Shown piece by piece: positions 1-64,000 of a stretch of DNA of 64,000 bases; positions within the stretch are counted from its first letter, which is position 1; every line of letters starts with the position of its first letter. The notes beneath the pieces are model-generated. The model made no database searches, was not told the DNA's origin, and saw only the letters and a list, made by a program, of their open reading frames with translations. A program made the translations under genes and the position numbers. This DNA is from Bartonella sp. HY038. GTDB taxonomy: Bacteria; Pseudomonadota; Alphaproteobacteria; Rhizobiales; Rhizobiaceae. The stretch lies in assembly GCF_014117425.1 (NCBI RefSeq), contig NZ_CP059725.1, positions 2,981,001-3,045,000 on the forward strand, read 5' to 3'.

Positions 1-1730
1 CAGTTACCTTAATTGTATAGATCAAGGTTGTATCATTGGTAATAAAGTCGGCTGTATCAAAACCTGTATCATCACTGATCGATTGAAGGGCAGCGGTTGC
101 TGATGGACCTGTTGTATCAACAATAACATCAAACTGCGCACCATCACTAACATTACCAGCCGCATCGGTTGATGTAACGGTAAGATTATGTGTGCCTTCA
201 GCAAGCTCATCAGTTGTAACCGACCATTTGCCATCACTATCAACGGTGGTTGTACCAACAACTGTACCATCCTTATCCTTGATAGTGATGGTTGAACCAA
301 CTTCACCTGTACCACTAAAGGTTGGTGTTGTATCATCGGTTGATGAACCAGACGTAATTGGCCCTTGAATAAAGCCAACATCATCGAGAACTTCATTGAT
401 AACTGGAGCTGATGGTGCGGTTGCATCAATCTCAAGTGTGAAGCTTACTGTGCCTTTAACACCAGCAGCATTTACGGCTTCAGCACTAAAGCTATATTTA
501 CCATCCGCCAAATCAACTGATGGCGTCAAGCTCCATGCACCCGTGCTATCGGCAGTTGTTGTACCAACAACAACCTTCGTACCTGCTGCATTAACATAGC
601 TAACCGTAACTGTTGCATTGGCGCTTGCGCTACCAACCATAACAGGTGTGCGGTCATCTGAGATACCACCACTCTTAACATTGCCTTGGATTGTGCCAAC
701 ATTATCTTCAAAGTGGCTAAAGCTCACAACAACATTGCTGGTATCAACGGTAATATTAAAGGCAGGACTTGCAGCACTTTCATTACCAGCCTTATCGGTA
801 ACTGTTACCGTAATTGAATGGCTACCATCGCTAAGACCTGGTGCTGGCGGTGTAAAGCTCCATGAGCCATCGGCGCCAACGCTGGTTGTACCAAGAACGG
901 TATCACCATCTTTAATGGTTACTGTGCCACCGGCTTCTGAACTACCGGCATTACCAGAAAGAACAGGCTGTTTGTCGTCAGTAGTATCATTGGCAGATAA
1001 CGCACCAGTAACATCACCAACATTATCAGTAATGGTTGGTTGGCTAGGTGTTGCAGGCGCAGTCGTATCAAGAACAACTGGGAAGCCACCGGTCATATTA
1101 CTTAATTGACCAGCCGAGTCATTGGCCTGTGCCTTGATCGTATAAGTACCATCACCCTTACTAAAGGCAGGAGTAATCTCAATAGTCCAGCTACCATTGG
1201 CATTTACAGTAGTTGTACCACCAACAAAGCTTACGCCATCTGGACCTTCAACATGAATGGTAATGGTTGAGCCAGCTTCACCGGTACCTTTAACAACAGG
1301 TGTTGTATCATCGGTAACGCCGTTCTTTTGAAGGGCTCCTTGGACCGAACCTTCATTATCGCTAACGCTGGTAATGGCAGGATCAGCTGGTGCATCACCA
1401 ACAAGCGTGAAGTTCCAATCCGTTGTCGCTGGACCTTCATTGCCAGCCTTATCAACAGGACGGGCGGAGAAGATATAATCACCAGGCGTTAATGGTGGAT
1501 TTGGATCAAAGCTCCAAGAACCATCAGCATTAACACTGGTTGAGCCAATAAGCTTAACAACGCCACTTGCATCCTTATTATAGATATTAATGCTTGATGC
1601 ATCATTAGCATCAACAGAACCTGCAGCACCACTATAGGTTGGCGTGCGATCATCCGTTGGATCACCACGATTGATCGTTCCTTGAACAGGACCAAATCAT
1701 CAACCAAATCCATCTTAGATGTATCAATCG
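1..1730. repeat. Higher-order direct repeat, copy 1 (period about 2.3 kb)
   Basis: This segment is nearly identical to 2310-4034. The two copies start to diverge at the right side just after a shared GATGTATCAAT. The left end is cut by the window, so the true repeat may be longer. The offset between the copies falls from 2309 to 2303 from left to right because the second copy lacks single bases. The repeat spans several Ig-like domains of the adhesin. Confidence 0.85.
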
Positions 1731-3243
1731 CTGCCGGTGCAGTCGTATCAACATTAAGATCAAAGAGACCAGATTTGGAACCTTCATTACCAGCCTTATC
1801 GGTGACAATAGCTTCAAACTTATAATCACCCTCACTAAGAGCTTGTGCATCAGTTACCTGATAGCTCCAAGTGCCACCAGTAACTGTGGCTGTACCAAGA
1901 ACCTTGGCAACACCATCAGAGCCAGTTACCTTGATGACGACCGATCACCATCTTGAAGACCGGTACAGTACCCTTCATAGTGGGTTGTATCGTCGGTTGA
2001 TGTGCCAGATGTGGTTATATCACCAGTAATTGCACCAACATCACAAAATAGCCGCTAATCGTAACCGTGCCACCAGTTGGGCCTTGAGTATCGATTTCGA
2101 TATTTTGAGTTGATGGAGTGATGGGTTACCTGCTGCATCACGGACAACGGTCTCAATTGTATAACGACCATCAGTTAAGGCGTGGTCTGCATCATTATGA
2201 TTAACACTATAAGTGCCATCAGCATTTTTAGTAGCTTGGATCCATTGGCCAGCTGTGCCGCCCTCTGGTTTGATGCGCATCCAAACAGTGTCACCCGTTT
2301 CCAATGTACCAGTTACCTTAATTGTATAGATCAAGGTTGTATCATTGGTAATAAAGTCGGCTGTATCAAAACCTGTATCATCACTGATCGATGAAGGGCA
2401 GCGGTTGCTGATGGACCTGTTGTATCAACAATAACATCAAACTGCGCACCATCACTAACATTACCAGCCGCATCGGTTGATGTAACGGTAAGATTATGTG
2501 TGCCTTCAGCAAGCTCATCAGTTGTAACCGACCATTTGCCATCACTATCAACGGTGGTTGTACCAACAACTGTACCATCCTTATCCTTGATAGTGATGGT
2601 TGAACCAACTTCACCTGTACACTAAAGGTTGGTGTTGTATCATCGGTTGATGAACCAGACGTAATTGGCCTTGAATAAAGCCAACATCATCGAGAACTTC
2701 ATTGATAACTGGAGCTGATGGTGCGGTTGCATCAATCTCAAGTGTGAAGCTTACTGTGCCTTAACACCAGCAGCATTTACGGCTTCAGCACTAAAGCTAT
2801 ATTTACCATCCGCCAAATCAACTGATGGCGTCAAGCTCCATGCACCCGTGCTATCGGCAGTTGTTGTACCAACAACAACCTTCGTACTGCTGCATTAACA
2901 TAGCTAACCGTAACGGTTGCATTGGCGCTTGCGCTACCAACCATAACAGGTGTGCGGTCATCTGAGATACCACCACTCTTAACATTGCCTTGGATTGTGC
3001 CAACATTATCTTCAAAGTGGCTAAAGCTCACAACAACATTGCTGGTATCAACGGTAATATTAAAGGCAGGACTTGCAGCACTTTCATTACCAGCCTTATC
3101 GGTAACTGTTACCGTAATTGAATGGCTACCATCGCTAAGACCTGGTGCTGGCGGTGTAAAGCTCCATGAGCCATCGGCGCCAACGCTGGTTGTACAAGAA
3201 CGGTATCACCATCTTTAATGGTTACTGTGCCACCGCTTCTGAA
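1..3243 (-). pseudogene. Downstream part of BapA-like Ig-repeat adhesin, frame-broken and cut by the window edge
   Basis: This stretch continues the adhesin gene that starts at 6672. Read in the correct frames it encodes more Ig-like units with the same conserved phrases as the intact part, such as GTYTIKAQANDSAGQ and TTDDKQPVLSG. No single frame is open throughout. Compared with the duplicate copy, bases are missing one at a time near 1695, 2390, 2622, 2670, 2761, 2887, 3194 and 3235, mostly in runs of 2-4 identical bases. From 1 to about 1690 the correct frame looks clean. The pattern suggests a badly polished consensus inside a long near-identical repeat rather than true gene decay, although decay cannot be excluded. 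The C-terminus and any type I secretion signal lie outside the window. No ABC exporter, membrane-fusion or TolC gene is visible here. Confidence 0.75.
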
Positions 3244-4034
3244 CTACCAAGCATTACCAGAAAGAACAGGCTGTTTGTCATCAGTAGTATCATTGGCAGA
3301 TAACGCACCAGTAACATCACCAACATTATCAGTAATGGTTGGTTGGCTAGGTGTTGCAGGCGCAGTCGTATCAAGAACAACTGGGAAGCCACCGGTCATA
3401 TTACTTAATTGACCAGCAGAGTCATTGGCCTGTGCCTTAATCGTATAAGTACCATCACCCTTACTAAAGGCAGGAGTAATCTCAATAGTCCAGCTACCAT
3501 TGGCATTTACAGTGGTTGTACCGCCAACAAAGCTTACGCCATCTGGACCTTCAACATGAATGGTAATGGTTGAGCCAGCTTCACCGGTACCTTTAACAAC
3601 AGGTGTTGTATCATCGGTAACGCCGTTCTTTTGAAGAGCTCCTTGGACCGAACCTTCATTATCGCTAACGCTGGTAATGGCAGGATCAGCTGGTGCATCA
3701 CCAACAAGCGTGAAGTTCCAATCCGTTGTTGCTGGACCTTCATTGCCGGCCTTATCAACAGGACGGGCGGAGAAGATATAATCACCAGGCGTTAATGGTG
3801 GATTTGGATCAAAGCTCCAAGAACCATCAGCATTAACACTGGTTGAACCAATAAGCTTAACAACGCCGCTTGCATCCTTATTATAGATATTAATGCTTGA
3901 TGCATCATTGGCATCAACAGAACCTGCAGCACCACTATAGGTTGGCGTGCGATCATCCGTTGGATCACCACGATTGATCGTTCCTTGAACAGGACCAAAA
4001 TCATCAACCAAATCCATCTTAGATGTATCAATTG
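2310..4034. repeat. Higher-order direct repeat, copy 2
   Basis: Second copy of the multi-domain block of the adhesin (copy 1 at 1-1730). The part from about 3260 to 4034 aligns to copy 1 without indels. The part from 2310 to 3250 differs mostly by one-base losses that break the reading frame. A block of several Ig domains duplicated as a unit is typical of giant adhesins that change length by recombination. Confidence 0.85.
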
Positions 4035-6672
4035 GATTTGGAATAACTGTATCGACATTAAAATCAAGTGAGCCGCTTGGGGTACTTGTATTACCGGCAG
4101 CGTCAGTTGCAGTTACTGTAATTGAATGATTGCCATCGCTTAGGGGATTTTCAGGTTTTAACGTCCACTTACCATCGCTATCAGCAGTAGTTGTGCCAAT
4201 GACCGTATCACCATCTTTAATTGTGATGGTTGAACCTGGCTCGCCTGTCCCTTTAAACTCAGGTTTCGTTTCATTGGTGCTACTACCAGCAGTAATCGCA
4301 CCAATGACTGGCTCCGTATTATCGGTCGCAGTTGGTGTTGATGGTGTTGCTGGTGGCGTTGTATCAACAGTAAAATCAATGGGCGCGCTTGGGCTGCTAG
4401 CATTACCAGCCGTATCAGTTTCAGTAACCGTAACAGAATGACTACCTTCAGTTAAAGGCGCATCAGGCTTAACTGACCAATTACCATCGGTTCCAACCGT
4501 TGTCGTTCCAATAACCGTATCACCATCTTTAATGGTAATGGTAGAACCTGGCTCGCCAGTACCTGAGAATTCTGGCTGAGTATCATTTGTGCTGCTACCA
4601 GCGGTAACAGGGCCGGTCACAGGCTCTTGATTATCAGTAACACTTGGAGCAGATGGTGTTGCTGGTGGCGTTGTATCAACAGTAAAATCAATCGGCGCGC
4701 TTGGGCTGCTAGCATTACCAGCCGTATCAGTTTCAGTAACTGTAACAGAATGACTACCTTCAGTTAAAGGTGCATCAGGCTTAACTGACCAATTACCATC
4801 GGTTCCAACCGTTGTCGTTCCAATAACAGTATCACCATCTTTAATGGTAATAGTTGAACCTGGCTCACCTGTACCTGAGAATTCTGGCTGAGTATCATTT
4901 GTGCTGCTACCAGCGGTAACAGGGCCGGTCACAGGCTCTTGATTATCAGTAACACTTGGAGCAGATGGTGTTGCTGGTGGCGTTGTATCAACAGTAAAAT
5001 CAATCGGCGCGCTTGGGCTGCTAGCATTACCAGCCGTATCAGTTTCAGTAACTGTAACAGAATGACTACCTTCAGTTAAAGGTGCATCAGGCTTAACTGA
5101 CCAATTACCATCGGTTCCAACCGTTGTCGTTCCAATAACAGTATCACCATCTTTAATGGTAATAGTTGAACCTGGCTCACCTGTACCTGAGAATTCTGGC
5201 TGAGTTTCATTGGTGCTGCTGCCAGGTGCGATAGGCCCAACAACAGGCTCGGTATTATCGGTTGCAGTTGGAGCAGATGGCATTGCTGGTGGCGTTGTAT
5301 CAACAGTAAAATCAATCGGCGCGCTTGGGCTACTAGCATTACCAGCCGTATCAGTTTCAGTAACCGTAATCGAATGATTACCTTCAGGAAGCGCAGCATC
5401 AGGCTTAACTGACCAATTGCCATCAGTACCGACCGTTGTCGTCCCAATAACAGTATCGCCATCTTTAATGGTAATAGTTGAGCCAGGCTCACCAGTACCT
5501 GAGAATTCTGGCTGAGTTTCATTGGTGCTGCTGCCAGGCAAAATTGGACCAACATATGGCTCGGTATTATCGGTTGCAGTTGGAGCAGATGGTGTTGCTG
5601 GCGCAGTCGTATCAACGGTAAAATCAATCGGCGCACTTGGGCTGCTAGCATTACCAGCCGTATCGGTTTCCGTAACTGTAACAGAATGACTACCTTCAGT
5701 TAAAGGTGCATCAGGCTTAACTGACCAATTGCCATCAGTATCGACCGTTGTCGTCCCGATAACTGTATCGCCATCTTTAATGGTAATAGTTGAACCAGGC
5801 TCACCAGTACCTGAGAATTCTGGCTGAGTTTCATTGGTACTACTTCCAGGTAGAATAGGACCAACATGCGGTTCGGTATTATCCATAACCAAAGGTGTAG
5901 TTGGCGTTGACGGCGCTAAAGTATCCACTGAAAAAACGAAGGGATCGCTATGTGCACTTTCATTACCAGCACCGTCAGAGGCCGTATAAGTAATTGAATG
6001 AGCACCATCGGCAAGATCCACCTCAGGCTCCCAGCTCCAATGACCATCACTTGCAGCCACTGTCGAACCAATAAGCTGCCCATTATCATAAAATTTGATA
6101 ACAGTTCCAGGCATTGCAGTACCGGAAAAAGTCGGACGAGGATCATTCGTACTGGTTCCGGCAACTATTGGACCAACAATAGACTCAACCTTATCATAAA
6201 CATTATCAAGAGATGGAACACTAGGCGGCGCCGTATCAACAACAGGCGGCGTATAGTTATAATCAGAACTACTTGAAAAAGCTATCGCAGCAGCAATACC
6301 GCCCGCACCAAGCAAACCAATCAATATGCTTGTAGCATCAACATCATTTAAATTATGATAGATAACATCTGGATCATTAATACCATCTTGACCAGACAAA
6401 GCCTTACTAAAATCAACTAGCAGAAGCGTTCCACCGTCACTCAATAGTAAATTATTAAAGTCTAACCCATTTACAAAAAAATTCTTAATAACAAGCTTTT
6501 GACCATCTTTAAACTCGATAACCAAATCACCGCCTTCGCGCGCATAATTTGCTATATCACCCTTTGGCGCATCAATATAAAAATTACTAGCACTTTCTGG
6601 CGCATCTACAACACCCGATTTACTTGTGACTTTTAAATTGGCATGACCATTCAAATTAGACTTACTAACCAC
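3244..6672 (-). CDS. BapA-like biofilm adhesin, N-terminal part with Ig-like repeats
   Basis: Large surface adhesin of the Bap/BapA type, expected to leave the cell by type I secretion and to act in cell-cell or surface attachment. Residues 1 to about 135 look like the BapA prefix domain: a beta-rich segment with GGDLVIEFKDGQKLVIKNFF, then a Gly/Ala hydrophobic stretch (ILIGLLGAGGIAAAIAF). After this come bacterial Ig-like domains of about 100 aa, each with GxxVxGTTTVxxDGxWS and xxxDxAGNxSxPS motifs. The start is GTG, chosen because GGGGA lies 8 nt upstream and the only nearby ATG runs into a stop. The reading frame ends at 3244 only because of frameshifts, so the real protein is much longer and continues to the left edge. 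The nearby RTX-like gene may be co-functional, but that is inference. Confidence 0.85.
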   Translation of the reverse strand: MVSKSNLNGHANLKVTSKSGVVDAPESASNFYIDAPKGDIANYAREGGDLVIEFKDGQKLVIKNFFVNGLDFNNLLLSDGGTLLLVDFSKALSGQDGINDPDVIYHNLNDVDATSILIGLLGAGGIAAAIAFSSSSDYNYTPPVVDTAPPSVPSLDNVYDKVESIVGPIVAGTSTNDPRPTFSGTAMPGTVIKFYDNGQLIGSTVAASDGHWSWEPEVDLADGAHSITYTASDGAGNESAHSDPFVFSVDTLAPSTPTTPLVMDNTEPHVGPILPGSSTNETQPEFSGTGEPGSTITIKDGDTVIGTTTVDTDGNWSVKPDAPLTEGSHSVTVTETDTAGNASSPSAPIDFTVDTTAPATPSAPTATDNTEPYVGPILPGSSTNETQPEFSGTGEPGSTITIKDGDTVIGTTTVGTDGNWSVKPDAALPEGNHSITVTETDTAGNASSPSAPIDFTVDTTPPAMPSAPTATDNTEPVVGPIAPGSSTNETQPEFSGTGEPGSTITIKDGDTVIGTTTVGTDGNWSVKPDAPLTEGSHSVTVTETDTAGNASSPSAPIDFTVDTTPPATPSAPSVTDNQEPVTGPVTAGSSTNDTQPEFSGTGEPGSTITIKDGDTVIGTTTVGTDGNWSVKPDAPLTEGSHSVTVTETDTAGNASSPSAPIDFTVDTTPPATPSAPSVTDNQEPVTGPVTAGSSTNDTQPEFSGTGEPGSTITIKDGDTVIGTTTVGTDGNWSVKPDAPLTEGSHSVTVTETDTAGNASSPSAPIDFTVDTTPPATPSTPTATDNTEPVIGAITAGSSTNETKPEFKGTGEPGSTITIKDGDTVIGTTTADSDGKWTLKPENPLSDGNHSITVTATDAAGNTSTPSGSLDFNVDTVIPNPIDTSKMDLVDDFGPVQGTINRGDPTDDRTPTYSGAAGSVDANDASSINIYNKDASGVVKLIGSTSVNADGSWSFDPNPPLTPGDYIFSARPVDKAGNEGPATTDWNFTLVGDAPADPAITSVSDNEGSVQGALQKNGVTDDTTPVVKGTGEAGSTITIHVEGPDGVSFVGGTTTVNANGSWTIEITPAFSKGDGTYTIKAQANDSAGQLSNMTGGFPVVLDTTAPATPSQPTITDNVGDVTGALSANDTTDDKQPVLSGNAW
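4350..5930. repeat. Tandem 312-bp repeats encoding 104-aa Ig-like domains
   Basis: About five head-to-tail units with a period of 312 bp. For example, 4669-4892 is identical to 4981-5204. Each unit encodes one Ig-like domain of 104 aa with the motifs SSTNETQPEFSGTGEPGST, IKDGDTVIGTTTV and ETDTAGNASSPSAPIDFTV. Such high identity implies recent duplication or continuing homogenisation. Confidence 0.9.
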
Positions 6673-7108
6673 TATTCGATCCCCGCATACTTGATGTAAT
6701 ACTAATATAAAAATATGCTGTTATAGTACAGGCAGATACAAATATATGTCAATAAACTAAATCAATTAATTGATAATATTTTATATAATACAGATAAGAA
6801 AATACCAATATAGATGATAAATATCAAGGATATCTGGCTTAAACAGCGCCAATTATATTATAAATTAGAAAATTATAATATAACAAAACCAACTGATTTT
6901 AATGATTTCTATTTTCTCCAAAAATTGTATTGAAAAATAGAGAAGTATAAGGATCACAAAGAATATTGCATTGCCTATTACTCCCTTTTAAAGCTACCTA
7001 TTTCAACCACAAAAGATGAAAGCCATCTTGCGCCAAACTCACCAAAGATCCTCACAATAAAGTCAAACAATCATCGACTGATAGAACTTTTGTAAAGATA
7101 GAAGACAT
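6673..7108. other. Intergenic AT-rich region upstream of the adhesin gene
   Basis: Very AT-rich spacer between the adhesin start and the terminator of the RTX-like gene. It should carry the adhesin promoter. I see a Shine-Dalgarno-like GGGGA just before the GTG start but no convincing -35/-10 pair and no gene. Confidence 0.5.
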
Positions 7109-7150
7109 AAAAAAACTGGCTCCTTTCAATCACATGAAAAGAGCCAGTCC
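7109..7150 (-). terminator. Rho-independent terminator of the RTX-like gene
   Basis: On the minus strand ACTGGCTC (7148-7141) and GAGCCAGT (7122-7115) form an 8-bp perfect stem with an 18-nt loop. Six T residues follow (7114-7109). It lies about 20 nt downstream of the stop codon at 7168. Confidence 0.9.
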
Positions 7151-7167
7151 TTAAATATTTGTAAATA

Positions 7168-9012
7168 TTAAACGATTGTTACATTAACACCTGCTTGGAT
7201 GTGAAGACTTTCATCACCATGAGCATAGACACTATAAACAACACCAGCACCATCCGTATAGCTGCCGTCAGTAAGCGACCAGCTATTATCAAGCTTAACA
7301 ACATCGCTACCGTCACCCTTAATATTAAGACTTTTATCATCAAAGCCATTATCAAAAAGCGAACCATTAAAACTTAATGTATTTTTACCATTACCAGTAA
7401 GGTCAAGCGCTGTAACTGCAGAGCTAAAATCATCACTAAACAGATTTCCAGCATTAATATTGCGACCATAACCGCTAATATCAACTTCAAGACCAAGCTG
7501 ATTATTGTGATTTTCGTTAAATTCATTAATCAAAGTGCCAAGCCAATCAAGACTTGCAAAGCCAAATGATTTTACAGAGTCAACGCGCAATACATCAAGA
7601 TTGCTATTTGCCATACCATCTGTATGGAACATGTCGGTTAGCCATGTTTGATAATAAGTATTAAAGCCAGCAACAGTAAGCGAGTTAAGCTCTAATGTGT
7701 CATAACCCTCGCCAGCATTAATTTGCAACGCACCTTGCTGAATAAAGCCATTAAGCGAAATTCGGTCATTGCCATCGCCCGTATCAATAAGGTTATAGCC
7801 TGTTCCAGATGCTAACACCTTGCCATAAATCTCGACAACATCATTGCCTTCACCAGCGAAAACTTCGTTTTTACCGCCATTTTGCGCTTCAAGACCGCGA
7901 CTAAACACAATCTTATCGTCACCCTCGCCGGCATCAATGTGATTGGTTCCAGCAGCAATCACTTTATTCGTGAATAGCAGTGTATCGTTACCTTCGCCTG
8001 AACTAATACTATTAATACCGTTTTCATGGCTAACCATACCGCGAGCAAAGGTCAAGAAATCATCACCAGCGCTCGTTGTAATTTCATTAAGATGATAGCT
8101 TTCAACAAGACCTGAAATGGTAAGAACAGTTTTGCCGCCATTTACTGTAAAGATATTTGAGCCAGTATTGCTAGCAGTAAAGTTACCAACTATGGTTACT
8201 ACATGATCGCCAGCACCGATAACAAATTGATTAAAGCCACTTGCATAAACGCCATTAGTTACCGTTAAAACCGTATTACCATCACCAAAAGTTAATGAAT
8301 TTTCACCGCCAACGCGCGATTCAATACCGCGGGCAACAGTAACTACGTGGTCACCTGCAGCTGCGGTAATTCTGTTCGTTCCACTGGCAAGAAGACGGCC
8401 ACCGATAGATAAAACCGTTTTTCCAGCACCAAAAGAGAAAGAATTTACGCCATTTGAAGCGGCATCAATACTGCCCCAAATACTTGCGATATGGGTACCC
8501 TCACCCATTGAAAACAGATTTGCAGCTTCACTCGCTGCTGTAACACTACCCGTAATTTTAAGCGTTTTTGTTCCATCACCAAGTGCAACCCGATTTTGGT
8601 TACTTGATTGTACATTGCCTAAAATAGAAATAACATCCGTGCCATCACCCAAACTAATGGTGTTGCTACCAAGATTATTGGTTTTCATACCCCAAAAGAA
8701 GGTTAAACCATGATTGCCATCGCCAAATACAATGCTATTTTCAGCGCCTGCTGTAGCATCCAAACCACCCCATACATTAAGGAGCTTATTGCCATCGCCA
8801 CCGGTAATCGAATTTGAGCCGCTCCCCTTTAACCGACCACCAACAAAAATGCTATCATTGCCATTGCCAACATCAATACTGGTTGATGCGCCTGCAGAAC
8901 TTTCAACATTTGACCAAACCTTGATAATATCATTATTATCACTGCCGCTAATCTCCTTTACACCTGCAGTAGATGTAAAATTCCAACTAGACCAGAAATT
9001 TCCTAAAGCCAT
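7168..9012 (-). CDS. RTX-like glycine/aspartate-rich repeat protein, probably secreted
   Basis: 614-aa protein made almost wholly of imperfect repeats of about 30-45 aa containing GDGN, GDGTD, GEGND or GAGDH motifs, often followed by hydrophobic-x-hydrophobic residues. This resembles calcium-binding RTX beta-rolls, but the nonapeptides are degenerate. The last 150 aa are different: a segment with FNENHNNQLGLEVDISGYGR, then GDGSDVVKLDNSW, a module also seen at the ends of type I-secreted adhesins. It ends in a short hydrophobic tail (NVTIV). No N-terminal signal peptide is evident, consistent with type I secretion. The ATG has GGGG 8 nt upstream. The gene is monocistronic, with an AT-rich upstream region and its own terminator. 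It probably acts at the cell surface or as an extracellular matrix protein; the exact role is unknown. Confidence 0.65.
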   Translation of the reverse strand: MALGNFWSSWNFTSTAGVKEISGSDNNDIIKVWSNVESSAGASTSIDVGNGNDSIFVGGRLKGSGSNSITGGDGNKLLNVWGGLDATAGAENSIVFGDGNHGLTFFWGMKTNNLGSNTISLGDGTDVISILGNVQSSNQNRVALGDGTKTLKITGSVTAASEAANLFSMGEGTHIASIWGSIDAASNGVNSFSFGAGKTVLSIGGRLLASGTNRITAAAGDHVVTVARGIESRVGGENSLTFGDGNTVLTVTNGVYASGFNQFVIGAGDHVVTIVGNFTASNTGSNIFTVNGGKTVLTISGLVESYHLNEITTSAGDDFLTFARGMVSHENGINSISSGEGNDTLLFTNKVIAAGTNHIDAGEGDDKIVFSRGLEAQNGGKNEVFAGEGNDVVEIYGKVLASGTGYNLIDTGDGNDRISLNGFIQQGALQINAGEGYDTLELNSLTVAGFNTYYQTWLTDMFHTDGMANSNLDVLRVDSVKSFGFASLDWLGTLINEFNENHNNQLGLEVDISGYGRNINAGNLFSDDFSSAVTALDLTGNGKNTLSFNGSLFDNGFDDKSLNIKGDGSDVVKLDNSWSLTDGSYTDGAGVVYSVYAHGDESLHIQAGVNVTIV

Positions 9013-9365
9013 TTAAATGCCCCACATGGTTAAAAATATTAAAAAAGAGAATGCTATGCTAGCTAAGTTAAATATATAACTATACATGGTAAGCTATTGC
9101 GTATAGTCACAAATATAAATTAAAGCATTGTTATATTTATTACAGCATCAAATATTATTCAACAACAATCTAACCGTACATATATTTTTATTTATATTTT
9201 TATTTATATTTTTAATTATATATTATATTAGTTATATAATATATATTTTTTTCTTTTAAAAAGAGAATTAAACAATAATTTATCTATATTAAAGCTTATA
9301 AAAATACTAAAAATCTTATATTAATTTTACTTAAAAGCTAAAATAACGCATTCCCCACCTTAAAC
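9013..9365. other. Intergenic AT-rich region between mdcH and the RTX-like gene
   Basis: About 350 bp, extremely AT-rich around 9180-9260. It should hold the promoter of the minus-strand RTX-like gene and the end of the malonate operon. I see no terminator hairpin and no gene. Confidence 0.5.
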
Positions 9366-10289
9366 TTATTCCTGCCTTTTTAACCACGTTTCGATTCCAT
9401 CAATCGTTTGAAAATCACCAACTGCATAAGCAGACATTGCAGGATAATAACTTTTAATCATATTTGCCAATGCGTTACCCGGACCAAGATCAAGGATAGA
9501 CATTACCCCTTGCTCACTCAATGCCTGTAAAACCGCTTGCCAATCAAGCCGCTGAGCAATTTCCTCGGCAAGTTTTTTTAAACCATCTTGCACTTTAAAA
9601 ATGCGGCCACCATCGAGACCACTAAAGAGCAAACGATTATCATCCATTGCATTAAAGGGCTTTGCTGCTATAAAATCATAAAAGGGGCCAACCGCATTTG
9701 CAAGAAATGGCGTATGCGAGGGAATAAACACATCTAGAACATCACAGCGCGTTGCCCCTATATTGCGCAATTCTTTACATAGTGTTTCAATATCATTTTC
9801 ATTGCCAGCAAGTATAAAAAAATTATCTGGATTATGAATAGCAATGACACAATTAGCTTGATGCAAAGGCGTTTGCAATTGTGTTTCACTTAGCCCCATA
9901 ACAAAAGCTAGCCGCGCCTTTATCGCATGAGCGCTATCCATCAAGGTTGCTCGTTTTAATGTGATAGCCAATGCTTCAGCTGGCTGCCAAATATTGGCAA
10001 TAGCAAAAGCTGCAACCTCGCCAACACTATAACCAGCCACGCATATGCGTTCAGGCAAATGATCCTTAATTAAATTATAATGGCATAGGGCAGTAAGTAC
10101 AGAAAAGAATTGGTTATAATAATTACTTGACCGTATTTGCGGATCACTTTCACGTAAAAACTTTAACGGATCATGGCCTAATAAAACGCCGGCAGCATGA
10201 AGCAAATCACTATTTTTCGAACTATTTGCACCTAAATCTAAGGATTGCGGCATTAAACGTCCTTGCCCGCCGCATAATAAAGCAAACAT
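9366..10289 (-). CDS. mdcH: Malonate decarboxylase, malonyl-CoA:ACP transacylase (epsilon) subunit MdcH
   Basis: 307-aa FabD-like acyltransferase. It primes the decarboxylase by moving malonyl from malonyl-CoA to the prosthetic-group thiol of the carrier protein MdcC. The start has the family GGQG motif (residues 7-10). The nucleophile elbow is GYSVGE (86-91, Ser88), in place of the usual GHSxGE. A second conserved His is in IPSHTPFL, and the C-terminus carries a glycine-rich LDLGPGNAL motif as in FabD-type enzymes. It is the last gene of the mdcACDEGBH operon and starts 3 nt after the mdcB stop, with GGGGGATGG as the ribosome-binding site, so coupled translation is likely. Confidence 0.92.
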   Translation of the reverse strand: MFALLCGGQGRLMPQSLDLGANSSKNSDLLHAAGVLLGHDPLKFLRESDPQIRSSNYYNQFFSVLTALCHYNLIKDHLPERICVAGYSVGEVAAFAIANIWQPAEALAITLKRATLMDSAHAIKARLAFVMGLSETQLQTPLHQANCVIAIHNPDNFFILAGNENDIETLCKELRNIGATRCDVLDVFIPSHTPFLANAVGPFYDFIAAKPFNAMDDNRLLFSGLDGGRIFKVQDGLKKLAEEIAQRLDWQAVLQALSEQGVMSILDLGPGNALANMIKSYYPAMSAYAVGDFQTIDGIETWLKRQE

Positions 10290-10292
10290 TTT

Positions 10293-11189
10293 CTATCCAT
10301 CCCCCAAGCAATCTAAAAACACGGTAGCAGCCAGCATATCGGCAACGCCACCCGGCGACAAATTGCGTTTAATGAAGTTATCATGTATTTCCGCGGCCTT
10401 TTTTTGCCAATCAATCTGTGTAATAGAACCATCTTTGATAAATTTTTGCGCAGTGTGCTGCGCAAAAGCCATTCCTTCAATACCTCCGCGATGCAGTAAA
10501 TTGGTGTCGCAGATTTTGGCTAACAATCGCATCGTTACATGAATCCGTTGTGCTTCTTCCACCTTTGTCCACTGGCGCGCCTCATGTAATGCCGGCAAAC
10601 CAATTTCATATAGGGATGGATAACCCCTTGCCGCCTCTTCACGCGCACCACCTGCGCCATATAAGCGCAATACTTTGGTGCCATGACTTGTCAAGCTAAT
10701 TGGCCCTTGTGAAATATCTTGCCCCCACTGATTGGCGATAATAGTACCTAGCTTTATAGGAAGCGAAAAATTTTGCGTTTTAAACCCATAGGCTGCGCAT
10801 AGTAAACCAAGAGCAAAGATTGCGCCACGATGGGCATTTATACCATTAGTTGCCTGTATCATTGCCTGTTCGGCAGCTATACCGATGCTGCGCAGTTCAC
10901 TCATTTGCGCGCTTTTTGTACCAGCAATAAATAAATCTTTAAAAAACGGTCGAATAGCATCAGCGCTCTTTGCCAATATTGCATAATCCATATCTGCATG
11001 CGCGCCATTATCTATATGACTTACAAGGCCGGGCTTTGGATAAGTTTGCAATTCCTTGATGAGGGCGTCATATGCTTTATTGGCAATGGCATCACCTTGT
11101 TGCCCAATATCATTAAAAACCAGACTGTTTTTTAACTGACCAAATTGTTTGTTAAACTGACCAGACTGTTTGTTTAACTGATAAGTCAT
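10293..11189 (-). CDS. mdcB: Triphosphoribosyl-dephospho-CoA synthase MdcB
   Basis: 298-aa CitG/MdcB-family enzyme. It makes 2'-(5''-triphosphoribosyl)-3'-dephospho-CoA from ATP and dephospho-CoA, the precursor of the MdcC prosthetic group. Family hallmarks are YPKPGLVSHIDNGAHADMD near the N-terminus, NAHRGAIFALGLL in the middle and HRGGIEGM towards the C-terminus. I chose the ATG at 11189 because GGGGGAG lies 7 nt upstream; an in-frame ATG at 11195 overlaps that site. The start lies inside the end of mdcG, giving an overlap of about 38 nt. The short repeat-like FNKQFGQLKN near the N-terminus is unusual. The gene lies between mdcG and mdcH, as in the Acinetobacter order. Confidence 0.92.
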   Translation of the reverse strand: MTYQLNKQSGQFNKQFGQLKNSLVFNDIGQQGDAIANKAYDALIKELQTYPKPGLVSHIDNGAHADMDYAILAKSADAIRPFFKDLFIAGTKSAQMSELRSIGIAAEQAMIQATNGINAHRGAIFALGLLCAAYGFKTQNFSLPIKLGTIIANQWGQDISQGPISLTSHGTKVLRLYGAGGAREEAARGYPSLYEIGLPALHEARQWTKVEEAQRIHVTMRLLAKICDTNLLHRGGIEGMAFAQHTAQKFIKDGSITQIDWQKKAAEIHDNFIKRNLSPGGVADMLAATVFLDCLGDG

Positions 11190-11820
11190 CGTCATTCTCC
11201 CCCACCCATGTTGCAAAAGGCATCAGCACCACACCAGTATTGGTTTTTACGATTATATCATCCTTATATTGACGTAATATTTCTTGATAATGAACTCCGC
11301 CCTTTGGTCTAATCAGCTCCACATCAATACGCATCAATGCAGTTTTATTGATGCTTTCAATGCTATTACATAGATTTAAAACATAATCTTGCCTTGGTAA
11401 GACAGTTAAGCACAAATCAAGATCGGAAGTTTTACTGATATAATGCATATTTGTTAGCGCTTGCCAGCATAGACTACCAAACACTCTAAAATTTGCGTCA
11501 ATTTGCATCATCGCCTTAATCAGGTTTTGCCAATCATAAGGTGCATAACGCGCTAACTCACTTAGCAAAGGTGGCGGAGTTGTTTTGCTTATGTGATGTT
11601 TATGAATTATGAGCGATATTCTTGCCTTGCCCATGGTTGGAGGTAAAGGCAAACCAAGCAACAGATCATCATTATTTTTCAGCATTGGTTGTTGCGTAAC
11701 AATGAGGGGGAAGTTTTTTGCCTCCCACTCTTTCAACACATCAAAGTGATATTGCTCATATAAAGCTTGCCAACCTGTCGCATCAAGCCAAACAAGGTCA
11801 TGACGATGAAAATCACCCAT
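11152..11820 (-). CDS. mdcG: Phosphoribosyl-dephospho-CoA transferase MdcG
   Basis: 222-aa holo-ACP synthase of malonate decarboxylase. It attaches the phosphoribosyl-dephospho-CoA group made by MdcB to a serine of MdcC, releasing pyrophosphate. The protein begins with the family-typical RHDLVWL and carries a nucleotidyltransferase-like core: GSLCWQALT, then SDLDLCLTV with paired acidic residues. The ATG at 11820 is preferred over upstream GTG/TTG codons. It overlaps the 3' end of the mdcD-mdcE fusion by 8 nt, and its own end overlaps mdcB, which suggests translational coupling. Confidence 0.9.
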   Translation of the reverse strand: MGDFHRHDLVWLDATGWQALYEQYHFDVLKEWEAKNFPLIVTQQPMLKNNDDLLLGLPLPPTMGKARISLIIHKHHISKTTPPPLLSELARYAPYDWQNLIKAMMQIDANFRVFGSLCWQALTNMHYISKTSDLDLCLTVLPRQDYVLNLCNSIESINKTALMRIDVELIRPKGGVHYQEILRQYKDDIIVKTNTGVVLMPFATWVGENDDDLSVKQTVWSV

Positions 11821-13522
11821 CACAATTCGCAAGTTTTATAACTGCATTTGACAAAGGCAATGTCTTTAATCGTCCCCCTCTTTCCAAGCCTAACTGCGCC
11901 CTTTTATCATGAGGGTGCTGCCCCTCAAGACTTTGATAAAGGCTAAGGAGTTTTTGCGCCTTTATATCGACATTGGCGTCATTTTGCCAAACCTCATCTA
12001 TCCCGCCAGTCTTATAAAGGTTTAGAAGCCCTGGAGCAAAAACCGGCGTTGCCTTGGCCATTTCGGTCAATTGATCAATCGATAATTTGGTAACCCGCGC
12101 CATTGATGGCAAATCCATCACGGCTGGATATGCATCAGGCAAGGCAATAAGTGATTGGGTGGCAAGAGCGCTGGCAATAAAAGCACCTGCCGCACTATGG
12201 CCGTATAAAACACCAATCGTTACATGCCCATTAAGCGAGGCAAAAATCAATGCTTTGGCCAATTGTGACAAATACTGATTAAGACCCAATAATTCATCAC
12301 GTTTGCTCATATTTTGGCTAGCAGAATCCACCAACACCAAAATTGGCTGCTTGGGATGATTTTCAACGATATTGATAATATGCCGCGATAAAATATTGGC
12401 ATCATCAATGGCAATTGGTGCACTATTAGCAATGCCAATAATATGACACGGCGTGCCATTTAAACTTGCTTGCCCGATAATATGATTATTACTCACCGTT
12501 ACCGTAAATTGGCCTGCAAACAAAGATGATAATAATTGATTTAACCCATCAGGCAATGGCTGGGTTGGCGTTGCAGTAGTTGTTGCGACATTTTTTGATG
12601 CATCACTGCAATAAGTTTGTTTTACGCCGCTTAAGAGGTGTAAAAATTGATCATCAGAAAGCGATGGAACTTCTTGCGCGTTGCTAATACCCGATTTTGT
12701 CCAAATATCGATTGCATCTTTGGCATCACCAAAATTATTAAGCCGGCTTTCAAGCTTTTCTTGCTGTTGCTTTAAAGCGGCAAACCCAAATTGCTCATCT
12801 TGCTCTAAAGCAGTAATTGCAGCGCGCCGAAATGCTAATATGTCATCGGCAACAAAATAGTCCGCATCCTGCATTAAGCTGCGATGTTTACCGCCCATTG
12901 TGCGCCACACAAGCGCACGATCGCGCGAGTCAAACTCCTCAACTCCTTTGTTGGTTTCAATAACTTCCGGGCCGCTTACACTCATGCGCCCATATTCGGA
13001 CATAACAATTTTACTGGCGCAAGCACTGATAAGACCAGCGCCCCCATAGCAACCAGAACGCCCGCCAATTAAAACCACAACCTTGATGCCAGAAAGCCGC
13101 GCCTCGACAACTGCCCGCATAATTTCAGCAATCGCAATTTCACCAGCATTGGCTTCTTGCAATCGCACGCCGCCGCTATCAAGCAAAAGCACAAGATCAT
13201 GGTTTTCATGCTGTGCCGCCTTTATCAGCCCTAGCAATTTTGCACCATGAACCTCGCCAATTGCACCGCCCATAAAACGCCCCTCTTGCGCGGCAATGAA
13301 TATCGGCTTTTGCTCAAGCATGGCACGGCCAATAACAATACCATCATCAAATTGTTCTGGTAGATTGAACAATTTAAGATGTGGGCTAACAACTCGTTGT
13401 TCTGGGCCGATAAATTCTTGAAAACTATGCTTATCAACCAGATAATCTATTCTTTGTCGCGCACTTGCTTCATAATAGCTTATAGATTCATTTTGATTGG
13501 AAAGTTGAGCTGAATTCGTCAT
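11813..13522 (-). CDS. mdcD-mdcE: Malonate decarboxylase beta-gamma fusion, MdcD-MdcE
   Basis: 569-aa protein that joins two normally separate decarboxylase subunits. Residues 1 to about 285 are MdcD (beta), with crotonase-fold motifs such as LLDSGGVRLQEANAGE, GGRSGCYGGAGL and SEYGRMSVSGPEVIE. After a Thr/Pro/Ala-rich linker (about 286-305), residues 306-569 are MdcE (gamma), with PILVLVDSASQNMSKRDELL and GVLYGHSAAGAFI. Together they decarboxylate malonyl on the carrier protein to acetyl. MdcD is usually about 280 aa and MdcE about 265 aa, so both halves are full length. The start overlaps the mdcC stop by 4 nt (ATGA). The frame is open across the junction with a sensible linker, so the fusion looks genuine. 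Confidence 0.92.
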   Translation of the reverse strand: MTNSAQLSNQNESISYYEASARQRIDYLVDKHSFQEFIGPEQRVVSPHLKLFNLPEQFDDGIVIGRAMLEQKPIFIAAQEGRFMGGAIGEVHGAKLLGLIKAAQHENHDLVLLLDSGGVRLQEANAGEIAIAEIMRAVVEARLSGIKVVVLIGGRSGCYGGAGLISACASKIVMSEYGRMSVSGPEVIETNKGVEEFDSRDRALVWRTMGGKHRSLMQDADYFVADDILAFRRAAITALEQDEQFGFAALKQQQEKLESRLNNFGDAKDAIDIWTKSGISNAQEVPSLSDDQFLHLLSGVKQTYCSDASKNVATTTATPTQPLPDGLNQLLSSLFAGQFTVTVSNNHIIGQASLNGTPCHIIGIANSAPIAIDDANILSRHIINIVENHPKQPILVLVDSASQNMSKRDELLGLNQYLSQLAKALIFASLNGHVTIGVLYGHSAAGAFIASALATQSLIALPDAYPAVMDLPSMARVTKLSIDQLTEMAKATPVFAPGLLNLYKTGGIDEVWQNDANVDIKAQKLLSLYQSLEGQHPHDKRAQLGLERGGRLKTLPLSNAVIKLANCDG

Positions 13523-13833
13523 TCGACTTCCTCCATTAAACGCAAGGCTTGTGCAAGACGCAGCGACACCGTATCAGGTCGCGCCCCACCATCATTAATC
13601 GATATGCGCAAACCACCAACCGCATACTGCTCGACAAAATCTCCCATCACCGCTTGCCATATTGGCTCAAAGCCATGCGAAGCTGTTTCCACATCAATGA
13701 TACAACGGGTTTTATCATCAATGCGCTCCACCAAAGCCTCAAGATTACCCGAGGCAACAACGCCGATAATGACTTGCTTTCTTTGGGGTTGCGCCGCCTT
13801 ATTGGTTAAAAACTCAAATTTCATGTTTTCCAT
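13519..13833 (-). CDS. mdcC: Malonate decarboxylase acyl carrier protein (delta subunit) MdcC
   Basis: 104-aa carrier protein that holds the phosphoribosyl-dephospho-CoA arm. Malonyl and acetyl are carried on its thiol while MdcA swaps acetyl for malonyl and MdcDE decarboxylates. The probable modified residue is Ser28 in VVASGNLEAL, matching the SGxLE context known in this family. I chose the ATG at 13833 because GGGGAG lies 6 nt upstream; longer in-frame starts would overlap mdcA. The gene begins 11 nt after the mdcA stop and ends in a 4-nt ATGA overlap with the mdcD-mdcE fusion. Confidence 0.92.
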   Translation of the reverse strand: MENMKFEFLTNKAAQPQRKQVIIGVVASGNLEALVERIDDKTRCIIDVETASHGFEPIWQAVMGDFVEQYAVGGLRISINDGGARPDTVSLRLAQALRLMEEVE

Positions 13834-13844
13834 GATTGCTCCCC

Positions 13845-15491
13845 TCACCAATTACGAAAACGGCTAGGAGGATTGTAAAGCCCCCCTGATTGCACCATAA
13901 TATCCTTGATGGAACGCGCGGCCAAGTAACGCCGATCAGCATCAAGCGGATCAATGCCCAAATCAATGGGGCGCTGAATAACACCGCGCGCCCTTAAAGT
14001 TTCCACCATTTTTTTATCACGCTGACGACCAATATCCGTATAGCCGGCAACACCGCGAATGGCTTGCTCGCGCTCAGTTGCATTGCGGCAAAGCAATAAA
14101 TTGGCAATGCCTTCTTCGGTTACAATATGGCTAACATCGTCATTATAAACCATAATTGGCGCAAGATCGAGGCCAAGCTTTTCGGCCAAAATTTCGGCAT
14201 CCAACTTCTCGACAAAAAGCGGCACATTATTAGCACCAAAGGTTTCTCCAAGTTGCACGACAAGCTTTCGACCACGGCGTAAATTCGCAGGGATGTCGGG
14301 CTGTGCTTCTTCCCCTGCCTTTAACCAAGCAGGGCTACTATGACGGCGACCATGGGGGTCTGACCCCATATTGGGCGCTCCACCAAACCCCGCCACACGA
14401 TCAGTAGTAATTGTGGAACTATGACCATTAAGATCAATTTGCAAGGTTGAGCCAATAAACATATCACAAGCATAAAGGCCTGCGGTTTGGCAAAAAGCTC
14501 GGTTAGAGCGCAGTGAGCCATCAGGCCCCGTAAAGAAAACATCCGGACGCGCCCGAATATAGTCCTCCATGCCAACCTCAGATCCAAAACAGTGGATCTG
14601 CTCCACCCATCCCGCTTCAATGGCTGGAATTAGGGTTGGATGCGGATTTAAGGCAAAATGCGTGCAGGATTTGCCTTTTAGCCCCAGCTTTTCGCCATAA
14701 GTGGGCAATAATAACTCAATAGCTGCCGTACTAAAACCAATACCGTGATTAAGTCGCTTGACCTCATAGGGAAGATAGATGCCTTTTAGCGCCATCATCG
14801 CAATCAAGATTTGCGTTTCAGTTATTGCACCGGGGTCACGGGTAAATAATGGCTCAACATAAAACGGCTTTTGCGCATCAACCACAAAATGCACAAGATC
14901 ACCTGGAATATCAACACGGGGAACCTTATCAACAATTTCGCCCACTTGCGCAATAACCAAACCGCTTTTATAGGCGGTTGCCTCGACAACTGTTGGGGTA
15001 TCTTCTGTATTGGGACCAGTGTAAAGATTACCATGCTTATCCGCGCTTACGGCGGCAATTAATGCAACATTAGGTGTTAAATCAATGAAGTAACGGGCGA
15101 ATAATTCAAGATATGTATGCACCGCGCCAAGTTCAATTTTGCCGCCAAACAGCATGCGGGCGATACGCGCCGATTGCGGCCCCGAATAAGAATAATCAAG
15201 CCGTTTGGCAATGCCTTTTTCAAAAACATCCAAATGCTCTGGTAAAACAATGCCCGATTGCACCATATGCAAATTATTAAGCTGGTCGGCATCTTGCGCA
15301 GCTAGCGCTTTAGCTAATATATCCGCCTGTTTTTGATTATCCCCCTCAAGGCAAACACGGTCGCCAGAACGGATCACCGCCGCCAATAATTTTTCAGTAT
15401 TTGTCCGCTCGACAATTTTACCTTTAGCAAAGGCGCTCCCCGACGCAATTCTTTGCTCCAATGCTTGTTTTTGGCAGTTCCAGTTTCTCAT
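13845..15491 (-). CDS. mdcA: Malonate decarboxylase alpha subunit MdcA (acetyl-ACP:malonate ACP-transferase)
   Basis: 548-aa CoA-transferase-like subunit. It exchanges the acetyl on MdcC for free malonate, giving malonyl-ACP and acetate. The family is clear from its length (about 550 aa) and motifs such as GDRVCLEGDNQKQAD near the N-terminus, TGPNTEDTPTVVEATAYKSG, VKRLNHGIGFSTAAIELLLP and VAGFGGAPNMGSDPHGRRH. The ATG at 15491 is preferred because AGGAGGA sits 6 nt before it and overlaps a possible earlier start. It is the first gene of the minus-strand mdc operon and faces the transporter unit across about 110 bp, an arrangement that allows one regulator to control both. Confidence 0.95.
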   Translation of the reverse strand: MRNWNCQKQALEQRIASGSAFAKGKIVERTNTEKLLAAVIRSGDRVCLEGDNQKQADILAKALAAQDADQLNNLHMVQSGIVLPEHLDVFEKGIAKRLDYSYSGPQSARIARMLFGGKIELGAVHTYLELFARYFIDLTPNVALIAAVSADKHGNLYTGPNTEDTPTVVEATAYKSGLVIAQVGEIVDKVPRVDIPGDLVHFVVDAQKPFYVEPLFTRDPGAITETQILIAMMALKGIYLPYEVKRLNHGIGFSTAAIELLLPTYGEKLGLKGKSCTHFALNPHPTLIPAIEAGWVEQIHCFGSEVGMEDYIRARPDVFFTGPDGSLRSNRAFCQTAGLYACDMFIGSTLQIDLNGHSSTITTDRVAGFGGAPNMGSDPHGRRHSSPAWLKAGEEAQPDIPANLRRGRKLVVQLGETFGANNVPLFVEKLDAEILAEKLGLDLAPIMVYNDDVSHIVTEEGIANLLLCRNATEREQAIRGVAGYTDIGRQRDKKMVETLRARGVIQRPIDLGIDPLDADRRYLAARSIKDIMVQSGGLYNPPSRFRNW

Positions 15492-15506
15492 CGAGTCCTC
15501 CTGCAT

Positions 15507-15604
15507 ACAAATATAAAGATAATCTATCTCAATGTATTTATATTGTCCATAATATTTTTTTGTGTATACTATAAATCATATTTATCCAGTGGGAGGATAC
15601 ATAA
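15507..15604. promoter_or_regulatory. Divergent mdcA / madLM promoter region with candidate GntR operator
   Basis: The two malonate transcription units share this region. On the plus strand TTGTCC (15543-15548), a 16-bp gap and TATACT (15565-15570) form a plausible promoter. The palindrome GTATAC (15564-15569), within TTGTGTATACTATA, overlaps the -10. From memory, the Acinetobacter malonate repressor MdcY binds ATTGTATACAAT, which shares this core, so this is a candidate operator for the GntR protein at 16874. A strong ribosome-binding site, GGGAGGA, follows at about 15591. Confidence 0.5.
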
Positions 15605-15697
15605 ATGAGGAAAAAATCTAAAACGCAATACATTTTTCATTCATATGGGGAAGCTGTCCTTTGGGGGAAACTGCAATTGGCAGCATGGGAGGGGTAA
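15605..15697 (+). CDS. 30-aa leader ORF directly upstream of madL
   Basis: Short ORF encoding a basic, aromatic-rich peptide of 30 aa beginning MRKKSKTQYIF. It has a near-ideal ribosome-binding site (GGGAGGA, about 8 nt before the ATG). Its TAA stop directly abuts the madL ATG (TAAATG), and its last codons contain the GGGAGGGG that serves madL. This supports real translation and coupling to the transporter genes. It could be a leader peptide, a small accessory membrane-associated protein, or just a coupling device. I do not recognise a family. Confidence 0.45.
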   Translation: MRKKSKTQYIFHSYGEAVLWGKLQLAAWEG

Positions 15698-16108
15698 ATG
15701 ACTATATCAGGTGTCGCACTTCTGGCGATTTGCACCCTATTGGGTGGTTTTTTAGGAGATTTATTGGGTAAAATTCTTGGCGTGCATGCCAATGTTGGCG
15801 GTGTTGGTATAGCGATGATGCTATTAATCGCTATGCGTTTATGGCTCAAAAATAAAAATATTTTAAGTCGCGGCGTTATTTTTGGCGTTGAGTTTTGGGG
15901 TAGTCTTTATATCCCGATCGTGGTCGCCATGGCAGCCAGCCAAAATGTTGTTGCAGCGGTTGAAGGTGGGCCACTCGTTGTTATTGCTGCAGTGAGCGCT
16001 GTTGCTGTTTGTTTTGCTTCAGTTGCAATTATCGGCAAAATGAGTGGCACAGTGGAAACCATGGACGAGATTGAAGCACGCGAAAAAGCGGAGGGCAAAA
16101 ATGGTTGA
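15698..16108 (+). CDS. madL: Malonate transporter subunit MadL
   Basis: 136-aa membrane protein, the smaller subunit of the two-component MadL-MadM malonate carrier in the inner membrane. It has about four hydrophobic segments and family motifs such as GxLLGKILGVHANVGGVGIAM in the first third. The start follows GGGAGGGG by 3-4 nt and directly abuts the upstream leader ORF. The stop codon overlaps the madM start by 8 nt (ATGGTTGA), as expected for subunits made together. It supplies malonate to the divergent decarboxylase operon. Confidence 0.92.
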   Translation: MTISGVALLAICTLLGGFLGDLLGKILGVHANVGGVGIAMMLLIAMRLWLKNKNILSRGVIFGVEFWGSLYIPIVVAMAASQNVVAAVEGGPLVVIAAVSAVAVCFASVAIIGKMSGTVETMDEIEAREKAEGKNG

Positions 16109-16862
16109 GATGATTATGAGCGTTTTGCAACATAATGCGCTAATTACTGCTTTTGCCTTTATCGGTATTGTCATGTGGATTTCAGCCATGCTGTCCAAAT
16201 ATCTAACCTTTGGGCGCGTACATGGGTCAGCGATTGCCATTATCATCGGCCTTGCCCTTGCCTTTTGGGGCGGCATCGCGACCGGCGGTCAAAAGGGGCT
16301 TGCCGATGTGGTTGGCTTAACCGGCATTGGCTTAATGGGCGGCGCTATGTTGCGCGATTTTGCAATTGTTGCCACCGCTTTTGAGGTGGATGTTGAACAA
16401 GCAAAAAAGGCAGGTATTATTGGCTTTGTTGCATTATTACTTGGAACATTTTTTCCCTTCATCGTGGGAGTAATCATTGCTTTTGCCTTTGGCTACACCG
16501 ACCCGATTGCCTTAACAACAATTGGCGCCGGGGCAGTTACCTATATTGTTGGCCCAGTAACAGGTGCGGCAATTGGTGCCGATTCTGCCGTTATGGCGAT
16601 ATCAATTGCGACTGGCGTTTTAAAAGCAATTTTGGTAATGATTGGTACGCCCTTTGTTGCCAAGATGATTGGTCTTAACAATCCACGATCAGCCATGGTT
16701 TTTGGCGGGCTCATGGGGACGGTCAGCGGGGTTAGTGGTGGCTTGGCTGCAACGGATAGGCGTTTGGTGCCTTATGGCGCCCTAACCGCAACATTTCATA
16801 CCGGTCTTGGTTGCCTTTTGGGGCCATCAATATTATTTCTTGCAGTAAAAATGATCTTTTAA
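16101..16862 (+). CDS. madM: Malonate transporter subunit MadM
   Basis: 253-aa polytopic inner-membrane protein, the larger subunit of the MadLM malonate importer. Hydrophobic segments fill most of the length, with Gly-rich helices such as GAVTYIVGPVTGAAIGAD and a late conserved VFGGLMGTVSGVSGG. The ATG at 16101 is favoured because GGAGGG precedes it; a longer frame reaching back to 16044 would lie within madL. Its last codons are followed after only 11 nt by the GntR regulator, so transporter and regulator are probably one transcript. Confidence 0.92.
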   Translation: MVEMIMSVLQHNALITAFAFIGIVMWISAMLSKYLTFGRVHGSAIAIIIGLALAFWGGIATGGQKGLADVVGLTGIGLMGGAMLRDFAIVATAFEVDVEQAKKAGIIGFVALLLGTFFPFIVGVIIAFAFGYTDPIALTTIGAGAVTYIVGPVTGAAIGADSAVMAISIATGVLKAILVMIGTPFVAKMIGLNNPRSAMVFGGLMGTVSGVSGGLAATDRRLVPYGALTATFHTGLGCLLGPSILFLAVKMIF

Positions 16863-16873
16863 AGAAGTTGAAT

Positions 16874-17560
16874 ATGAGTGAAAAATTTGGTGGCGATGAA
16901 CAAACGGTTTTATTATCCGAACGCATTAGAAATGCTTTAAGCGATGAAATCACCGATGGCACCCTGCCACCAGGCTCTGATTTGGACGAGCAGCAACTTG
17001 CAATAAAATATGGCGTTTCGCGCACCCCCGTGCGCGAAGCTTTACGTCATTTGGAGGCCAATGGCCTTGCTGAAAAACGCGGCCGGCGCGGTCTTATTGT
17101 TACACCGCTAACTGCTGAGCGCATTATGGACATGTTTGAAGCAACGGCTGAAATTGAAGCGGTCTGCGTTCGCCTTGCCACTTATAGAATGACACCGCTT
17201 GAGCGGTGTACCTTAATGGAACTTCATGAACAATCACACGACATGGTCATTAACAATAAAATCGATGATTATGACCGCATGAACCGTAAGTTTCATGAAA
17301 AAATCTATCATGCCACCCATAATCGGTTTTTAGAAGAACAGGCCATTGCTATTCGCTCCAAATTAAGTGCTTTTCGCCGCCTGCAATTGCACGAAAACAA
17401 TCGTATTAGTAGATCTCGCCAAGAACATGATATGGTTATGCAAGCCATATCACAAGGCGATGGTGAAAAAGCTGCTCTTTACATGCGCGCCCATATGTTA
17501 AATGCCGCCACCGCACTTGCCCATTATATTGAACAGCGCATCAATAAAGAGGCAACTTAA
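16874..17560 (+). CDS. GntR family (FCD subfamily) regulator, probable malonate repressor
   Basis: 228-aa transcription factor. Residues 10-78 form the GntR winged helix-turn-helix (YGVSRTPVREALRHLEANGL, then an RGRRGLIV wing). Residues 85-225 form an all-helical FCD effector domain with the conserved metal/ligand histidines (NRKFHEKIYHATHN and a later MRAHM). It is the third annotated gene of the plus-strand transporter unit and probably senses malonate or malonyl-CoA, controlling both divergent units through the GTATAC palindrome near 15564. It plays the role of MdcY in Acinetobacter, although many mdc operons use a LysR protein instead. I take the ATG at 16874 rather than an upstream codon inside madM. 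Confidence 0.85.
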   Translation: MSEKFGGDEQTVLLSERIRNALSDEITDGTLPPGSDLDEQQLAIKYGVSRTPVREALRHLEANGLAEKRGRRGLIVTPLTAERIMDMFEATAEIEAVCVRLATYRMTPLERCTLMELHEQSHDMVINNKIDDYDRMNRKFHEKIYHATHNRFLEEQAIAIRSKLSAFRRLQLHENNRISRSRQEHDMVMQAISQGDGEKAALYMRAHMLNAATALAHYIEQRINKEAT

Positions 17561-17599
17561 TTTTTTACGTTTTTATCTCAGCTCGATTTATCAAACCAA

Positions 17600-19633
17600 C
17601 TATTTTAGCGGCTGTAAATAGGGCAAAGAGCGCAATTTTTGTATTGCTTGGTTAAGTGCATAAATAAGCGTCAATAGCGGATATGCAAGCTTTGCAAATT
17701 CACTATCAGCAAAATCTTGTTCAGCAATAATGGTCGCCATACTGGCAAATTTGCTGAACCCCGCCTGTTGAAGGATAGAACCAGCCTTTTGCAAATTATC
17801 CTTATATCGTTGATTTGCAAAACCAATTTCAGCAATAGATTGAATTTGGTCCAAAGCATCAGCAAGAACAAAATTTGCGCGATCACTTTGTTGAAAGTCA
17901 AAGCGCTTATTTTGAATAGCGTTTAAAAATCGATGCCAACTCCAATTTTTATTGGCAGTTTTGCCATCTAGCCCTAAATTTTCAATCATATTTTTGCAAA
18001 CAACCGCAATTGGCCGCAAGGCAAAGCGCCCTTGCTCAACAACAACATTAGCGACAATCGCATCAACTTTATTGCCTGAATGTAATTCAACCGCAATAAT
18101 GCGCGCTTCCTTATCACTATTATGATCCAATGTTAGCGCCAACCATTGGCCATTACTATCCATAATTGGCCAGATCACTTGTTGACGTAAATCATCAAAA
18201 TAATATTCAAAATTATTGCTTGGCACTAGCAAAACGGGTTGTATTGTCGGGGCAATATTATGAAGTCCTTGCATAAAAGCCTGTTGTAAATCATCAGCCA
18301 AAACCTGCCAATCGCTATAGGCACAAGCAAGATCGGTATAGGTGCCAGTAAAAAGCTTGACATCTTTTGCTATAACGCCTTGCGACATTGATAAACGCCC
18401 TTGGGGGGATGCCAAAGCGCCGGTTAAAGTCAACTGGCTGCGGCTCAAATCCCTTGGTGATTTGCCAAATAAATGCCCAGTATAATAAGCACTATTAGGT
18501 ATAAAGGAAGGATCGACACCCGATGGACGCGCCAAAGCACCACTATACCATTGTTGGTTTTGCGGCGCATAAAAAATTGTACTAACGCCGCGTGCGCCAG
18601 TGGTTGTGCGCCAAATTTCAGCCCCCATCCCCACTAAGTCAATATCACCAATTGGCAGATAATCTTGCCGATAAACACCTGCAAGTTTTATGAAATTTTC
18701 ATCATTTATATTGGTTTTTCTTAAAATACGCACCAACATGGCAATATGAGCAATAAATGGTAAATATTGCTCAATTTCAAATGATAAAGCGCGTTTTCTG
18801 CGCTCGCGAATACGATTTGCTAAAATGCGCAAAAGCGCCGATAATCTTGGTAAAGCATCCGCTCGTGATGATACAGAAAGCGCAAAGATACGCTCCTCTA
18901 AGGCTTTGGGGGCAATATTTAACCCTGTGCGCAAGGCATCTAATAAGGCTTCATCAACACTATCAAGAAAGCCGCTATCGGGTGCTTGCTTTTTAATGAT
19001 TACCGCGTTCTCTTCGCTGACATCATCATTAATGTGCCATTTTCTACGGGCAATCAATAAGGCGGCAATATGAAATATTTTGCGCTTAGCAGGCGATATT
19101 TTCGAGACCATCCCCTCTAGCCCCTGCCCCAAAAGATAGCAAATTTCCTCATCCATGATGAAAATACGAACGCTATTTTTTTCCTCTTTGACGATTGCCC
19201 CCTTAGCCGCAATATCATGAGCTGCCTGCCATCCAGCTTTGCCGGCAAAACGCTGTAGAATAGCTGATGAAAACTCGCAAATCTCGTCACGGGCGCTTTG
19301 GCTTTGCTCCAAGATTTGATCCTTGACTTGATCCTTGGCTCCAAGACCATCCTCAATCGGCAATGCGCGTAAAAATAATGTTGCTGCAAGCTTATGGCGG
19401 CAGACAGACGCGGCAGGGCAACTGCATTTTGCCTTAAGGGGGCCGGCTAAACCCATTGCAACGCTTTCGCCATCCGCCCTAACTGTTGCATTATCACCGT
19501 CACAATCGATAAATGTAACCTTGCCGCCCTCAATATCGCGGGCAGCACGACGCACCAACCCCTTATTCGCTAAAAGTTCAAGCGCACTTTCGTCAAAGGC
19601 TACTAAAGCTTGATGGAGAGCGAGCGATATCAT
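17600..19633 (-). CDS. yehQ: SWIM zinc-finger protein, YehQ-like
   Basis: 677-aa cytoplasmic protein, last gene of the MoxR operon. A SWIM zinc finger lies near the N-terminus with the pattern C70-x-C72-x5-C78-x-H80 (CSCPAASVCRH), a fold that usually binds nucleic acid or protein partners. The remaining 590 aa are helical without recognisable catalytic motifs. The middle contains an arginine-rich helix (LANRIRERRKRALSF), and SDREAR-like charged segments are frequent. Length and position match E. coli YehQ. The ATG at 19633 overlaps the VWA gene stop by 4 nt (ATGA); an upstream TTG is less likely. It may recruit the AAA+ machine to its target, but that is inference. Confidence 0.8.
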   Translation of the reverse strand: MISLALHQALVAFDESALELLANKGLVRRAARDIEGGKVTFIDCDGDNATVRADGESVAMGLAGPLKAKCSCPAASVCRHKLAATLFLRALPIEDGLGAKDQVKDQILEQSQSARDEICEFSSAILQRFAGKAGWQAAHDIAAKGAIVKEEKNSVRIFIMDEEICYLLGQGLEGMVSKISPAKRKIFHIAALLIARRKWHINDDVSEENAVIIKKQAPDSGFLDSVDEALLDALRTGLNIAPKALEERIFALSVSSRADALPRLSALLRILANRIRERRKRALSFEIEQYLPFIAHIAMLVRILRKTNINDENFIKLAGVYRQDYLPIGDIDLVGMGAEIWRTTTGARGVSTIFYAPQNQQWYSGALARPSGVDPSFIPNSAYYTGHLFGKSPRDLSRSQLTLTGALASPQGRLSMSQGVIAKDVKLFTGTYTDLACAYSDWQVLADDLQQAFMQGLHNIAPTIQPVLLVPSNNFEYYFDDLRQQVIWPIMDSNGQWLALTLDHNSDKEARIIAVELHSGNKVDAIVANVVVEQGRFALRPIAVVCKNMIENLGLDGKTANKNWSWHRFLNAIQNKRFDFQQSDRANFVLADALDQIQSIAEIGFANQRYKDNLQKAGSILQQAGFSKFASMATIIAEQDFADSEFAKLAYPLLTLIYALNQAIQKLRSLPYLQPLK

Positions 19634-20775
19634 GAGGATATAACTCCCCCTAGCCAATCTGCCAACCTATCTGGTGTAAGTGCCGCCACCTCCATACCAG
19701 CCTTTGCCAAGCGTTGTGCCATGCTTATATCATAATCAACAATACCATCATCATTAAGGGCTGCAACGCCAAGCATTGTTACTTGCGCACTAGCAAGACG
19801 GCGAATAGCTGCCAATAATTTAGCGGGTGAACCACCTTCACAAAAATCGCTAATTAACACAAAAATGGTTTGGCGTGGTTGCTCGACCAATTGCTCACAA
19901 TAATTCACCGCCATGCCAATATCGGTACCACCACCAAGTTGCACCGACATAAGCACCGAAACAGGATCAGCAAGTTGATCGCTCATATCAACAATGCGCG
20001 TATCAAACAGCACCAACTTTGTTTTAACCGATGAAAGACCACCTAAAATAGAAGCCATGATAGCGGCATAAATAATAGAGCTGGTCATTGATCCCGATTG
20101 GTCAACACATAAAATAATAGTCTTGGAGAAATAGGATCTTGATCGCGAATGAAAGCGCAGCTTATCAGCAATAATGCGGCGATTAACAATATCATAATTT
20201 TTAAGATTATCGCGAATGGTTGCCCGCCAATCAAAATCCTGCATCCGCCGTAAATGGCCGCGCCGAAAACGATTACGCCGCCCTGATGCAGCGCGCTCTA
20301 AGCGCAGTTTTAAGCGCTTTTTTATATCTTCGATAATTTTTTTGGCAATATCGCGAATAGTCGCTTGAATAGCGGGATTGGCTCTATCCTTATAAAGCAT
20401 CAAGCTACGCAAAAGATCTGTGTTCGGAGTTAACGTTTTTAAAGTTTTAGGATCGCTCAATAATTCGGTCATGCCAAGATTGTGCAAAGCATGCCCTTCA
20501 ACCACTTCACATACGGATTTTGGAAAAATCCCACGCAATTGCTCTAGCCAATCAATTGGCTTAACACCACTTGAATCGCGACCTCCTAATGGGCTTTTTT
20601 TCGCATTTTCCTGGCGTAATCCTCTTTGTTTTAATTCGCGTGAATAAAGATAATCAAAAGCTTGGTCGCGCTCAATATCAACACCTCCAAGCTTACAATC
20701 ACTGCCTAGTCCCGTTTCACTATAGCGGCCAAGCACAAGGCGCCAACGGCGTAAACCTTCAACCGAATTGGTCAT
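19630..20775 (-). CDS. yehP: VWA domain protein, YehP-like
   Basis: 381-aa protein with a C-terminal von Willebrand A domain (about 218-381). All MIDAS metal-site elements are present: DQSGS at 225-229, Thr284 in GGGTDIG and Asp310 in LISDF. The N-terminal 210 residues are basic and helical, with an Arg-rich patch (RRNRFRRGHLRRM, about 166-178) that could contact nucleic acid or partners. VWA proteins of this kind act as adaptors or substrates of MoxR AAA+ ATPases. Length and order match E. coli YehP. The start overlaps the DUF5682 gene by 4 nt and the end overlaps the SWIM gene by 4 nt, so production is likely coupled. Confidence 0.85.
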   Translation of the reverse strand: MTNSVEGLRRWRLVLGRYSETGLGSDCKLGGVDIERDQAFDYLYSRELKQRGLRQENAKKSPLGGRDSSGVKPIDWLEQLRGIFPKSVCEVVEGHALHNLGMTELLSDPKTLKTLTPNTDLLRSLMLYKDRANPAIQATIRDIAKKIIEDIKKRLKLRLERAASGRRNRFRRGHLRRMQDFDWRATIRDNLKNYDIVNRRIIADKLRFHSRSRSYFSKTIILCVDQSGSMTSSIIYAAIMASILGGLSSVKTKLVLFDTRIVDMSDQLADPVSVLMSVQLGGGTDIGMAVNYCEQLVEQPRQTIFVLISDFCEGGSPAKLLAAIRRLASAQVTMLGVAALNDDGIVDYDISMAQRLAKAGMEVAALTPDRLADWLGGVISS

Positions 20776-23195
20776 ATAAGCTGCTCCTCCTGCATTTGCG
20801 CCAATACATCTTGCTCAAGAGCCAATCGTTGTAATACCGTGTTTTCATCAAGGCTAGAATGAAGCAATAAAAAATCTTCCTGATGATAATATTTACCAAT
20901 ATTTTTACCAAGCCGATCCAATTCATCTGGATCCAAGCGGCTAAAGGCCAAGCGCAAAAAGGGTAATATTTCAAGGAAACTATCGTCATCAAAACTCGTC
21001 AGCAGCATATCTGCCTTTTCCATTAATTGCGATACACGCCATAATAATTCACGCGAAATCGTAATCACCCCATGAAGCCAACCAACGCGCTCTTCACTCG
21101 TGCTATAAGCTGCCTGTATTTCCCCTGCAAAACGCTCAACCAATTGTTCATCACTTATTTGGCCATTAAGACAAGCAAGGGCGGCAATAGCACCACGTAT
21201 GACGGGCGGCGCATCGGTATTAGTGAGTAAATTTGCAATTCTTTCCTGAAATATTTCCCCATCAAGCTTTGTTGCTTCCCGTTCACTTAAAATAAGCAAT
21301 TCCCGTAAATTCGCTAATGCATCAACAAGAGCCATGCTTTGTTCGTTGTCAGCATGAATAATATTGGGTAGTAAAAACATGGCGCGGCGGTAGCAAATGG
21401 TAATTAAATCACGCACCACTTGCTCATCATCCAAAGCCAGCCATTTACGCGCTTGCCATAAGGCGAGCACCGATTTTAACCCATCAACAACACTTACAAG
21501 ATTAGCATCTGCAATAATTTCTTGTTCAATAAGCGGTAATATTTGCTTTGCAGCCCCTGATAAACCAGCTTCGCAAGCATTAATAAAAAGCCTAACAGCG
21601 CTTGCCGTCTCCCCACCATGCCCATTTTCTTTCAAGGCAGTAATATTGTGAAATAATTGCAACAATAGCGATTTTTGTAATGTGTCACTTTCACTTGCAA
21701 GCTCGATTAAACGCGCCTCGGTCAAGGGTGACCATTGAATGGTCCAGCTTTCAAATAAACGATCTGTTGCATAACCATTGCTAAAATCTGGCCCAGCGGT
21801 GCGACTAGCAAATTGCACATTTAAAAACTTCATTCCATGTAAAAAGCGGCTAATAGCGCGATGTTTTGGTTTGCGATAAATATCAAGAGTACGATTGCGT
21901 GCCTCCCCATCATCAATCTTAATACCTAACACACGCGCTTTAGCAAAAAAATCGCGTAAAAGCGGTGGCACAGCTGCTTTTGACGATATTGCACCAATGG
22001 TAGAACCCGTTAAAAACGAATAAAATTCGGCTAAGATTCCACTGCCTTCGCCACCTTCATGCCCTTTTAGTAAAGCGGTGCGTAAAGCATCTATAATATC
22101 ACTGCGCATTGGCCCTTTATGGCCACGCAACTGCGCCAAGCTATTGGCCATTTCCAACGCATTTACTAAAGCTGGAAATGCGATACGCTCATGGCGCATA
22201 TCTTTGCGCAAATGCGCAATAAATTCGATTACAATTTTTTCTGCAATAATCTCAAAAACGTTACTTGGCTTTGTTTCATCTTCAACAATGCAATTTTGTT
22301 GTTGCCAAAGCCGATCATAATACCAAGGAAAAGGCAAACCACTCATATAACCCGTAAGGGCATTTAACTGACGAAAGCCATAGCGGATCAAATATGATTC
22401 CTCTAGCGTTTCCACGATCTTTGCTTGTTGTGGCGCACGCACCAAATCCAGTAAAACAGGTGCATGGAAACCACCAACAATAATTACGATCGGACCAGTT
22501 TTTTTAGCGCTCTCGCGGGCAATAATTGCCGCCATTTGCGCTTCACGCTCCAAAGTGCCATCACGTTGCAAAAGTTCATCATTGGTAGATTGACGCATAT
22601 GATCACAATAAACACCAATCCCAGAAAATAGACCGCGCCAATCGCTTTCACCAAGCTGTGTTTCAAACATCTGGTCCCATAATTCATCACCATCGCGGCA
22701 ACCAATTTTTTGACAAAGTGCCTTGGTATAATCACTACTATCAAAATAGTCCTTGCTTAAGGGAACGAACTTATTGGCAATATGGCTTTGTTTTTCTTCA
22801 TCACTTTCATCATCGTTAATGTCATTATCGTCAGATGTATCATTTTGAAATCGGGAAAAAATGGGTAGATCAATAAAATGCGTCTCGACCTTGTTTTGGT
22901 GTGCCCATAATAAGCCAATATATTCAGGGCTATGGCTACAAATTGGATAATAGCTGCTACCTAACGCATTTTTAGAGGGAAAAGTAACAATGGCGACTGG
23001 CGGAACAGTGCCATCATCAATGATCTGATCTATAAGGCGATCATAATGATTAGGGCCTTCAATCAGCACCGTTTTAGGCTTGATTTCGTCAAGTAATAAA
23101 CGCACAGCAAAAGCACATGCCGGACTATGATGGCGTACCGGCACAATGGTAATCTGCAACTTTTCATCATAAAGAAAAGACGGATGTTTTGTCAT
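20772..23195 (-). CDS. yehM: DUF5682 family protein, YehM-like
   Basis: 807-aa protein of unknown function. The N-terminus carries the family signature VRHHSPACA (20-28) and LIEGPNHYD (44-52), followed by an acidic low-complexity insert (DDNDINDDESDEE). A later hydrophobic segment, IVIIVGGFHAPVLLDL, has a conserved GGFHAP motif. The N-terminal part recalls TraB/haem-uptake-like hydrolase folds with conserved His and Glu, so an enzymatic role is possible but unproven. The C-terminal half is helical. Length and order match E. coli YehM. The ATG at 23195 overlaps the MoxR stop by 4 nt; an in-frame TTG at 23237 is less likely. It probably forms a complex with the MoxR and VWA proteins. Confidence 0.8.
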   Translation of the reverse strand: MTKHPSFLYDEKLQITIVPVRHHSPACAFAVRLLLDEIKPKTVLIEGPNHYDRLIDQIIDDGTVPPVAIVTFPSKNALGSSYYPICSHSPEYIGLLWAHQNKVETHFIDLPIFSRFQNDTSDDNDINDDESDEEKQSHIANKFVPLSKDYFDSSDYTKALCQKIGCRDGDELWDQMFETQLGESDWRGLFSGIGVYCDHMRQSTNDELLQRDGTLEREAQMAAIIARESAKKTGPIVIIVGGFHAPVLLDLVRAPQQAKIVETLEESYLIRYGFRQLNALTGYMSGLPFPWYYDRLWQQQNCIVEDETKPSNVFEIIAEKIVIEFIAHLRKDMRHERIAFPALVNALEMANSLAQLRGHKGPMRSDIIDALRTALLKGHEGGEGSGILAEFYSFLTGSTIGAISSKAAVPPLLRDFFAKARVLGIKIDDGEARNRTLDIYRKPKHRAISRFLHGMKFLNVQFASRTAGPDFSNGYATDRLFESWTIQWSPLTEARLIELASESDTLQKSLLLQLFHNITALKENGHGGETASAVRLFINACEAGLSGAAKQILPLIEQEIIADANLVSVVDGLKSVLALWQARKWLALDDEQVVRDLITICYRRAMFLLPNIIHADNEQSMALVDALANLRELLILSEREATKLDGEIFQERIANLLTNTDAPPVIRGAIAALACLNGQISDEQLVERFAGEIQAAYSTSEERVGWLHGVITISRELLWRVSQLMEKADMLLTSFDDDSFLEILPFLRLAFSRLDPDELDRLGKNIGKYYHQEDFLLLHSSLDENTVLQRLALEQDVLAQMQEEQLI

Positions 23196-24286
23196 GTGAG
23201 TTTTAAGGCTCGCGCTGCGCTGTAAAATTCCCTCCAAGGGCCTTTTTTACCGGCGCGATCTTTAACTATATAATCAATATAGGCTTTAAATCTTTTGCCA
23301 TCCTCCGGCTCATCTTTTAAAATAACCCCTTGTATTTGGTGGGCGATATGGGCGCCCGATACACTGCCATTATCCAAAAAGGCCGCTTCCAGCGCGGCTG
23401 CTTGCATAACATTTACCGCTTCTGCCGTTGACATAACCGCATCAGGTTTGGTGAGCGCTATCCCCTCACGCGTGCGGCCAGTGCGCAAATCCTGAAAAGT
23501 TTCAACCAAAATATCTATTGTTGCATCTATATTGCTAACCTCAATGCCAAGCGGCGCTAACCTCGCATCAAGCTGTTGGCGCACCAAGGCGCGCTCTTGC
23601 TCGCCATCACTGATTGGATGAACAATTTCAAAATTAAAACGTCTTTTTAAAGCGCTCGACATTTCATTTACGCCGCGATCACGTAAATTGGCCGTTGCAA
23701 TAATATTAAACCCCGGCGCTGCACGCAAAGCATCATTTGAACCAAGTTCAGGTATTGCTAAAGATTTTTCGGACATGATAGAAATCAGCGCATCTTGCAC
23801 TTCCGGCGGGCAACGGGTAATTTCTTCAAAGCGGACGATGCGCCCTTCTTTCATAGCTGAAAAAATCGGGGAAGCAACCAGCGCTCGTTCACTTGGCCCT
23901 TCAGCAAGCAGCAAAGCATAATTCCATGAATAGCGAATATGATCTTCACTGGTACCAGCAGAACCTTGCACAATAAGCCCTGAATGACCGCTAATGGCGG
24001 CGGCTAATAATTCTGATAGTAGCGATTTTGCCGTGCCCGGCTCTCCTGCCAACATCAGCCCTTGCGCACTCATCAAGGAAACAATAGCACGATCAATTAA
24101 ACTATCTTCGCCATAAATCTTACGGGAAATGCCCTTTTTTTCATCACCAACAATGAAACACCGAACAAAACGCGGCGACAACAGCCAACCTTTCGGCTTT
24201 GGTAAATCATCAAGGCTTTTTAAGCTTTGCAATTCATCCGCATAGATTTCTTCAGCAGGTTGCCGCAAACTGGCCTTTTTTTCCAT
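23192..24286 (-). CDS. yehL: MoxR-type AAA+ ATPase, YehL-like
   Basis: 364-aa AAA+ ATPase. Walker A is GEPGTAKS (81-88), Walker B IVRFEE (150-155), sensor 1 IIATAN (195-200) and the arginine-finger region SALKRRF (211-217). MoxR ATPases act as hexameric chaperones or remodelling engines together with VWA proteins. It is the first gene of a four-gene operon in which every junction is an ATGA overlap: MoxR, DUF5682, VWA, SWIM. The start has AAAGG upstream. It is divergent from the first DUF4132 gene across 181 bp. Metal-chelatase use (BchI/BchD type) is less likely because no chelatase large subunit is present. Confidence 0.9.
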   Translation of the reverse strand: MEKKASLRQPAEEIYADELQSLKSLDDLPKPKGWLLSPRFVRCFIVGDEKKGISRKIYGEDSLIDRAIVSLMSAQGLMLAGEPGTAKSLLSELLAAAISGHSGLIVQGSAGTSEDHIRYSWNYALLLAEGPSERALVASPIFSAMKEGRIVRFEEITRCPPEVQDALISIMSEKSLAIPELGSNDALRAAPGFNIIATANLRDRGVNEMSSALKRRFNFEIVHPISDGEQERALVRQQLDARLAPLGIEVSNIDATIDILVETFQDLRTGRTREGIALTKPDAVMSTAEAVNVMQAAALEAAFLDNGSVSGAHIAHQIQGVILKDEPEDGKRFKAYIDYIVKDRAGKKGPWREFYSAARALKLT

Positions 24287-24467
24287 AGACTATGACCTTT
24301 ATATTATAAATATAAGAATACACTAATATTATTTTAGAAAAATTATAATTCTTGTGAATTAAAACATATACTAAAAACTATAATTTACATTGATTTGTAG
24401 TCTTGCCGCCTCATTGAAAATAGATATTATACTTTGCAAGGATCACGTCAATTAAAAAGGGGTAGCT
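24287..24467. promoter_or_regulatory. Divergent promoter region between the MoxR operon and the DUF4132 array
   Basis: 181-bp AT-rich spacer that must start transcription in both directions. On the plus strand CTTGCC followed after about 18 bp by ATTATA is a weak promoter candidate, and AAGGGG sits just before the ATG at 24468. I see no clear operator palindrome. The shared spacer suggests co-regulation of the two units. Confidence 0.4.
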
Positions 24468-27400
24468 ATGAACAGCTTAAAGCTAGGCAGCAATTTGACT
24501 GTTGAAGATACGCCACCCAAAGTTTCATTGGATCGCTACCGGATTACCTCTGGATTAAATAGTATGCGCATGGGAGATTTAACTTTAGCACCAGCCTTAT
24601 GTGATTACATAGAAACTGGCAAAAATGAAGCAATCTTGCTCCAAGCTAGAGGTAAGGCTACAACAACCTATTGCAACCTACATAATGGCAAAATACTATA
24701 TGCATTAAATTATAAATGGCAACCATTAGCTTTTATACGCTTAGGCAAAGTTTTAGCTTCATTATCGCCAATAACAAGTACAAATTATAAGATGCGCGGC
24801 ACTAGCATATCACCAGATTGGTGGCGTTATAGCGTATATTACTTGCAAAATTTAGATCATAGCTCAATTGCGGCTGCCTCTGATGAATTATATGCATTAA
24901 TTCAAAAACCCGGAAAACTTTTGTTAGAATTGGCTGATATTGGCGGCTTAGGCGTTGAAGATATTTTTGACGTATTTATTCACAACTATAATGGTTATCG
25001 CAATGAAGTAATCCTAAAAGACTTCTACGGCATTGAAGATTGGTTCATAGAAAATAGACAAACGATCATCTCTCTCGCCAAGAAACTTCCAAGCAATAAT
25101 ATGATTGAATTTTGCGTTTCTCTTTACAAATTGAATCTCGTCGAACCTTTTACTGATTTCCTAATTGAAGAAACAATGAGTAAAAGCAAAACTGTTCGCC
25201 AAAAAGCATTACTTTCACTAAACCATGCTGATAAAATCATATTAAAAGAACGCATATTGCAGCTTTTTCCAACACAGCCGAGTGCGAACCAAATTTTATT
25301 AGTAAATGCAGTGATCGTACTTTTTAACGAGCAAGCAAAATCAATATTGGAAATATGGAAAAACGATAAAAATCCACCCAAACTTAAAAAAACAATTGAA
25401 GAGCAGTTAAACTTCCAAAACGCCACTGCGCACTCAGCTCAACAAGATTTTTCAAATAGTGGCGGTTCCTATCTTGCTTTAGATGGCAGTATCGTCACTA
25501 TTCCTGCTTATGACAAGGCAAAGGAACAAGTCCATTTCGCTATTAATCCTATTGATGAAAGCTATTTTTTACCGGTTTTTGATGCACTTGCAAATTATAA
25601 TCACCATTTTGATAAATCCTTGGCAAGACGAAATCCAAACGATAAATGGCATTGGACTAAAAACGCAAAAAAACTTGACAAACAGCAGGTCAATAAAGAG
25701 CTGCACGCTATTTTATCGGGAAGTTTAGATAAAGCCTTATCGAGCCATAACTTATTTGACACCCATCAAAAGCGCAATTTTGATACCTCAGGCTTGAAAG
25801 AATTTGCGCAATGTAAAGACCTTTCGCTTTACCAACTCATGCTATTGTTAAATATGGAACATTATGTTGATCATTTATCGAATTTAAGCACTTTTGGGGA
25901 AAATATTTTTGGTCCTGTTATTTTAAAAAAAATGCGTGAAATTGGCGATTGGCGAGTTTTAAACCATATTTGTATTAAACAACAAAGACGCCCAATTTTG
26001 GAGCACCTTTTAACTGCAATGGAATGTTATGATTTGCCCCTTATTCCATTTATAAAGGCTGAAGATCTTTGGACGCTTGTTGCCGAAAATCTTGATCTTC
26101 TTGACCAAGCCTTTAATATTGCTCCTCCAATTGATAATGTCAGCTATCGTTTTGATATTGCATTTTATCTACTAACACTATTACCCAAAGTTCCAATGCG
26201 TTATGCGACAGCCCTCATACTGATGGTGACTGGTAACAACTTGAATGGCAATAGGATAACTCGGCAAGAAAGACAGCAAGCTCGTACGTTATTAGCAGCC
26301 TCACCACAGCTTGATCCTGCTATTTCAGGGCTTTTAGAAAATGAACAAAAAGAAATACGCATTAAAGCAGCCGATTGGCTAAAAAGCCGTAAAGCCGTTT
26401 CGCAAATTCCTGCTTTGCAAGCAGCACTTAAAAAAGAAAAAAATGATGCAGTACGCGGAGCACTTCTTTCTGCACTTCAACATTTAGGTGATGATATTTC
26501 CAGCCACTTTGTAGCAGAAAAATTACTAAGCGAGGCACAAAAGAGATTGGAAAAGGCCAAGGGAAAAGAACTTGATTGGTTTCCTTTTTCCCAATTACCG
26601 CAGGTTACTTGGAACAACGGCAATGCCGTTGACCCTCTGATTATCCGTTGGCTATTAATCCTTGCCACAAAGTTAAAGCAACCGCAAGGCAATCCGATGA
26701 TAACCTTGTGGCTTGATCAATTTACAAAAGAAAGCGCCCATACCCTTGGGGCTTTCATTGTGGAAGCGTGGATTGCCTATGACACGCCAATGACAACCAA
26801 TGAAGAAGCGACAAGTTTTGCTATAGCTCATATTGATCAGCGCTTACAAACCAATTTACAATTAGTTAAGGCAGCACCACAATCTGCATCTTTCTATACA
26901 ACCGACCGCGATTTACTATTTGAAGAACTTCGCCATGAAAAATTAGGCAAATACAAACAAAGCGCGATTGACAGTAAGGGTATTTTAGCCCTCGCAACCC
27001 GTACTGATGGCGCAATCATTGCAGCCATTGGCAGTAGCTATATTAAAAAACATGGCAAGCGCACCGCCCAAGCCAAAGCAATCATTGACATGCTGGCAGG
27101 AAATCCGGCCCCTGCTGCTATCCAAGCAATTTTAGCGGCAGCAACCCGCACCAAACAAAAAACGGTGCAAGACCATGCACGCCAAGCCATTAATGACATT
27201 GCTGAGCAGTATGGTTGGACCTTAGACGAATTGGCTGATCGCACTATTCCAACGGCAGGGCTTGATGATAATGGCGAAGCAGAGCTTGCTTGTGGCAAGG
27301 GGCGAATTTTTAAACTTAAACTCAATGAGCAAGGCAATCTTATTATTTTTAACGATAAGGGCAGCCAAATAAAAAGCTTGCCAACCGCAAGTAATGCGCT

Positions 27401-28220
27401 TGAAAGCCAAGAGATTAATGAGGCCAAAAAATTTATAGCCAATGCGCAAAAGGAAATAAAGCAAGTTGGCACAGTACAAACAGAGCGGCTTTTTGAGGCC
27501 ATGTGCTTGGAGCGTGTTTGGTCGGTTGAAGAATGGCAAAACTATCTTTTCAACCACCCTGTAATGCGGAAAATTATCTGCGGACTTATTTGGATTGGTA
27601 TGGATAATGATGGAAAACCACTATTAACATTTAGACCAATGGAGGATGGCAGCTTTACCGATAGTAGTGATGAAGCGGTTGATTTAAATAAAGTATCAAC
27701 TATTAAACTTGCCCATATTAACTTGCTAAATAATGAAGAAGGCAATGCTTGGCGTCACCATAAAAAAGATTATGCATTAACGCCGCCTTTTAGGCAATTG
27801 CGTGAAGATTTACCAACCATATCGAACAGTATAAAGCAGCAATTCGAAATTACCGATCGCATCGGCTTTATGGTTGAAAGCAATAGCTTGCGTAACGTGG
27901 CTAACAAGCTTGGCTATCAGCGCGGCGATGTTGTTGATGGCGGTTATTTCACGAATTATATTCGCCGCCATACATGCCTTAACCTTGTTGCTAGCATTAA
28001 TTTTACCGGCAATATTTTGCCTGAAAAAAATATATCAGCGGCTTTAACTAGCCTTTGCTTTTATAAAATGAGCAATAATAAATATTCTGCAAATATGGAA
28101 ATCACTTTGGAAGAAGTTCCACCCGTTTTACTTGCTGAAACTTATGCCGATTATCATGCTATGGCAGCCGCAGGAACTGGTTTTGACAAGGATTGGGAAG
28201 CCAAATCTGAACTTTATTAA
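24468..28220 (+). CDS. DUF4132 (MolR/YehI-like) giant protein, paralogue A
   Basis: 1250 aa, first of seven tandem paralogues. No signal peptide or membrane segment, so probably cytoplasmic. Conserved landmarks are DYIETGKNEAILL near residue 45, WQPLAFIRLGKVL, SPDWWRY, then an ALDGSIVTIP motif. A HEAT-like helical repeat region follows (about 628-705, IPALQAALKKEKNDAVRGALL) with LDWFPFSQLPQVTW after it. A second helical block precedes the DUF4132 domain proper (about 913-1117, from YGWTLDELADRTIPTAGL). It ends with the family tail PPVLLAETYADYHAMAAAGTG. It lacks the N-terminal MSL helix seen in B, D and F. The ribosome-binding site is AAGGGG. It is divergent from the MoxR operon, as expected for a partner of that machine. 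The molecular role is unknown. Confidence 0.85.
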   Translation: MNSLKLGSNLTVEDTPPKVSLDRYRITSGLNSMRMGDLTLAPALCDYIETGKNEAILLQARGKATTTYCNLHNGKILYALNYKWQPLAFIRLGKVLASLSPITSTNYKMRGTSISPDWWRYSVYYLQNLDHSSIAAASDELYALIQKPGKLLLELADIGGLGVEDIFDVFIHNYNGYRNEVILKDFYGIEDWFIENRQTIISLAKKLPSNNMIEFCVSLYKLNLVEPFTDFLIEETMSKSKTVRQKALLSLNHADKIILKERILQLFPTQPSANQILLVNAVIVLFNEQAKSILEIWKNDKNPPKLKKTIEEQLNFQNATAHSAQQDFSNSGGSYLALDGSIVTIPAYDKAKEQVHFAINPIDESYFLPVFDALANYNHHFDKSLARRNPNDKWHWTKNAKKLDKQQVNKELHAILSGSLDKALSSHNLFDTHQKRNFDTSGLKEFAQCKDLSLYQLMLLLNMEHYVDHLSNLSTFGENIFGPVILKKMREIGDWRVLNHICIKQQRRPILEHLLTAMECYDLPLIPFIKAEDLWTLVAENLDLLDQAFNIAPPIDNVSYRFDIAFYLLTLLPKVPMRYATALILMVTGNNLNGNRITRQERQQARTLLAASPQLDPAISGLLENEQKEIRIKAADWLKSRKAVSQIPALQAALKKEKNDAVRGALLSALQHLGDDISSHFVAEKLLSEAQKRLEKAKGKELDWFPFSQLPQVTWNNGNAVDPLIIRWLLILATKLKQPQGNPMITLWLDQFTKESAHTLGAFIVEAWIAYDTPMTTNEEATSFAIAHIDQRLQTNLQLVKAAPQSASFYTTDRDLLFEELRHEKLGKYKQSAIDSKGILALATRTDGAIIAAIGSSYIKKHGKRTAQAKAIIDMLAGNPAPAAIQAILAAATRTKQKTVQDHARQAINDIAEQYGWTLDELADRTIPTAGLDDNGEAELACGKGRIFKLKLNEQGNLIIFNDKGSQIKSLPTASNALESQEINEAKKFIANAQKEIKQVGTVQTERLFEAMCLERVWSVEEWQNYLFNHPVMRKIICGLIWIGMDNDGKPLLTFRPMEDGSFTDSSDEAVDLNKVSTIKLAHINLLNNEEGNAWRHHKKDYALTPPFRQLREDLPTISNSIKQQFEITDRIGFMVESNSLRNVANKLGYQRGDVVDGGYFTNYIRRHTCLNLVASINFTGNILPEKNISAALTSLCFYKMSNNKYSANMEITLEEVPPVLLAETYADYHAMAAAGTGFDKDWEAKSELY

Positions 28221-28310
28221 CGTTATAAAACCATCACATATTTTTAATTTAGCACGCGTAAAATTAACAATTAAACTCGTTTGTCATATTATCATCTGAA
28301 AGGGATTAAG

Positions 28311-31300
28311 ATGAGCCTATTTAGAAAACTATTAAATAAATTTTCTAATAAATTCAACAAAGCAACCCTTTATGACCAAACAAGTGAAACCATAATTGTA
28401 AAGCGTAAATCTTTTGAAAAGCTGCTTGGAAGTTTAGGGCTAGAAGATAAAGACCTGATCCAAGACCTATACACCTATGTTGAAACAGGACAAAACCAAG
28501 CCATATTGCTAAAAGCCGCCCAATCAACCGATAATTTCTATTGGTATGATACCGGACTAATGCTCTATCTTCCGCAAATTTTTGACTATAATTGGCAACC
28601 GCTTGGTTACCTAAGAATGGCCAAGATAATAAAAAATTTGATCCGTCACCCTCTTTACTCCAGCCACGTCTATGGTAGCAAGACATCACCCGATGAATGG
28701 CGCTATTTTGTAACTTGTGCCATACTTGCGAGCAAAGACCGCAATGCACCGCCATCTGGGGGTAGCCTACAAGGCTATAAAATAGATTGGCAGCAATTTG
28801 AGCAATTGGCCAATTTATTCAATGCTTCTATGGCTGAAATATTCGATCTTCTGGTCACGGACCATCCCGCTATGCGTTTTTCGCAACAAATACGCAATCC
28901 TGACGATTTAAAGCAATGGTTTATTGATAATAAGCAAGAAATCATTGCACTTTTAAAAACAATTAAAGGCGAAAACCTCACCAATTTTTGCAAGCTCATT
29001 CAAACCCTTAAACTTTGTGATGACTATTTAGACGAGCTTTTGCAAATCAGCATGAATAGTTCAAAAGCTGTAAGAAGCGCAGCTCTTACAGCGATTTCAG
29101 CTGCCGATAAAAACCTATTTAAAGAAAAAATAGTTGCAATTTACCCTGACCAATCACCAAGCAACCGAGCTTTGCTAGCTTTAACAACGGTTACTATTTT
29201 AGAACGTGCGGCACTACCAATATTGCTAAATTGGCAAAGCACCGAAACAGCGGCAAAACCAAAAGAAACCATTAAACAACAATTGTCATTTTTAGGCAGC
29301 AATGGCGTTGAAGCTGATGATGGACTAAATAGTGATGACCGCTTAACCTATACGGCTCTTGACGGCAGTGTCATTACCGTACCGCCATGCGTATTTGATG
29401 ATGAGCAAAAGCAAAGTGAACTTGGTGATATTGATGAAATATTTTATACTAATTTTGCCAATGCGATTGATAATTATAACCAACACCTAGCGCAATTAAA
29501 AGCAAAAAGAAAAGAAAATGGTGGTACTTGGCATAGTTATGACGGCAAACAATTAGATAAAAAAATGATGTTGACGCAGCTGCGCAATGTTATGAAAGGC
29601 GAAATTGGTAAGGCTAAAAATTTAAACAATGCTTTTTTTATTTTATGGAGAAAAGACGTTGATCTTTCGGGAATAAGTGAATTTGTTGCCAATCCGCAAT
29701 TGTCACTTTATCAGCTTTTGGCATTATTGGTATCCACTACCACTAACCCACTTTATTACTTGTGTAATAGTGATCAACAATCCATCTTTCGACAAGCAAT
29801 CATCAGTAAAATTAAACAATTAAACGATCTGCGTGCTTTTGAGCGCATTTGGGTGAATAAGTTAAAACAACAATCTTTTTTACGTCAATTATTAACAGGC
29901 ACCTATTATAGTAGCGACCAATTTGATTTTCTAAACGATTGCGCTGAGCAATCAAGCAAGGATGCTGTTTCGTACTTTATTTTTGATGGCTTTGATCTAT
30001 TTGATGAAATTTTTGGATTAAAACCATCGCAAAATAAAGATCACTATGATGTTTACAAGGCTTTTTTACTATTAGAAATGCTGCCTAAAATACCAAAGCG
30101 CTATGCAACGGCATTAATGATAGTAGCAACCGGTGGCGCCTTATTTAGTGGGAGCATCAATAAAAACACTAGAATTTTAGGCCGCAATTTATTAGAAAGC
30201 ATGCCACACATCAATCCTGCTATTGCCAAATTATTGCAAGACGGACAACAAAATACGCGAGTGGAAGCGGCGCAATGGTTAGTTATACGCAAGGCAAAAG
30301 ATGAGCTTCCAGCGTTAAAAACAGCTTTAAAAAAAGAAAAAAGCGATGTTGCCCGCGCCGCCATGATATCAGCACTTGGCCAATTGGGCGGTGATGTTAG
30401 CGAATATTTGGCACCCGACAGATTATTATCAGACGCACAAAAAGGTTTGGAAAAAAATAAGGTCAAAGGCATTGACTGGTTTCCTTTTGACCAATTGCCA
30501 AAAGCTGAATGGAAAGATGGCAGCGCGGTTGAGCCGATTATTTTACAATGGTGGATTGTGCTTGCTGCCAAACTAAAAGAGCCACAAGGCAATGCCATGC
30601 TAAGCCTTTGGCTTGATCAATTAACTCCAGAAAGTGCCGATAAATTTGGTATTTTTGTTGCAAAAACATGGGTCGCCCATGACACATTTGCGGTTGGCAG
30701 TGATGAAGCCAATGCCTATGCATCTGCGCGCATTGATCAAGAGCTGCAAAGCAACCAACAAGCTGTAAAAAAGCACCCGCAATATGCTGAATACTATACC
30801 ACAGACCGCGATTTGCTCTTTCAAGAGCTTCGCCGCCATGTATTGGGTAATTATAAACAAAGTGCAATTGACGCAAAGGGTATTTTAGCCTTGGCGGCAC
30901 GCGGTAATGGTGCAGAAATTGCTGCTATTGGCAGTCAATATATCAAAAAACATGGCAAACGTGTTTCGCAAGCCAAAGCAATTATTGACATGTTAGCGGC
31001 AAATCCTTCCACTGCAGCCATTCAAATTGTATTAGCGTCGGCTAACCGTACCAAACAAAGGACAGTTCAAGAGCATGCGAAAAAGGCGATTGATGAAATT
31101 GCTGCAAAATATGGTTGGAGTTTAGAGGAACTAGCAGAACGCACCATTCCAACCGCTGGACTTGATGAAAATGGTTGTGCTGAACTTGAATGTGGTAAGG
31201 GCCGTATTTATAAATTGCAACTCAATAGCCTTGGTAATTTAATAATTTTAAATGATAAGGACAAAGAAGTTAAAGCCCTGCCAACACCTAATCCTAATGA

Positions 31301-32123
31301 TGAAGAAGAAAAAGCTGAAATTTCCGCATCGAAAAAATTTGTCACCAATGCCAAAAAAGAATTAAAACAGGTTGTTACCTTGCAAACCGAACGGCTTTTT
31401 GAAGGCATGTGTTTAGGGCGGCTTTGGCCCAAGGCCGATTGGCAAGATTTTCTTTTTAACCACCCAATAATGCGGCAAATTATTTGCTCATTGGTATGGA
31501 TTGGCCTTGATAAAGACGGCAATAAAATCCAAACATTCAGGCCACTTGAAGATGGCAGCCTTACCGATAGCAATGATGAAGAAATATCACTTGATGCCAT
31601 TCACATAATCAAGCTTGCGCATATCACTTTACTTAGTGAAGACGAAACCAAGGCTTGGCGAACGCATCTTAATGATTATGAAGTGAAACCAGCTTTTATG
31701 CAGTTTCGTGAAAATCCTTTTGTCCTTACTGAGGACATGAAGAATTTAACCGAAATCAATGATCGTCGAGGTTGGATGATTGAAACCTTTAAACTACGGA
31801 CCTTAACCAGTAAATATGGTTATGAACGCGGACAAGCTGAAGATGGTGGTTGGTTTACCACCTATACGCGCCGCTTTGCTAATGCCAATATTGTCGCTAT
31901 CATTGAATTTACTGGCAATTATTTTCCTGAAACGAGCAGGCCTGCTGCCTTGCTTAATATTAGTTTTTCTAAATATTCAAGTAACGGCTATTATTGGGGC
32001 CAGGGTATGACATTGGGTAAAATTCCACCTGTATTATTAACCGAAATCTTGGCCGATTATTACGCCATTGCGGCGGCAGGTACTGGCTTTAATCAGGATT
32101 GGGAAAAACTAACCTCATTATAA
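28311..32123 (+). CDS. DUF4132 giant protein, paralogue B
   Basis: 1270 aa. The start is set at 28311 because AGGGA lies just upstream; a longer frame from 28281 has no such site. The N-terminus begins MSLFRKLLNKFSNKF, a basic amphipathic helix that paralogues A, C, E and G lack and D and F share in form (MSLLKSIK). It could be a membrane-surface or partner-docking helix. The rest follows the family plan: DLYTYVETGQNQAILL, WQPLGYLRMAKI, SPDEWRY, ALDGSVITVPP, a HEAT-like block (LPALKTALKKEKSDVARAAM), then the DUF4132 domain from about residue 934 (YGWSLEELAERTIPTAGL). The C-terminus is most like that of paralogue C, pointing to a B-C pair. It lies 90 bp after A. Confidence 0.85.
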   Translation: MSLFRKLLNKFSNKFNKATLYDQTSETIIVKRKSFEKLLGSLGLEDKDLIQDLYTYVETGQNQAILLKAAQSTDNFYWYDTGLMLYLPQIFDYNWQPLGYLRMAKIIKNLIRHPLYSSHVYGSKTSPDEWRYFVTCAILASKDRNAPPSGGSLQGYKIDWQQFEQLANLFNASMAEIFDLLVTDHPAMRFSQQIRNPDDLKQWFIDNKQEIIALLKTIKGENLTNFCKLIQTLKLCDDYLDELLQISMNSSKAVRSAALTAISAADKNLFKEKIVAIYPDQSPSNRALLALTTVTILERAALPILLNWQSTETAAKPKETIKQQLSFLGSNGVEADDGLNSDDRLTYTALDGSVITVPPCVFDDEQKQSELGDIDEIFYTNFANAIDNYNQHLAQLKAKRKENGGTWHSYDGKQLDKKMMLTQLRNVMKGEIGKAKNLNNAFFILWRKDVDLSGISEFVANPQLSLYQLLALLVSTTTNPLYYLCNSDQQSIFRQAIISKIKQLNDLRAFERIWVNKLKQQSFLRQLLTGTYYSSDQFDFLNDCAEQSSKDAVSYFIFDGFDLFDEIFGLKPSQNKDHYDVYKAFLLLEMLPKIPKRYATALMIVATGGALFSGSINKNTRILGRNLLESMPHINPAIAKLLQDGQQNTRVEAAQWLVIRKAKDELPALKTALKKEKSDVARAAMISALGQLGGDVSEYLAPDRLLSDAQKGLEKNKVKGIDWFPFDQLPKAEWKDGSAVEPIILQWWIVLAAKLKEPQGNAMLSLWLDQLTPESADKFGIFVAKTWVAHDTFAVGSDEANAYASARIDQELQSNQQAVKKHPQYAEYYTTDRDLLFQELRRHVLGNYKQSAIDAKGILALAARGNGAEIAAIGSQYIKKHGKRVSQAKAIIDMLAANPSTAAIQIVLASANRTKQRTVQEHAKKAIDEIAAKYGWSLEELAERTIPTAGLDENGCAELECGKGRIYKLQLNSLGNLIILNDKDKEVKALPTPNPNDEEEKAEISASKKFVTNAKKELKQVVTLQTERLFEGMCLGRLWPKADWQDFLFNHPIMRQIICSLVWIGLDKDGNKIQTFRPLEDGSLTDSNDEEISLDAIHIIKLAHITLLSEDETKAWRTHLNDYEVKPAFMQFRENPFVLTEDMKNLTEINDRRGWMIETFKLRTLTSKYGYERGQAEDGGWFTTYTRRFANANIVAIIEFTGNYFPETSRPAALLNISFSKYSSNGYYWGQGMTLGKIPPVLLTEILADYYAIAAAGTGFNQDWEKLTSL

Positions 32124-32269
32124 GACTGCATTATTACAATACAGCAAAATACAAAAATATCTATGACTTAATATAGTTTAAAAAAGTCATAAAATACGCA
32201 TGATTAAACTTAAAAATATTAAATATACAAACAAATTTGAATGCATATAACTAACGGGAAGAGATTATT

Positions 32270-35200
32270 ATGAGCGAAGAGACTAATAAAAATTTGCGGC
32301 AGGCGGGCAAACTAACCATTAATCGCAAACAAATATTTAATTTTTTAAAAAACCTTTATATTACCAATAATGAGCTTCTTGAGGCTTTAGCCGATTATAT
32401 TGAAAGCGGAGACAATGAGGCCATTTTACTTTCAGCTTCACAAGCGCCTAATGCGGGGCATTTATATATCTATGAGATAACAGATCCATTGGTGGGTGCA
32501 CTCAGCAATCTGTGGCAACCGCTTGCTTATATTCGTTTAGCTAAAGTTTGTTCGGCTTGGTCAGCCCCTCTAGATAACAAAGAATATCAAGTTTTTGGTA
32601 GTAAAGCATCACCCGATTGGTGGCGCTATAGTGTAACCTTTGCGAATATTTGCCATATGTTTAATGCTCGCTATGCAACAAAATTACGAGATAATGGTTT
32701 TGAGCTAACAAAAGAACGGCTACTTGAACTTGCCAAAGCTGGCGGCGCCACAAAAGCAGATATACTCGATGTGCTTTTGGCAACACCTAGGGGGTATGGC
32801 GAAGAGTCTGAAATTCCAAACTTTGTTGGCATCAGTCAATGGTTCAAGGATGAAAGGCTTGAAATAACGGCGCTAGCTCCTCAATTATCTGCTGAGCAAT
32901 TAGCGCGTCTATGTGCGGCCGTTCACCAATTAAACTTTAGCAATGAATATCTTGATGTTTTAGTTGATGCGTCACTTAATAAAGCCAAATCTGCACGCAG
33001 CAGCGCCGTTAATGCGCTTATCGGCGTTGATAAAAATGCCCTTAAAACACGATTACGCACCATTTATAGCAACCAAACGCCGGCCAGTCGTGCCTTGCTC
33101 GTTTCAACCGCTGTCACATTATTGGGCGATGAAGCGAGCGATTTATTAAATGAATGGGCAAAAGCGGAAGATAATGCAAAGACGAAAGAAGCTATTGAAC
33201 AACAACTTGCCTTTTTAAATATTGATACAACTGACCAGCAAAACTTAACCGATGATGCATCGCGTTATATTGCCCTTGATGGCACGATTGTAACAATTCC
33301 CCCTTGTGAATATGAAAGTGAAGAAAAACTATTTGAATTAGGCACGATTGATGAAATTTTTTATGACAATTTTTCCAAAGCAATTGATAATTATAATACT
33401 CATGTAGCTGCTATAAAAAGCGGGGAAAAAAAGACCCACAGTCATTTGCGCGCTAAAGAAGCCAAACCATTGGATAGGGAAAAAACTGTCAACCAATTGC
33501 GTCAATTGATGAGCGGCAATAAAACAAAAACTAATCTTGTAGCAGAAGTGCTCGCTCTTATTGATAGCAAAGATTTTGACACATCTGGAATTGCGCAATT
33601 CATTGGCAATCCTGCCTTATCACTCTATCAAATATCACTTTTAGCGCAGGCTGATGATATGATTGCACATCGCCATTTAATGTATTATTTCAATAGGCAA
33701 GGCTCAGTATATCAGGCTATGTTCAATAAAATTAATGCACTTGGCGATTGGCGTGCTTTTGATCACCTTTGGATGATAAAATTCAACCAATCACCATTTA
33801 TTTTTCACTTTTTAGAAAAAGATTATTATAAAATACCCTTCCGTGATTTTTTACAAAATTATGCCAGCAAAGCTGGAAAAGACGCTTTTTGGCCGCTTAT
33901 AATGGATAGCATTTCCTTGCTTGATGAAGCTTTTGGTCTTGCCCCCAAGCGAAGCCAAAAGCCTTTCGAAATGGATTTTGCATTTATGCTTTTAGCGATT
34001 TTACCCAAGATTCCAAAGCGTTTTGCAACGCCATTAATGGTTATGGCAACAGGTAATACAGTTAATAATAGCACGATGAACAAAGCCATTGTGCAGCAAG
34101 CCCGCAATTTTCTAAATGATTTGCCAAATCTTGACCCTGCCATCGCCAATTTATTATTAGACGGCCAGCAATCAACCCGCATTGGTGCCGCCAATTGGCT
34201 AAAAAACCGCAATGCGAAAACAGAAATTCCCGCTTTAAAAGCTGCATTAAAAAAAGAAAAAAATGATGTCGCTCGCGCAGCCCTACTTTCTGCCCTTGAT
34301 GCCTTGGGCGAAGATATTTCTAGCCATTTTGCGCCAGAAACGCTGTTAAAAGATGCGCAAAAAGGCTTAGAAAAAACTAACATAAAGAGCATTGACTGGT
34401 TTCCTTTTGACCAATTATCCAAAGCGAATTGGAAAAATGGTGCCGCCGTTGATCCTATGATTTTGCAATGGTGGGTAACATTAGCCGCAAAATTAAAGCA
34501 GCCGCAAGGCAATGCCATGATAAGCCTTTGGCTTGATCAACTCGCCCCAGAAAGTGCTAACCAATTTGGCCTTTTTGTTGCCAAAACATGGGTGGCACAT
34601 GACACCGTTGCGTTAGGTGATGATGAAGCCAATGCCCATGCCGCCGCCCATATTGCCCAACGTTTACAACAAAACCAACACTATGTAGCACGTCATCCGC
34701 AATTGGCTCAATATTATACAATAGATGAAAACCTATTATTCCAAGAACTGCGCCGTGAGGTTTTGGGTAATTATCTTCAAAGTGCGGTTGATGCCAAAGG
34801 TATTTTAGCTCTTGCTGCACGGGTAAATGGTGCAGATATTGCCGCCATTGGTAGCCAATTTATTAAAAAGCATGGCAAACGCGCATCACAAGCCAAAGCC
34901 ATTATTGATATGCTGGCTGCAAATCCAGAACCTGCGGCTTTACAGGTTGTGTTGGCTTCCGCCAACCGCACCAAACAACGCTCGGTGCAAGAACATGCAC
35001 GCCAAGCCATTGACCAAATTGCTGAAAAATTTGGTTGGACCTTGGATGAATTGGCAGATAGAACCATTCCATCTGCCGGTCTTGATGAAAATGGTGAAGC
35101 CGAACTAGAATGTGGCAGAGGCCGTATTTATACATTAAAATTAAATGACGATAGCAATCTTATCATTTTAAATGATAGTGGCAAAGAAGTGAAAGCCTTG

Positions 35201-36043
35201 CCTGCCGCTAATCCCCAAGATACGCAAGAAAGTGAAGAACTGGCCAGCGCCAAGAAAATTGTCGCCAATGCCAAAAAAGAGTTAAAGCAAGTGATTGCGT
35301 TACAAACAGAGCGGCTTTTTGAAGCCATGTGTTTAGAGCGTATTTGGCCTGTTGCTGATTGGCAGGATTATTTATTTAACCATCCGCTTATGCGCCGTAT
35401 TGTTAGCTCGTTAATTTGGATTGGTCTTGATAAGGATGGCAATCAAAAATTGCTATTTAGACCAATGGAAGATGGCAGTTTAACCGATAGCGATGATAAT
35501 ACTGTAACCCTTGAGGGTGTATTTGAGATTAAACTTGCCCATGTTCAACTCATTAGTGATGAGGAAGCAACGGCTTGGCGCAACCATATCAAGGACTATG
35601 AAATTAAGCCCGTATTTCAGCAATTGCGCCAAGATTTGCCGCAAATAACCGATGATCTTAAAGCAGAAAATGAAATTATTGATCGCAAAGGTTGGATGAT
35701 TGAAACGTTTAAATTGCGTGCAGCAGCCAAAAAATTTGGCTATGTTCGCGGTGAAACCGAAGATAGCGGCAGCTTTTTTAACTATAGCCGCCGCTATGCG
35801 GGAGCTGATCTTATTGCCTATATTAATTTTACCGGCAGTTATGTGCCAGAAGAAAATATTGCCGCAGCTTTAACTGAATTGCGTTTTGGCAGAGATAGGG
35901 GTGGCAACTACAATTATGGTGGGGAAATTCGTTTGCAAGATGTTCCACCTGTATTGTTAGCTGAAACCATAGCCGATTATCACGCAATTGCTGCAGCAGG
36001 AACCGGCTTTATTGAGAATTGGGAAGATCAAGCGGCTTTATAA
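32270..36043 (+). CDS. DUF4132 giant protein, paralogue C
   Basis: 1257 aa, with GGGAAGAG before the ATG. The N-terminus (MSEETNKNLRQAGK) is hydrophilic and lacks the MSL helix. Landmarks: DYIESGDNEAILL, WQPLAYIRLAKV, SPDWWRY, ALDGTIVTIPP, the HEAT-like IPALKAALKKEKNDVARAALL, IDWFPFDQLSKANW, and the DUF4132 domain from about residue 921 (FGWTLDELADRTIPSAGL). The second helical block (GILALAARVNGADIAAIGSQ) closely resembles the same block in B, supporting a shared duplication or conversion. The 146-bp gap before it is AT-rich, with a weak inverted repeat (ATGACTT / AAGTCAT, near 32163-32190). Confidence 0.85.
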   Translation: MSEETNKNLRQAGKLTINRKQIFNFLKNLYITNNELLEALADYIESGDNEAILLSASQAPNAGHLYIYEITDPLVGALSNLWQPLAYIRLAKVCSAWSAPLDNKEYQVFGSKASPDWWRYSVTFANICHMFNARYATKLRDNGFELTKERLLELAKAGGATKADILDVLLATPRGYGEESEIPNFVGISQWFKDERLEITALAPQLSAEQLARLCAAVHQLNFSNEYLDVLVDASLNKAKSARSSAVNALIGVDKNALKTRLRTIYSNQTPASRALLVSTAVTLLGDEASDLLNEWAKAEDNAKTKEAIEQQLAFLNIDTTDQQNLTDDASRYIALDGTIVTIPPCEYESEEKLFELGTIDEIFYDNFSKAIDNYNTHVAAIKSGEKKTHSHLRAKEAKPLDREKTVNQLRQLMSGNKTKTNLVAEVLALIDSKDFDTSGIAQFIGNPALSLYQISLLAQADDMIAHRHLMYYFNRQGSVYQAMFNKINALGDWRAFDHLWMIKFNQSPFIFHFLEKDYYKIPFRDFLQNYASKAGKDAFWPLIMDSISLLDEAFGLAPKRSQKPFEMDFAFMLLAILPKIPKRFATPLMVMATGNTVNNSTMNKAIVQQARNFLNDLPNLDPAIANLLLDGQQSTRIGAANWLKNRNAKTEIPALKAALKKEKNDVARAALLSALDALGEDISSHFAPETLLKDAQKGLEKTNIKSIDWFPFDQLSKANWKNGAAVDPMILQWWVTLAAKLKQPQGNAMISLWLDQLAPESANQFGLFVAKTWVAHDTVALGDDEANAHAAAHIAQRLQQNQHYVARHPQLAQYYTIDENLLFQELRREVLGNYLQSAVDAKGILALAARVNGADIAAIGSQFIKKHGKRASQAKAIIDMLAANPEPAALQVVLASANRTKQRSVQEHARQAIDQIAEKFGWTLDELADRTIPSAGLDENGEAELECGRGRIYTLKLNDDSNLIILNDSGKEVKALPAANPQDTQESEELASAKKIVANAKKELKQVIALQTERLFEAMCLERIWPVADWQDYLFNHPLMRRIVSSLIWIGLDKDGNQKLLFRPMEDGSLTDSDDNTVTLEGVFEIKLAHVQLISDEEATAWRNHIKDYEIKPVFQQLRQDLPQITDDLKAENEIIDRKGWMIETFKLRAAAKKFGYVRGETEDSGSFFNYSRRYAGADLIAYINFTGSYVPEENIAAALTELRFGRDRGGNYNYGGEIRLQDVPPVLLAETIADYHAIAAAGTGFIENWEDQAAL

Positions 36044-36066
36044 TTTTTTAGTCTCTACCAATAAAG

Positions 36067-36107
36067 ATTTAGAGCATTTTTCAGCGTAAGCGGTAAATGC
36101 TCTAAAT
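36067..36107. repeat. 13-bp perfect inverted repeat between paralogues C and D
   Basis: ATTTAGAGCATTT (36067-36079) and AAATGCTCTAAAT (36095-36107) form a perfect 13-bp stem with a 15-nt loop. There is no T-run, so it is not a classical terminator. The AGAGC core resembles the ends of rhizobial intergenic mosaic elements, so this may be a shortened member or an RNA-stability hairpin. Confidence 0.7.
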
Positions 36108-36141
36108 CCTAAAATATTTCCCCAAAAGCTAAGGAACAATT

Positions 36142-39100
36142 ATGAGCCTGCTTAAGTCGATCAAAGAATTTTTTTATCCCAAAAACGCGTTGAATAGCGA
36201 TAGTAACAGTGACAGTGACGGCTCTCGCGTGCAAGCAGGCACAAACACACTTAATCTTGAACATCTAAAAAAAATATTTGCAACAGCAGGATTAGACGAT
36301 CCACACTTAATCAATGATTTATGCCGCTATATGGAAAATGGGCAAAATGAAAGCGTCTTATTAAGGCTATCCCCTACATCATCCCATGGTTCATTTAGTT
36401 TTTATGAGATCAACAAATCATTTACTGCAGCCTTAGGCAATGTTTGGCAACCCTTTGCTTTTATTCGCCTCGGCAAAATTTTTGCGCAGTTGCGACCGAT
36501 AGGAGGCAAAAATTTTGTACATTTTGGCAGCGAATTATCGCCCGATTGGTGGCGACACTGCCTTACCTTTGCTTATATGCCATGCAATAAACACTGCACA
36601 TTTATTTTTTCAGGTGATCAACATAAAGGCTTAGAACTAACAGCACCTCGCCTTATTGAGCTAGCACATTTTGGTGGCGCAACAATAAATAATATACTTG
36701 ATGTTGTTTTAACCCTTACAGTCAGTCAATTTGGAGCAAATGAAGTCGATACATTTCCCGGTATTGAACATTGGCTTAAACAACAAAGCCAAGAGATCTC
36801 TCAATCCTGCGCCCATTTACCAACCAGACAATTTGCCCAATTGCTTGGCGTTATAGGTGGCTTTAACCTTGGTGATCATTATTTAGATATTCTTATTCCC
36901 GCATTGATGCAGAATACAAAAACTGTACACGGCAATGCCATTACCGCACTAACCAGTGCGAATAAAGATAAGGTGGTGAGTAAGCTGCGTGATATTTACG
37001 CCGATCAAACGCCTGCTATTCGTCACCAAATTATTGTTGCAACAACAATCATATTAAAGCACCGAGCAAGCGAATTATTTCATGAATGGCTTAAAAAAGA
37101 AAAGACACTGAAACTTAAAGACGCTATGGCGCAACAAATAACAATGTTAAACAATGGGTTAACCGAAAATCTTGAGCAAGACTGTGCTGGCTCCTATGTG
37201 GCGATTGATGGTAGCACCGTTACAATACCGCCCTATGATGTTGAGAAAGAAAAATCCTATATCGCACTAAATATCATTGATAAAAAATATTACACGGATT
37301 TTTATCAAGCCGTTGAAAATTTTAATGCTTTTTATGCTTTGGAGAAAAACGAAAAAAATAAGGATGGGAGCTGGCATTGGACTGATTATAGTAAGCCAAT
37401 TGATAGTGATTTAGCTTTAGCTGCATTAAAAGATGTTTTGCAAGGGAAATTACCAACATCGAATATTTTGATTGAGCTATATGAGCATGTGACACGCCGT
37501 GACTTTGATCATTCTGGCTGCGTTAATATTTTTAAAATTCCTAATCTTTCTCTTTTTCAAATGATGCTATTAGCAAGAAAAACAAAAGACTATAATTATT
37601 TAAGCATTGTTTTTTCTGCTCAAGAGGATTTATCGTTGAAAAGCCAAATTATCAATCAAATTGATATGTTTGGTGATTGGCGGATTTTTGATTATATCTT
37701 AACGCAAAATCTAGGCGAAGAATCCTTAATTCACGAATTATCGGGGCCCTATGGCCCTTACTATCGTGATGAAATAAATCTTAGTGACAGCCAATTATTT
37801 TGGCCGCTGATAACTGAAAACCTATCCTATATTGATAAGGCTGTGGGGCTTTTACCAATAGAAAATAAGGTAGATTATAGCCTATCTGCAGCCTTTGATT
37901 TATTAAAAATGCTGCCCAAATTGCCATTATCCTACGTACCCCCACTTATGCTTATTGCAATGGGGCGCGCAGTTAATGGCAGGGCTGTCAGCCGCGAAGA
38001 TAGGGAATATGCGCGGCAATTACTAAGCCCATTGCCAAATCTTGACGCATCCATCGCACATTTTTTAAAAGATGGTCAGCAAGAACTTAGGACAGCCGCA
38101 GCCAATTGGTTAAAAGACCGCAAAGCAATAACCGAAATTACGGCCTTACAAGCCGCCATTAAAAAAGAAAAAAGTGATGGAGCGCGAGCTGCACTCTTAT
38201 CTGCCTTAAATATTATGGGCGCAGATATTTCAAGCTATTTTGCCCCAGAAAAACTATTGCTTGATGCCGAAAAAGGCCTGAAGAAAACCAAAGTTAAAGG
38301 ACTTGACTGGTTTCCCTTTGCGCAAGTTCCCTCATTAAATTGGAAAAATGGCACCCTTGTCGATCCCATTATCGTTAAATGGTGGATCACATTAACGGCA
38401 AAATTAAAGCAACCGCAGGGCAATCAAATGATGAGGCTTTGGCTTGATCAACTTAAACCAGAAAGTGCAAACGAGCTTGGATTATTTATTTTGCACACTT
38501 GGATTACAGAGGACACATTAACCTATAATGAAGATGAGGCCTTTGCTTACGCCAACACCCATACAGATCAAAGGTTACAAGAAAATTTACGATACATTAA
38601 GATCTATCCCAATGCCGAAAGCTATGTATTGACCGATCGTGATCTAATTTTTAAACAATTATACGAAAGCGCTTTTGAATATTATAAACAAAGTGCGGTA
38701 GATTCCAAAGGTATTTTAGCCTTAGCCTCGCATATTGATGATATCCAACTTGTCGCCATTGCCCGCGATTATATCAAAAAACATGGCTCAAGAGTTTCGC
38801 AGTCTAAAGCAATGATGGACATGCTTGTTGGCAATTCCTCTTCGCCGGCCATTCAAGTCATTTTGTCGGCAGCGCGGCGGATCAAACAAAAATCTTTGCA
38901 AGATCATGCCAAGCAGCTCATTAAAGACATTGCTGATCGCCATGATTGGACCTTTGACCAATTGGCAGACCGGACCATTCCAATGGTTGGTTTGAGTGAA
39001 AATGGTGAAGCTGAACTAGATTGCGGTAAAGGGCGTATTTATCGATTAAAACTAAGTGATGATAATAGCATAAGCATTATCAATGATAAGGGCAAAGGGG

Positions 39101-39951
39101 TAAAAACTCTACCAACGCCAAATCTAAACGATGCTCAAGATGTAAAAACAATTAATGACGCAAAAAAAATCGTCTCTACCGCAAAAAAAGAGTTAAAGCA
39201 ACTCATTACATTGCAAACAGCGCGGCTTCATGAGGCTATGTGTTTGGAACGCCTTTGGCCTATTGATGAATGGCAGGCGTATATTTTCAACCATCCGATC
39301 ATGCGCACGATTGTTACAAAACTTATTTGGATTGGCATGAATGAAGATGGCAAAACAATCGTAACGTTTCGCCCGTTAGAAGATGGCAGCTTGACCGATA
39401 ACCATGACAATGCGGTATCACTTGATCAAATAGCGACAGTCAAACTTGCCCATATAAGCTTGCTTGATGAGGCTGATATTAAGGCATGGCGCACGCATCT
39501 TACTGATTATGAAATAAAGCCGCCTTTCAAGCAATTGCGTGATGACTTACCACGGATAACAAAGGATGTAGGAAATCAAACGCACTTAAACGATCGCCAA
39601 GGTTTCATGATTGACACTTATAAGCTACGAACCATTGCCACAAAACTTGGCTATCATCGTGGAGCGGGCGATGGTGAGCATTTTGATACCTATGTACGCC
39701 ATTATGCTAGCGCCAATATTGATGTTCAAATCGAGTTTACTGGGAATGAACTTCCTGAAAAGAATCTGCCTGCTGCTTTAATAGAGGTTGTTTTTATGAA
39801 AGTTAAAAATGGTGGTCATTATCAAAGGCCTATCACCGACCTTGAAAAAATACCCATGGTGCTTTTAGCAGAAAGCATGGGCGATTATCATGCTATTGCC
39901 GCGGCTGGCACTGGCTTTGATGAGGATTGGCAAACAAAGTCGGCTTTTTGA
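36142..39951 (+). CDS. DUF4132 giant protein, paralogue D
   Basis: 1269 aa, with AAGGA before the ATG. It starts with MSLLKSIKEFF, the short helix shared with F, followed by a Ser/Asp-rich linker (LNSDSNSDSDGSR) before the conserved core. Landmarks: DLCRYMENGQNESVLL, WQPFAFIRLGKIF, SPDWWRH, AIDGSTVTIPP, the HEAT-like ITALQAAIKKEKSDGARAALL, LDWFPFAQVPSLNW, and the DUF4132 domain from about residue 933 (HDWTFDQLADRTIPMVGL). The C-terminal part is sister to that of E, including a shared LEDGSLTDNHDNAVSL and DEDWQTKSA tail. D and E are also closest in the N-terminal half, so they look like true duplicates. Confidence 0.85.
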   Translation: MSLLKSIKEFFYPKNALNSDSNSDSDGSRVQAGTNTLNLEHLKKIFATAGLDDPHLINDLCRYMENGQNESVLLRLSPTSSHGSFSFYEINKSFTAALGNVWQPFAFIRLGKIFAQLRPIGGKNFVHFGSELSPDWWRHCLTFAYMPCNKHCTFIFSGDQHKGLELTAPRLIELAHFGGATINNILDVVLTLTVSQFGANEVDTFPGIEHWLKQQSQEISQSCAHLPTRQFAQLLGVIGGFNLGDHYLDILIPALMQNTKTVHGNAITALTSANKDKVVSKLRDIYADQTPAIRHQIIVATTIILKHRASELFHEWLKKEKTLKLKDAMAQQITMLNNGLTENLEQDCAGSYVAIDGSTVTIPPYDVEKEKSYIALNIIDKKYYTDFYQAVENFNAFYALEKNEKNKDGSWHWTDYSKPIDSDLALAALKDVLQGKLPTSNILIELYEHVTRRDFDHSGCVNIFKIPNLSLFQMMLLARKTKDYNYLSIVFSAQEDLSLKSQIINQIDMFGDWRIFDYILTQNLGEESLIHELSGPYGPYYRDEINLSDSQLFWPLITENLSYIDKAVGLLPIENKVDYSLSAAFDLLKMLPKLPLSYVPPLMLIAMGRAVNGRAVSREDREYARQLLSPLPNLDASIAHFLKDGQQELRTAAANWLKDRKAITEITALQAAIKKEKSDGARAALLSALNIMGADISSYFAPEKLLLDAEKGLKKTKVKGLDWFPFAQVPSLNWKNGTLVDPIIVKWWITLTAKLKQPQGNQMMRLWLDQLKPESANELGLFILHTWITEDTLTYNEDEAFAYANTHTDQRLQENLRYIKIYPNAESYVLTDRDLIFKQLYESAFEYYKQSAVDSKGILALASHIDDIQLVAIARDYIKKHGSRVSQSKAMMDMLVGNSSSPAIQVILSAARRIKQKSLQDHAKQLIKDIADRHDWTFDQLADRTIPMVGLSENGEAELDCGKGRIYRLKLSDDNSISIINDKGKGVKTLPTPNLNDAQDVKTINDAKKIVSTAKKELKQLITLQTARLHEAMCLERLWPIDEWQAYIFNHPIMRTIVTKLIWIGMNEDGKTIVTFRPLEDGSLTDNHDNAVSLDQIATVKLAHISLLDEADIKAWRTHLTDYEIKPPFKQLRDDLPRITKDVGNQTHLNDRQGFMIDTYKLRTIATKLGYHRGAGDGEHFDTYVRHYASANIDVQIEFTGNELPEKNLPAALIEVVFMKVKNGGHYQRPITDLEKIPMVLLAESMGDYHAIAAAGTGFDEDWQTKSAF

Positions 39952-40023
39952 TACAGTTTTTAATAATTATCAGTTGGGTCAATGTGACCTATTTTTCTTA
40001 CCACGAAAATTAAAGGTAAAATA

Positions 40024-43000
40024 ATGAGCCCGATGACAACAAACACAAGCATTGAGAAAACCAGCAAGATTGCAATTAATCTCGACCGTTTGAAAAATGT
40101 ATTTGAAGCAGCGCAAATGAGCGATGGACAGTTAATTGATGATCTTTGCAAATATGTGGAAACTGGAGAAAATGCTGCCATATTATTAAAAGTTTCATCA
40201 ACACCCAAAACAGGACCATTTGATCTTTTGCAGGTTAGCCACGCAATATCAACGGCAATAGGGCGCGAGTGGCAACCGCTTGTCTATGTGAGACTAGCAA
40301 AAATTTTGGCAAATTTACATCCATTATTAAATAAGCAAGACCACGTATTTGGCAATAAAGAAGTAGCAGTTTGGTGGCGATTTTGCGTTAGCATTGCCTT
40401 TTCATCACACGCAACACCGGTGGATGACGTCGTCTATCTTGGCAGAAGCCAAAAAAGGGGGCTTAATGCCAATCGTCTTCTCGAATTGGCAAGCCTTGGC
40501 GAAGCAACAACAACTGATATTTTGAATATTCTTTTAACGCCAGGAATTTCATATTGTGAAAAAAATGAATTGCATAATTTTCTTGGCATCAAACAATGGT
40601 TTGAAGATGAGCATTGCAAGATATCAACATCAAGTAGCCAATTATCAGGCTCAGTTTTAGCGCAGCTCATCGCGGCTATTGGCAGCTATAATCTTAGCCC
40701 CCTTTATTTGGATGTTCTCATCTCTGCACTTACACATAAGGCAAAAACAGTTCAAGGCAATGCGATTGTAGCACTATCCAATGCTGGCAAGGAACGGGTA
40801 GAAAATAAGCTGCGAAATATTTATGCCGATCAAACCCCAACTATTCGCAGCCAAATCGCCATTTCAACAGCGATTATATTAAAGAAAAAAGCAGTTGGAG
40901 TATTGAATGATTGGCTCAGAACTGAAAACGATACCAAGCCCAAAGAGATGATCGAACAGCAATTAGAATTATTAGGTCTGAGCCAGACAGAAAATACCAA
41001 GGCTGATTCAAGCACCTCCTATACTGGCTTTGATGGCTCTATCATAGTTATACCGCCTTTTGATTTGGAAAAAGCAAAACCTCACATTGAATTTAATGTT
41101 ATTGATGAAAAATATTACCAAAATTTTCATCAAGCATTGGAAAACTACAATGCGTTTTATGCGAGTGAAACAGATGGCACAAAAAAAATTGAAACTTGGC
41201 ATTGGACAACATTTTGCCAACCAATTGATAGTGACAAGTTAGTTACCGATTTAAAAGAACTAATGACCGGCAACGTGATTAAAGCTAAAGCGCTACAAGA
41301 TTTTTTTAAGAACGCACCTGAGCACGGTTATGATTGTTCAGGTATTACAGATTTTTTTAACAATCCTAATCTTTCTCTTCATCAATTAATGCTATTGGCG
41401 CGAAAAATAAGAAAATATAGATATCTTAACATTGTTCTTAAGGGGGGGAATGGCTTTACTTTTAAAAATCCAATATTCAATAAAGTTACCGAATTCGGTG
41501 ATTTGCGCCTTTTTAATCATATTCTAACCAAATGTTTAAATGAGACGAGCTTAACTTACGACCTCGACCCTTCCTTTTTAAGCGCTATTGATATGCGTGA
41601 CACCAAGAGTGTTTGGCCGCTGATTGCCGAAAACAGGACCTTTATTGAAAAGGCTTTTGGTCTCAAACCAAGCAAAAGCGATGACTATCATAGTTTGTCA
41701 GTCGCCATGTATCAGTTAAAATTACTGCCGCAAGTCCCACTATCCTATGCGATGCCACTTATAATTATTGCCATGGGGCGGGCAGTCGATGGTACCGCGG
41801 TTGGTAAAGATGAGCGCGAACAAGCTCGCGCGTTACTGGCCGACTTGCCAAATCTTGATAGATTTATCGCCCGCTTATTGGAAGATAGTCAACAAGCGAC
41901 AAGAACGACAGCCGCCAATTGGTTAAAGGATCGTGGCGCAAAATCAGAAATTACAGCCCTTTATACCGCATTAAAAATAGAAAAAAATGATGCAGCACGC
42001 GCAGCTATTTTATCAGCGCTTAGTGCTTTAGGTGAAGATATTGGCGACTATTTTGCACCAGAAAAATTGTTAAGCGATGCCCAAAAAGGCTTAAAAAAGG
42101 CCAAACTTAACAATCTTGATTGGTTTCCCTTTGCACAATTACCGCAATTACACTTTAAAAATGGTGATATTTTTGATCCAACTATTGTATTGTGGTGGAT
42201 TACATTGGCTGTTAAATTAAAAACACCACAGGGCAACGTGATGACAAACCTATGGCTTGACCAATTAACACCGGAAAGTGCCAACAAACTTGGGTTATTT
42301 ATTGTTCAATCATGGATTGCTCAAAATATTATTGCCATGGATGAAAATGAAGCTTTCACCTATGCCCAAACCAATATTGACCAACGCCTTCAGCATAATA
42401 TTCACATATCCAAGCTCTTTCCCCATATGTCGCAATATTTTTTAACTGATCGTGATTTACTCTTCAAGCAACTGCATAATGAAGCCTTGGGTACCTATAA
42501 ACAAAGTGTTATTGATGCCAAAGGCATTTTAGCCTTGGCAGCCTATGTTGATGGCGCTGAAATTGTGAATATCACCCGCAATTTTTTGAAAAAACATGGC
42601 TCTCGTGTATCACAGTCAAAAGCACTGTTAGATATGCTTGCCGGCAATTCTGCCTCTGCTGCAATTCAACTGTTGATAGCCAGTGCAAGACATACCAAAC
42701 AACCGTCTCTACAAGACCATGCTAGAAACCTCATTGATGATATTTCACAACAACAAGGTTGGAGTTTTGACCAATTAGCTGACCGCACTATTCCTGCGGC
42801 AAGCCTTGATGACAATGGTGAAAATGAACTAAAATGCGGCAAAGGACGTGTTTTTAAACTGGCTTTAAATGGTGACCATTTGATCCTGTTAAATGATCAA
42901 GGCAAGGAAGTAAAAGCCCTACCTACTGCCAACCCCAAAGATACAGATGAAGTCGAAGAAATAACCGCGGCTAAAAAAATCATTTCCAATGCCAAAAAAG

Positions 43001-43764
43001 AACTAAAACAAGTTATCCCGTTACAAACCGCACGGCTTTATGAAGCCATGTGTTTGGAACGCCTTTGGCCGGTTGATGAGTGGCAAAACTATATTTTCAA
43101 CCATCCCATCATGCGCCCGATTATTACAAAACTAATATGGATCGGCATGAATATGGATGGCAAAACAGTGCTAACTTTCCGCCCGTTAGAAGACGGCAGC
43201 TTGACCGATAACCATGACAATGCGGTATCACTTATTGGGATAGAAACAATCAAACTTGCCCATATTAGTTTGCTTAATGATAATGATATTCAAGCATGGC
43301 GCACGCATCTTACGGATTATGAAATAGCGCCGCCCTTTAACCAATTTCGCGAAGATTTACCGATCATAAGCGATGAAATAAAAAACGCTGCAAACATTGA
43401 TGATCGTGAGGGCTGGATGATTGACGCTCCGACCTTAAGATCCGTTGCCAATAAATTGGGTTATGAGCATGACCAACATTGTTATGGCGGCTTTTTTACG
43501 GCCTATACTCGTCATTTTATGAGTGGCGGCTATATGGCTTATATCAATTTTACGGGTACAAGTTTAGCGGAAAGAAATGTTCTTGTCGCCTTAACGCAAC
43601 TGGAGTTTCGCCAATACGTAAAATTTTTCAAAAATTTTAATTACGTTGATAAATTGCAAGTAATTCCACCAATTCTTTTAACTGAAACCATTGCCAATTA
43701 TCATGCTATTGCTGCGGCTGGCACTGGCTTTGATGAGGATTGGCAAACAAAGTCGGCTTATTAG
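40024..43764 (+). CDS. DUF4132 giant protein, paralogue E
   Basis: 1246 aa. The N-terminus (MSPMTTNTSIEKTSK) is hydrophilic without the MSL helix. Landmarks: DLCKYVETGENAAILL, WQPLVYVRLAKIL, a VWWRF variant of the DWWRY motif, GFDGSIIVIPP in place of ALDGS, the HEAT-like block ending KIEKNDAARAAIL, and the DUF4132 domain from about residue 911 (QGWSFDQLADRTIPAASL). It is sister to D along its length. The stop codon TAG lies at the very edge of a RIME1-like element, and the last residue is Tyr where D has Phe, so the element may have supplied the present stop. The ribosome-binding site is AAAGG. The gap to D is 72 bp. Confidence 0.85.
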   Translation: MSPMTTNTSIEKTSKIAINLDRLKNVFEAAQMSDGQLIDDLCKYVETGENAAILLKVSSTPKTGPFDLLQVSHAISTAIGREWQPLVYVRLAKILANLHPLLNKQDHVFGNKEVAVWWRFCVSIAFSSHATPVDDVVYLGRSQKRGLNANRLLELASLGEATTTDILNILLTPGISYCEKNELHNFLGIKQWFEDEHCKISTSSSQLSGSVLAQLIAAIGSYNLSPLYLDVLISALTHKAKTVQGNAIVALSNAGKERVENKLRNIYADQTPTIRSQIAISTAIILKKKAVGVLNDWLRTENDTKPKEMIEQQLELLGLSQTENTKADSSTSYTGFDGSIIVIPPFDLEKAKPHIEFNVIDEKYYQNFHQALENYNAFYASETDGTKKIETWHWTTFCQPIDSDKLVTDLKELMTGNVIKAKALQDFFKNAPEHGYDCSGITDFFNNPNLSLHQLMLLARKIRKYRYLNIVLKGGNGFTFKNPIFNKVTEFGDLRLFNHILTKCLNETSLTYDLDPSFLSAIDMRDTKSVWPLIAENRTFIEKAFGLKPSKSDDYHSLSVAMYQLKLLPQVPLSYAMPLIIIAMGRAVDGTAVGKDEREQARALLADLPNLDRFIARLLEDSQQATRTTAANWLKDRGAKSEITALYTALKIEKNDAARAAILSALSALGEDIGDYFAPEKLLSDAQKGLKKAKLNNLDWFPFAQLPQLHFKNGDIFDPTIVLWWITLAVKLKTPQGNVMTNLWLDQLTPESANKLGLFIVQSWIAQNIIAMDENEAFTYAQTNIDQRLQHNIHISKLFPHMSQYFLTDRDLLFKQLHNEALGTYKQSVIDAKGILALAAYVDGAEIVNITRNFLKKHGSRVSQSKALLDMLAGNSASAAIQLLIASARHTKQPSLQDHARNLIDDISQQQGWSFDQLADRTIPAASLDDNGENELKCGKGRVFKLALNGDHLILLNDQGKEVKALPTANPKDTDEVEEITAAKKIISNAKKELKQVIPLQTARLYEAMCLERLWPVDEWQNYIFNHPIMRPIITKLIWIGMNMDGKTVLTFRPLEDGSLTDNHDNAVSLIGIETIKLAHISLLNDNDIQAWRTHLTDYEIAPPFNQFREDLPIISDEIKNAANIDDREGWMIDAPTLRSVANKLGYEHDQHCYGGFFTAYTRHFMSGGYMAYINFTGTSLAERNVLVALTQLEFRQYVKFFKNFNYVDKLQVIPPILLTETIANYHAIAAAGTGFDEDWQTKSAY

Positions 43765-43868
43765 AGCGTTTTTTTCAAAAAGTGTGAAGCGGTTTTCAGA
43801 CAAAAAACGCGGTGTAAACAATGGATTAGAGCGCTTATCTGATCCAATCAGATCGAAATGCGCTCTAA
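43763..43868. repeat. RIME1-like Rhizobiales intergenic mosaic element
   Basis: About 106 bp with two palindromes. The first is GCGTTTTTTT ... AAAAAACGC around AGTGTGAAGCGG (43767-43810). The second is TAGAGCGC ... GCGCTCTA around CTGATCCAATCAG (43827-43867). The sequence closely matches, from memory, the RIME1 elements scattered in rhizobial genomes. It overlaps the stop codon of paralogue E. It supports the Hyphomicrobiales assignment. Confidence 0.75.
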
Positions 43869-43924
43869 GCTGCTATCAATATTACAGCTTCACGTGAAAT
43901 CTCACGCATTATTGGGGGAATAAT

Positions 43925-46900
43925 ATGAGCCTTTTAAAATCAATCAAAGGATTTTTTTCAACGAATAGCAATGCCGCCAATATTGAAGAAGCTGCAGACT
44001 TTTCCAAGACGCCAAAATTAAATCTTAACCGCAATGCTTTACAAAGATTCTTTAATAAATGCGATATTCATAACCAAGATGTAATCGATAAGCTATGTGA
44101 TTATATTGAAACAGGCAATGAAGAGATTTTACTAAAAATATCGCCAAAAGCGGCACATTGGAACTTTACGCCTTTTGAAAAGCATCATTTATTTCACACC
44201 GCATTTAATGATCAAAGCTATGTTCTTGGCTGTTTTCGGCTTGGCAAAATGATCGAGCATTTGCAACCCAATGATTATAATCTTTCCCACTTATACGGTG
44301 ATCAAGCATCTCCCGTTTGGTGGCGGGCGAGCTTTACATATGCCTTACTTGAGAGCAAAAATAAGGATGAACAAGCCGGCAATCATCCGCACAAAAATTA
44401 TAAAATGACCATTAATGATCTTCATCAATTAGCAAATTTAGGTGGGGCAACGATTGCTGACATTCTTGATATTTTTGTAAATGATCTTTTTGGAGACGGT
44501 ATTACCAATGAGGTAAAAAAGATTGAGAATATCAATCAATGGTTCATTGACAACAAACTGGCAATCACTTCGCTTGCAAAGCAGTTAAATGATGAACAGC
44601 TTTCGCAATTTTTTACTATTTTAAGCTGCCTTAATCTTGGAAATGACTATATCGACCTTTTAATTGCAACGACCATGCATGGTGCAAAGACCGCACGTAA
44701 AAAAGCACTTATGGCATTAATTACAGCAGATAAGGATTTAATTGAAAAAAAATTAACCGATGTTTACGACGAGCAAACACCAGCAAACCGTATTTTATTG
44801 GTCATTGCAGCAATAGCGCTTTTTAACAATGATGCCGCCAATTTATTAAATCATTGGCTGTCAGTTGAAACTTCTGCCAAGCCAAAAGAATTTATTGAGC
44901 AACAATTGGCGTTTTTAAATACTAAAACTTCAAATAGTGAAGTAATAACCCAAGATAGTTGTCTTTCCTATACCGCCCTTGATGGCAGCGTTATAACCGC
45001 ACCTCCTCATAATGTTGATGATGAAATACAGCAAAGTCAGATAGCTTTTATTGAGGATATTTATTACCAAAATTTTTTGCAAGCTATCGAAAACTATAAT
45101 GCCTATTTAAATAATGCCCAAATATTGAGAGACCAAGCATTAAGAGGCCAAAATGACAGTGGATTCTATCCTTACTTAGAGGATAAATTAAATGCCCAAG
45201 CCGCGATAACACAGCTTAAAAATACCATGAATGGTAAAATAGAAAAAGCAGAAGACCTTATTTACGCAATGAAGCTGTTAGAGAAAACCGGCTTTGACAA
45301 TACGGGCATCTCAAACTTTATCAATAACCCAGCTTTGACGCTTTATCAATTATTAGCCTTATTAAAAGTTGTAGCAGATGATCCATATTTTTATCTTGTC
45401 TGCAATTTGCAATCTTCAAACCCATTATGTGCAGCTCTCACCCGCAAAGTCGAAGAGATTGGTGATTGGCGGATAATGGAGCGCATTTGGACGCAAAAAT
45501 TAAACCAACCCTCATTCATTGAGCAATTTTTATCGGATGGCGAAAACAAAAAACTACACTACAAATTTTTTACCTATTGTTATGAAAAATTGGGCGAAAA
45601 TGCTTTTTCATATCTTATCATTGATAATATAAAAACATTTGATGAAGTATTTGGTCTTAGTCCAGTGCAAGCCCAATATAATTACGACATTAACAATGCA
45701 TTTTTCTTATTAAAATTGCTGCCCATGCCGCCAAAACGCTATGCAACGGCAATAATGTTGCTAGCTACTGGCAATAAAATTATGAATATTGGTGTTGTTA
45801 CTAAAAACATCAAAATGCAGGCCCGCAGATTGTTAACTAGTATGCAGGAACTTGATCCAGCAATTACAAAATTATTACAAGATGGGCAACAAAATGTGCG
45901 CGCAAGTGCTGCTGCTTGGCTTGCAAGTCGCAATGCAAAAAAAGAAATTCCAACACTCCAAACCGCACTTAAAAGCGAAAAAAGCGAGGTCGCACGCGCC
46001 GCCTATCTTTGCGCGCTTGAACAGCTAGGCGATGATGTTTCAAATTTTCTTGCGCCTAACACATTGTTACTTGACGCAAAAAGAGGCTTAGCCAAGACAA
46101 GAATTAAAAGTCTTGACTGGTTTCCCTTAGAACAACTCCCACAAGCCCATTGGAAAAATGGTGATGTAGTTGACCCGATAATCTTGCAATGGTGGGTGAC
46201 TTTGGCAGCAAAATTAAAGCAACCAAAGGGCAATGCCATGATGAATTTATGGCTAGACCAATTAAAGCCAGAAGATGCGAACCAATTTGGACTATTTGTG
46301 GCACAAGCTTGGTTTGCTTACGATACCCCCACTTATGGCCTTGATGATGCCCAAGCCTATGCCGCCCGCCTTGTTGATTTAAGTCACACAAACCCGCAAA
46401 GCTTCGCCAGTCAATATCCACAATATGGCTATTTGCTTAGCTTGCATGATGATGAAATGCTTTTTGAAACCATTGTTAAAATGCAAAAGGGTGGATATAA
46501 AAATAATGGTGCCGACACTAAGGGCATTTTAGCTTTAACCACAAAGGTTAAGGCTGCACATATTGCAACTTTGGGCGCTAATTACCTTAAAAAACACAGC
46601 AAACGTGCGGCGCAAGCCAAAGCAATACTTGATATGCTAACTGCAAATGCTACGCCTATTGCACTTCAAATAATTTTAGCTGCATCCAACCGTATCAAAC
46701 AACGTAGCGTAAGAGATTACGCCAAATTAGCTCTTGAAGAAATTGCCGATAAAAATGATTGCAGCCTTGAAGACTTGATTGAGCGCACCATACCAACCGC
46801 AGGGCTTGATGAAAATGGCGAGGCGGAGCTTGAATGTGGAAATGGGCGAATTTTTAAACTAAAGCTTAACCAAAGCGGTGCGCTGATCCTGTTAAACGAC

Positions 46901-47764
46901 CAAGGCAAGGAGGTGAAATCTTTACCCAATGCCAAGGGCGATAATAAGGTTGATAAGGATCTTATAACTGAAGCAAAGAAATTTATAATTGATGCAAAAA
47001 AGGAATTGAAACAAGTTTTCACCTTTCAAACTGCTCGGCTTTTTGAAGATATGTGCTTTGAGCGTCTTTGGTCAACTGCTGATTGGCAAGCCTATATTTA
47101 CGATCACCCAATCATGCGAAACATTGTTTCAAAATTAATTTGGATTGGCATTGATCATGACAAGAACCAAATAAGTTTTCGCCCTTTAGAAGATGGCAGT
47201 TTTACCGATAGTAGCGATAATGCAATATCATTAAACAATATTGAGCACATCAAACTTGCGCATATTACATTGCTTAGAGATTCGCAGGCAAAGGCTTGGC
47301 GCCAGCATCTATCAGATTACGAAGTAAAGCCTTCATTTTTGCAATTACGTGATGACTGGCCAATATTTACGGACGAAATGACCACATTAAACCAAATTGA
47401 TGACCGTAAAGGCTTTATGATTGATAGCTTTAACTTACGAACAATTGCTAATAAATATGGCTATGAGCGTAGCGAGCAAGAAGAGGCTGGGTGGTTTACG
47501 AGCTATCAAAAGCCTTATCGATCAGGTAATTTGGTAGCTAAGATACATTTTACCGGCAACTCCTTGCCTGAAACCAATAGAGTAACTGCTATAACCAGCT
47601 TAAGTTTTCTACATGATGCGGGTATTGGTTTTTATGGTATCTACCCAATAGCGATCAGAGATGTGCCGCCAGTGTTGTTAGTGGAAGCCTTAGCGGATTA
47701 TCACGCCATTGCTGCAAGCGGAACGGGCTTTGATCCTGACTGGCAGAAAAAAACAAGCTTCTAA
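43925..47764 (+). CDS. DUF4132 giant protein, paralogue F
   Basis: 1279 aa, the longest of the array, with GGGGGAA before the ATG. It begins MSLLKSIKGFF, almost the same helix as D, then an Ala/Glu-rich linker. Landmarks: KLCDYIETGNEEILLK (one residue shorter than the others), VLGCFRLGKMI in place of WQPLAYVRL, SPVWWRA, ALDGSVITAPP, the HEAT-like IPTLQTALKSEKSEVARAAYL, and the DUF4132 domain from about residue 944. That domain starts NDCSLEDLIERT, where the Gly-Trp of the other copies is Asp-Cys. The 3' third is nearly identical to that of G at the DNA level, while the N-terminal half is much more diverged, a mosaic pattern. Confidence 0.85.
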   Translation: MSLLKSIKGFFSTNSNAANIEEAADFSKTPKLNLNRNALQRFFNKCDIHNQDVIDKLCDYIETGNEEILLKISPKAAHWNFTPFEKHHLFHTAFNDQSYVLGCFRLGKMIEHLQPNDYNLSHLYGDQASPVWWRASFTYALLESKNKDEQAGNHPHKNYKMTINDLHQLANLGGATIADILDIFVNDLFGDGITNEVKKIENINQWFIDNKLAITSLAKQLNDEQLSQFFTILSCLNLGNDYIDLLIATTMHGAKTARKKALMALITADKDLIEKKLTDVYDEQTPANRILLVIAAIALFNNDAANLLNHWLSVETSAKPKEFIEQQLAFLNTKTSNSEVITQDSCLSYTALDGSVITAPPHNVDDEIQQSQIAFIEDIYYQNFLQAIENYNAYLNNAQILRDQALRGQNDSGFYPYLEDKLNAQAAITQLKNTMNGKIEKAEDLIYAMKLLEKTGFDNTGISNFINNPALTLYQLLALLKVVADDPYFYLVCNLQSSNPLCAALTRKVEEIGDWRIMERIWTQKLNQPSFIEQFLSDGENKKLHYKFFTYCYEKLGENAFSYLIIDNIKTFDEVFGLSPVQAQYNYDINNAFFLLKLLPMPPKRYATAIMLLATGNKIMNIGVVTKNIKMQARRLLTSMQELDPAITKLLQDGQQNVRASAAAWLASRNAKKEIPTLQTALKSEKSEVARAAYLCALEQLGDDVSNFLAPNTLLLDAKRGLAKTRIKSLDWFPLEQLPQAHWKNGDVVDPIILQWWVTLAAKLKQPKGNAMMNLWLDQLKPEDANQFGLFVAQAWFAYDTPTYGLDDAQAYAARLVDLSHTNPQSFASQYPQYGYLLSLHDDEMLFETIVKMQKGGYKNNGADTKGILALTTKVKAAHIATLGANYLKKHSKRAAQAKAILDMLTANATPIALQIILAASNRIKQRSVRDYAKLALEEIADKNDCSLEDLIERTIPTAGLDENGEAELECGNGRIFKLKLNQSGALILLNDQGKEVKSLPNAKGDNKVDKDLITEAKKFIIDAKKELKQVFTFQTARLFEDMCFERLWSTADWQAYIYDHPIMRNIVSKLIWIGIDHDKNQISFRPLEDGSFTDSSDNAISLNNIEHIKLAHITLLRDSQAKAWRQHLSDYEVKPSFLQLRDDWPIFTDEMTTLNQIDDRKGFMIDSFNLRTIANKYGYERSEQEEAGWFTSYQKPYRSGNLVAKIHFTGNSLPETNRVTAITSLSFLHDAGIGFYGIYPIAIRDVPPVLLVEALADYHAIAASGTGFDPDWQKKTSF

Positions 47765-47817
47765 ATAAACTTTGCCTATATTTTATTTAGTATGCATTTA
47801 ATCAATGTGGGGTTGAT

Positions 47818-50800
47818 ATGAGCAATAATCAATATGAGATAAAAATTAGACGCCAGCATATGATGCGTTATTTTAAAGCGTTAAACATTTTAAACAAAAA
47901 ACTCATCTTAGAGTTTTGTGATTATATTGAAACTGGAAAAAATGAAGAACAAATCATAACACTAGCACAACAAAACCAATTGGATTTTATTGAATTTTTT
48001 GATGGCCGTCGCCCACTTCTATCAGCTTTGGGATATAAATGGCAGCCCTTAGCTTATGTTAGATTGGCAAAAATTTTAGCAAATTTAACATCAGAACAAA
48101 ATGCGTTTTATGCTCTATGTGGCACAACAGACTCGCCATTTTTTTGGCGTTACACTATCAATCTTGCCCTGCTTTTGTGCAGTCGTCACTCTAGTTATGT
48201 TATTGACCAATGCCATGAAAATTATTTCCTAACTGCTCCGCGATTTCTTGAATTAGCCCAGTTAAGTGGTGTTTCATCTGCCGATATTCTCGATATCCTC
48301 TTAACCCAATATTATTGCTATGGCTTTGAAAATTTAACTTACGCATTTACGGGTATCGAACAATGGTTTCATGATCAAAGGCATGTGTTAGCACCGCTGA
48401 TAAGCCAAGCTAATCCTGAAAAATTATCCCAATTTTTAAATATCGCCCGCCAACTTCATCTTGCTGATGACTATTTAGATATTTTAATCCATGAAACAAT
48501 GAATGGTGCTAAAAAAAATCGTAATATTGCGATTTTAGCGCTTGCTAGCGCCAATAAAACTTTAATTAAGGACAAGTTACTATTATTATATCCAACACAA
48601 TCGAGCACCAAACGCATTCTTTTAATCATGGCAACAATTGCCATTTTCGAATATCGAGCAATTGAAATATTAAAGCTTTGGCTTAATGATGAACACAGCA
48701 CCAAGCCCAAATCTACCCTTGAACAACAGCTTTCCTTTTTAAATATCAATAATACTACGGAAGATGAGCAAGCTATCAACGGTCAATTGTCCTATAAAGC
48801 CCTTGATGGAACGAAGATATCAGCCCTACCTTGTGCCTTTGACAATATAGAAAAACAACGCGACTTTAGCAAAATTGATAAGAAATATTATCAAGACTTT
48901 GCTGAGGTAATTAACAACTACAATAAAACTACCAGTTACGTCATAGACTGCGATAAATATCTCAGCGAATTTGAGCATATTATGAATGGTGGTGATTTTG
49001 AAGGCCAGCCACTGAGTTATCTTATCAGCATATTATTACGAGATCGCCAAGGCCGCAAAGCGTTGGAGCAATGCATTTGTGATCCTTCTTTATCCTTGTT
49101 TCAGATTTTAATATTCTGGAAAAGTACAATTTCCAATTTTCCTAATTATTTTTTTTCCACCCGTATTGAACACAAAATAATCAATAAGGCGCTGATAAGT
49201 AAAATAAAAGAAATTGGTGACTGGCGCGCTTTTGATCGTATCATCGTGCAACAATGGCAATCCCCCACCATTATCGAAATATGTTTAGCCAATAAATATA
49301 GTAAACAGCAATATTTTAATCAATTGCAGGACTATATCCAAAAAACTAGCAAAGATGCATTTTGGCCAATGATAATGGATAATGCTGCGCTTTTAGACCA
49401 GGCCTTAGGGCTAGCCCCAATACAAGACCAAAAGCAGTATTTTGTTGAAAATGCGCTTCTTCTATTAAAAATGCTACCACAAATTCCCATGCGTTATGCA
49501 ACCGTATTAACGATGATCGCAACTGGGCAAGGTGTAAGCAATTCGGTCATTAAAAAACCAACAAAATTGCTATCACGTGAATTGCTTAATGGTATGCCAA
49601 AACTTAATCTGGCAATAGCAAAATTATTACAAGATGGGCAACAAAATGTGCGCGCAAGTGCTGCTGCTTGGCTTGCAAGTCGCGATGCTAAGAGCGAAAT
49701 TCCAGCATTAAAAGCCTTTCTAAAGAAAGAAAAGCATGAGATTGTACGTGCAGCGTTTCTAAGCGCCCTTGAGCAATTAAAGGTTGATATTTCAAATTTT
49801 CTTGCGCCTAAAATATTATTACTTGAGGCAAATAACGGCTTAGCCAAAACAAAAATTAAAACTCTTGAATGGTTTCCATTTGACCAAATTCCACAAGCCC
49901 ATTGGAAAAATGGTGATATAGTTGACCCAATAATTTTGCAATGGTGGGTAACATTAGCAGCAAAATTAAAGCAGCCAAAGGGCAATGCCATGATGGATCT
50001 TTGGCTAGATCAACTAAAGCCAGAGGATGCGAACCAATTTGGACTATTTATAGCACAAGCTTGGTTTGCTTATGATACACCGACATATGGTGGTGATGAA
50101 GCCAATATTTTAGCGGCTGAAATTATAAAAATGCGTCAAATGCATATAACTATTTTCGCCAATCATTACACACATTATAATCGCTTTTCTTACTTATCTG
50201 ATGATTTGCTGTTTGAAAAAATTCGTCAAACGGAAAAAGGCAATTATAAAAATAGTGGTGCTGATGCTAAGGGTATTCTAGCGCTGACAACAAGAGTTAA
50301 AGGCACTGATATTGCTAATTTAGGTGCAAATTATCTTAAAAAGCATAGCAAGCGTGTTTCCCAAGCTAAAGCGATTATCGATATATTGGTAAAAAATCGC
50401 TCGCCTGCCGCCATTCAAGTTGTTGTAAATACGGCTAATCGCACCAAGCAACAAAGTGTTCAAGATTATGCCAAACAAGCAGCAGAAGAGATCGCTGATA
50501 AAAATGGTTGGACGCTTGAAGAGCTAGCCGAGCGCACCATTCCAACCGCAGGGCTTGATGAAAATGGCGAGGCGGAGCTTGAATGTGGAAATGGGCGAAT
50601 TTTTAAACTAAAGCTTAACCAAAGCGGTGCTCTTATCTTGTTAAACGATGAAGGCAAGGAGGTGAAATCTTTACCCAATGCCAAGGGCGATAATAAGGAT
50701 GATATAGATCTTATAACCGAAGCAAAGAAATTTATAATCGATGCAAAAAAGGAATTGAAACAAGTTTTCACCTTTCAAACTGCCCGGCTTTTTGAAGCTA

Positions 50801-51516
50801 TGTGCTTTGAGCGTCTTTGGTCAACTGCTGATTGGCAAACCTATATTTTCAATCATCCTATCATGAGGCATATTGTTACAAAACTGATTTGGATCGGCGT
50901 AAATCAGGAAAGAAAGCAGCAAATCATATTTCGCCCACTTGATGATGGCAGTTTTACGGGCGTTAATGATGCTGAAATAACATTAACAGATTTTACAGCA
51001 ATTAAACTTGCTCATGCTAATCTGGTAGGTGAGCAGGAAGCTGCAGCTTGGCGCAAACATTTATCAGATTATGAAATAAAACCTGCTTTTAAACAACTAC
51101 GCGTCGACTTACCGATAATCCCTGATGAACTGGAAGAGCTTAACGAAATTGATGATCGCAAAGGCTATATGATTGATAGCATTCAACTACAAAAAGCTGC
51201 ATATAGCTATGGTTACGAACGCGGTACCATTGAGGAATATGGGTACTTTTACAGTTATCGGCGGCGTTATCCTAGCGTTAATCTGGTTGCCCAGATTTAT
51301 TTTACTGGCAGCCCACTACCTGAAACCAATATGCCCACCGCTATCACACATTTGAGTTTTGCCGATGGCTCGGGTAATGATTATCATACCGCAGAGGTAA
51401 TTGCGTTAAAAGACGTGCCACCAGTCTTATTAGTTGAAACTCTAGCCGATTATCACGCCATTGCTGCAAGCGGAACGGGCTTTGATCCTGACTGGCAGAA
51501 AAAAACAAGCTTCTAA
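47818..51516 (+). CDS. DUF4132 giant protein, paralogue G
   Basis: 1232 aa, the shortest and last copy, starting 53 bp after F with GGGG before the ATG. The N-terminus (MSNNQYEIKIRRQHMMRY) lacks the MSL helix. Landmarks: EFCDYIETGKNEEQI, WQPLAYVRLAKIL, a PFFWRY variant of DWWRY, ALDGTKISALP, the HEAT-like IPALKAFLKKEKHEIVRAAFL, and the DUF4132 domain from about residue 895 (NGWTLEELAERTIPTAGL). Parts of the N-terminal half (ETM-x-AK, YPTQSS) are closest to paralogue A, while the C-terminal third is almost that of F. It therefore looks like a chimera made by recombination between copies. A small orphan gene follows 22 bp later. Confidence 0.85.
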   Translation: MSNNQYEIKIRRQHMMRYFKALNILNKKLILEFCDYIETGKNEEQIITLAQQNQLDFIEFFDGRRPLLSALGYKWQPLAYVRLAKILANLTSEQNAFYALCGTTDSPFFWRYTINLALLLCSRHSSYVIDQCHENYFLTAPRFLELAQLSGVSSADILDILLTQYYCYGFENLTYAFTGIEQWFHDQRHVLAPLISQANPEKLSQFLNIARQLHLADDYLDILIHETMNGAKKNRNIAILALASANKTLIKDKLLLLYPTQSSTKRILLIMATIAIFEYRAIEILKLWLNDEHSTKPKSTLEQQLSFLNINNTTEDEQAINGQLSYKALDGTKISALPCAFDNIEKQRDFSKIDKKYYQDFAEVINNYNKTTSYVIDCDKYLSEFEHIMNGGDFEGQPLSYLISILLRDRQGRKALEQCICDPSLSLFQILIFWKSTISNFPNYFFSTRIEHKIINKALISKIKEIGDWRAFDRIIVQQWQSPTIIEICLANKYSKQQYFNQLQDYIQKTSKDAFWPMIMDNAALLDQALGLAPIQDQKQYFVENALLLLKMLPQIPMRYATVLTMIATGQGVSNSVIKKPTKLLSRELLNGMPKLNLAIAKLLQDGQQNVRASAAAWLASRDAKSEIPALKAFLKKEKHEIVRAAFLSALEQLKVDISNFLAPKILLLEANNGLAKTKIKTLEWFPFDQIPQAHWKNGDIVDPIILQWWVTLAAKLKQPKGNAMMDLWLDQLKPEDANQFGLFIAQAWFAYDTPTYGGDEANILAAEIIKMRQMHITIFANHYTHYNRFSYLSDDLLFEKIRQTEKGNYKNSGADAKGILALTTRVKGTDIANLGANYLKKHSKRVSQAKAIIDILVKNRSPAAIQVVVNTANRTKQQSVQDYAKQAAEEIADKNGWTLEELAERTIPTAGLDENGEAELECGNGRIFKLKLNQSGALILLNDEGKEVKSLPNAKGDNKDDIDLITEAKKFIIDAKKELKQVFTFQTARLFEAMCFERLWSTADWQTYIFNHPIMRHIVTKLIWIGVNQERKQQIIFRPLDDGSFTGVNDAEITLTDFTAIKLAHANLVGEQEAAAWRKHLSDYEIKPAFKQLRVDLPIIPDELEELNEIDDRKGYMIDSIQLQKAAYSYGYERGTIEEYGYFYSYRRRYPSVNLVAQIYFTGSPLPETNMPTAITHLSFADGSGNDYHTAEVIALKDVPPVLLVETLADYHAIAASGTGFDPDWQKKTSF

Positions 51517-51538
51517 ATTAAAACAGCAAAGTTGAACC

Positions 51539-51964
51539 ATGTGGAACTATATAGCCGATATTGAAAACTTAAAGAAGTTTCGAAGTGAAATTGATGATGA
51601 AACATTTCAATACATAACAGATCTTTGGTTTTATGACCCCGATAGCCATACATCTTTACACGATGCATGGCTGGTATCGTTAAATATAAACTATGGCAAA
51701 ACAAAAGATCTGTTGCAACGAAAGTTTGAACCCGTCAATCTGCAACTATCCCTTTTAGGAGCCTATCATGACCAAATCATTGATATCTTCTATGAAGATG
51801 TTTTACAATATAAAATAGAAGGTAATGGTGATTTATCGGACTTGTTAACCCATAAATTCGCTTGGCATGACGATCACCTTTGCCACGAACTTTGCTTTGC
51901 AATGGGCAAACTTGTCATTGAATTTAAAAATGTAAAATTTAAAGTTTCAAGCATAGAAGAATGA
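51539..51964 (+). CDS. Hypothetical 141-aa acidic protein at the end of the DUF4132 array
   Basis: Small cytoplasmic protein, not recognised. It has conserved-looking phrases HDAWLVSL, LLGAYHDQIIDIFYEDV, FAWHDDHLCHELCFAMG and VIEFKNVKFKV, with many aromatic and acidic residues. This composition is common in small immunity-type or adaptor proteins found next to polymorphic toxins, but this is only an impression. It starts 22 bp after paralogue G on the same strand with only a poor ribosome-binding site, so it is probably read from the array transcript. It could equally belong to the type VI module that lies beyond it in the opposite direction. Confidence 0.6.
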   Translation: MWNYIADIENLKKFRSEIDDETFQYITDLWFYDPDSHTSLHDAWLVSLNINYGKTKDLLQRKFEPVNLQLSLLGAYHDQIIDIFYEDVLQYKIEGNGDLSDLLTHKFAWHDDHLCHELCFAMGKLVIEFKNVKFKVSSIEE

Positions 51965-52647
51965 GCATCGCTCGCAGCCAAAATAATAAAGACCATTATT
52001 AGCACCTTACATCATAGATTAACATCAACACCCCTCACACCATCATACAAATTCCAATCTTATCGCTATATGAGTTTTATGATTGGGAACCTTTTCCAAG
52101 TCGTATAAACGGGTTATATTTGCAACGGTATCCCATATGACTAACAATTTGATTTAGAGGCAGTGGTTGATAATTTATTCTCATCCTATGACATAGGTGT
52201 AGGCAATGCTAAACAGGACGTATAAATTTGCTCTAGGGCTATAATAAATTCCTACTTTGCCGATAGATAGATTTAATTGACTGCGTGGGGCAAGCATAGA
52301 TTGTGACGATAATTGCATGTAAAGGTCGTCTTATATCTCGCTTAATTCTAGTTGTACAAATTGCGTTTCGCCATAGTTACATTTTGCCATTCAGCGCCAG
52401 ATCAAGGCGGAAGATTGTAGCGGAAATGGATATATAGCAAAATGCATTATTCCTGCCAAATGTGCTTGATATACAATGAAAGTAAACTGCTTAAACAAAT
52501 AATTTCACCCAAGTGAAAAGATCGTTTAGAAACATAAACACAATGTAAATGTTGAGCACCATTAAGAAAAATATTAAATCCTCTAGATAAACTGAAATAT
52601 CTATATTCGTACAGCTTATCTAAAAATCAAGAATTTGTTTTTATATT
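51965..52647. other. Gene-free region between the array and the type VI module
   Basis: About 680 bp without a convincing ORF. Between roughly 52240 and 52460, minus-strand fragments such as FAIYPFPLQSSALIWR weakly recall the C-terminal end of an IS transposase, interrupted by stops. If so it is a decayed insertion sequence. No inverted-repeat ends are visible. Confidence 0.4.
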
Positions 52648-53481
52648 TTAAATAAACTTTCCATCCCATCCTTCAGGACGCCAATTTGGGTCATCATACC
52701 AATTTCTTAATTGCATATCTAACTCAGGGCCACCACGACGAATTCTAGAGAGTAGACTCAATTCCGCACGAAGTGGCGAAGGAATTTGACCTTTTAATTT
52801 TAACATATAAACTGTTTCATTGGCATTAATCCCCGTAACAATTGCCGCTGCTGGTGGCAATGTAGAAGCAACGGATACTTTTGATGAGAGAATATTAATT
52901 TCACAATCATAATAGGTGTTTTCACGAATGCCCTGAATAGGGCATCGCCATATTGAATGTGTTGCACTATAAAAGCTTGTTTCTGCCAAAACACTTTCGG
53001 TCAATTTACGTGTGTTGATATAAACAGGTTCTGAACCTGCTGTTGAAAACCGTGCAGCACATTCATTTGCTATAGCCAAAGCTTCATTAAAATCGAGATT
53101 TTTAACTGGAAGATAAATTAGAAAACTTGTAATATACCCTGCTATTGTATCCAAATTTACTTCCCGTGCTTCTGGGAGATAAAGTGCTTTTCCATTTACA
53201 AGTTTTGGAGAATAGGTCATCTTTTTTCCGTCTTTATTCCGCATAGGAAAAGAAAATCCACTTCTATAATCCGGAAGATCCATTCCATCCCTGCTATTAA
53301 TTAAGAAAGGCTCTGGATTAATATTGTTTGAGATAAAAAAATCGCGAAATTTTTGGAGAATTTGAATTTTTAAATCCATGTTAACAAGCTCCTTATAAGT
53401 CGACAATTTGAAGCCGGCATAGCCAACGGCAGCTAGGCCGACACTACTGCATATAAATTTTCTTCTGTTTGAAAAAAGCAT
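52648..53481 (-). CDS. Membrane-anchored or exported protein, candidate immunity partner of the type VI effector
   Basis: 277-aa protein, not recognised by family. Residues 1-28 hold a basic start (NRRKF) and a hydrophobic stretch (ICSSVGLAAVGYAGF) with a Tat-like double Arg, so it is likely exported or anchored with its bulk in the periplasm. The mature part is a mixed alpha/beta sequence ending in NWYDDPNWRPEGWDG. It begins 7 nt after the upstream effector candidate, with AAGG before the ATG, and is the last gene of the vgrG-PAAR-adaptor-effector unit. That position and the export signal fit a periplasmic immunity protein, which is inference from context only. Confidence 0.55.
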   Translation of the reverse strand: MLFSNRRKFICSSVGLAAVGYAGFKLSTYKELVNMDLKIQILQKFRDFFISNNINPEPFLINSRDGMDLPDYRSGFSFPMRNKDGKKMTYSPKLVNGKALYLPEAREVNLDTIAGYITSFLIYLPVKNLDFNEALAIANECAARFSTAGSEPVYINTRKLTESVLAETSFYSATHSIWRCPIQGIRENTYYDCEINILSSKVSVASTLPPAAAIVTGINANETVYMLKLKGQIPSPLRAELSLLSRIRRGGPELDMQLRNWYDDPNWRPEGWDGKFI

Positions 53482-53487
53482 TGGTAT

Positions 53488-54383
53488 TTACCTTAGTAAG
53501 CCATTCCAAGCATTCATGAGATCCCAAAAATATTGTATCCTATCGTTATAATCGGTCAAATTGCCGTTAAATGTTACAGGTTTTTTATTAGAGTTGCATT
53601 CTATTGTAACAGGTATATGCTTTTTCTGTGTCATAAACCCTCCAGTTCTTATCGTTCTAAATGCCCAAGGGTTTTCATCATAATAACGCTGATTAATTTC
53701 TTTTTGTTCATACCCAATGATAAAATCTGCGGCATTTCTAAAGTCACCGTCTCTCATTTTTTCTATAGCAGGTTTTAAATCGATATAAGTCTTATATTGC
53801 TCATCACCCGTTTCTTCTAGTTTTTTAATACATTCCAAATAACGATCATATCCGCATTTTGAAAGTATGAGCATCGGTGGATACATTTTTTAAAAATACC
53901 TAAATTTGCCTCATCTAACAGATCCTGCATCCATTTTGTCGATATTTTTGACGCAAATACCCCTTCAGAATATGCCATCATGCAGCCAAGTTGAAATGAA
54001 ACAATAGCAGCCATACCCGACCAATAATTAGGTGATGCGAAACGACCTCCTGAAGGCGGGCTAGGTAAAATACGACTATCACCATATATACCTGCCTCAT
54101 ATAAATTAGCATAATGGTTGTTGATAGTGCTATTTCGCTTCCTAGGATTACTAATCGTTTCAGCATTTTTTACAGCACGATTAGCCTCCTTAAAAATATC
54201 TTCGCAAGAATGTCTGCATGTAATCACATGCCCCATATTTATTTCTAACTCACTGGGAGTATTAGAGGTTGCAGTTCCTGGGTGAAGTTCGCGTGGGAAA
54301 AGAGGACCTGAACCTCCACGCCCTGGAGTATAATCCTCATCATCTTCATGTCTGTATATTATAATAGGATAATCGGAACTCAT
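53488..54383 (-). pseudogene. Candidate type VI effector, split by a one-base frameshift
   Basis: Two overlapping frames, 54383 to about 53890 and 53886 to 53488, join into one protein of about 298 aa if one A is added to the A6 run at 53886-53891 (coding strand). The joined sequence begins MSSDYPIIIYRHEDDED and has an internal TINNHYANLYEAG, then YWSGMAAIVSFQLGCMMAY, MYPPMLILSKCGYDRYLECI and FIIGYEQKEINQRYY. Similar combinations (INxxYAxLY, SGxAAxxSxQxGC) occur, as far as I remember, in proteins encoded beside VgrG/PAAR genes, but I cannot name the family or an activity. The start overlaps the DUF4123 gene stop by 4 nt. The frameshift may be an assembly error, a true mutation or a slippage site. 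Confidence 0.55.
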
Positions 54384-55537
54384 TCAATGTCTCCTTTTGA
54401 TAAAGGATAACGCAAACGTAGTTTTAATAGTTTATCACCAACAAATATATCTTTTGCTCGAATAAGAAAATTGGCTTCAACATCAGCGATAATATCCTTT
54501 TCATATAAAATATGCATCGCAATATATTGGTATAAGTAATTACTTTCTTTAAACCCGTAAACATGATAACCTGAGTAACTATAATCATGTACCTTTTGAA
54601 AAAGCTCTTTCTCATTAGTTGATTTTAATGTTTCTGTATATTCCTGTTTTAATTTTTGAGAAAATATTTGGTTAATGGCTTCAAATCTTTTTTTTCCATT
54701 GCCTCCATATCATTAATGGAAAGGAAAAGTGGAATATTGCTATTTGCAGAATCAACATTAGGAGAATTTTTCATCCTCATAATTTCTTGTCCCCAAGGAT
54801 AACTTGGACAAAAACACACTTCTTGAAACCCTCCAATAAAGCGTTTTTTTTGATTGGTTCTAATGAAGGTAACATTTGGGCTAATACATTAGCATCTGAA
54901 TGTCTGAATAGGACAAAATCGAGATATTCTTGATTAAAATTCCCATAAACTGTAGGCGCTGATTTAGCTAACTCTTTTACCAATGAACGCCTTATAAATT
55001 TCTTAGGTATCCAGATGCGATTTAAACGTCGCAAATGATCATATAATTTATCCCACGTTGCGGATTGATCACCAATCCAAATAACAATACCCGTTAGCTC
55101 TGGTAATATATTTAAAAAATTCATAGCTTGCTGATAAGCTGAATTAATATCATAAAAATTTTCAACTTGAAGGAGGCCGCCACCATTTGGATCTCCTCGT
55201 TTTATTGCCTCATCCATATGTGATGCAAGAATCAAAGCTTTTTCTTCGAGTGATATATCTGCTTCTAATTTTAATAAAATATTCTCATCGAGATTTGCTA
55301 TCCCAAAGAGCGGCATGTATGGTGTTACAATCCAAGGACCACCAATAACTACACTAAGATTTCCGTTGTTTTTATAGAGTGGGCGATGTGCAATATTATA
55401 TTTAGTTAATTGCTCTGGGAGGGATGGAAAACACGAGCCATCTATAGAAAAAAAACACGTGTATTCTCATCGTTTAAGGCAGAATGTACATATGATTTTA
55501 ATTCTTCTAATATGGAATTACCTACCGCTTCCATCAT
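54380..55537 (-). pseudogene. DUF4123-type T6SS effector adaptor, three homopolymer frameshifts
   Basis: The region encodes one protein of about 386 aa if one base is added to each of three eight-base A runs on the coding strand: 55448-55455, 54844-54851 and 54689-54696. The joined protein starts MMEAVGNSILEELKSYV, continues through FFSIDGSCFPSLPEQL, VVIGGPWIVTPYMPLFGI, GIVIWIGDQSATWDKLY and FVLFRHSDANVL, and ends with a variable segment before the stop at 54380. The IDG..FP..., GGPW.V... and FRH(Y/S)D pattern fits DUF4123 adaptors, which load effectors onto VgrG/PAAR. It begins 3 nt after the PAAR stop and ends in a 4-nt overlap with the effector candidate. Only the middle fragment (55316-54777) is a long single frame. 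Confidence 0.7.
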
Positions 55538-55539
55538 CA

Positions 55540-55908
55540 CTATCCTTTTTGCATCGGTGATGCTTCTTTTTTCGCTTGATATTGGCATGTATTTGCATCG
55601 GTGCCATTTTTATTACCAATATTTACATTCTTCGACCCATTTTGAGCAACCCCACCGCAATCAATAGCATCACCAATACGTACAGCAACCTTACCATTGA
55701 CGAAGACCGAACGTGAACCGACAGATGCTTTACGTCCATGGGAAGCCGATGGGCATATATTGCAAGCATGTGGCGTATATGTGTCATCAACGCGCATTAG
55801 CGGACGTCCATTAACAAAAACATTAGGGCTGCCACTATTAGCAACGGATGGTGGATAATGGCATCCATGTCCTGATCCAATATCGCCTTTTCTATGAGCT
55901 GGGGGCAT
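55540..55908 (-). CDS. PAAR-domain spike-tip protein
   Basis: 122-aa PAAR protein that caps the VgrG spike of a type VI secretion system. Two Gly-rich beta-hairpin repeats are visible: GSPNVFVNGRPLMRVDD and RSVFVNGKVAVRIGD. Zinc-ligand candidates are His14 and His17 (GHGCH), His48 and Cys50/Cys53 (HACNIC), His57 and Cys74. The C-terminal 30 aa are a polar tail (NVNIGNKNGTDAN) without a toxin domain, so the effector is supplied by a separate gene. The start has AGGAT upstream. It lies 15 nt after vgrG and 2-3 nt before the DUF4123 adaptor. Confidence 0.9.
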   Translation of the reverse strand: MPPAHRKGDIGSGHGCHYPPSVANSGSPNVFVNGRPLMRVDDTYTPHACNICPSASHGRKASVGSRSVFVNGKVAVRIGDAIDCGGVAQNGSKNVNIGNKNGTDANTCQYQAKKEASPMQKG

Positions 55909-55923
55909 TTTTAAATCCTATCC

Positions 55924-58475
55924 CTATTCATTCAAATTAATTGGACTACCCTCAATTTTTATTGGTCCAGTCGCGACAAAATCAAACTCGGCACCGCGTA
56001 AAGTGACCTTGCCTTTACTATCTAATATCAACTCGGCCATTGGCTCTTCTGTATCTTTATCTTTGCCGACAGAAAGAATAAATTTTTCACCAACAAACAT
56101 TTGTCTTGTATTGCCAACTTGTTCGGAATGAACCTGTCCAACAGTTGTCACTTTAACTTGTCCTACTTGTTCGGTTGAGGCAAAACCAGCTGTCTGGTTA
56201 GTGATTTTAGAAACAAGCTGATTGAAAATCCCGCCACCAACCATGCAATCTACAGATTGCGCAATATTGCTACCTGCACTTGCCATTGCTTCGCCACCAG
56301 ATGAACGTAAGTTATGTTGTTTGTCATTATTAGCAACAGAACGCGCTTGATCAAAACCTTGTGCAATGGTTGCCATCCTCCCAACAACTCCACCAGCAGA
56401 AAGAAGACGACTAAATTCCGAAGTTGTTTGTGAGAAAGCTTCTACACTATCGGTAAAGGCTGTGATAATTTTTTCACCACTATTTGAGCCAATATCGGAT
56501 TTTGCAACATTCGTCTTCGCCGCAATCGCTATGCCTTGTTGAAGTAACTCAGCAGATTGTCCCATAAGCCCTAGCAATACTTTGCCAAGAATCCCCGTTG
56601 CTGCGCCTCCGATCGCACCAACAACCATATTCATGCCGCCGCCAACTTGTTGGTTGACGTTGTTACCTACTTCTATCGCTTGGTTTTCACCAATATTTTG
56701 AATAGCATTAGCATCAATTCGCTGCATCTGATTATTCTTGATCTTAATTGTTTGGTCTTTCTCAGCATGAAGAAACATATTTTCTTGCCCCCTTTCATCT
56801 TCAAACGATAATTCGTTAAATCCACCATCCCCCTTATGACTGTCTGATCGAATTACCGTCTTGGTTTTATGGTCGGGCAACTTGTAAGGTGCGACATTCA
56901 TTTCATGATAAGTACGTCCTATAATAAGTGGCTGATCGGGATCACCGTCCAAAAAATCAACAACTACTTCATGACCAACACGGGGAATAGATAAGTTACC
57001 ATATTCACCACCACCCCATGCTTGTGAAACACGAATCCAACATGATGAATCTTCGGCCTTGAGTTTTTTGTGCCTATCCCATGGGAAGTGAACTTTAACA
57101 CGACCATATTGATCAGTGAGTATTTCTTCTTCCGGTGGCCCAACAACAATGGCAATCTGTGGGCCATCAATCAGTGGCTTCACCATCTGCGGTGGACGGT
57201 ACGGGAGATTGGAGGGTTGAGCCGTAAATGCATTTGCATAAAGCGTCGCTAGCGTTACATCTTGGTTGACTGCCGATTGAAAAACAAGATTCTTGCAAGG
57301 GTTTAGAGCTTGGTTAAGAAGATTGGGACTTTTTGAATTCGTCATGCTAAAGGCAAGACCAGAATGCTCGGCACCCAATAATCCTGGTGTAACAACGCTT
57401 GTCGCTGCTGATGTAATTCCCTGTGCGTCTTCTGACAATGCTTGTGGCTGAACTCCTTCATGACGAATGCTGAGCAGACGCCATTTCTGGTTAAGTTTAT
57501 TGTCAGGATGTTCTGTTATTGTAACAGCATGCCCAGTCAAAAGATGGGGGCATTAGAAACACCATAACCAAGGGAAGCATCAACACGCTTTGCTTCCAAT
57601 CTATATCGGGTAAAGGGCTTACCCACAGCATCTTTCTTATAACGGCCAGGATAAACATAAAGCTCATAGTCTTTTTTCTCACCATTGGATGTTGATGTCT
57701 TTTCCTTATGCTCTTGAGAATATTCAGGATTGCGAAATGTATAATCACGTTGCACCATTGTGGTCGAGGTGAGCTTCTCGCGATAGCTTAAAGATGAGCA
57801 ATACACCCCCTTCACCACACCAGAGGCAAGTGCATTATATGCCAATGTCTTCTGTTCAGGACTATCCGAGAGAACTTGAGCGCGATCGGTGAAAACAACA
57901 TTCAACTGCCCTTCCATACCATGATGGAAGTAATAGAATATTCCCTCTTCCGCCAGGATCCGTTCGACAAAAGCGAGATGACTCTCACGATATTGCACGC
58001 AATATTCACGCAATTCGTGTTTAGCCTCTTCAACGCTCCAGATCACATTTTCGATGCCATGATCAGAAAATATTTCTTTGACAATATCAGTAACTAAACT
58101 TTGCTTGAAAATACGACAATCAGAGGCATAGTTTAAACGATAGAGTGAGGGCATAAGAACTAAACGGTAACTAGTTCTATGATGCCCCTTATCATCACGT
58201 TCTGCCTCTACAACAACTCCAGAAAAATGACGGGGTGTTTCAAGATATTTATGATGAACGGTCAATGTACCGGCACTATCCATAAGCATCTGCAAATCAA
58301 TATCATCATCCTTTGATGACAGCATGACTTCTATCTTGGTCATACCAAAAATCGCTTCATCTACAGCAAAAGCAGTGACCACAAACTTATTATCTGGCGC
58401 TTTTTTCATCCAAAAAGTAAAAGCGATATCTTGATCTTGTAATTGTTTAGGTAACAGCAATATTGGGTTCATCAT
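55924..58475 (-). pseudogene. vgrG: VgrG (TssI) spike protein gene with a single-base frameshift
   Basis: Two frames, 58475-57537 (gp27-like part) and 57540-55924 (gp5-like part), together encode a VgrG of about 850 aa. The first holds the phage-spike base (HFSGVVVEAERDD, REYCVQYRESHLAFVERIL, EEGIFYYFHH). The second has the OB-fold region with HFPWDRHKK, SCWIRVSQAWGG, RVGHEVVVDFLDGDPDQPLI and the DNQEN-like needle (NIGENQAIEVGNNVNQQVG), then a long extension. The break is at about 57539-57550, where one extra base in the T4 or C5 run of the coding strand would rejoin VSNAP to LTGHAVTITEHP. The start at 58475 is preceded by AGGAG. It heads the minus-strand cargo operon. Confidence 0.85.
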
Positions 58476-59768
58476 TATTCTCCTAATATCCTGCACTTAT
58501 CAAGCAGGATCATATAATCACAACAATTGTTATTGATTTTTAGAACCAAAGTAGATTTTTTTGATGGAGCAAGAATTAATACTATCCTTAACACCCACTG
58601 TGTCAATAAAAATGTATTAATTTGTATTCAATAGGAATTTAACTATATTATTTCTTATATAAAAATCCCTAAAATTATGCTTATTTGCTATTAAATTAAT
58701 TTATATAATTTCAAAATAATTATCGTTGCTAAAGAGATTACAAGTTAACACATCGTTTTATTAGGCAAAAAACAAATTCGTAGATATCGTCTTATTTTCT
58801 ATTGCATCATTGGTGGAAGCGTATTGTCAGTAAGCAAGTTATCATCAGGATTGCCTTTAATAAGAAGCATGGCTCGCAGTGAACTAAAATAGGTCTTGAC
58901 AATTTTTTTGAGTAAAACATGTTATAGCGCACTCATCCACTGGAAGCAGTTGGGCGTGCTTAATTGCAACTTGCTTCAATGGCTAGAGATGACGTAAAAC
59001 CTTAGTATATGATCTTAGACGCTACAAATCTAAAAGCTCAACCTGCAGCAACAAGATTCTTTAAAAGACAAATTCTCCGCCGAACTGAAAGAGAATAAGC
59101 TTAATGTCTAAACTTAAAGTAGTCTTACATTAAAATAGCAAGCAGACATACCTGATGCGAAGAATTTCTTTGCCGTAAAATTTTTTTAGGCGAATTGACT
59201 TAAACTCATTCGGTCAACCATGACTAGTTTAAATATTAACCCTCTATTTCTCTATAAAAAGAGAAAACTGTTTAAACAATACGACCTATAAATTCGGTTT
59301 CATGATCGACAGCTTGTATGAAAACTTAAAAATTAACGGCACAATCGACAAGATATACCCGACCAATATTATAATTGTGCATGTGCGCTCTTACCAACAA
59401 TATGGCTCATTGCTACAAGTTTTTACCCCCGTTTTAAAAAAGTAACTTATGTTAACGGTATTTCGCAGTCAATTCAGACATGGCATCAGCATAGGCTTCT
59501 TATCGTGCAAGTTTACTTAATTTTGCTGTTGTAGTTTGCCTTGGGTTGATTTAGTCATAAGGCAACGATGATGGAAAAGTTATGATGCTTTCTTACTCTA
59601 CATTTTTGCAAATCATATTAAAGATTACATCATTAATCTTTCCACTAGCTTGATAAATTATTGCCCAAATAATTCCAATACGCTGTAAAACTACAATGCA
59701 AGCCTCCGAATATTTGTCAGGTGTCCTGAATTCAATGATTAACTTTATATGTTTTAAGGAAAATTTCT
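58476..59768. other. Gene-poor region upstream of vgrG
   Basis: About 1.3 kb, AT-rich, with no convincing gene. The minus-strand vgrG promoter should lie near 58500-58700. On the plus strand TTGACA (near 58897) and a TGTTAT-like -10 about 18 bp later are followed by a hairpin-forming stretch (GAAGCAGTT ... AACTTGCTTC, about 58944-58978), so an RNA is possible but unproven. A 47-codon frame at 59302-59445 has no ribosome-binding site and is not recognised. It may be a fragment. Confidence 0.4.
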
Positions 59769-60326
59769 TTGTTAGCGGGCTTTGCCTTTCGTATTGCATA
59801 TTCCCTATTGGATAAAATTGCTTATTTGGTTAATCACTATTGGGCTTTAAATAAAAAACTCGACAGAATAGGTTTTAAAAATATTTGGATGGTGGAAAAT
59901 AAAAAACATCTTTTACCGCAATTTAAAAAATTAGATAACTTGCCTTTACGTGGGCTATTTTGGTTATCAAAAGAATTATTTGATGAAGATATTAATGCAA
60001 CCACATCAGCTGACGCCCAAGATTTGCACACCATTCGCAATGCACTTGAACATTCATATCTGCGTGTCATAGAAGGCTGGGCAAAGCCATTCATGTCACC
60101 AGAAACACGAGATAGAATCTTGGGTATTACCATCGGCAGCGACGAGCTTGAAACTAAAGCAATACGCATCATGCAAATAGCTCGTATGGCGATCTTATAT
60201 GTGTCTTTTGCAATTGCTATAGAAGAAAAGAAAAGGAAAGAAAAACACCCTGCTAAATTGAGTTTTGAAATGCCGTTATCTAACCTAAAAATATCTCGTA
60301 AAAAACGCCCACCTGCACCATATTAA
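59769..60326 (+). pseudogene. LA2681-like HEPN domain protein, 5'-truncated
   Basis: The reading frame opens without a good start (TTG at 59769, with an in-frame stop 33 nt upstream) and encodes about 185 aa that look like the C-terminal HEPN domain of larger proteins. Features are FRIAYSLLDKIAYLVNHYW, LRGLFWLSKELF and the HEPN-type motif IRNALEHSYLRV, in which Arg, Asn and His are the usual RNase residues. Intact relatives have an additional N-terminal region, often TPR-rich. The sequence before the frame contains broken pieces in other frames (LNSMINF), consistent with a decayed gene. HEPN domains are common in RNA-targeting defence systems, so this may be the remnant of one. The C-terminal tail is Lys-rich. 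Confidence 0.55.
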
Positions 60327-60769
60327 GATAATCACGGGTCGTTTAAACTGTTTTTAAATCTGGGTAGTTTATTAGGCAAATAAATATTTGGGTGGAGCTA
60401 TTAAACTAAAAATCCTAAATACTAGTCGGCTTAACATCGCAGGGCCTTAAACAGTATTAAGCGTAGTTTTTTCAACGCCAGAAACCGCCTCAGTTGCGGC
60501 TATTGTATATAAAGCTGATATTTTTCTTGGATTCTTGTCAGGTTTTCTTGCGCAGTGTTGATTTTCACTGCCGACGTTGATGTTATGGTTGGTTTTTTAG
60601 CATTTAGATACATACCAGCACCTCAGCGCCAATCAATGTTAACACGAAGCCATTTTGACGTTATTATAAAATAACGCGCATTATCACCGTCAACCGTCGA
60701 AAGCCACATTTTGTAACTATAAGATATAAACATTATCAATGTGTCTATTATTTTGCTGATGGGTTTTAT
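60327..60769. other. Gene-free region between the HEPN remnant and the rRNA operon end
   Basis: About 440 bp with no ORF of note and no clear terminator for the rRNA operon. I see nothing that can be named. Confidence 0.5.
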
Positions 60770-60846
<77 letters not shown>

Positions 60847-61076
60847 TCAAGGGTTTTGTTTACTTCTTCACGACCGGTATGTTGTGAAGGAGTATCTGAT
60901 ATTAAGGCACATTTTTAAAATAATGTCATGCTTTTAGGAAGCGTTATTATCTTGATTTTGTGTCTTTTTTCCAAGGAATGATTTAAGCTATAGGGCTTAT
61001 ATTGCTTGGGATTTATCAGCTAGACAAATTGATTTGTTTGATGGTGAAGAGAAAATATTCATACATGCATTTTGCA

Positions 61077-61194
61077 GACCTGGCAGCGACCTACTCTCCC
61101 GTGTCTTAAGACAAAGTACCATTGGCGCTGGAGCGTTTCACGGCCGAGTTCGGAATGGGATCGGGTGCAGCCGCTCCGCCATAACCACCAGGTC
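61077..61194 (-). rRNA. rrf: 5S ribosomal RNA
   Basis: About 118 nt on the minus strand, with GACCTGGTGGTTATGGCGGA at the 5' end and CGACCTGG-complementary 3' end (GGTCGCTGCCAGG). The conserved loops CCGAACTCGGCCGTGAAACG and GGGAGAGTAGG are present. It lies between 23S and tRNA-fMet in the rRNA operon. Ends are estimated to within a few bases. Confidence 0.95.
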
Positions 61195-61267
61195 GGCGAA
61201 AGGCATGAACGAATTGAAGCTGGTTTTGATTTTTCTGCTTTTTTATTAACTGGATATAGGTAATGGG

Positions 61268-64000
<2,733 letters not shown>

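Follow-up and report, generated by a model that had tools for sequence, protein, structure and literature searches.

The window analysed here is a stretch of 64,000 nucleotides from Bartonella sp. HY038 (contig NZ_CP059725.1, positions 2,981,001 to 3,045,000), and contains a minus-strand operon of four genes, MoxR-DUF5682-VWA-SWIM, divergent from seven tandem DUF4132 genes; all of the genes reported at this locus in the initial annotation were found, and the seven DUF4132 genes are intact. The operon encodes a MoxR-type AAA+ ATPase (YehL-like, 364 aa, 23192..24286, minus strand; PF07728 (AAA_5), E = 1.6e-34), a DUF5682 protein (YehM-like, 20772..23237, minus strand; DUF5682 match, E = 1.1e-103; translation possibly begins at the in-frame ATG at 23195), a VWA_CoxE protein (YehP-like, 381 aa, 19630..20775, minus strand; PF05762, E = 7.9e-47) carrying a MIDAS-type DQSGS motif, and a SWIM-domain protein (YehQ-like, 685 aa, 17600..19657, minus strand). 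The gene order is that of E. coli yehL-yehM-yehP-yehQ, as had been claimed, and identities to the K-12 proteins are 51% for MoxR, 37% for VWA, 25% for DUF5682, and 32% for SWIM, the last over 84 aa only. The SWIM protein matches the Pfam SWIM model under the cut-off (E = 0.022), yet the C-x-C-x5-C-x-H motif is present (CSCPAASVCRH), and the SWIM family HMM matches 75 of the 80 comparison loci used below. Against the ViaA model, the VWA protein reached no better than E = 0.0035. DUF5682 may comprise an N-terminal ChaN/EreC-like fold, followed by a helical C-terminus; a Foldseek search with DUF5682 gave nothing at E = 0.001 or better, and a sequence search for solved relatives found 0. Between them, the divergent genes moxR and D1 leave a computed gap of 181 bp (24287..24467). 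In the stretch scanned for promoters there were 73 promoter-like matches versus 60.9 expected, which is not far above chance, and a terminator scan gave a similar result.

The seven DUF4132 genes, D1 to D7 (24468-51516, plus strand), all score above the DUF4132 cut-off (96.6-123.7 bits versus 27), contain no internal stop, and account for every DUF4132 match in the 3.6-Mb genome. They are D1 (24468..28220, 1250 aa; PF13569, E = 1.2e-29; 98% identical to the HY761 orthologue), D2 (28311..32123, 1270 aa; E = 2.8e-32; HY761 orthologue 95%), D3 (32270..36043, 1257 aa; E = 1.3e-34), D4 (36142..39951, 1269 aa; E = 1.1e-35), D5 (40024..43764, 1246 aa; E = 2.6e-33; HY761 orthologue 97%), D6 (43925..47764, 1279 aa; E = 2.2e-27; orthologue P0007 98%), and D7 (47818..51516, 1232 aa; E = 1.8e-30). 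The D2 reading frame is listed from 28281, and the ATG at 28311 is the likelier start, as in protein P0002; D7 exceeds its database counterpart P0006 by 14 aa. A 141-aa open reading frame, with no detectable DUF4132 similarity, lies inside the end of the interval initially annotated (51964). Pairwise amino-acid identity among D1-D7 is 40-53%, and five of the seven copies have close orthologues (90-98% identical), which together rule out an assembly artefact or a recent copy amplification. The predicted model of D3 (residues 61-1257) has a pLDDT of 89.9, and DUF4132 proteins are predicted to be long HEAT solenoids, variable in their N-terminal part and ending in a conserved DUF4132 module. An empty-site comparison against the congener G026, with DNA queries from outside 19901-51499 of the window, found only scattered matching flank pieces, and no papers on Bartonella sp. 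HY strains were found in the literature searched.

Linkage of DUF4132 genes to the operon was assessed in 80 named DUF4132 loci, which favour the subtype of the window because they are the 80 best among 302 confirmed relatives; the statistics on these loci take no account of shared ancestry. Core genes lie on the same piece in 78 of the 80 loci, all four being present in 74, while the remaining two break off at contig edges. Across a phylum sample of 398 genomes, with the two best candidates per genome scored and DUF5682 subtypes divided by bit score, all nine genomes with the DUF5682 subtype of the window also have DUF4132, in eight cases within 10 kb on one contig; a sub-cut-off DUF5682 match in G343 (19.3 bits) was left out of both DUF5682 groups. 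Lone DUF4132 genes exist (L105 in Gilliamella G518, and L011 in G065), with no core genes in the 20 and 17 kb fetched, respectively; G107 and G297, with no DUF5682 match among the two best candidates scored in each, are counted with them. The array of the window is on the opposite strand to its core, while the 78 comparison loci that have core genes carry DUF4132 co-directionally, except for one extra opposite-strand copy in L021; same-strand orientation is treated here as a variable arrangement, not as a defining one for the yeh system. The features of that system present in the window are the core order MoxR, DUF5682, VWA, SWIM, and adjacent HEAT-DUF4132 genes. Judged by sequence, array and operon appear to form one system, with the locus as an enlarged version of a conserved system of five families, DUF4132, MoxR, DUF5682, VWA and SWIM (E. 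coli yehI-yehLMPQ). The proposal that the array belongs with the AAA+/VWA operon is borne out by these counts, and no array without the MoxR operon, the finding named in advance as contrary to it, was seen, although lone DUF4132 genes without core do occur. A mobilizable Iodobacter plasmid hints at possible mobility: besides a type I restriction system, it carries the core and two DUF4132 genes, one full-length, the other short (657 aa).

Copy number varies widely in other genomes. DUF4132 matches were found in 14 of 35 Gilliamella genomes, at one to eight matches each, counts that include fragments and, for G533, are spread over several contigs. Gilliamella G504 has eight full-length copies plus one truncated, so seven copies are not a record; in the tree (FastTree, with long-branch warnings), the Gilliamella expansion is separate from that of the window. 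Large DUF4132 arrays are rare, and not unique to the window genome; a tandem expansion peculiar to this genome is not supported. The initial statement that E. coli has essentially one copy holds for K-12 alone, whose yehH is a broken DUF4132 gene: among nine sampled strains, seven carry two copies (one of these loci with a broken yehI), one carries three (ECamp083), and in one (S3) the locus is rearranged by insertion sequences. Broken E. coli DUF4132 copies are annotated in several strains, JSWP006 has three DUF4132 genes of which one is frameshifted, and core genes are annotated as broken in three of the nine sampled loci, which keep their DUF4132 genes. A yehI match was found in 5283 of 5426 E. 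coli genomes.

Sequence variation within DUF4132 is concentrated in the N-terminal part. D3 and its orthologue in the sibling strain HY761 are 57% identical in approximately residues 11-230 (17-231 in D1 numbering; 32300..32959, plus strand, with approximate edges), and 97% identical elsewhere. Copy 3 of Gilliamella G516 and copy 3 of G535 are 59% identical over residues 41-320 and 99% identical thereafter, with fourfold-site identity of 0.42 in the N-block versus 0.96 afterwards; core genes of the two genomes are 97-99.5% identical, and this N-block matches a G504 copy at 93% identity, with only 72% in the C-part of that copy. For E. coli, identity below 90% was found in 579 of 5277 and 916 of 5239 records in two blocks of the yehI N-half, versus 0 of 5186 in a C block of yehI and none of the 5283 for a yehM block, where the totals are records with a megablast match, so that highly divergent alleles are missing from the counts instead of falling in the low band. 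Windowed divergence of two E. coli DUF4132 genes was 4-28% in the N-terminal two thirds, and 2-8% in the C-terminal third, with 1-10% for yehL-Q, the N-region being mostly more divergent than the core operon as well. At the C-terminal side, D6 and D7 share a gene-conversion-like tract (46748..47107 in D6 and 50497..50856 in D7, both plus strand) with runs of 40-89 identical nucleotides, and fourfold-site identity of 0.90 (40 sites) versus 0.29 (55 sites) in the N-half. As read from these alignments, segmental hypervariability of the DUF4132 N-terminal solenoid appears as a new property here.

Values of dN/dS stayed below 1 throughout (in the two E. coli genes, 0.16-0.27 across codons 20-650, and 0.08-0.12 C-terminally), ruling out an omega above 1; positive selection is therefore not indicated, and the excess divergence would reflect old or imported alleles. 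In three of four E. coli N-half regions, as in the G516/G535 block, synonymous divergence was raised alongside that of the amino acids. Compared with single-copy genes of equal C-half divergence, the N-half of window paralogues was not more divergent in 20 of 21 pairs, the sole exception being D6/D7, which of all pairs are the most alike in the C-half; in G504, 2 of 28 pairs were exceptions. Array-specific acceleration of the N-half is rejected on this basis. Drops in segment identity occur in single-copy pairs too, and clear chimaeras, as called with a threshold set in this analysis, were found in two of the 53 rows that came from multi-copy or array loci, these two being sides of one event, and in none of 72 single-copy rows. 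The contrast between N-half and C-half belongs to the family as a whole rather than to the array. Of the suggestion that the locus is a diversifying system, segment exchange in DUF4132 is retained, and a diversification particular to the array is not.

An N-terminal solenoid that is exchanged or highly polymorphic, next to a near-constant C-terminus and ATPase operon, points to target recognition. The chances are about even that the locus is an expanded yeh five-family system in which variable recognition proteins are served by one AAA+/VWA machine. More tentatively, and with the balance somewhat against it, DUF4132 arrays may form a bacterial receptor repertoire, with exchangeable N-terminal solenoid segments, a constant C-terminal platform and one shared MoxR-VWA-DUF5682-SWIM readout, present as two or three genes in sampled E. 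coli, and separately amplified to seven or eight elsewhere. From the linkage, predicted folds, expansion and segmental variability established here, we infer docking, order of events, target and catalysis as follows. Tandem duplication, loss, N-terminal segment exchange among alleles and paralogues, and C-terminal gene conversion would generate a repertoire of binding modules sharing a common C-terminal platform, and this C-terminal part would dock to the MoxR-VWA machine that the copies share. Once the solenoid has bound a variable partner, MoxR-VWA may remodel DUF4132 or its target, and DUF5682, with an N-domain that may resemble ChaN and erythromycin esterase in its predicted fold, could supply a hydrolytic or small-molecule-handling step. 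The likeliest cause of the variability would be recognition of changing biological targets, such as phage, plasmid, rival or host molecules.

A conflict role for the DUF4132 array system is a plausible hypothesis. No DUF4132 or DUF5682 was confirmed in viral contigs, and no DUF4132 copies were found in phage collections. A PADLOC-DB 2.0 scan of the core proteins and D1-D3 gave no clear match; at E = 0.001 or better only the SWIM protein was matched, weakly, to the candidate PDC-S62 (E = 7.6e-05, residues 20-125), and above this value MoxR matched IetA (0.01) and REase_II (0.027), and D1 matched HEAT-ARM_XIII (0.0058), with no match for VWA, DUF5682, D2 or D3. A PADLOC scan of neighbours covered few proteins, with no control set, and is not treated as proving a defence island. 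The near-universal presence of yehI in E. coli, unlike that of a patchy defence island, counts against the recognition reading, as do the broken core genes beside retained DUF4132 genes in E. coli, and the lone DUF4132 genes.

The same near-universal yehI fits a maturation chaperone, in which MoxR-VWA with DUF5682 and SWIM would load a cofactor into, or remodel, DUF4132 clients (enzymes or MolR-type regulators), the array being a set of client isoforms. Characterised MoxR-VWA pairs (NorQD, RavA-ViaA, CoxDE) act in this manner according to PMC7159879, PMC9976466 and PMC13036017, and the VWA protein of the window is of the CoxE type; according to PMC4245954, an E. coli molR1 deletion is synthetic with lepA, and a table lists molR as a molybdenum-utilisation regulator. 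Housekeeping clients, however, need not swap N-terminal blocks, carry deep alleles within one species, or differ between 0 and 8 matches among genomes of a single genus (Gilliamella), and we regard this explanation as possible though on the unlikely side. Relaxed selection on a weakly constrained N-half, with recombination between repeats, might mimic diversification in a near-neutral expansion: dN/dS is below 1 yet higher in the N-half, single-copy genes also have a faster N-half, partial or split copies occur in seven of the 80 loci (L039, L041, L048, L069, L076, L078, L087), and E. coli copies are broken in several strains. Such an expansion is improbable given that all seven window copies are intact, that five have orthologues at 90-98%, that two lineages gained large expansions separately, and that synonymous divergence is raised in N-blocks, which relaxed constraint alone would not yield.

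Sensing of genotoxic stress or nucleic acids would have WGR-DUF4132 relatives detect damaged nucleic acid and MoxR-VWA reset them, with expansion tuning stress responses. Among the E. coli relatives, some carry an annotation as WGR and DUF4132 proteins, and PMC8533742 names DR2173 (WGR) and DRA0166 (DUF4132) with operons upregulated on depletion of the Deinococcus repressor DdrO; but none of the seven window proteins matched WGR at E up to 0.1, and a sensor of invariant damage is not expected to swap segments, making this the least probable of the explanations, and a very doubtful one. Variable recognition proteins that share one machine are the preferred reading. If it is true, tandem paralogues would make up a class of bacterial recognition repertoire. 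The passages of the literature searched gave no function for the E. coli yeh locus, those on DUF4132 do not describe the system, and DUF4132 together with MoxR did not occur in that literature. The comparison of a variable N-terminal solenoid with a near-constant C-terminus and ATPase operon makes yeh function testable, and laboratory strains of E. coli, with thousands of sequenced alleles, are available for target finding.

Among known systems, a second operon of the window genome (L008) has MoxR, DUF5682 and VWA in common by sequence match; it differs in having no DUF4132 and another DUF5682 subtype (717 versus 348 bits), and is conserved in the congener G026. Its order is SWIM-DUF5691-MoxR-DUF5682-VWA, where we take the first two proteins to be SWIM and DUF5691. 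The RavA-ViaA, NorQD and CoxDE systems share the pair of an AAA+ MoxR and a VWA co-chaperone, and differ in that the descriptions drawn on here include no DUF4132, DUF5682 or SWIM partners. MoxR-vWA ternary conflict systems (Kaur et al. 2020, PMC7159879) also combine MoxR and VWA with a further conserved component and a fast-evolving one, and the same source derives the MoxR-vWA pair from CoxD-CoxE; its main text makes no mention of YehL, DUF4132, DUF5682 or SWIM. In contrast to those systems, the window operon and D1-D7 have no Pfam match to VMAP, iSTAND, FtsH or beta-propeller components, and a bpMoxR match is under its cut-off (22 versus 27 bits); the variable part there, as that source describes it, is a VWA C-terminal effector, whereas in the window it is a separate HEAT protein. 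YehL is a named subfamily of MoxR ATPases in PMC3893208. The E. coli yehH/yehI-yehK-yehLMPQ locus differs from the window in being co-directional, with two or three DUF4132 genes in intact loci rather than seven divergent ones, and in having some copies annotated with WGR, for which the window copies show no match; the two share the four core families in the same order, adjoining tandem DUF4132 genes, and N-terminal hypervariability.

In the 64-kb window, the genes for MoxR, DUF5682, VWA and SWIM overlap and form one operon (17600-24286, minus strand), and the seven DUF4132 genes D1-D7 (24468-51516) run head-to-tail on the opposite strand, as the initial annotation had described. The array is separated from the operon by 181 bp, and its genes from each other by 53-160 bp. 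All seven copies are intact, with no other DUF4132 matches in the 3.6-Mb genome. Amino-acid identity among them is 40-53%, and is highest for D2/D3, D4/D5 and D6/D7. The nearest database proteins came from the sibling strain 'Bartonella sp. HY761', whose orthologues were 98% (D1), 95% (D2), 90% (D3) and 97% (D5) identical; a D6 orthologue on a separate contig, P0007, was 98% identical. DUF4132 was absent from G026, the one other genome of the genus in the comparison, which matched the window DNA in scattered pieces, with no match in 9249-19900.

To the left of the core operon lie malonate decarboxylase genes, a MadM symporter gene and a GntR/FCD regulator gene (9366-17560). A 141-aa ORF without family (51539-51964, plus strand) begins 22 bp past D7, and its position resembles that of E. 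coli yehK, likewise without family (105 aa), next to yehI. Next to the array, a VgrG-like spike is encoded as two minus-strand ORFs (55924-58496), with profile matches to Phage_GPD (57537-58496) and to Phage_base_V plus gp5 C-terminal (55924-57540), and downstream of these are a DUF2515 protein (53817-54383) and small ORFs with no family assigned. The region to the right also holds a HEPN_LA2681 protein (59769-60326, plus strand, E 8.7e-42), and ends in an rRNA operon (tRNA-Met, 5S, 23S; 60770-64000).

The DUF4132 genes and the MoxR-DUF5682-VWA-SWIM core constitute one system. Named genomes gave 302 confirmed DUF4132 relatives; in an architecture survey of the best 80 of these, core genes were present in 78/80 loci (all four in 74, some in 4), and the DUF4132 gene reached the contig end in each of the two loci without any core gene (L057, L080). 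Among the loci of this sample with both MoxR and SWIM seen, the last DUF4132 gene preceded the nearest MoxR in 67/75, and not in 8/75. Because DUF4132 lay on the core strand throughout the sample, except for one additional copy in L021, the divergent layout of the window was unseen in it. A phylum-wide draw of 398 genomes, with two DUF5682 candidates scored per genome, gave DUF4132 in 11 genomes and DUF5682 in 14, and the DUF5682 matches were split by us into two groups by bit score (658-865 and 328-371 bits). All nine lower-score genomes carried DUF4132, eight of them less than 10 kb away on the same contig (co-occurrence by Fisher p 8.7e-17, shared ancestry ignored). The higher group included L008, the DUF4132-free operon of the window's own genome at G000:C1:3206791; this second MoxR-DUF5682-VWA operon (G000:C1:3198000-3217900) is conserved in the congener G026. 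Counterexamples were L105 and L011, each carrying a lone DUF4132 gene without core, and the genomes G107 and G297, which have DUF4132, yet gave no DUF5682 match among the two candidates scored. On a mobilizable Iodobacter plasmid (L121, 7336-24740), a full DUF4132 gene and a short one are found with the core operon and a type I restriction system, and the SWIM gene is followed by an overlapping hypothetical gene.

In E. coli K-12, the gene order is yehH (pseudogene), yehI, yehK, yehL, yehM, yehP, yehQ, and yehH retains two open pieces that give DUF4132 profile matches. Nine strains were picked from spread rows of the yehI match list; seven had two DUF4132 genes (one of these with a broken yehI), one had three and one was rearranged by insertion sequences, so the view that E. 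coli has essentially one copy was not borne out. A further strain, JSWP006, had three, one of them frameshifted. Core genes were annotated as broken in 3/9 loci (yehP truncated; yehM frameshifted; yehL and yehM both broken), which speaks against a strict partnership of DUF4132 with the core. DUF4132 genes are still present in these loci (L131, L132, L133).

Full-length DUF4132 copies numbered one in 72 of the 80 loci, two in 6 and four in 1 (Gilliamella L085), with one locus lacking any unbroken copy. DUF4132 was matched in 14/35 Gilliamella genomes, with counts, fragments included, of one in two genomes, two in six, three in three, and four, seven and eight in one each; in G504, eight full-length copies and one truncated copy stand in line ahead of the core operon. 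As controls, 25/149 genomes of the genus of L061 (Acinetobacter) were above cut-off, with at most two copies, and 7/149 of the family of L032 (Proteus), with one copy each. In a FastTree tree of 125 sequences, with long branches flagged, the window copies and their orthologues formed one clade among mostly alphaproteobacterial relatives (support 100), and the Gilliamella copies, with Frischella nested inside, one clade among gammaproteobacterial relatives (support 100). Because each forms its own clade, the two large arrays seem to be separate expansions. A smaller array, with three tandem copies, was found in G293 (L106, approximately 9895-19050), where the genes adjoin the core operon and belong to a divergent shorter subtype with open frames of 1014-1047 aa. 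In two Gilliamella genomes, the core operon is adjoined by a protein of approximately 1550 aa whose nSTAND3 match falls below cut-off (L092, 303-4955; L096, 4243-8883), and that of L092 matches the defence candidate PDC-M54A (E 1.8e-10).

Variability was concentrated in N-terminal segments. Over about residues 11-230, D3 was 57% identical to its HY761 orthologue, vs 97% in the rest of the protein, and the transition near residue 231 was sharp. Likewise, identity between the third copies of the Gilliamella genomes G516 and G535 was 59% in residues 41-320, where fourfold-site identity was 0.42, and 99% past residue 320 (0.96), with core genes 97-99.5% identical; the other two G516 copies were only 45-75% identical to those of G535 despite the nearly identical core. 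A G504 array copy matched the G516 N-block at 93% identity, but in the C-part reached only 72%: an N-terminal segment has moved from one paralogue lineage to another. D6 and D7 showed the converse pattern, with uninterrupted identity over 40-89 bases in six places, five of them in the last third, and fourfold-site identity of 0.90 in the main tract vs 0.29 in the N-half. Among matching E. coli records, two yehI N-half blocks fell below 90% identity to K-12 in 579/5277 and 916/5239, vs 0/5186 for a C-block and 0/5283 for a yehM block. In 200-nt windows over 9-12 E. coli strains, the two DUF4132 genes diverged by 4-28% in the N-terminal two thirds and 2-8% in the C third, and yehL-Q by 1-10%, with ranges overlapping at the edges.

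Omega above one was rejected as the source of this variability, since dN/dS was below one in all regions (in the two E. coli DUF4132 genes, 0.15-0.27 upstream of codon 850 and 0.08-0.12 beyond it). dS was raised (0.32-0.55) in 3/4 regions before codon 650, the exception being yehI codons 300-650 (0.17), and was 0.12-0.20 elsewhere in these genes, yehM and yehL; this pattern is that of alleles that are old or imported, not of omega above one. Because the N-half divergence of window paralogues was usual for their C-half distance in 20/21 pairs, variability is a property of the DUF4132 family that the array multiplies. Low-identity segments were also seen in single-copy pairs, and the three strongest segment drops of 182 pairs came from the window and Gilliamella sets. 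With chimaeras called on one single threshold, 2/53 rows taken from array or multi-copy loci were clear cases, the two being opposite sides of a single event, vs 0/72 single-copy rows.

These results support several variable solenoid proteins sharing one AAA+/VWA machine, and the variability may serve recognition of hostile targets. In favour of such recognition are plasmid carriage adjoining a type I restriction system and the sub-threshold nSTAND3-like or PLD-nuclease genes adjoining three Gilliamella loci (G504, G516, L076); against it, yehI is near-universal in E. coli (matched in 5283/5426 genomes), the system was absent from the phage and viral collections searched, and the system proteins scanned gave no convincing defence-model match. 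In the literature library searched, DUF4132 is mentioned in three papers and never together with MoxR, and one genome announcement was all that joined three or more of yehI, yehM, yehP, yehQ and phage. Compared with the known MoxR-vWA ternary systems, as described in PMC7159879, the window system lacks matches to their defining third components and shares with them the logic of a conserved switch and a fast-evolving partner.
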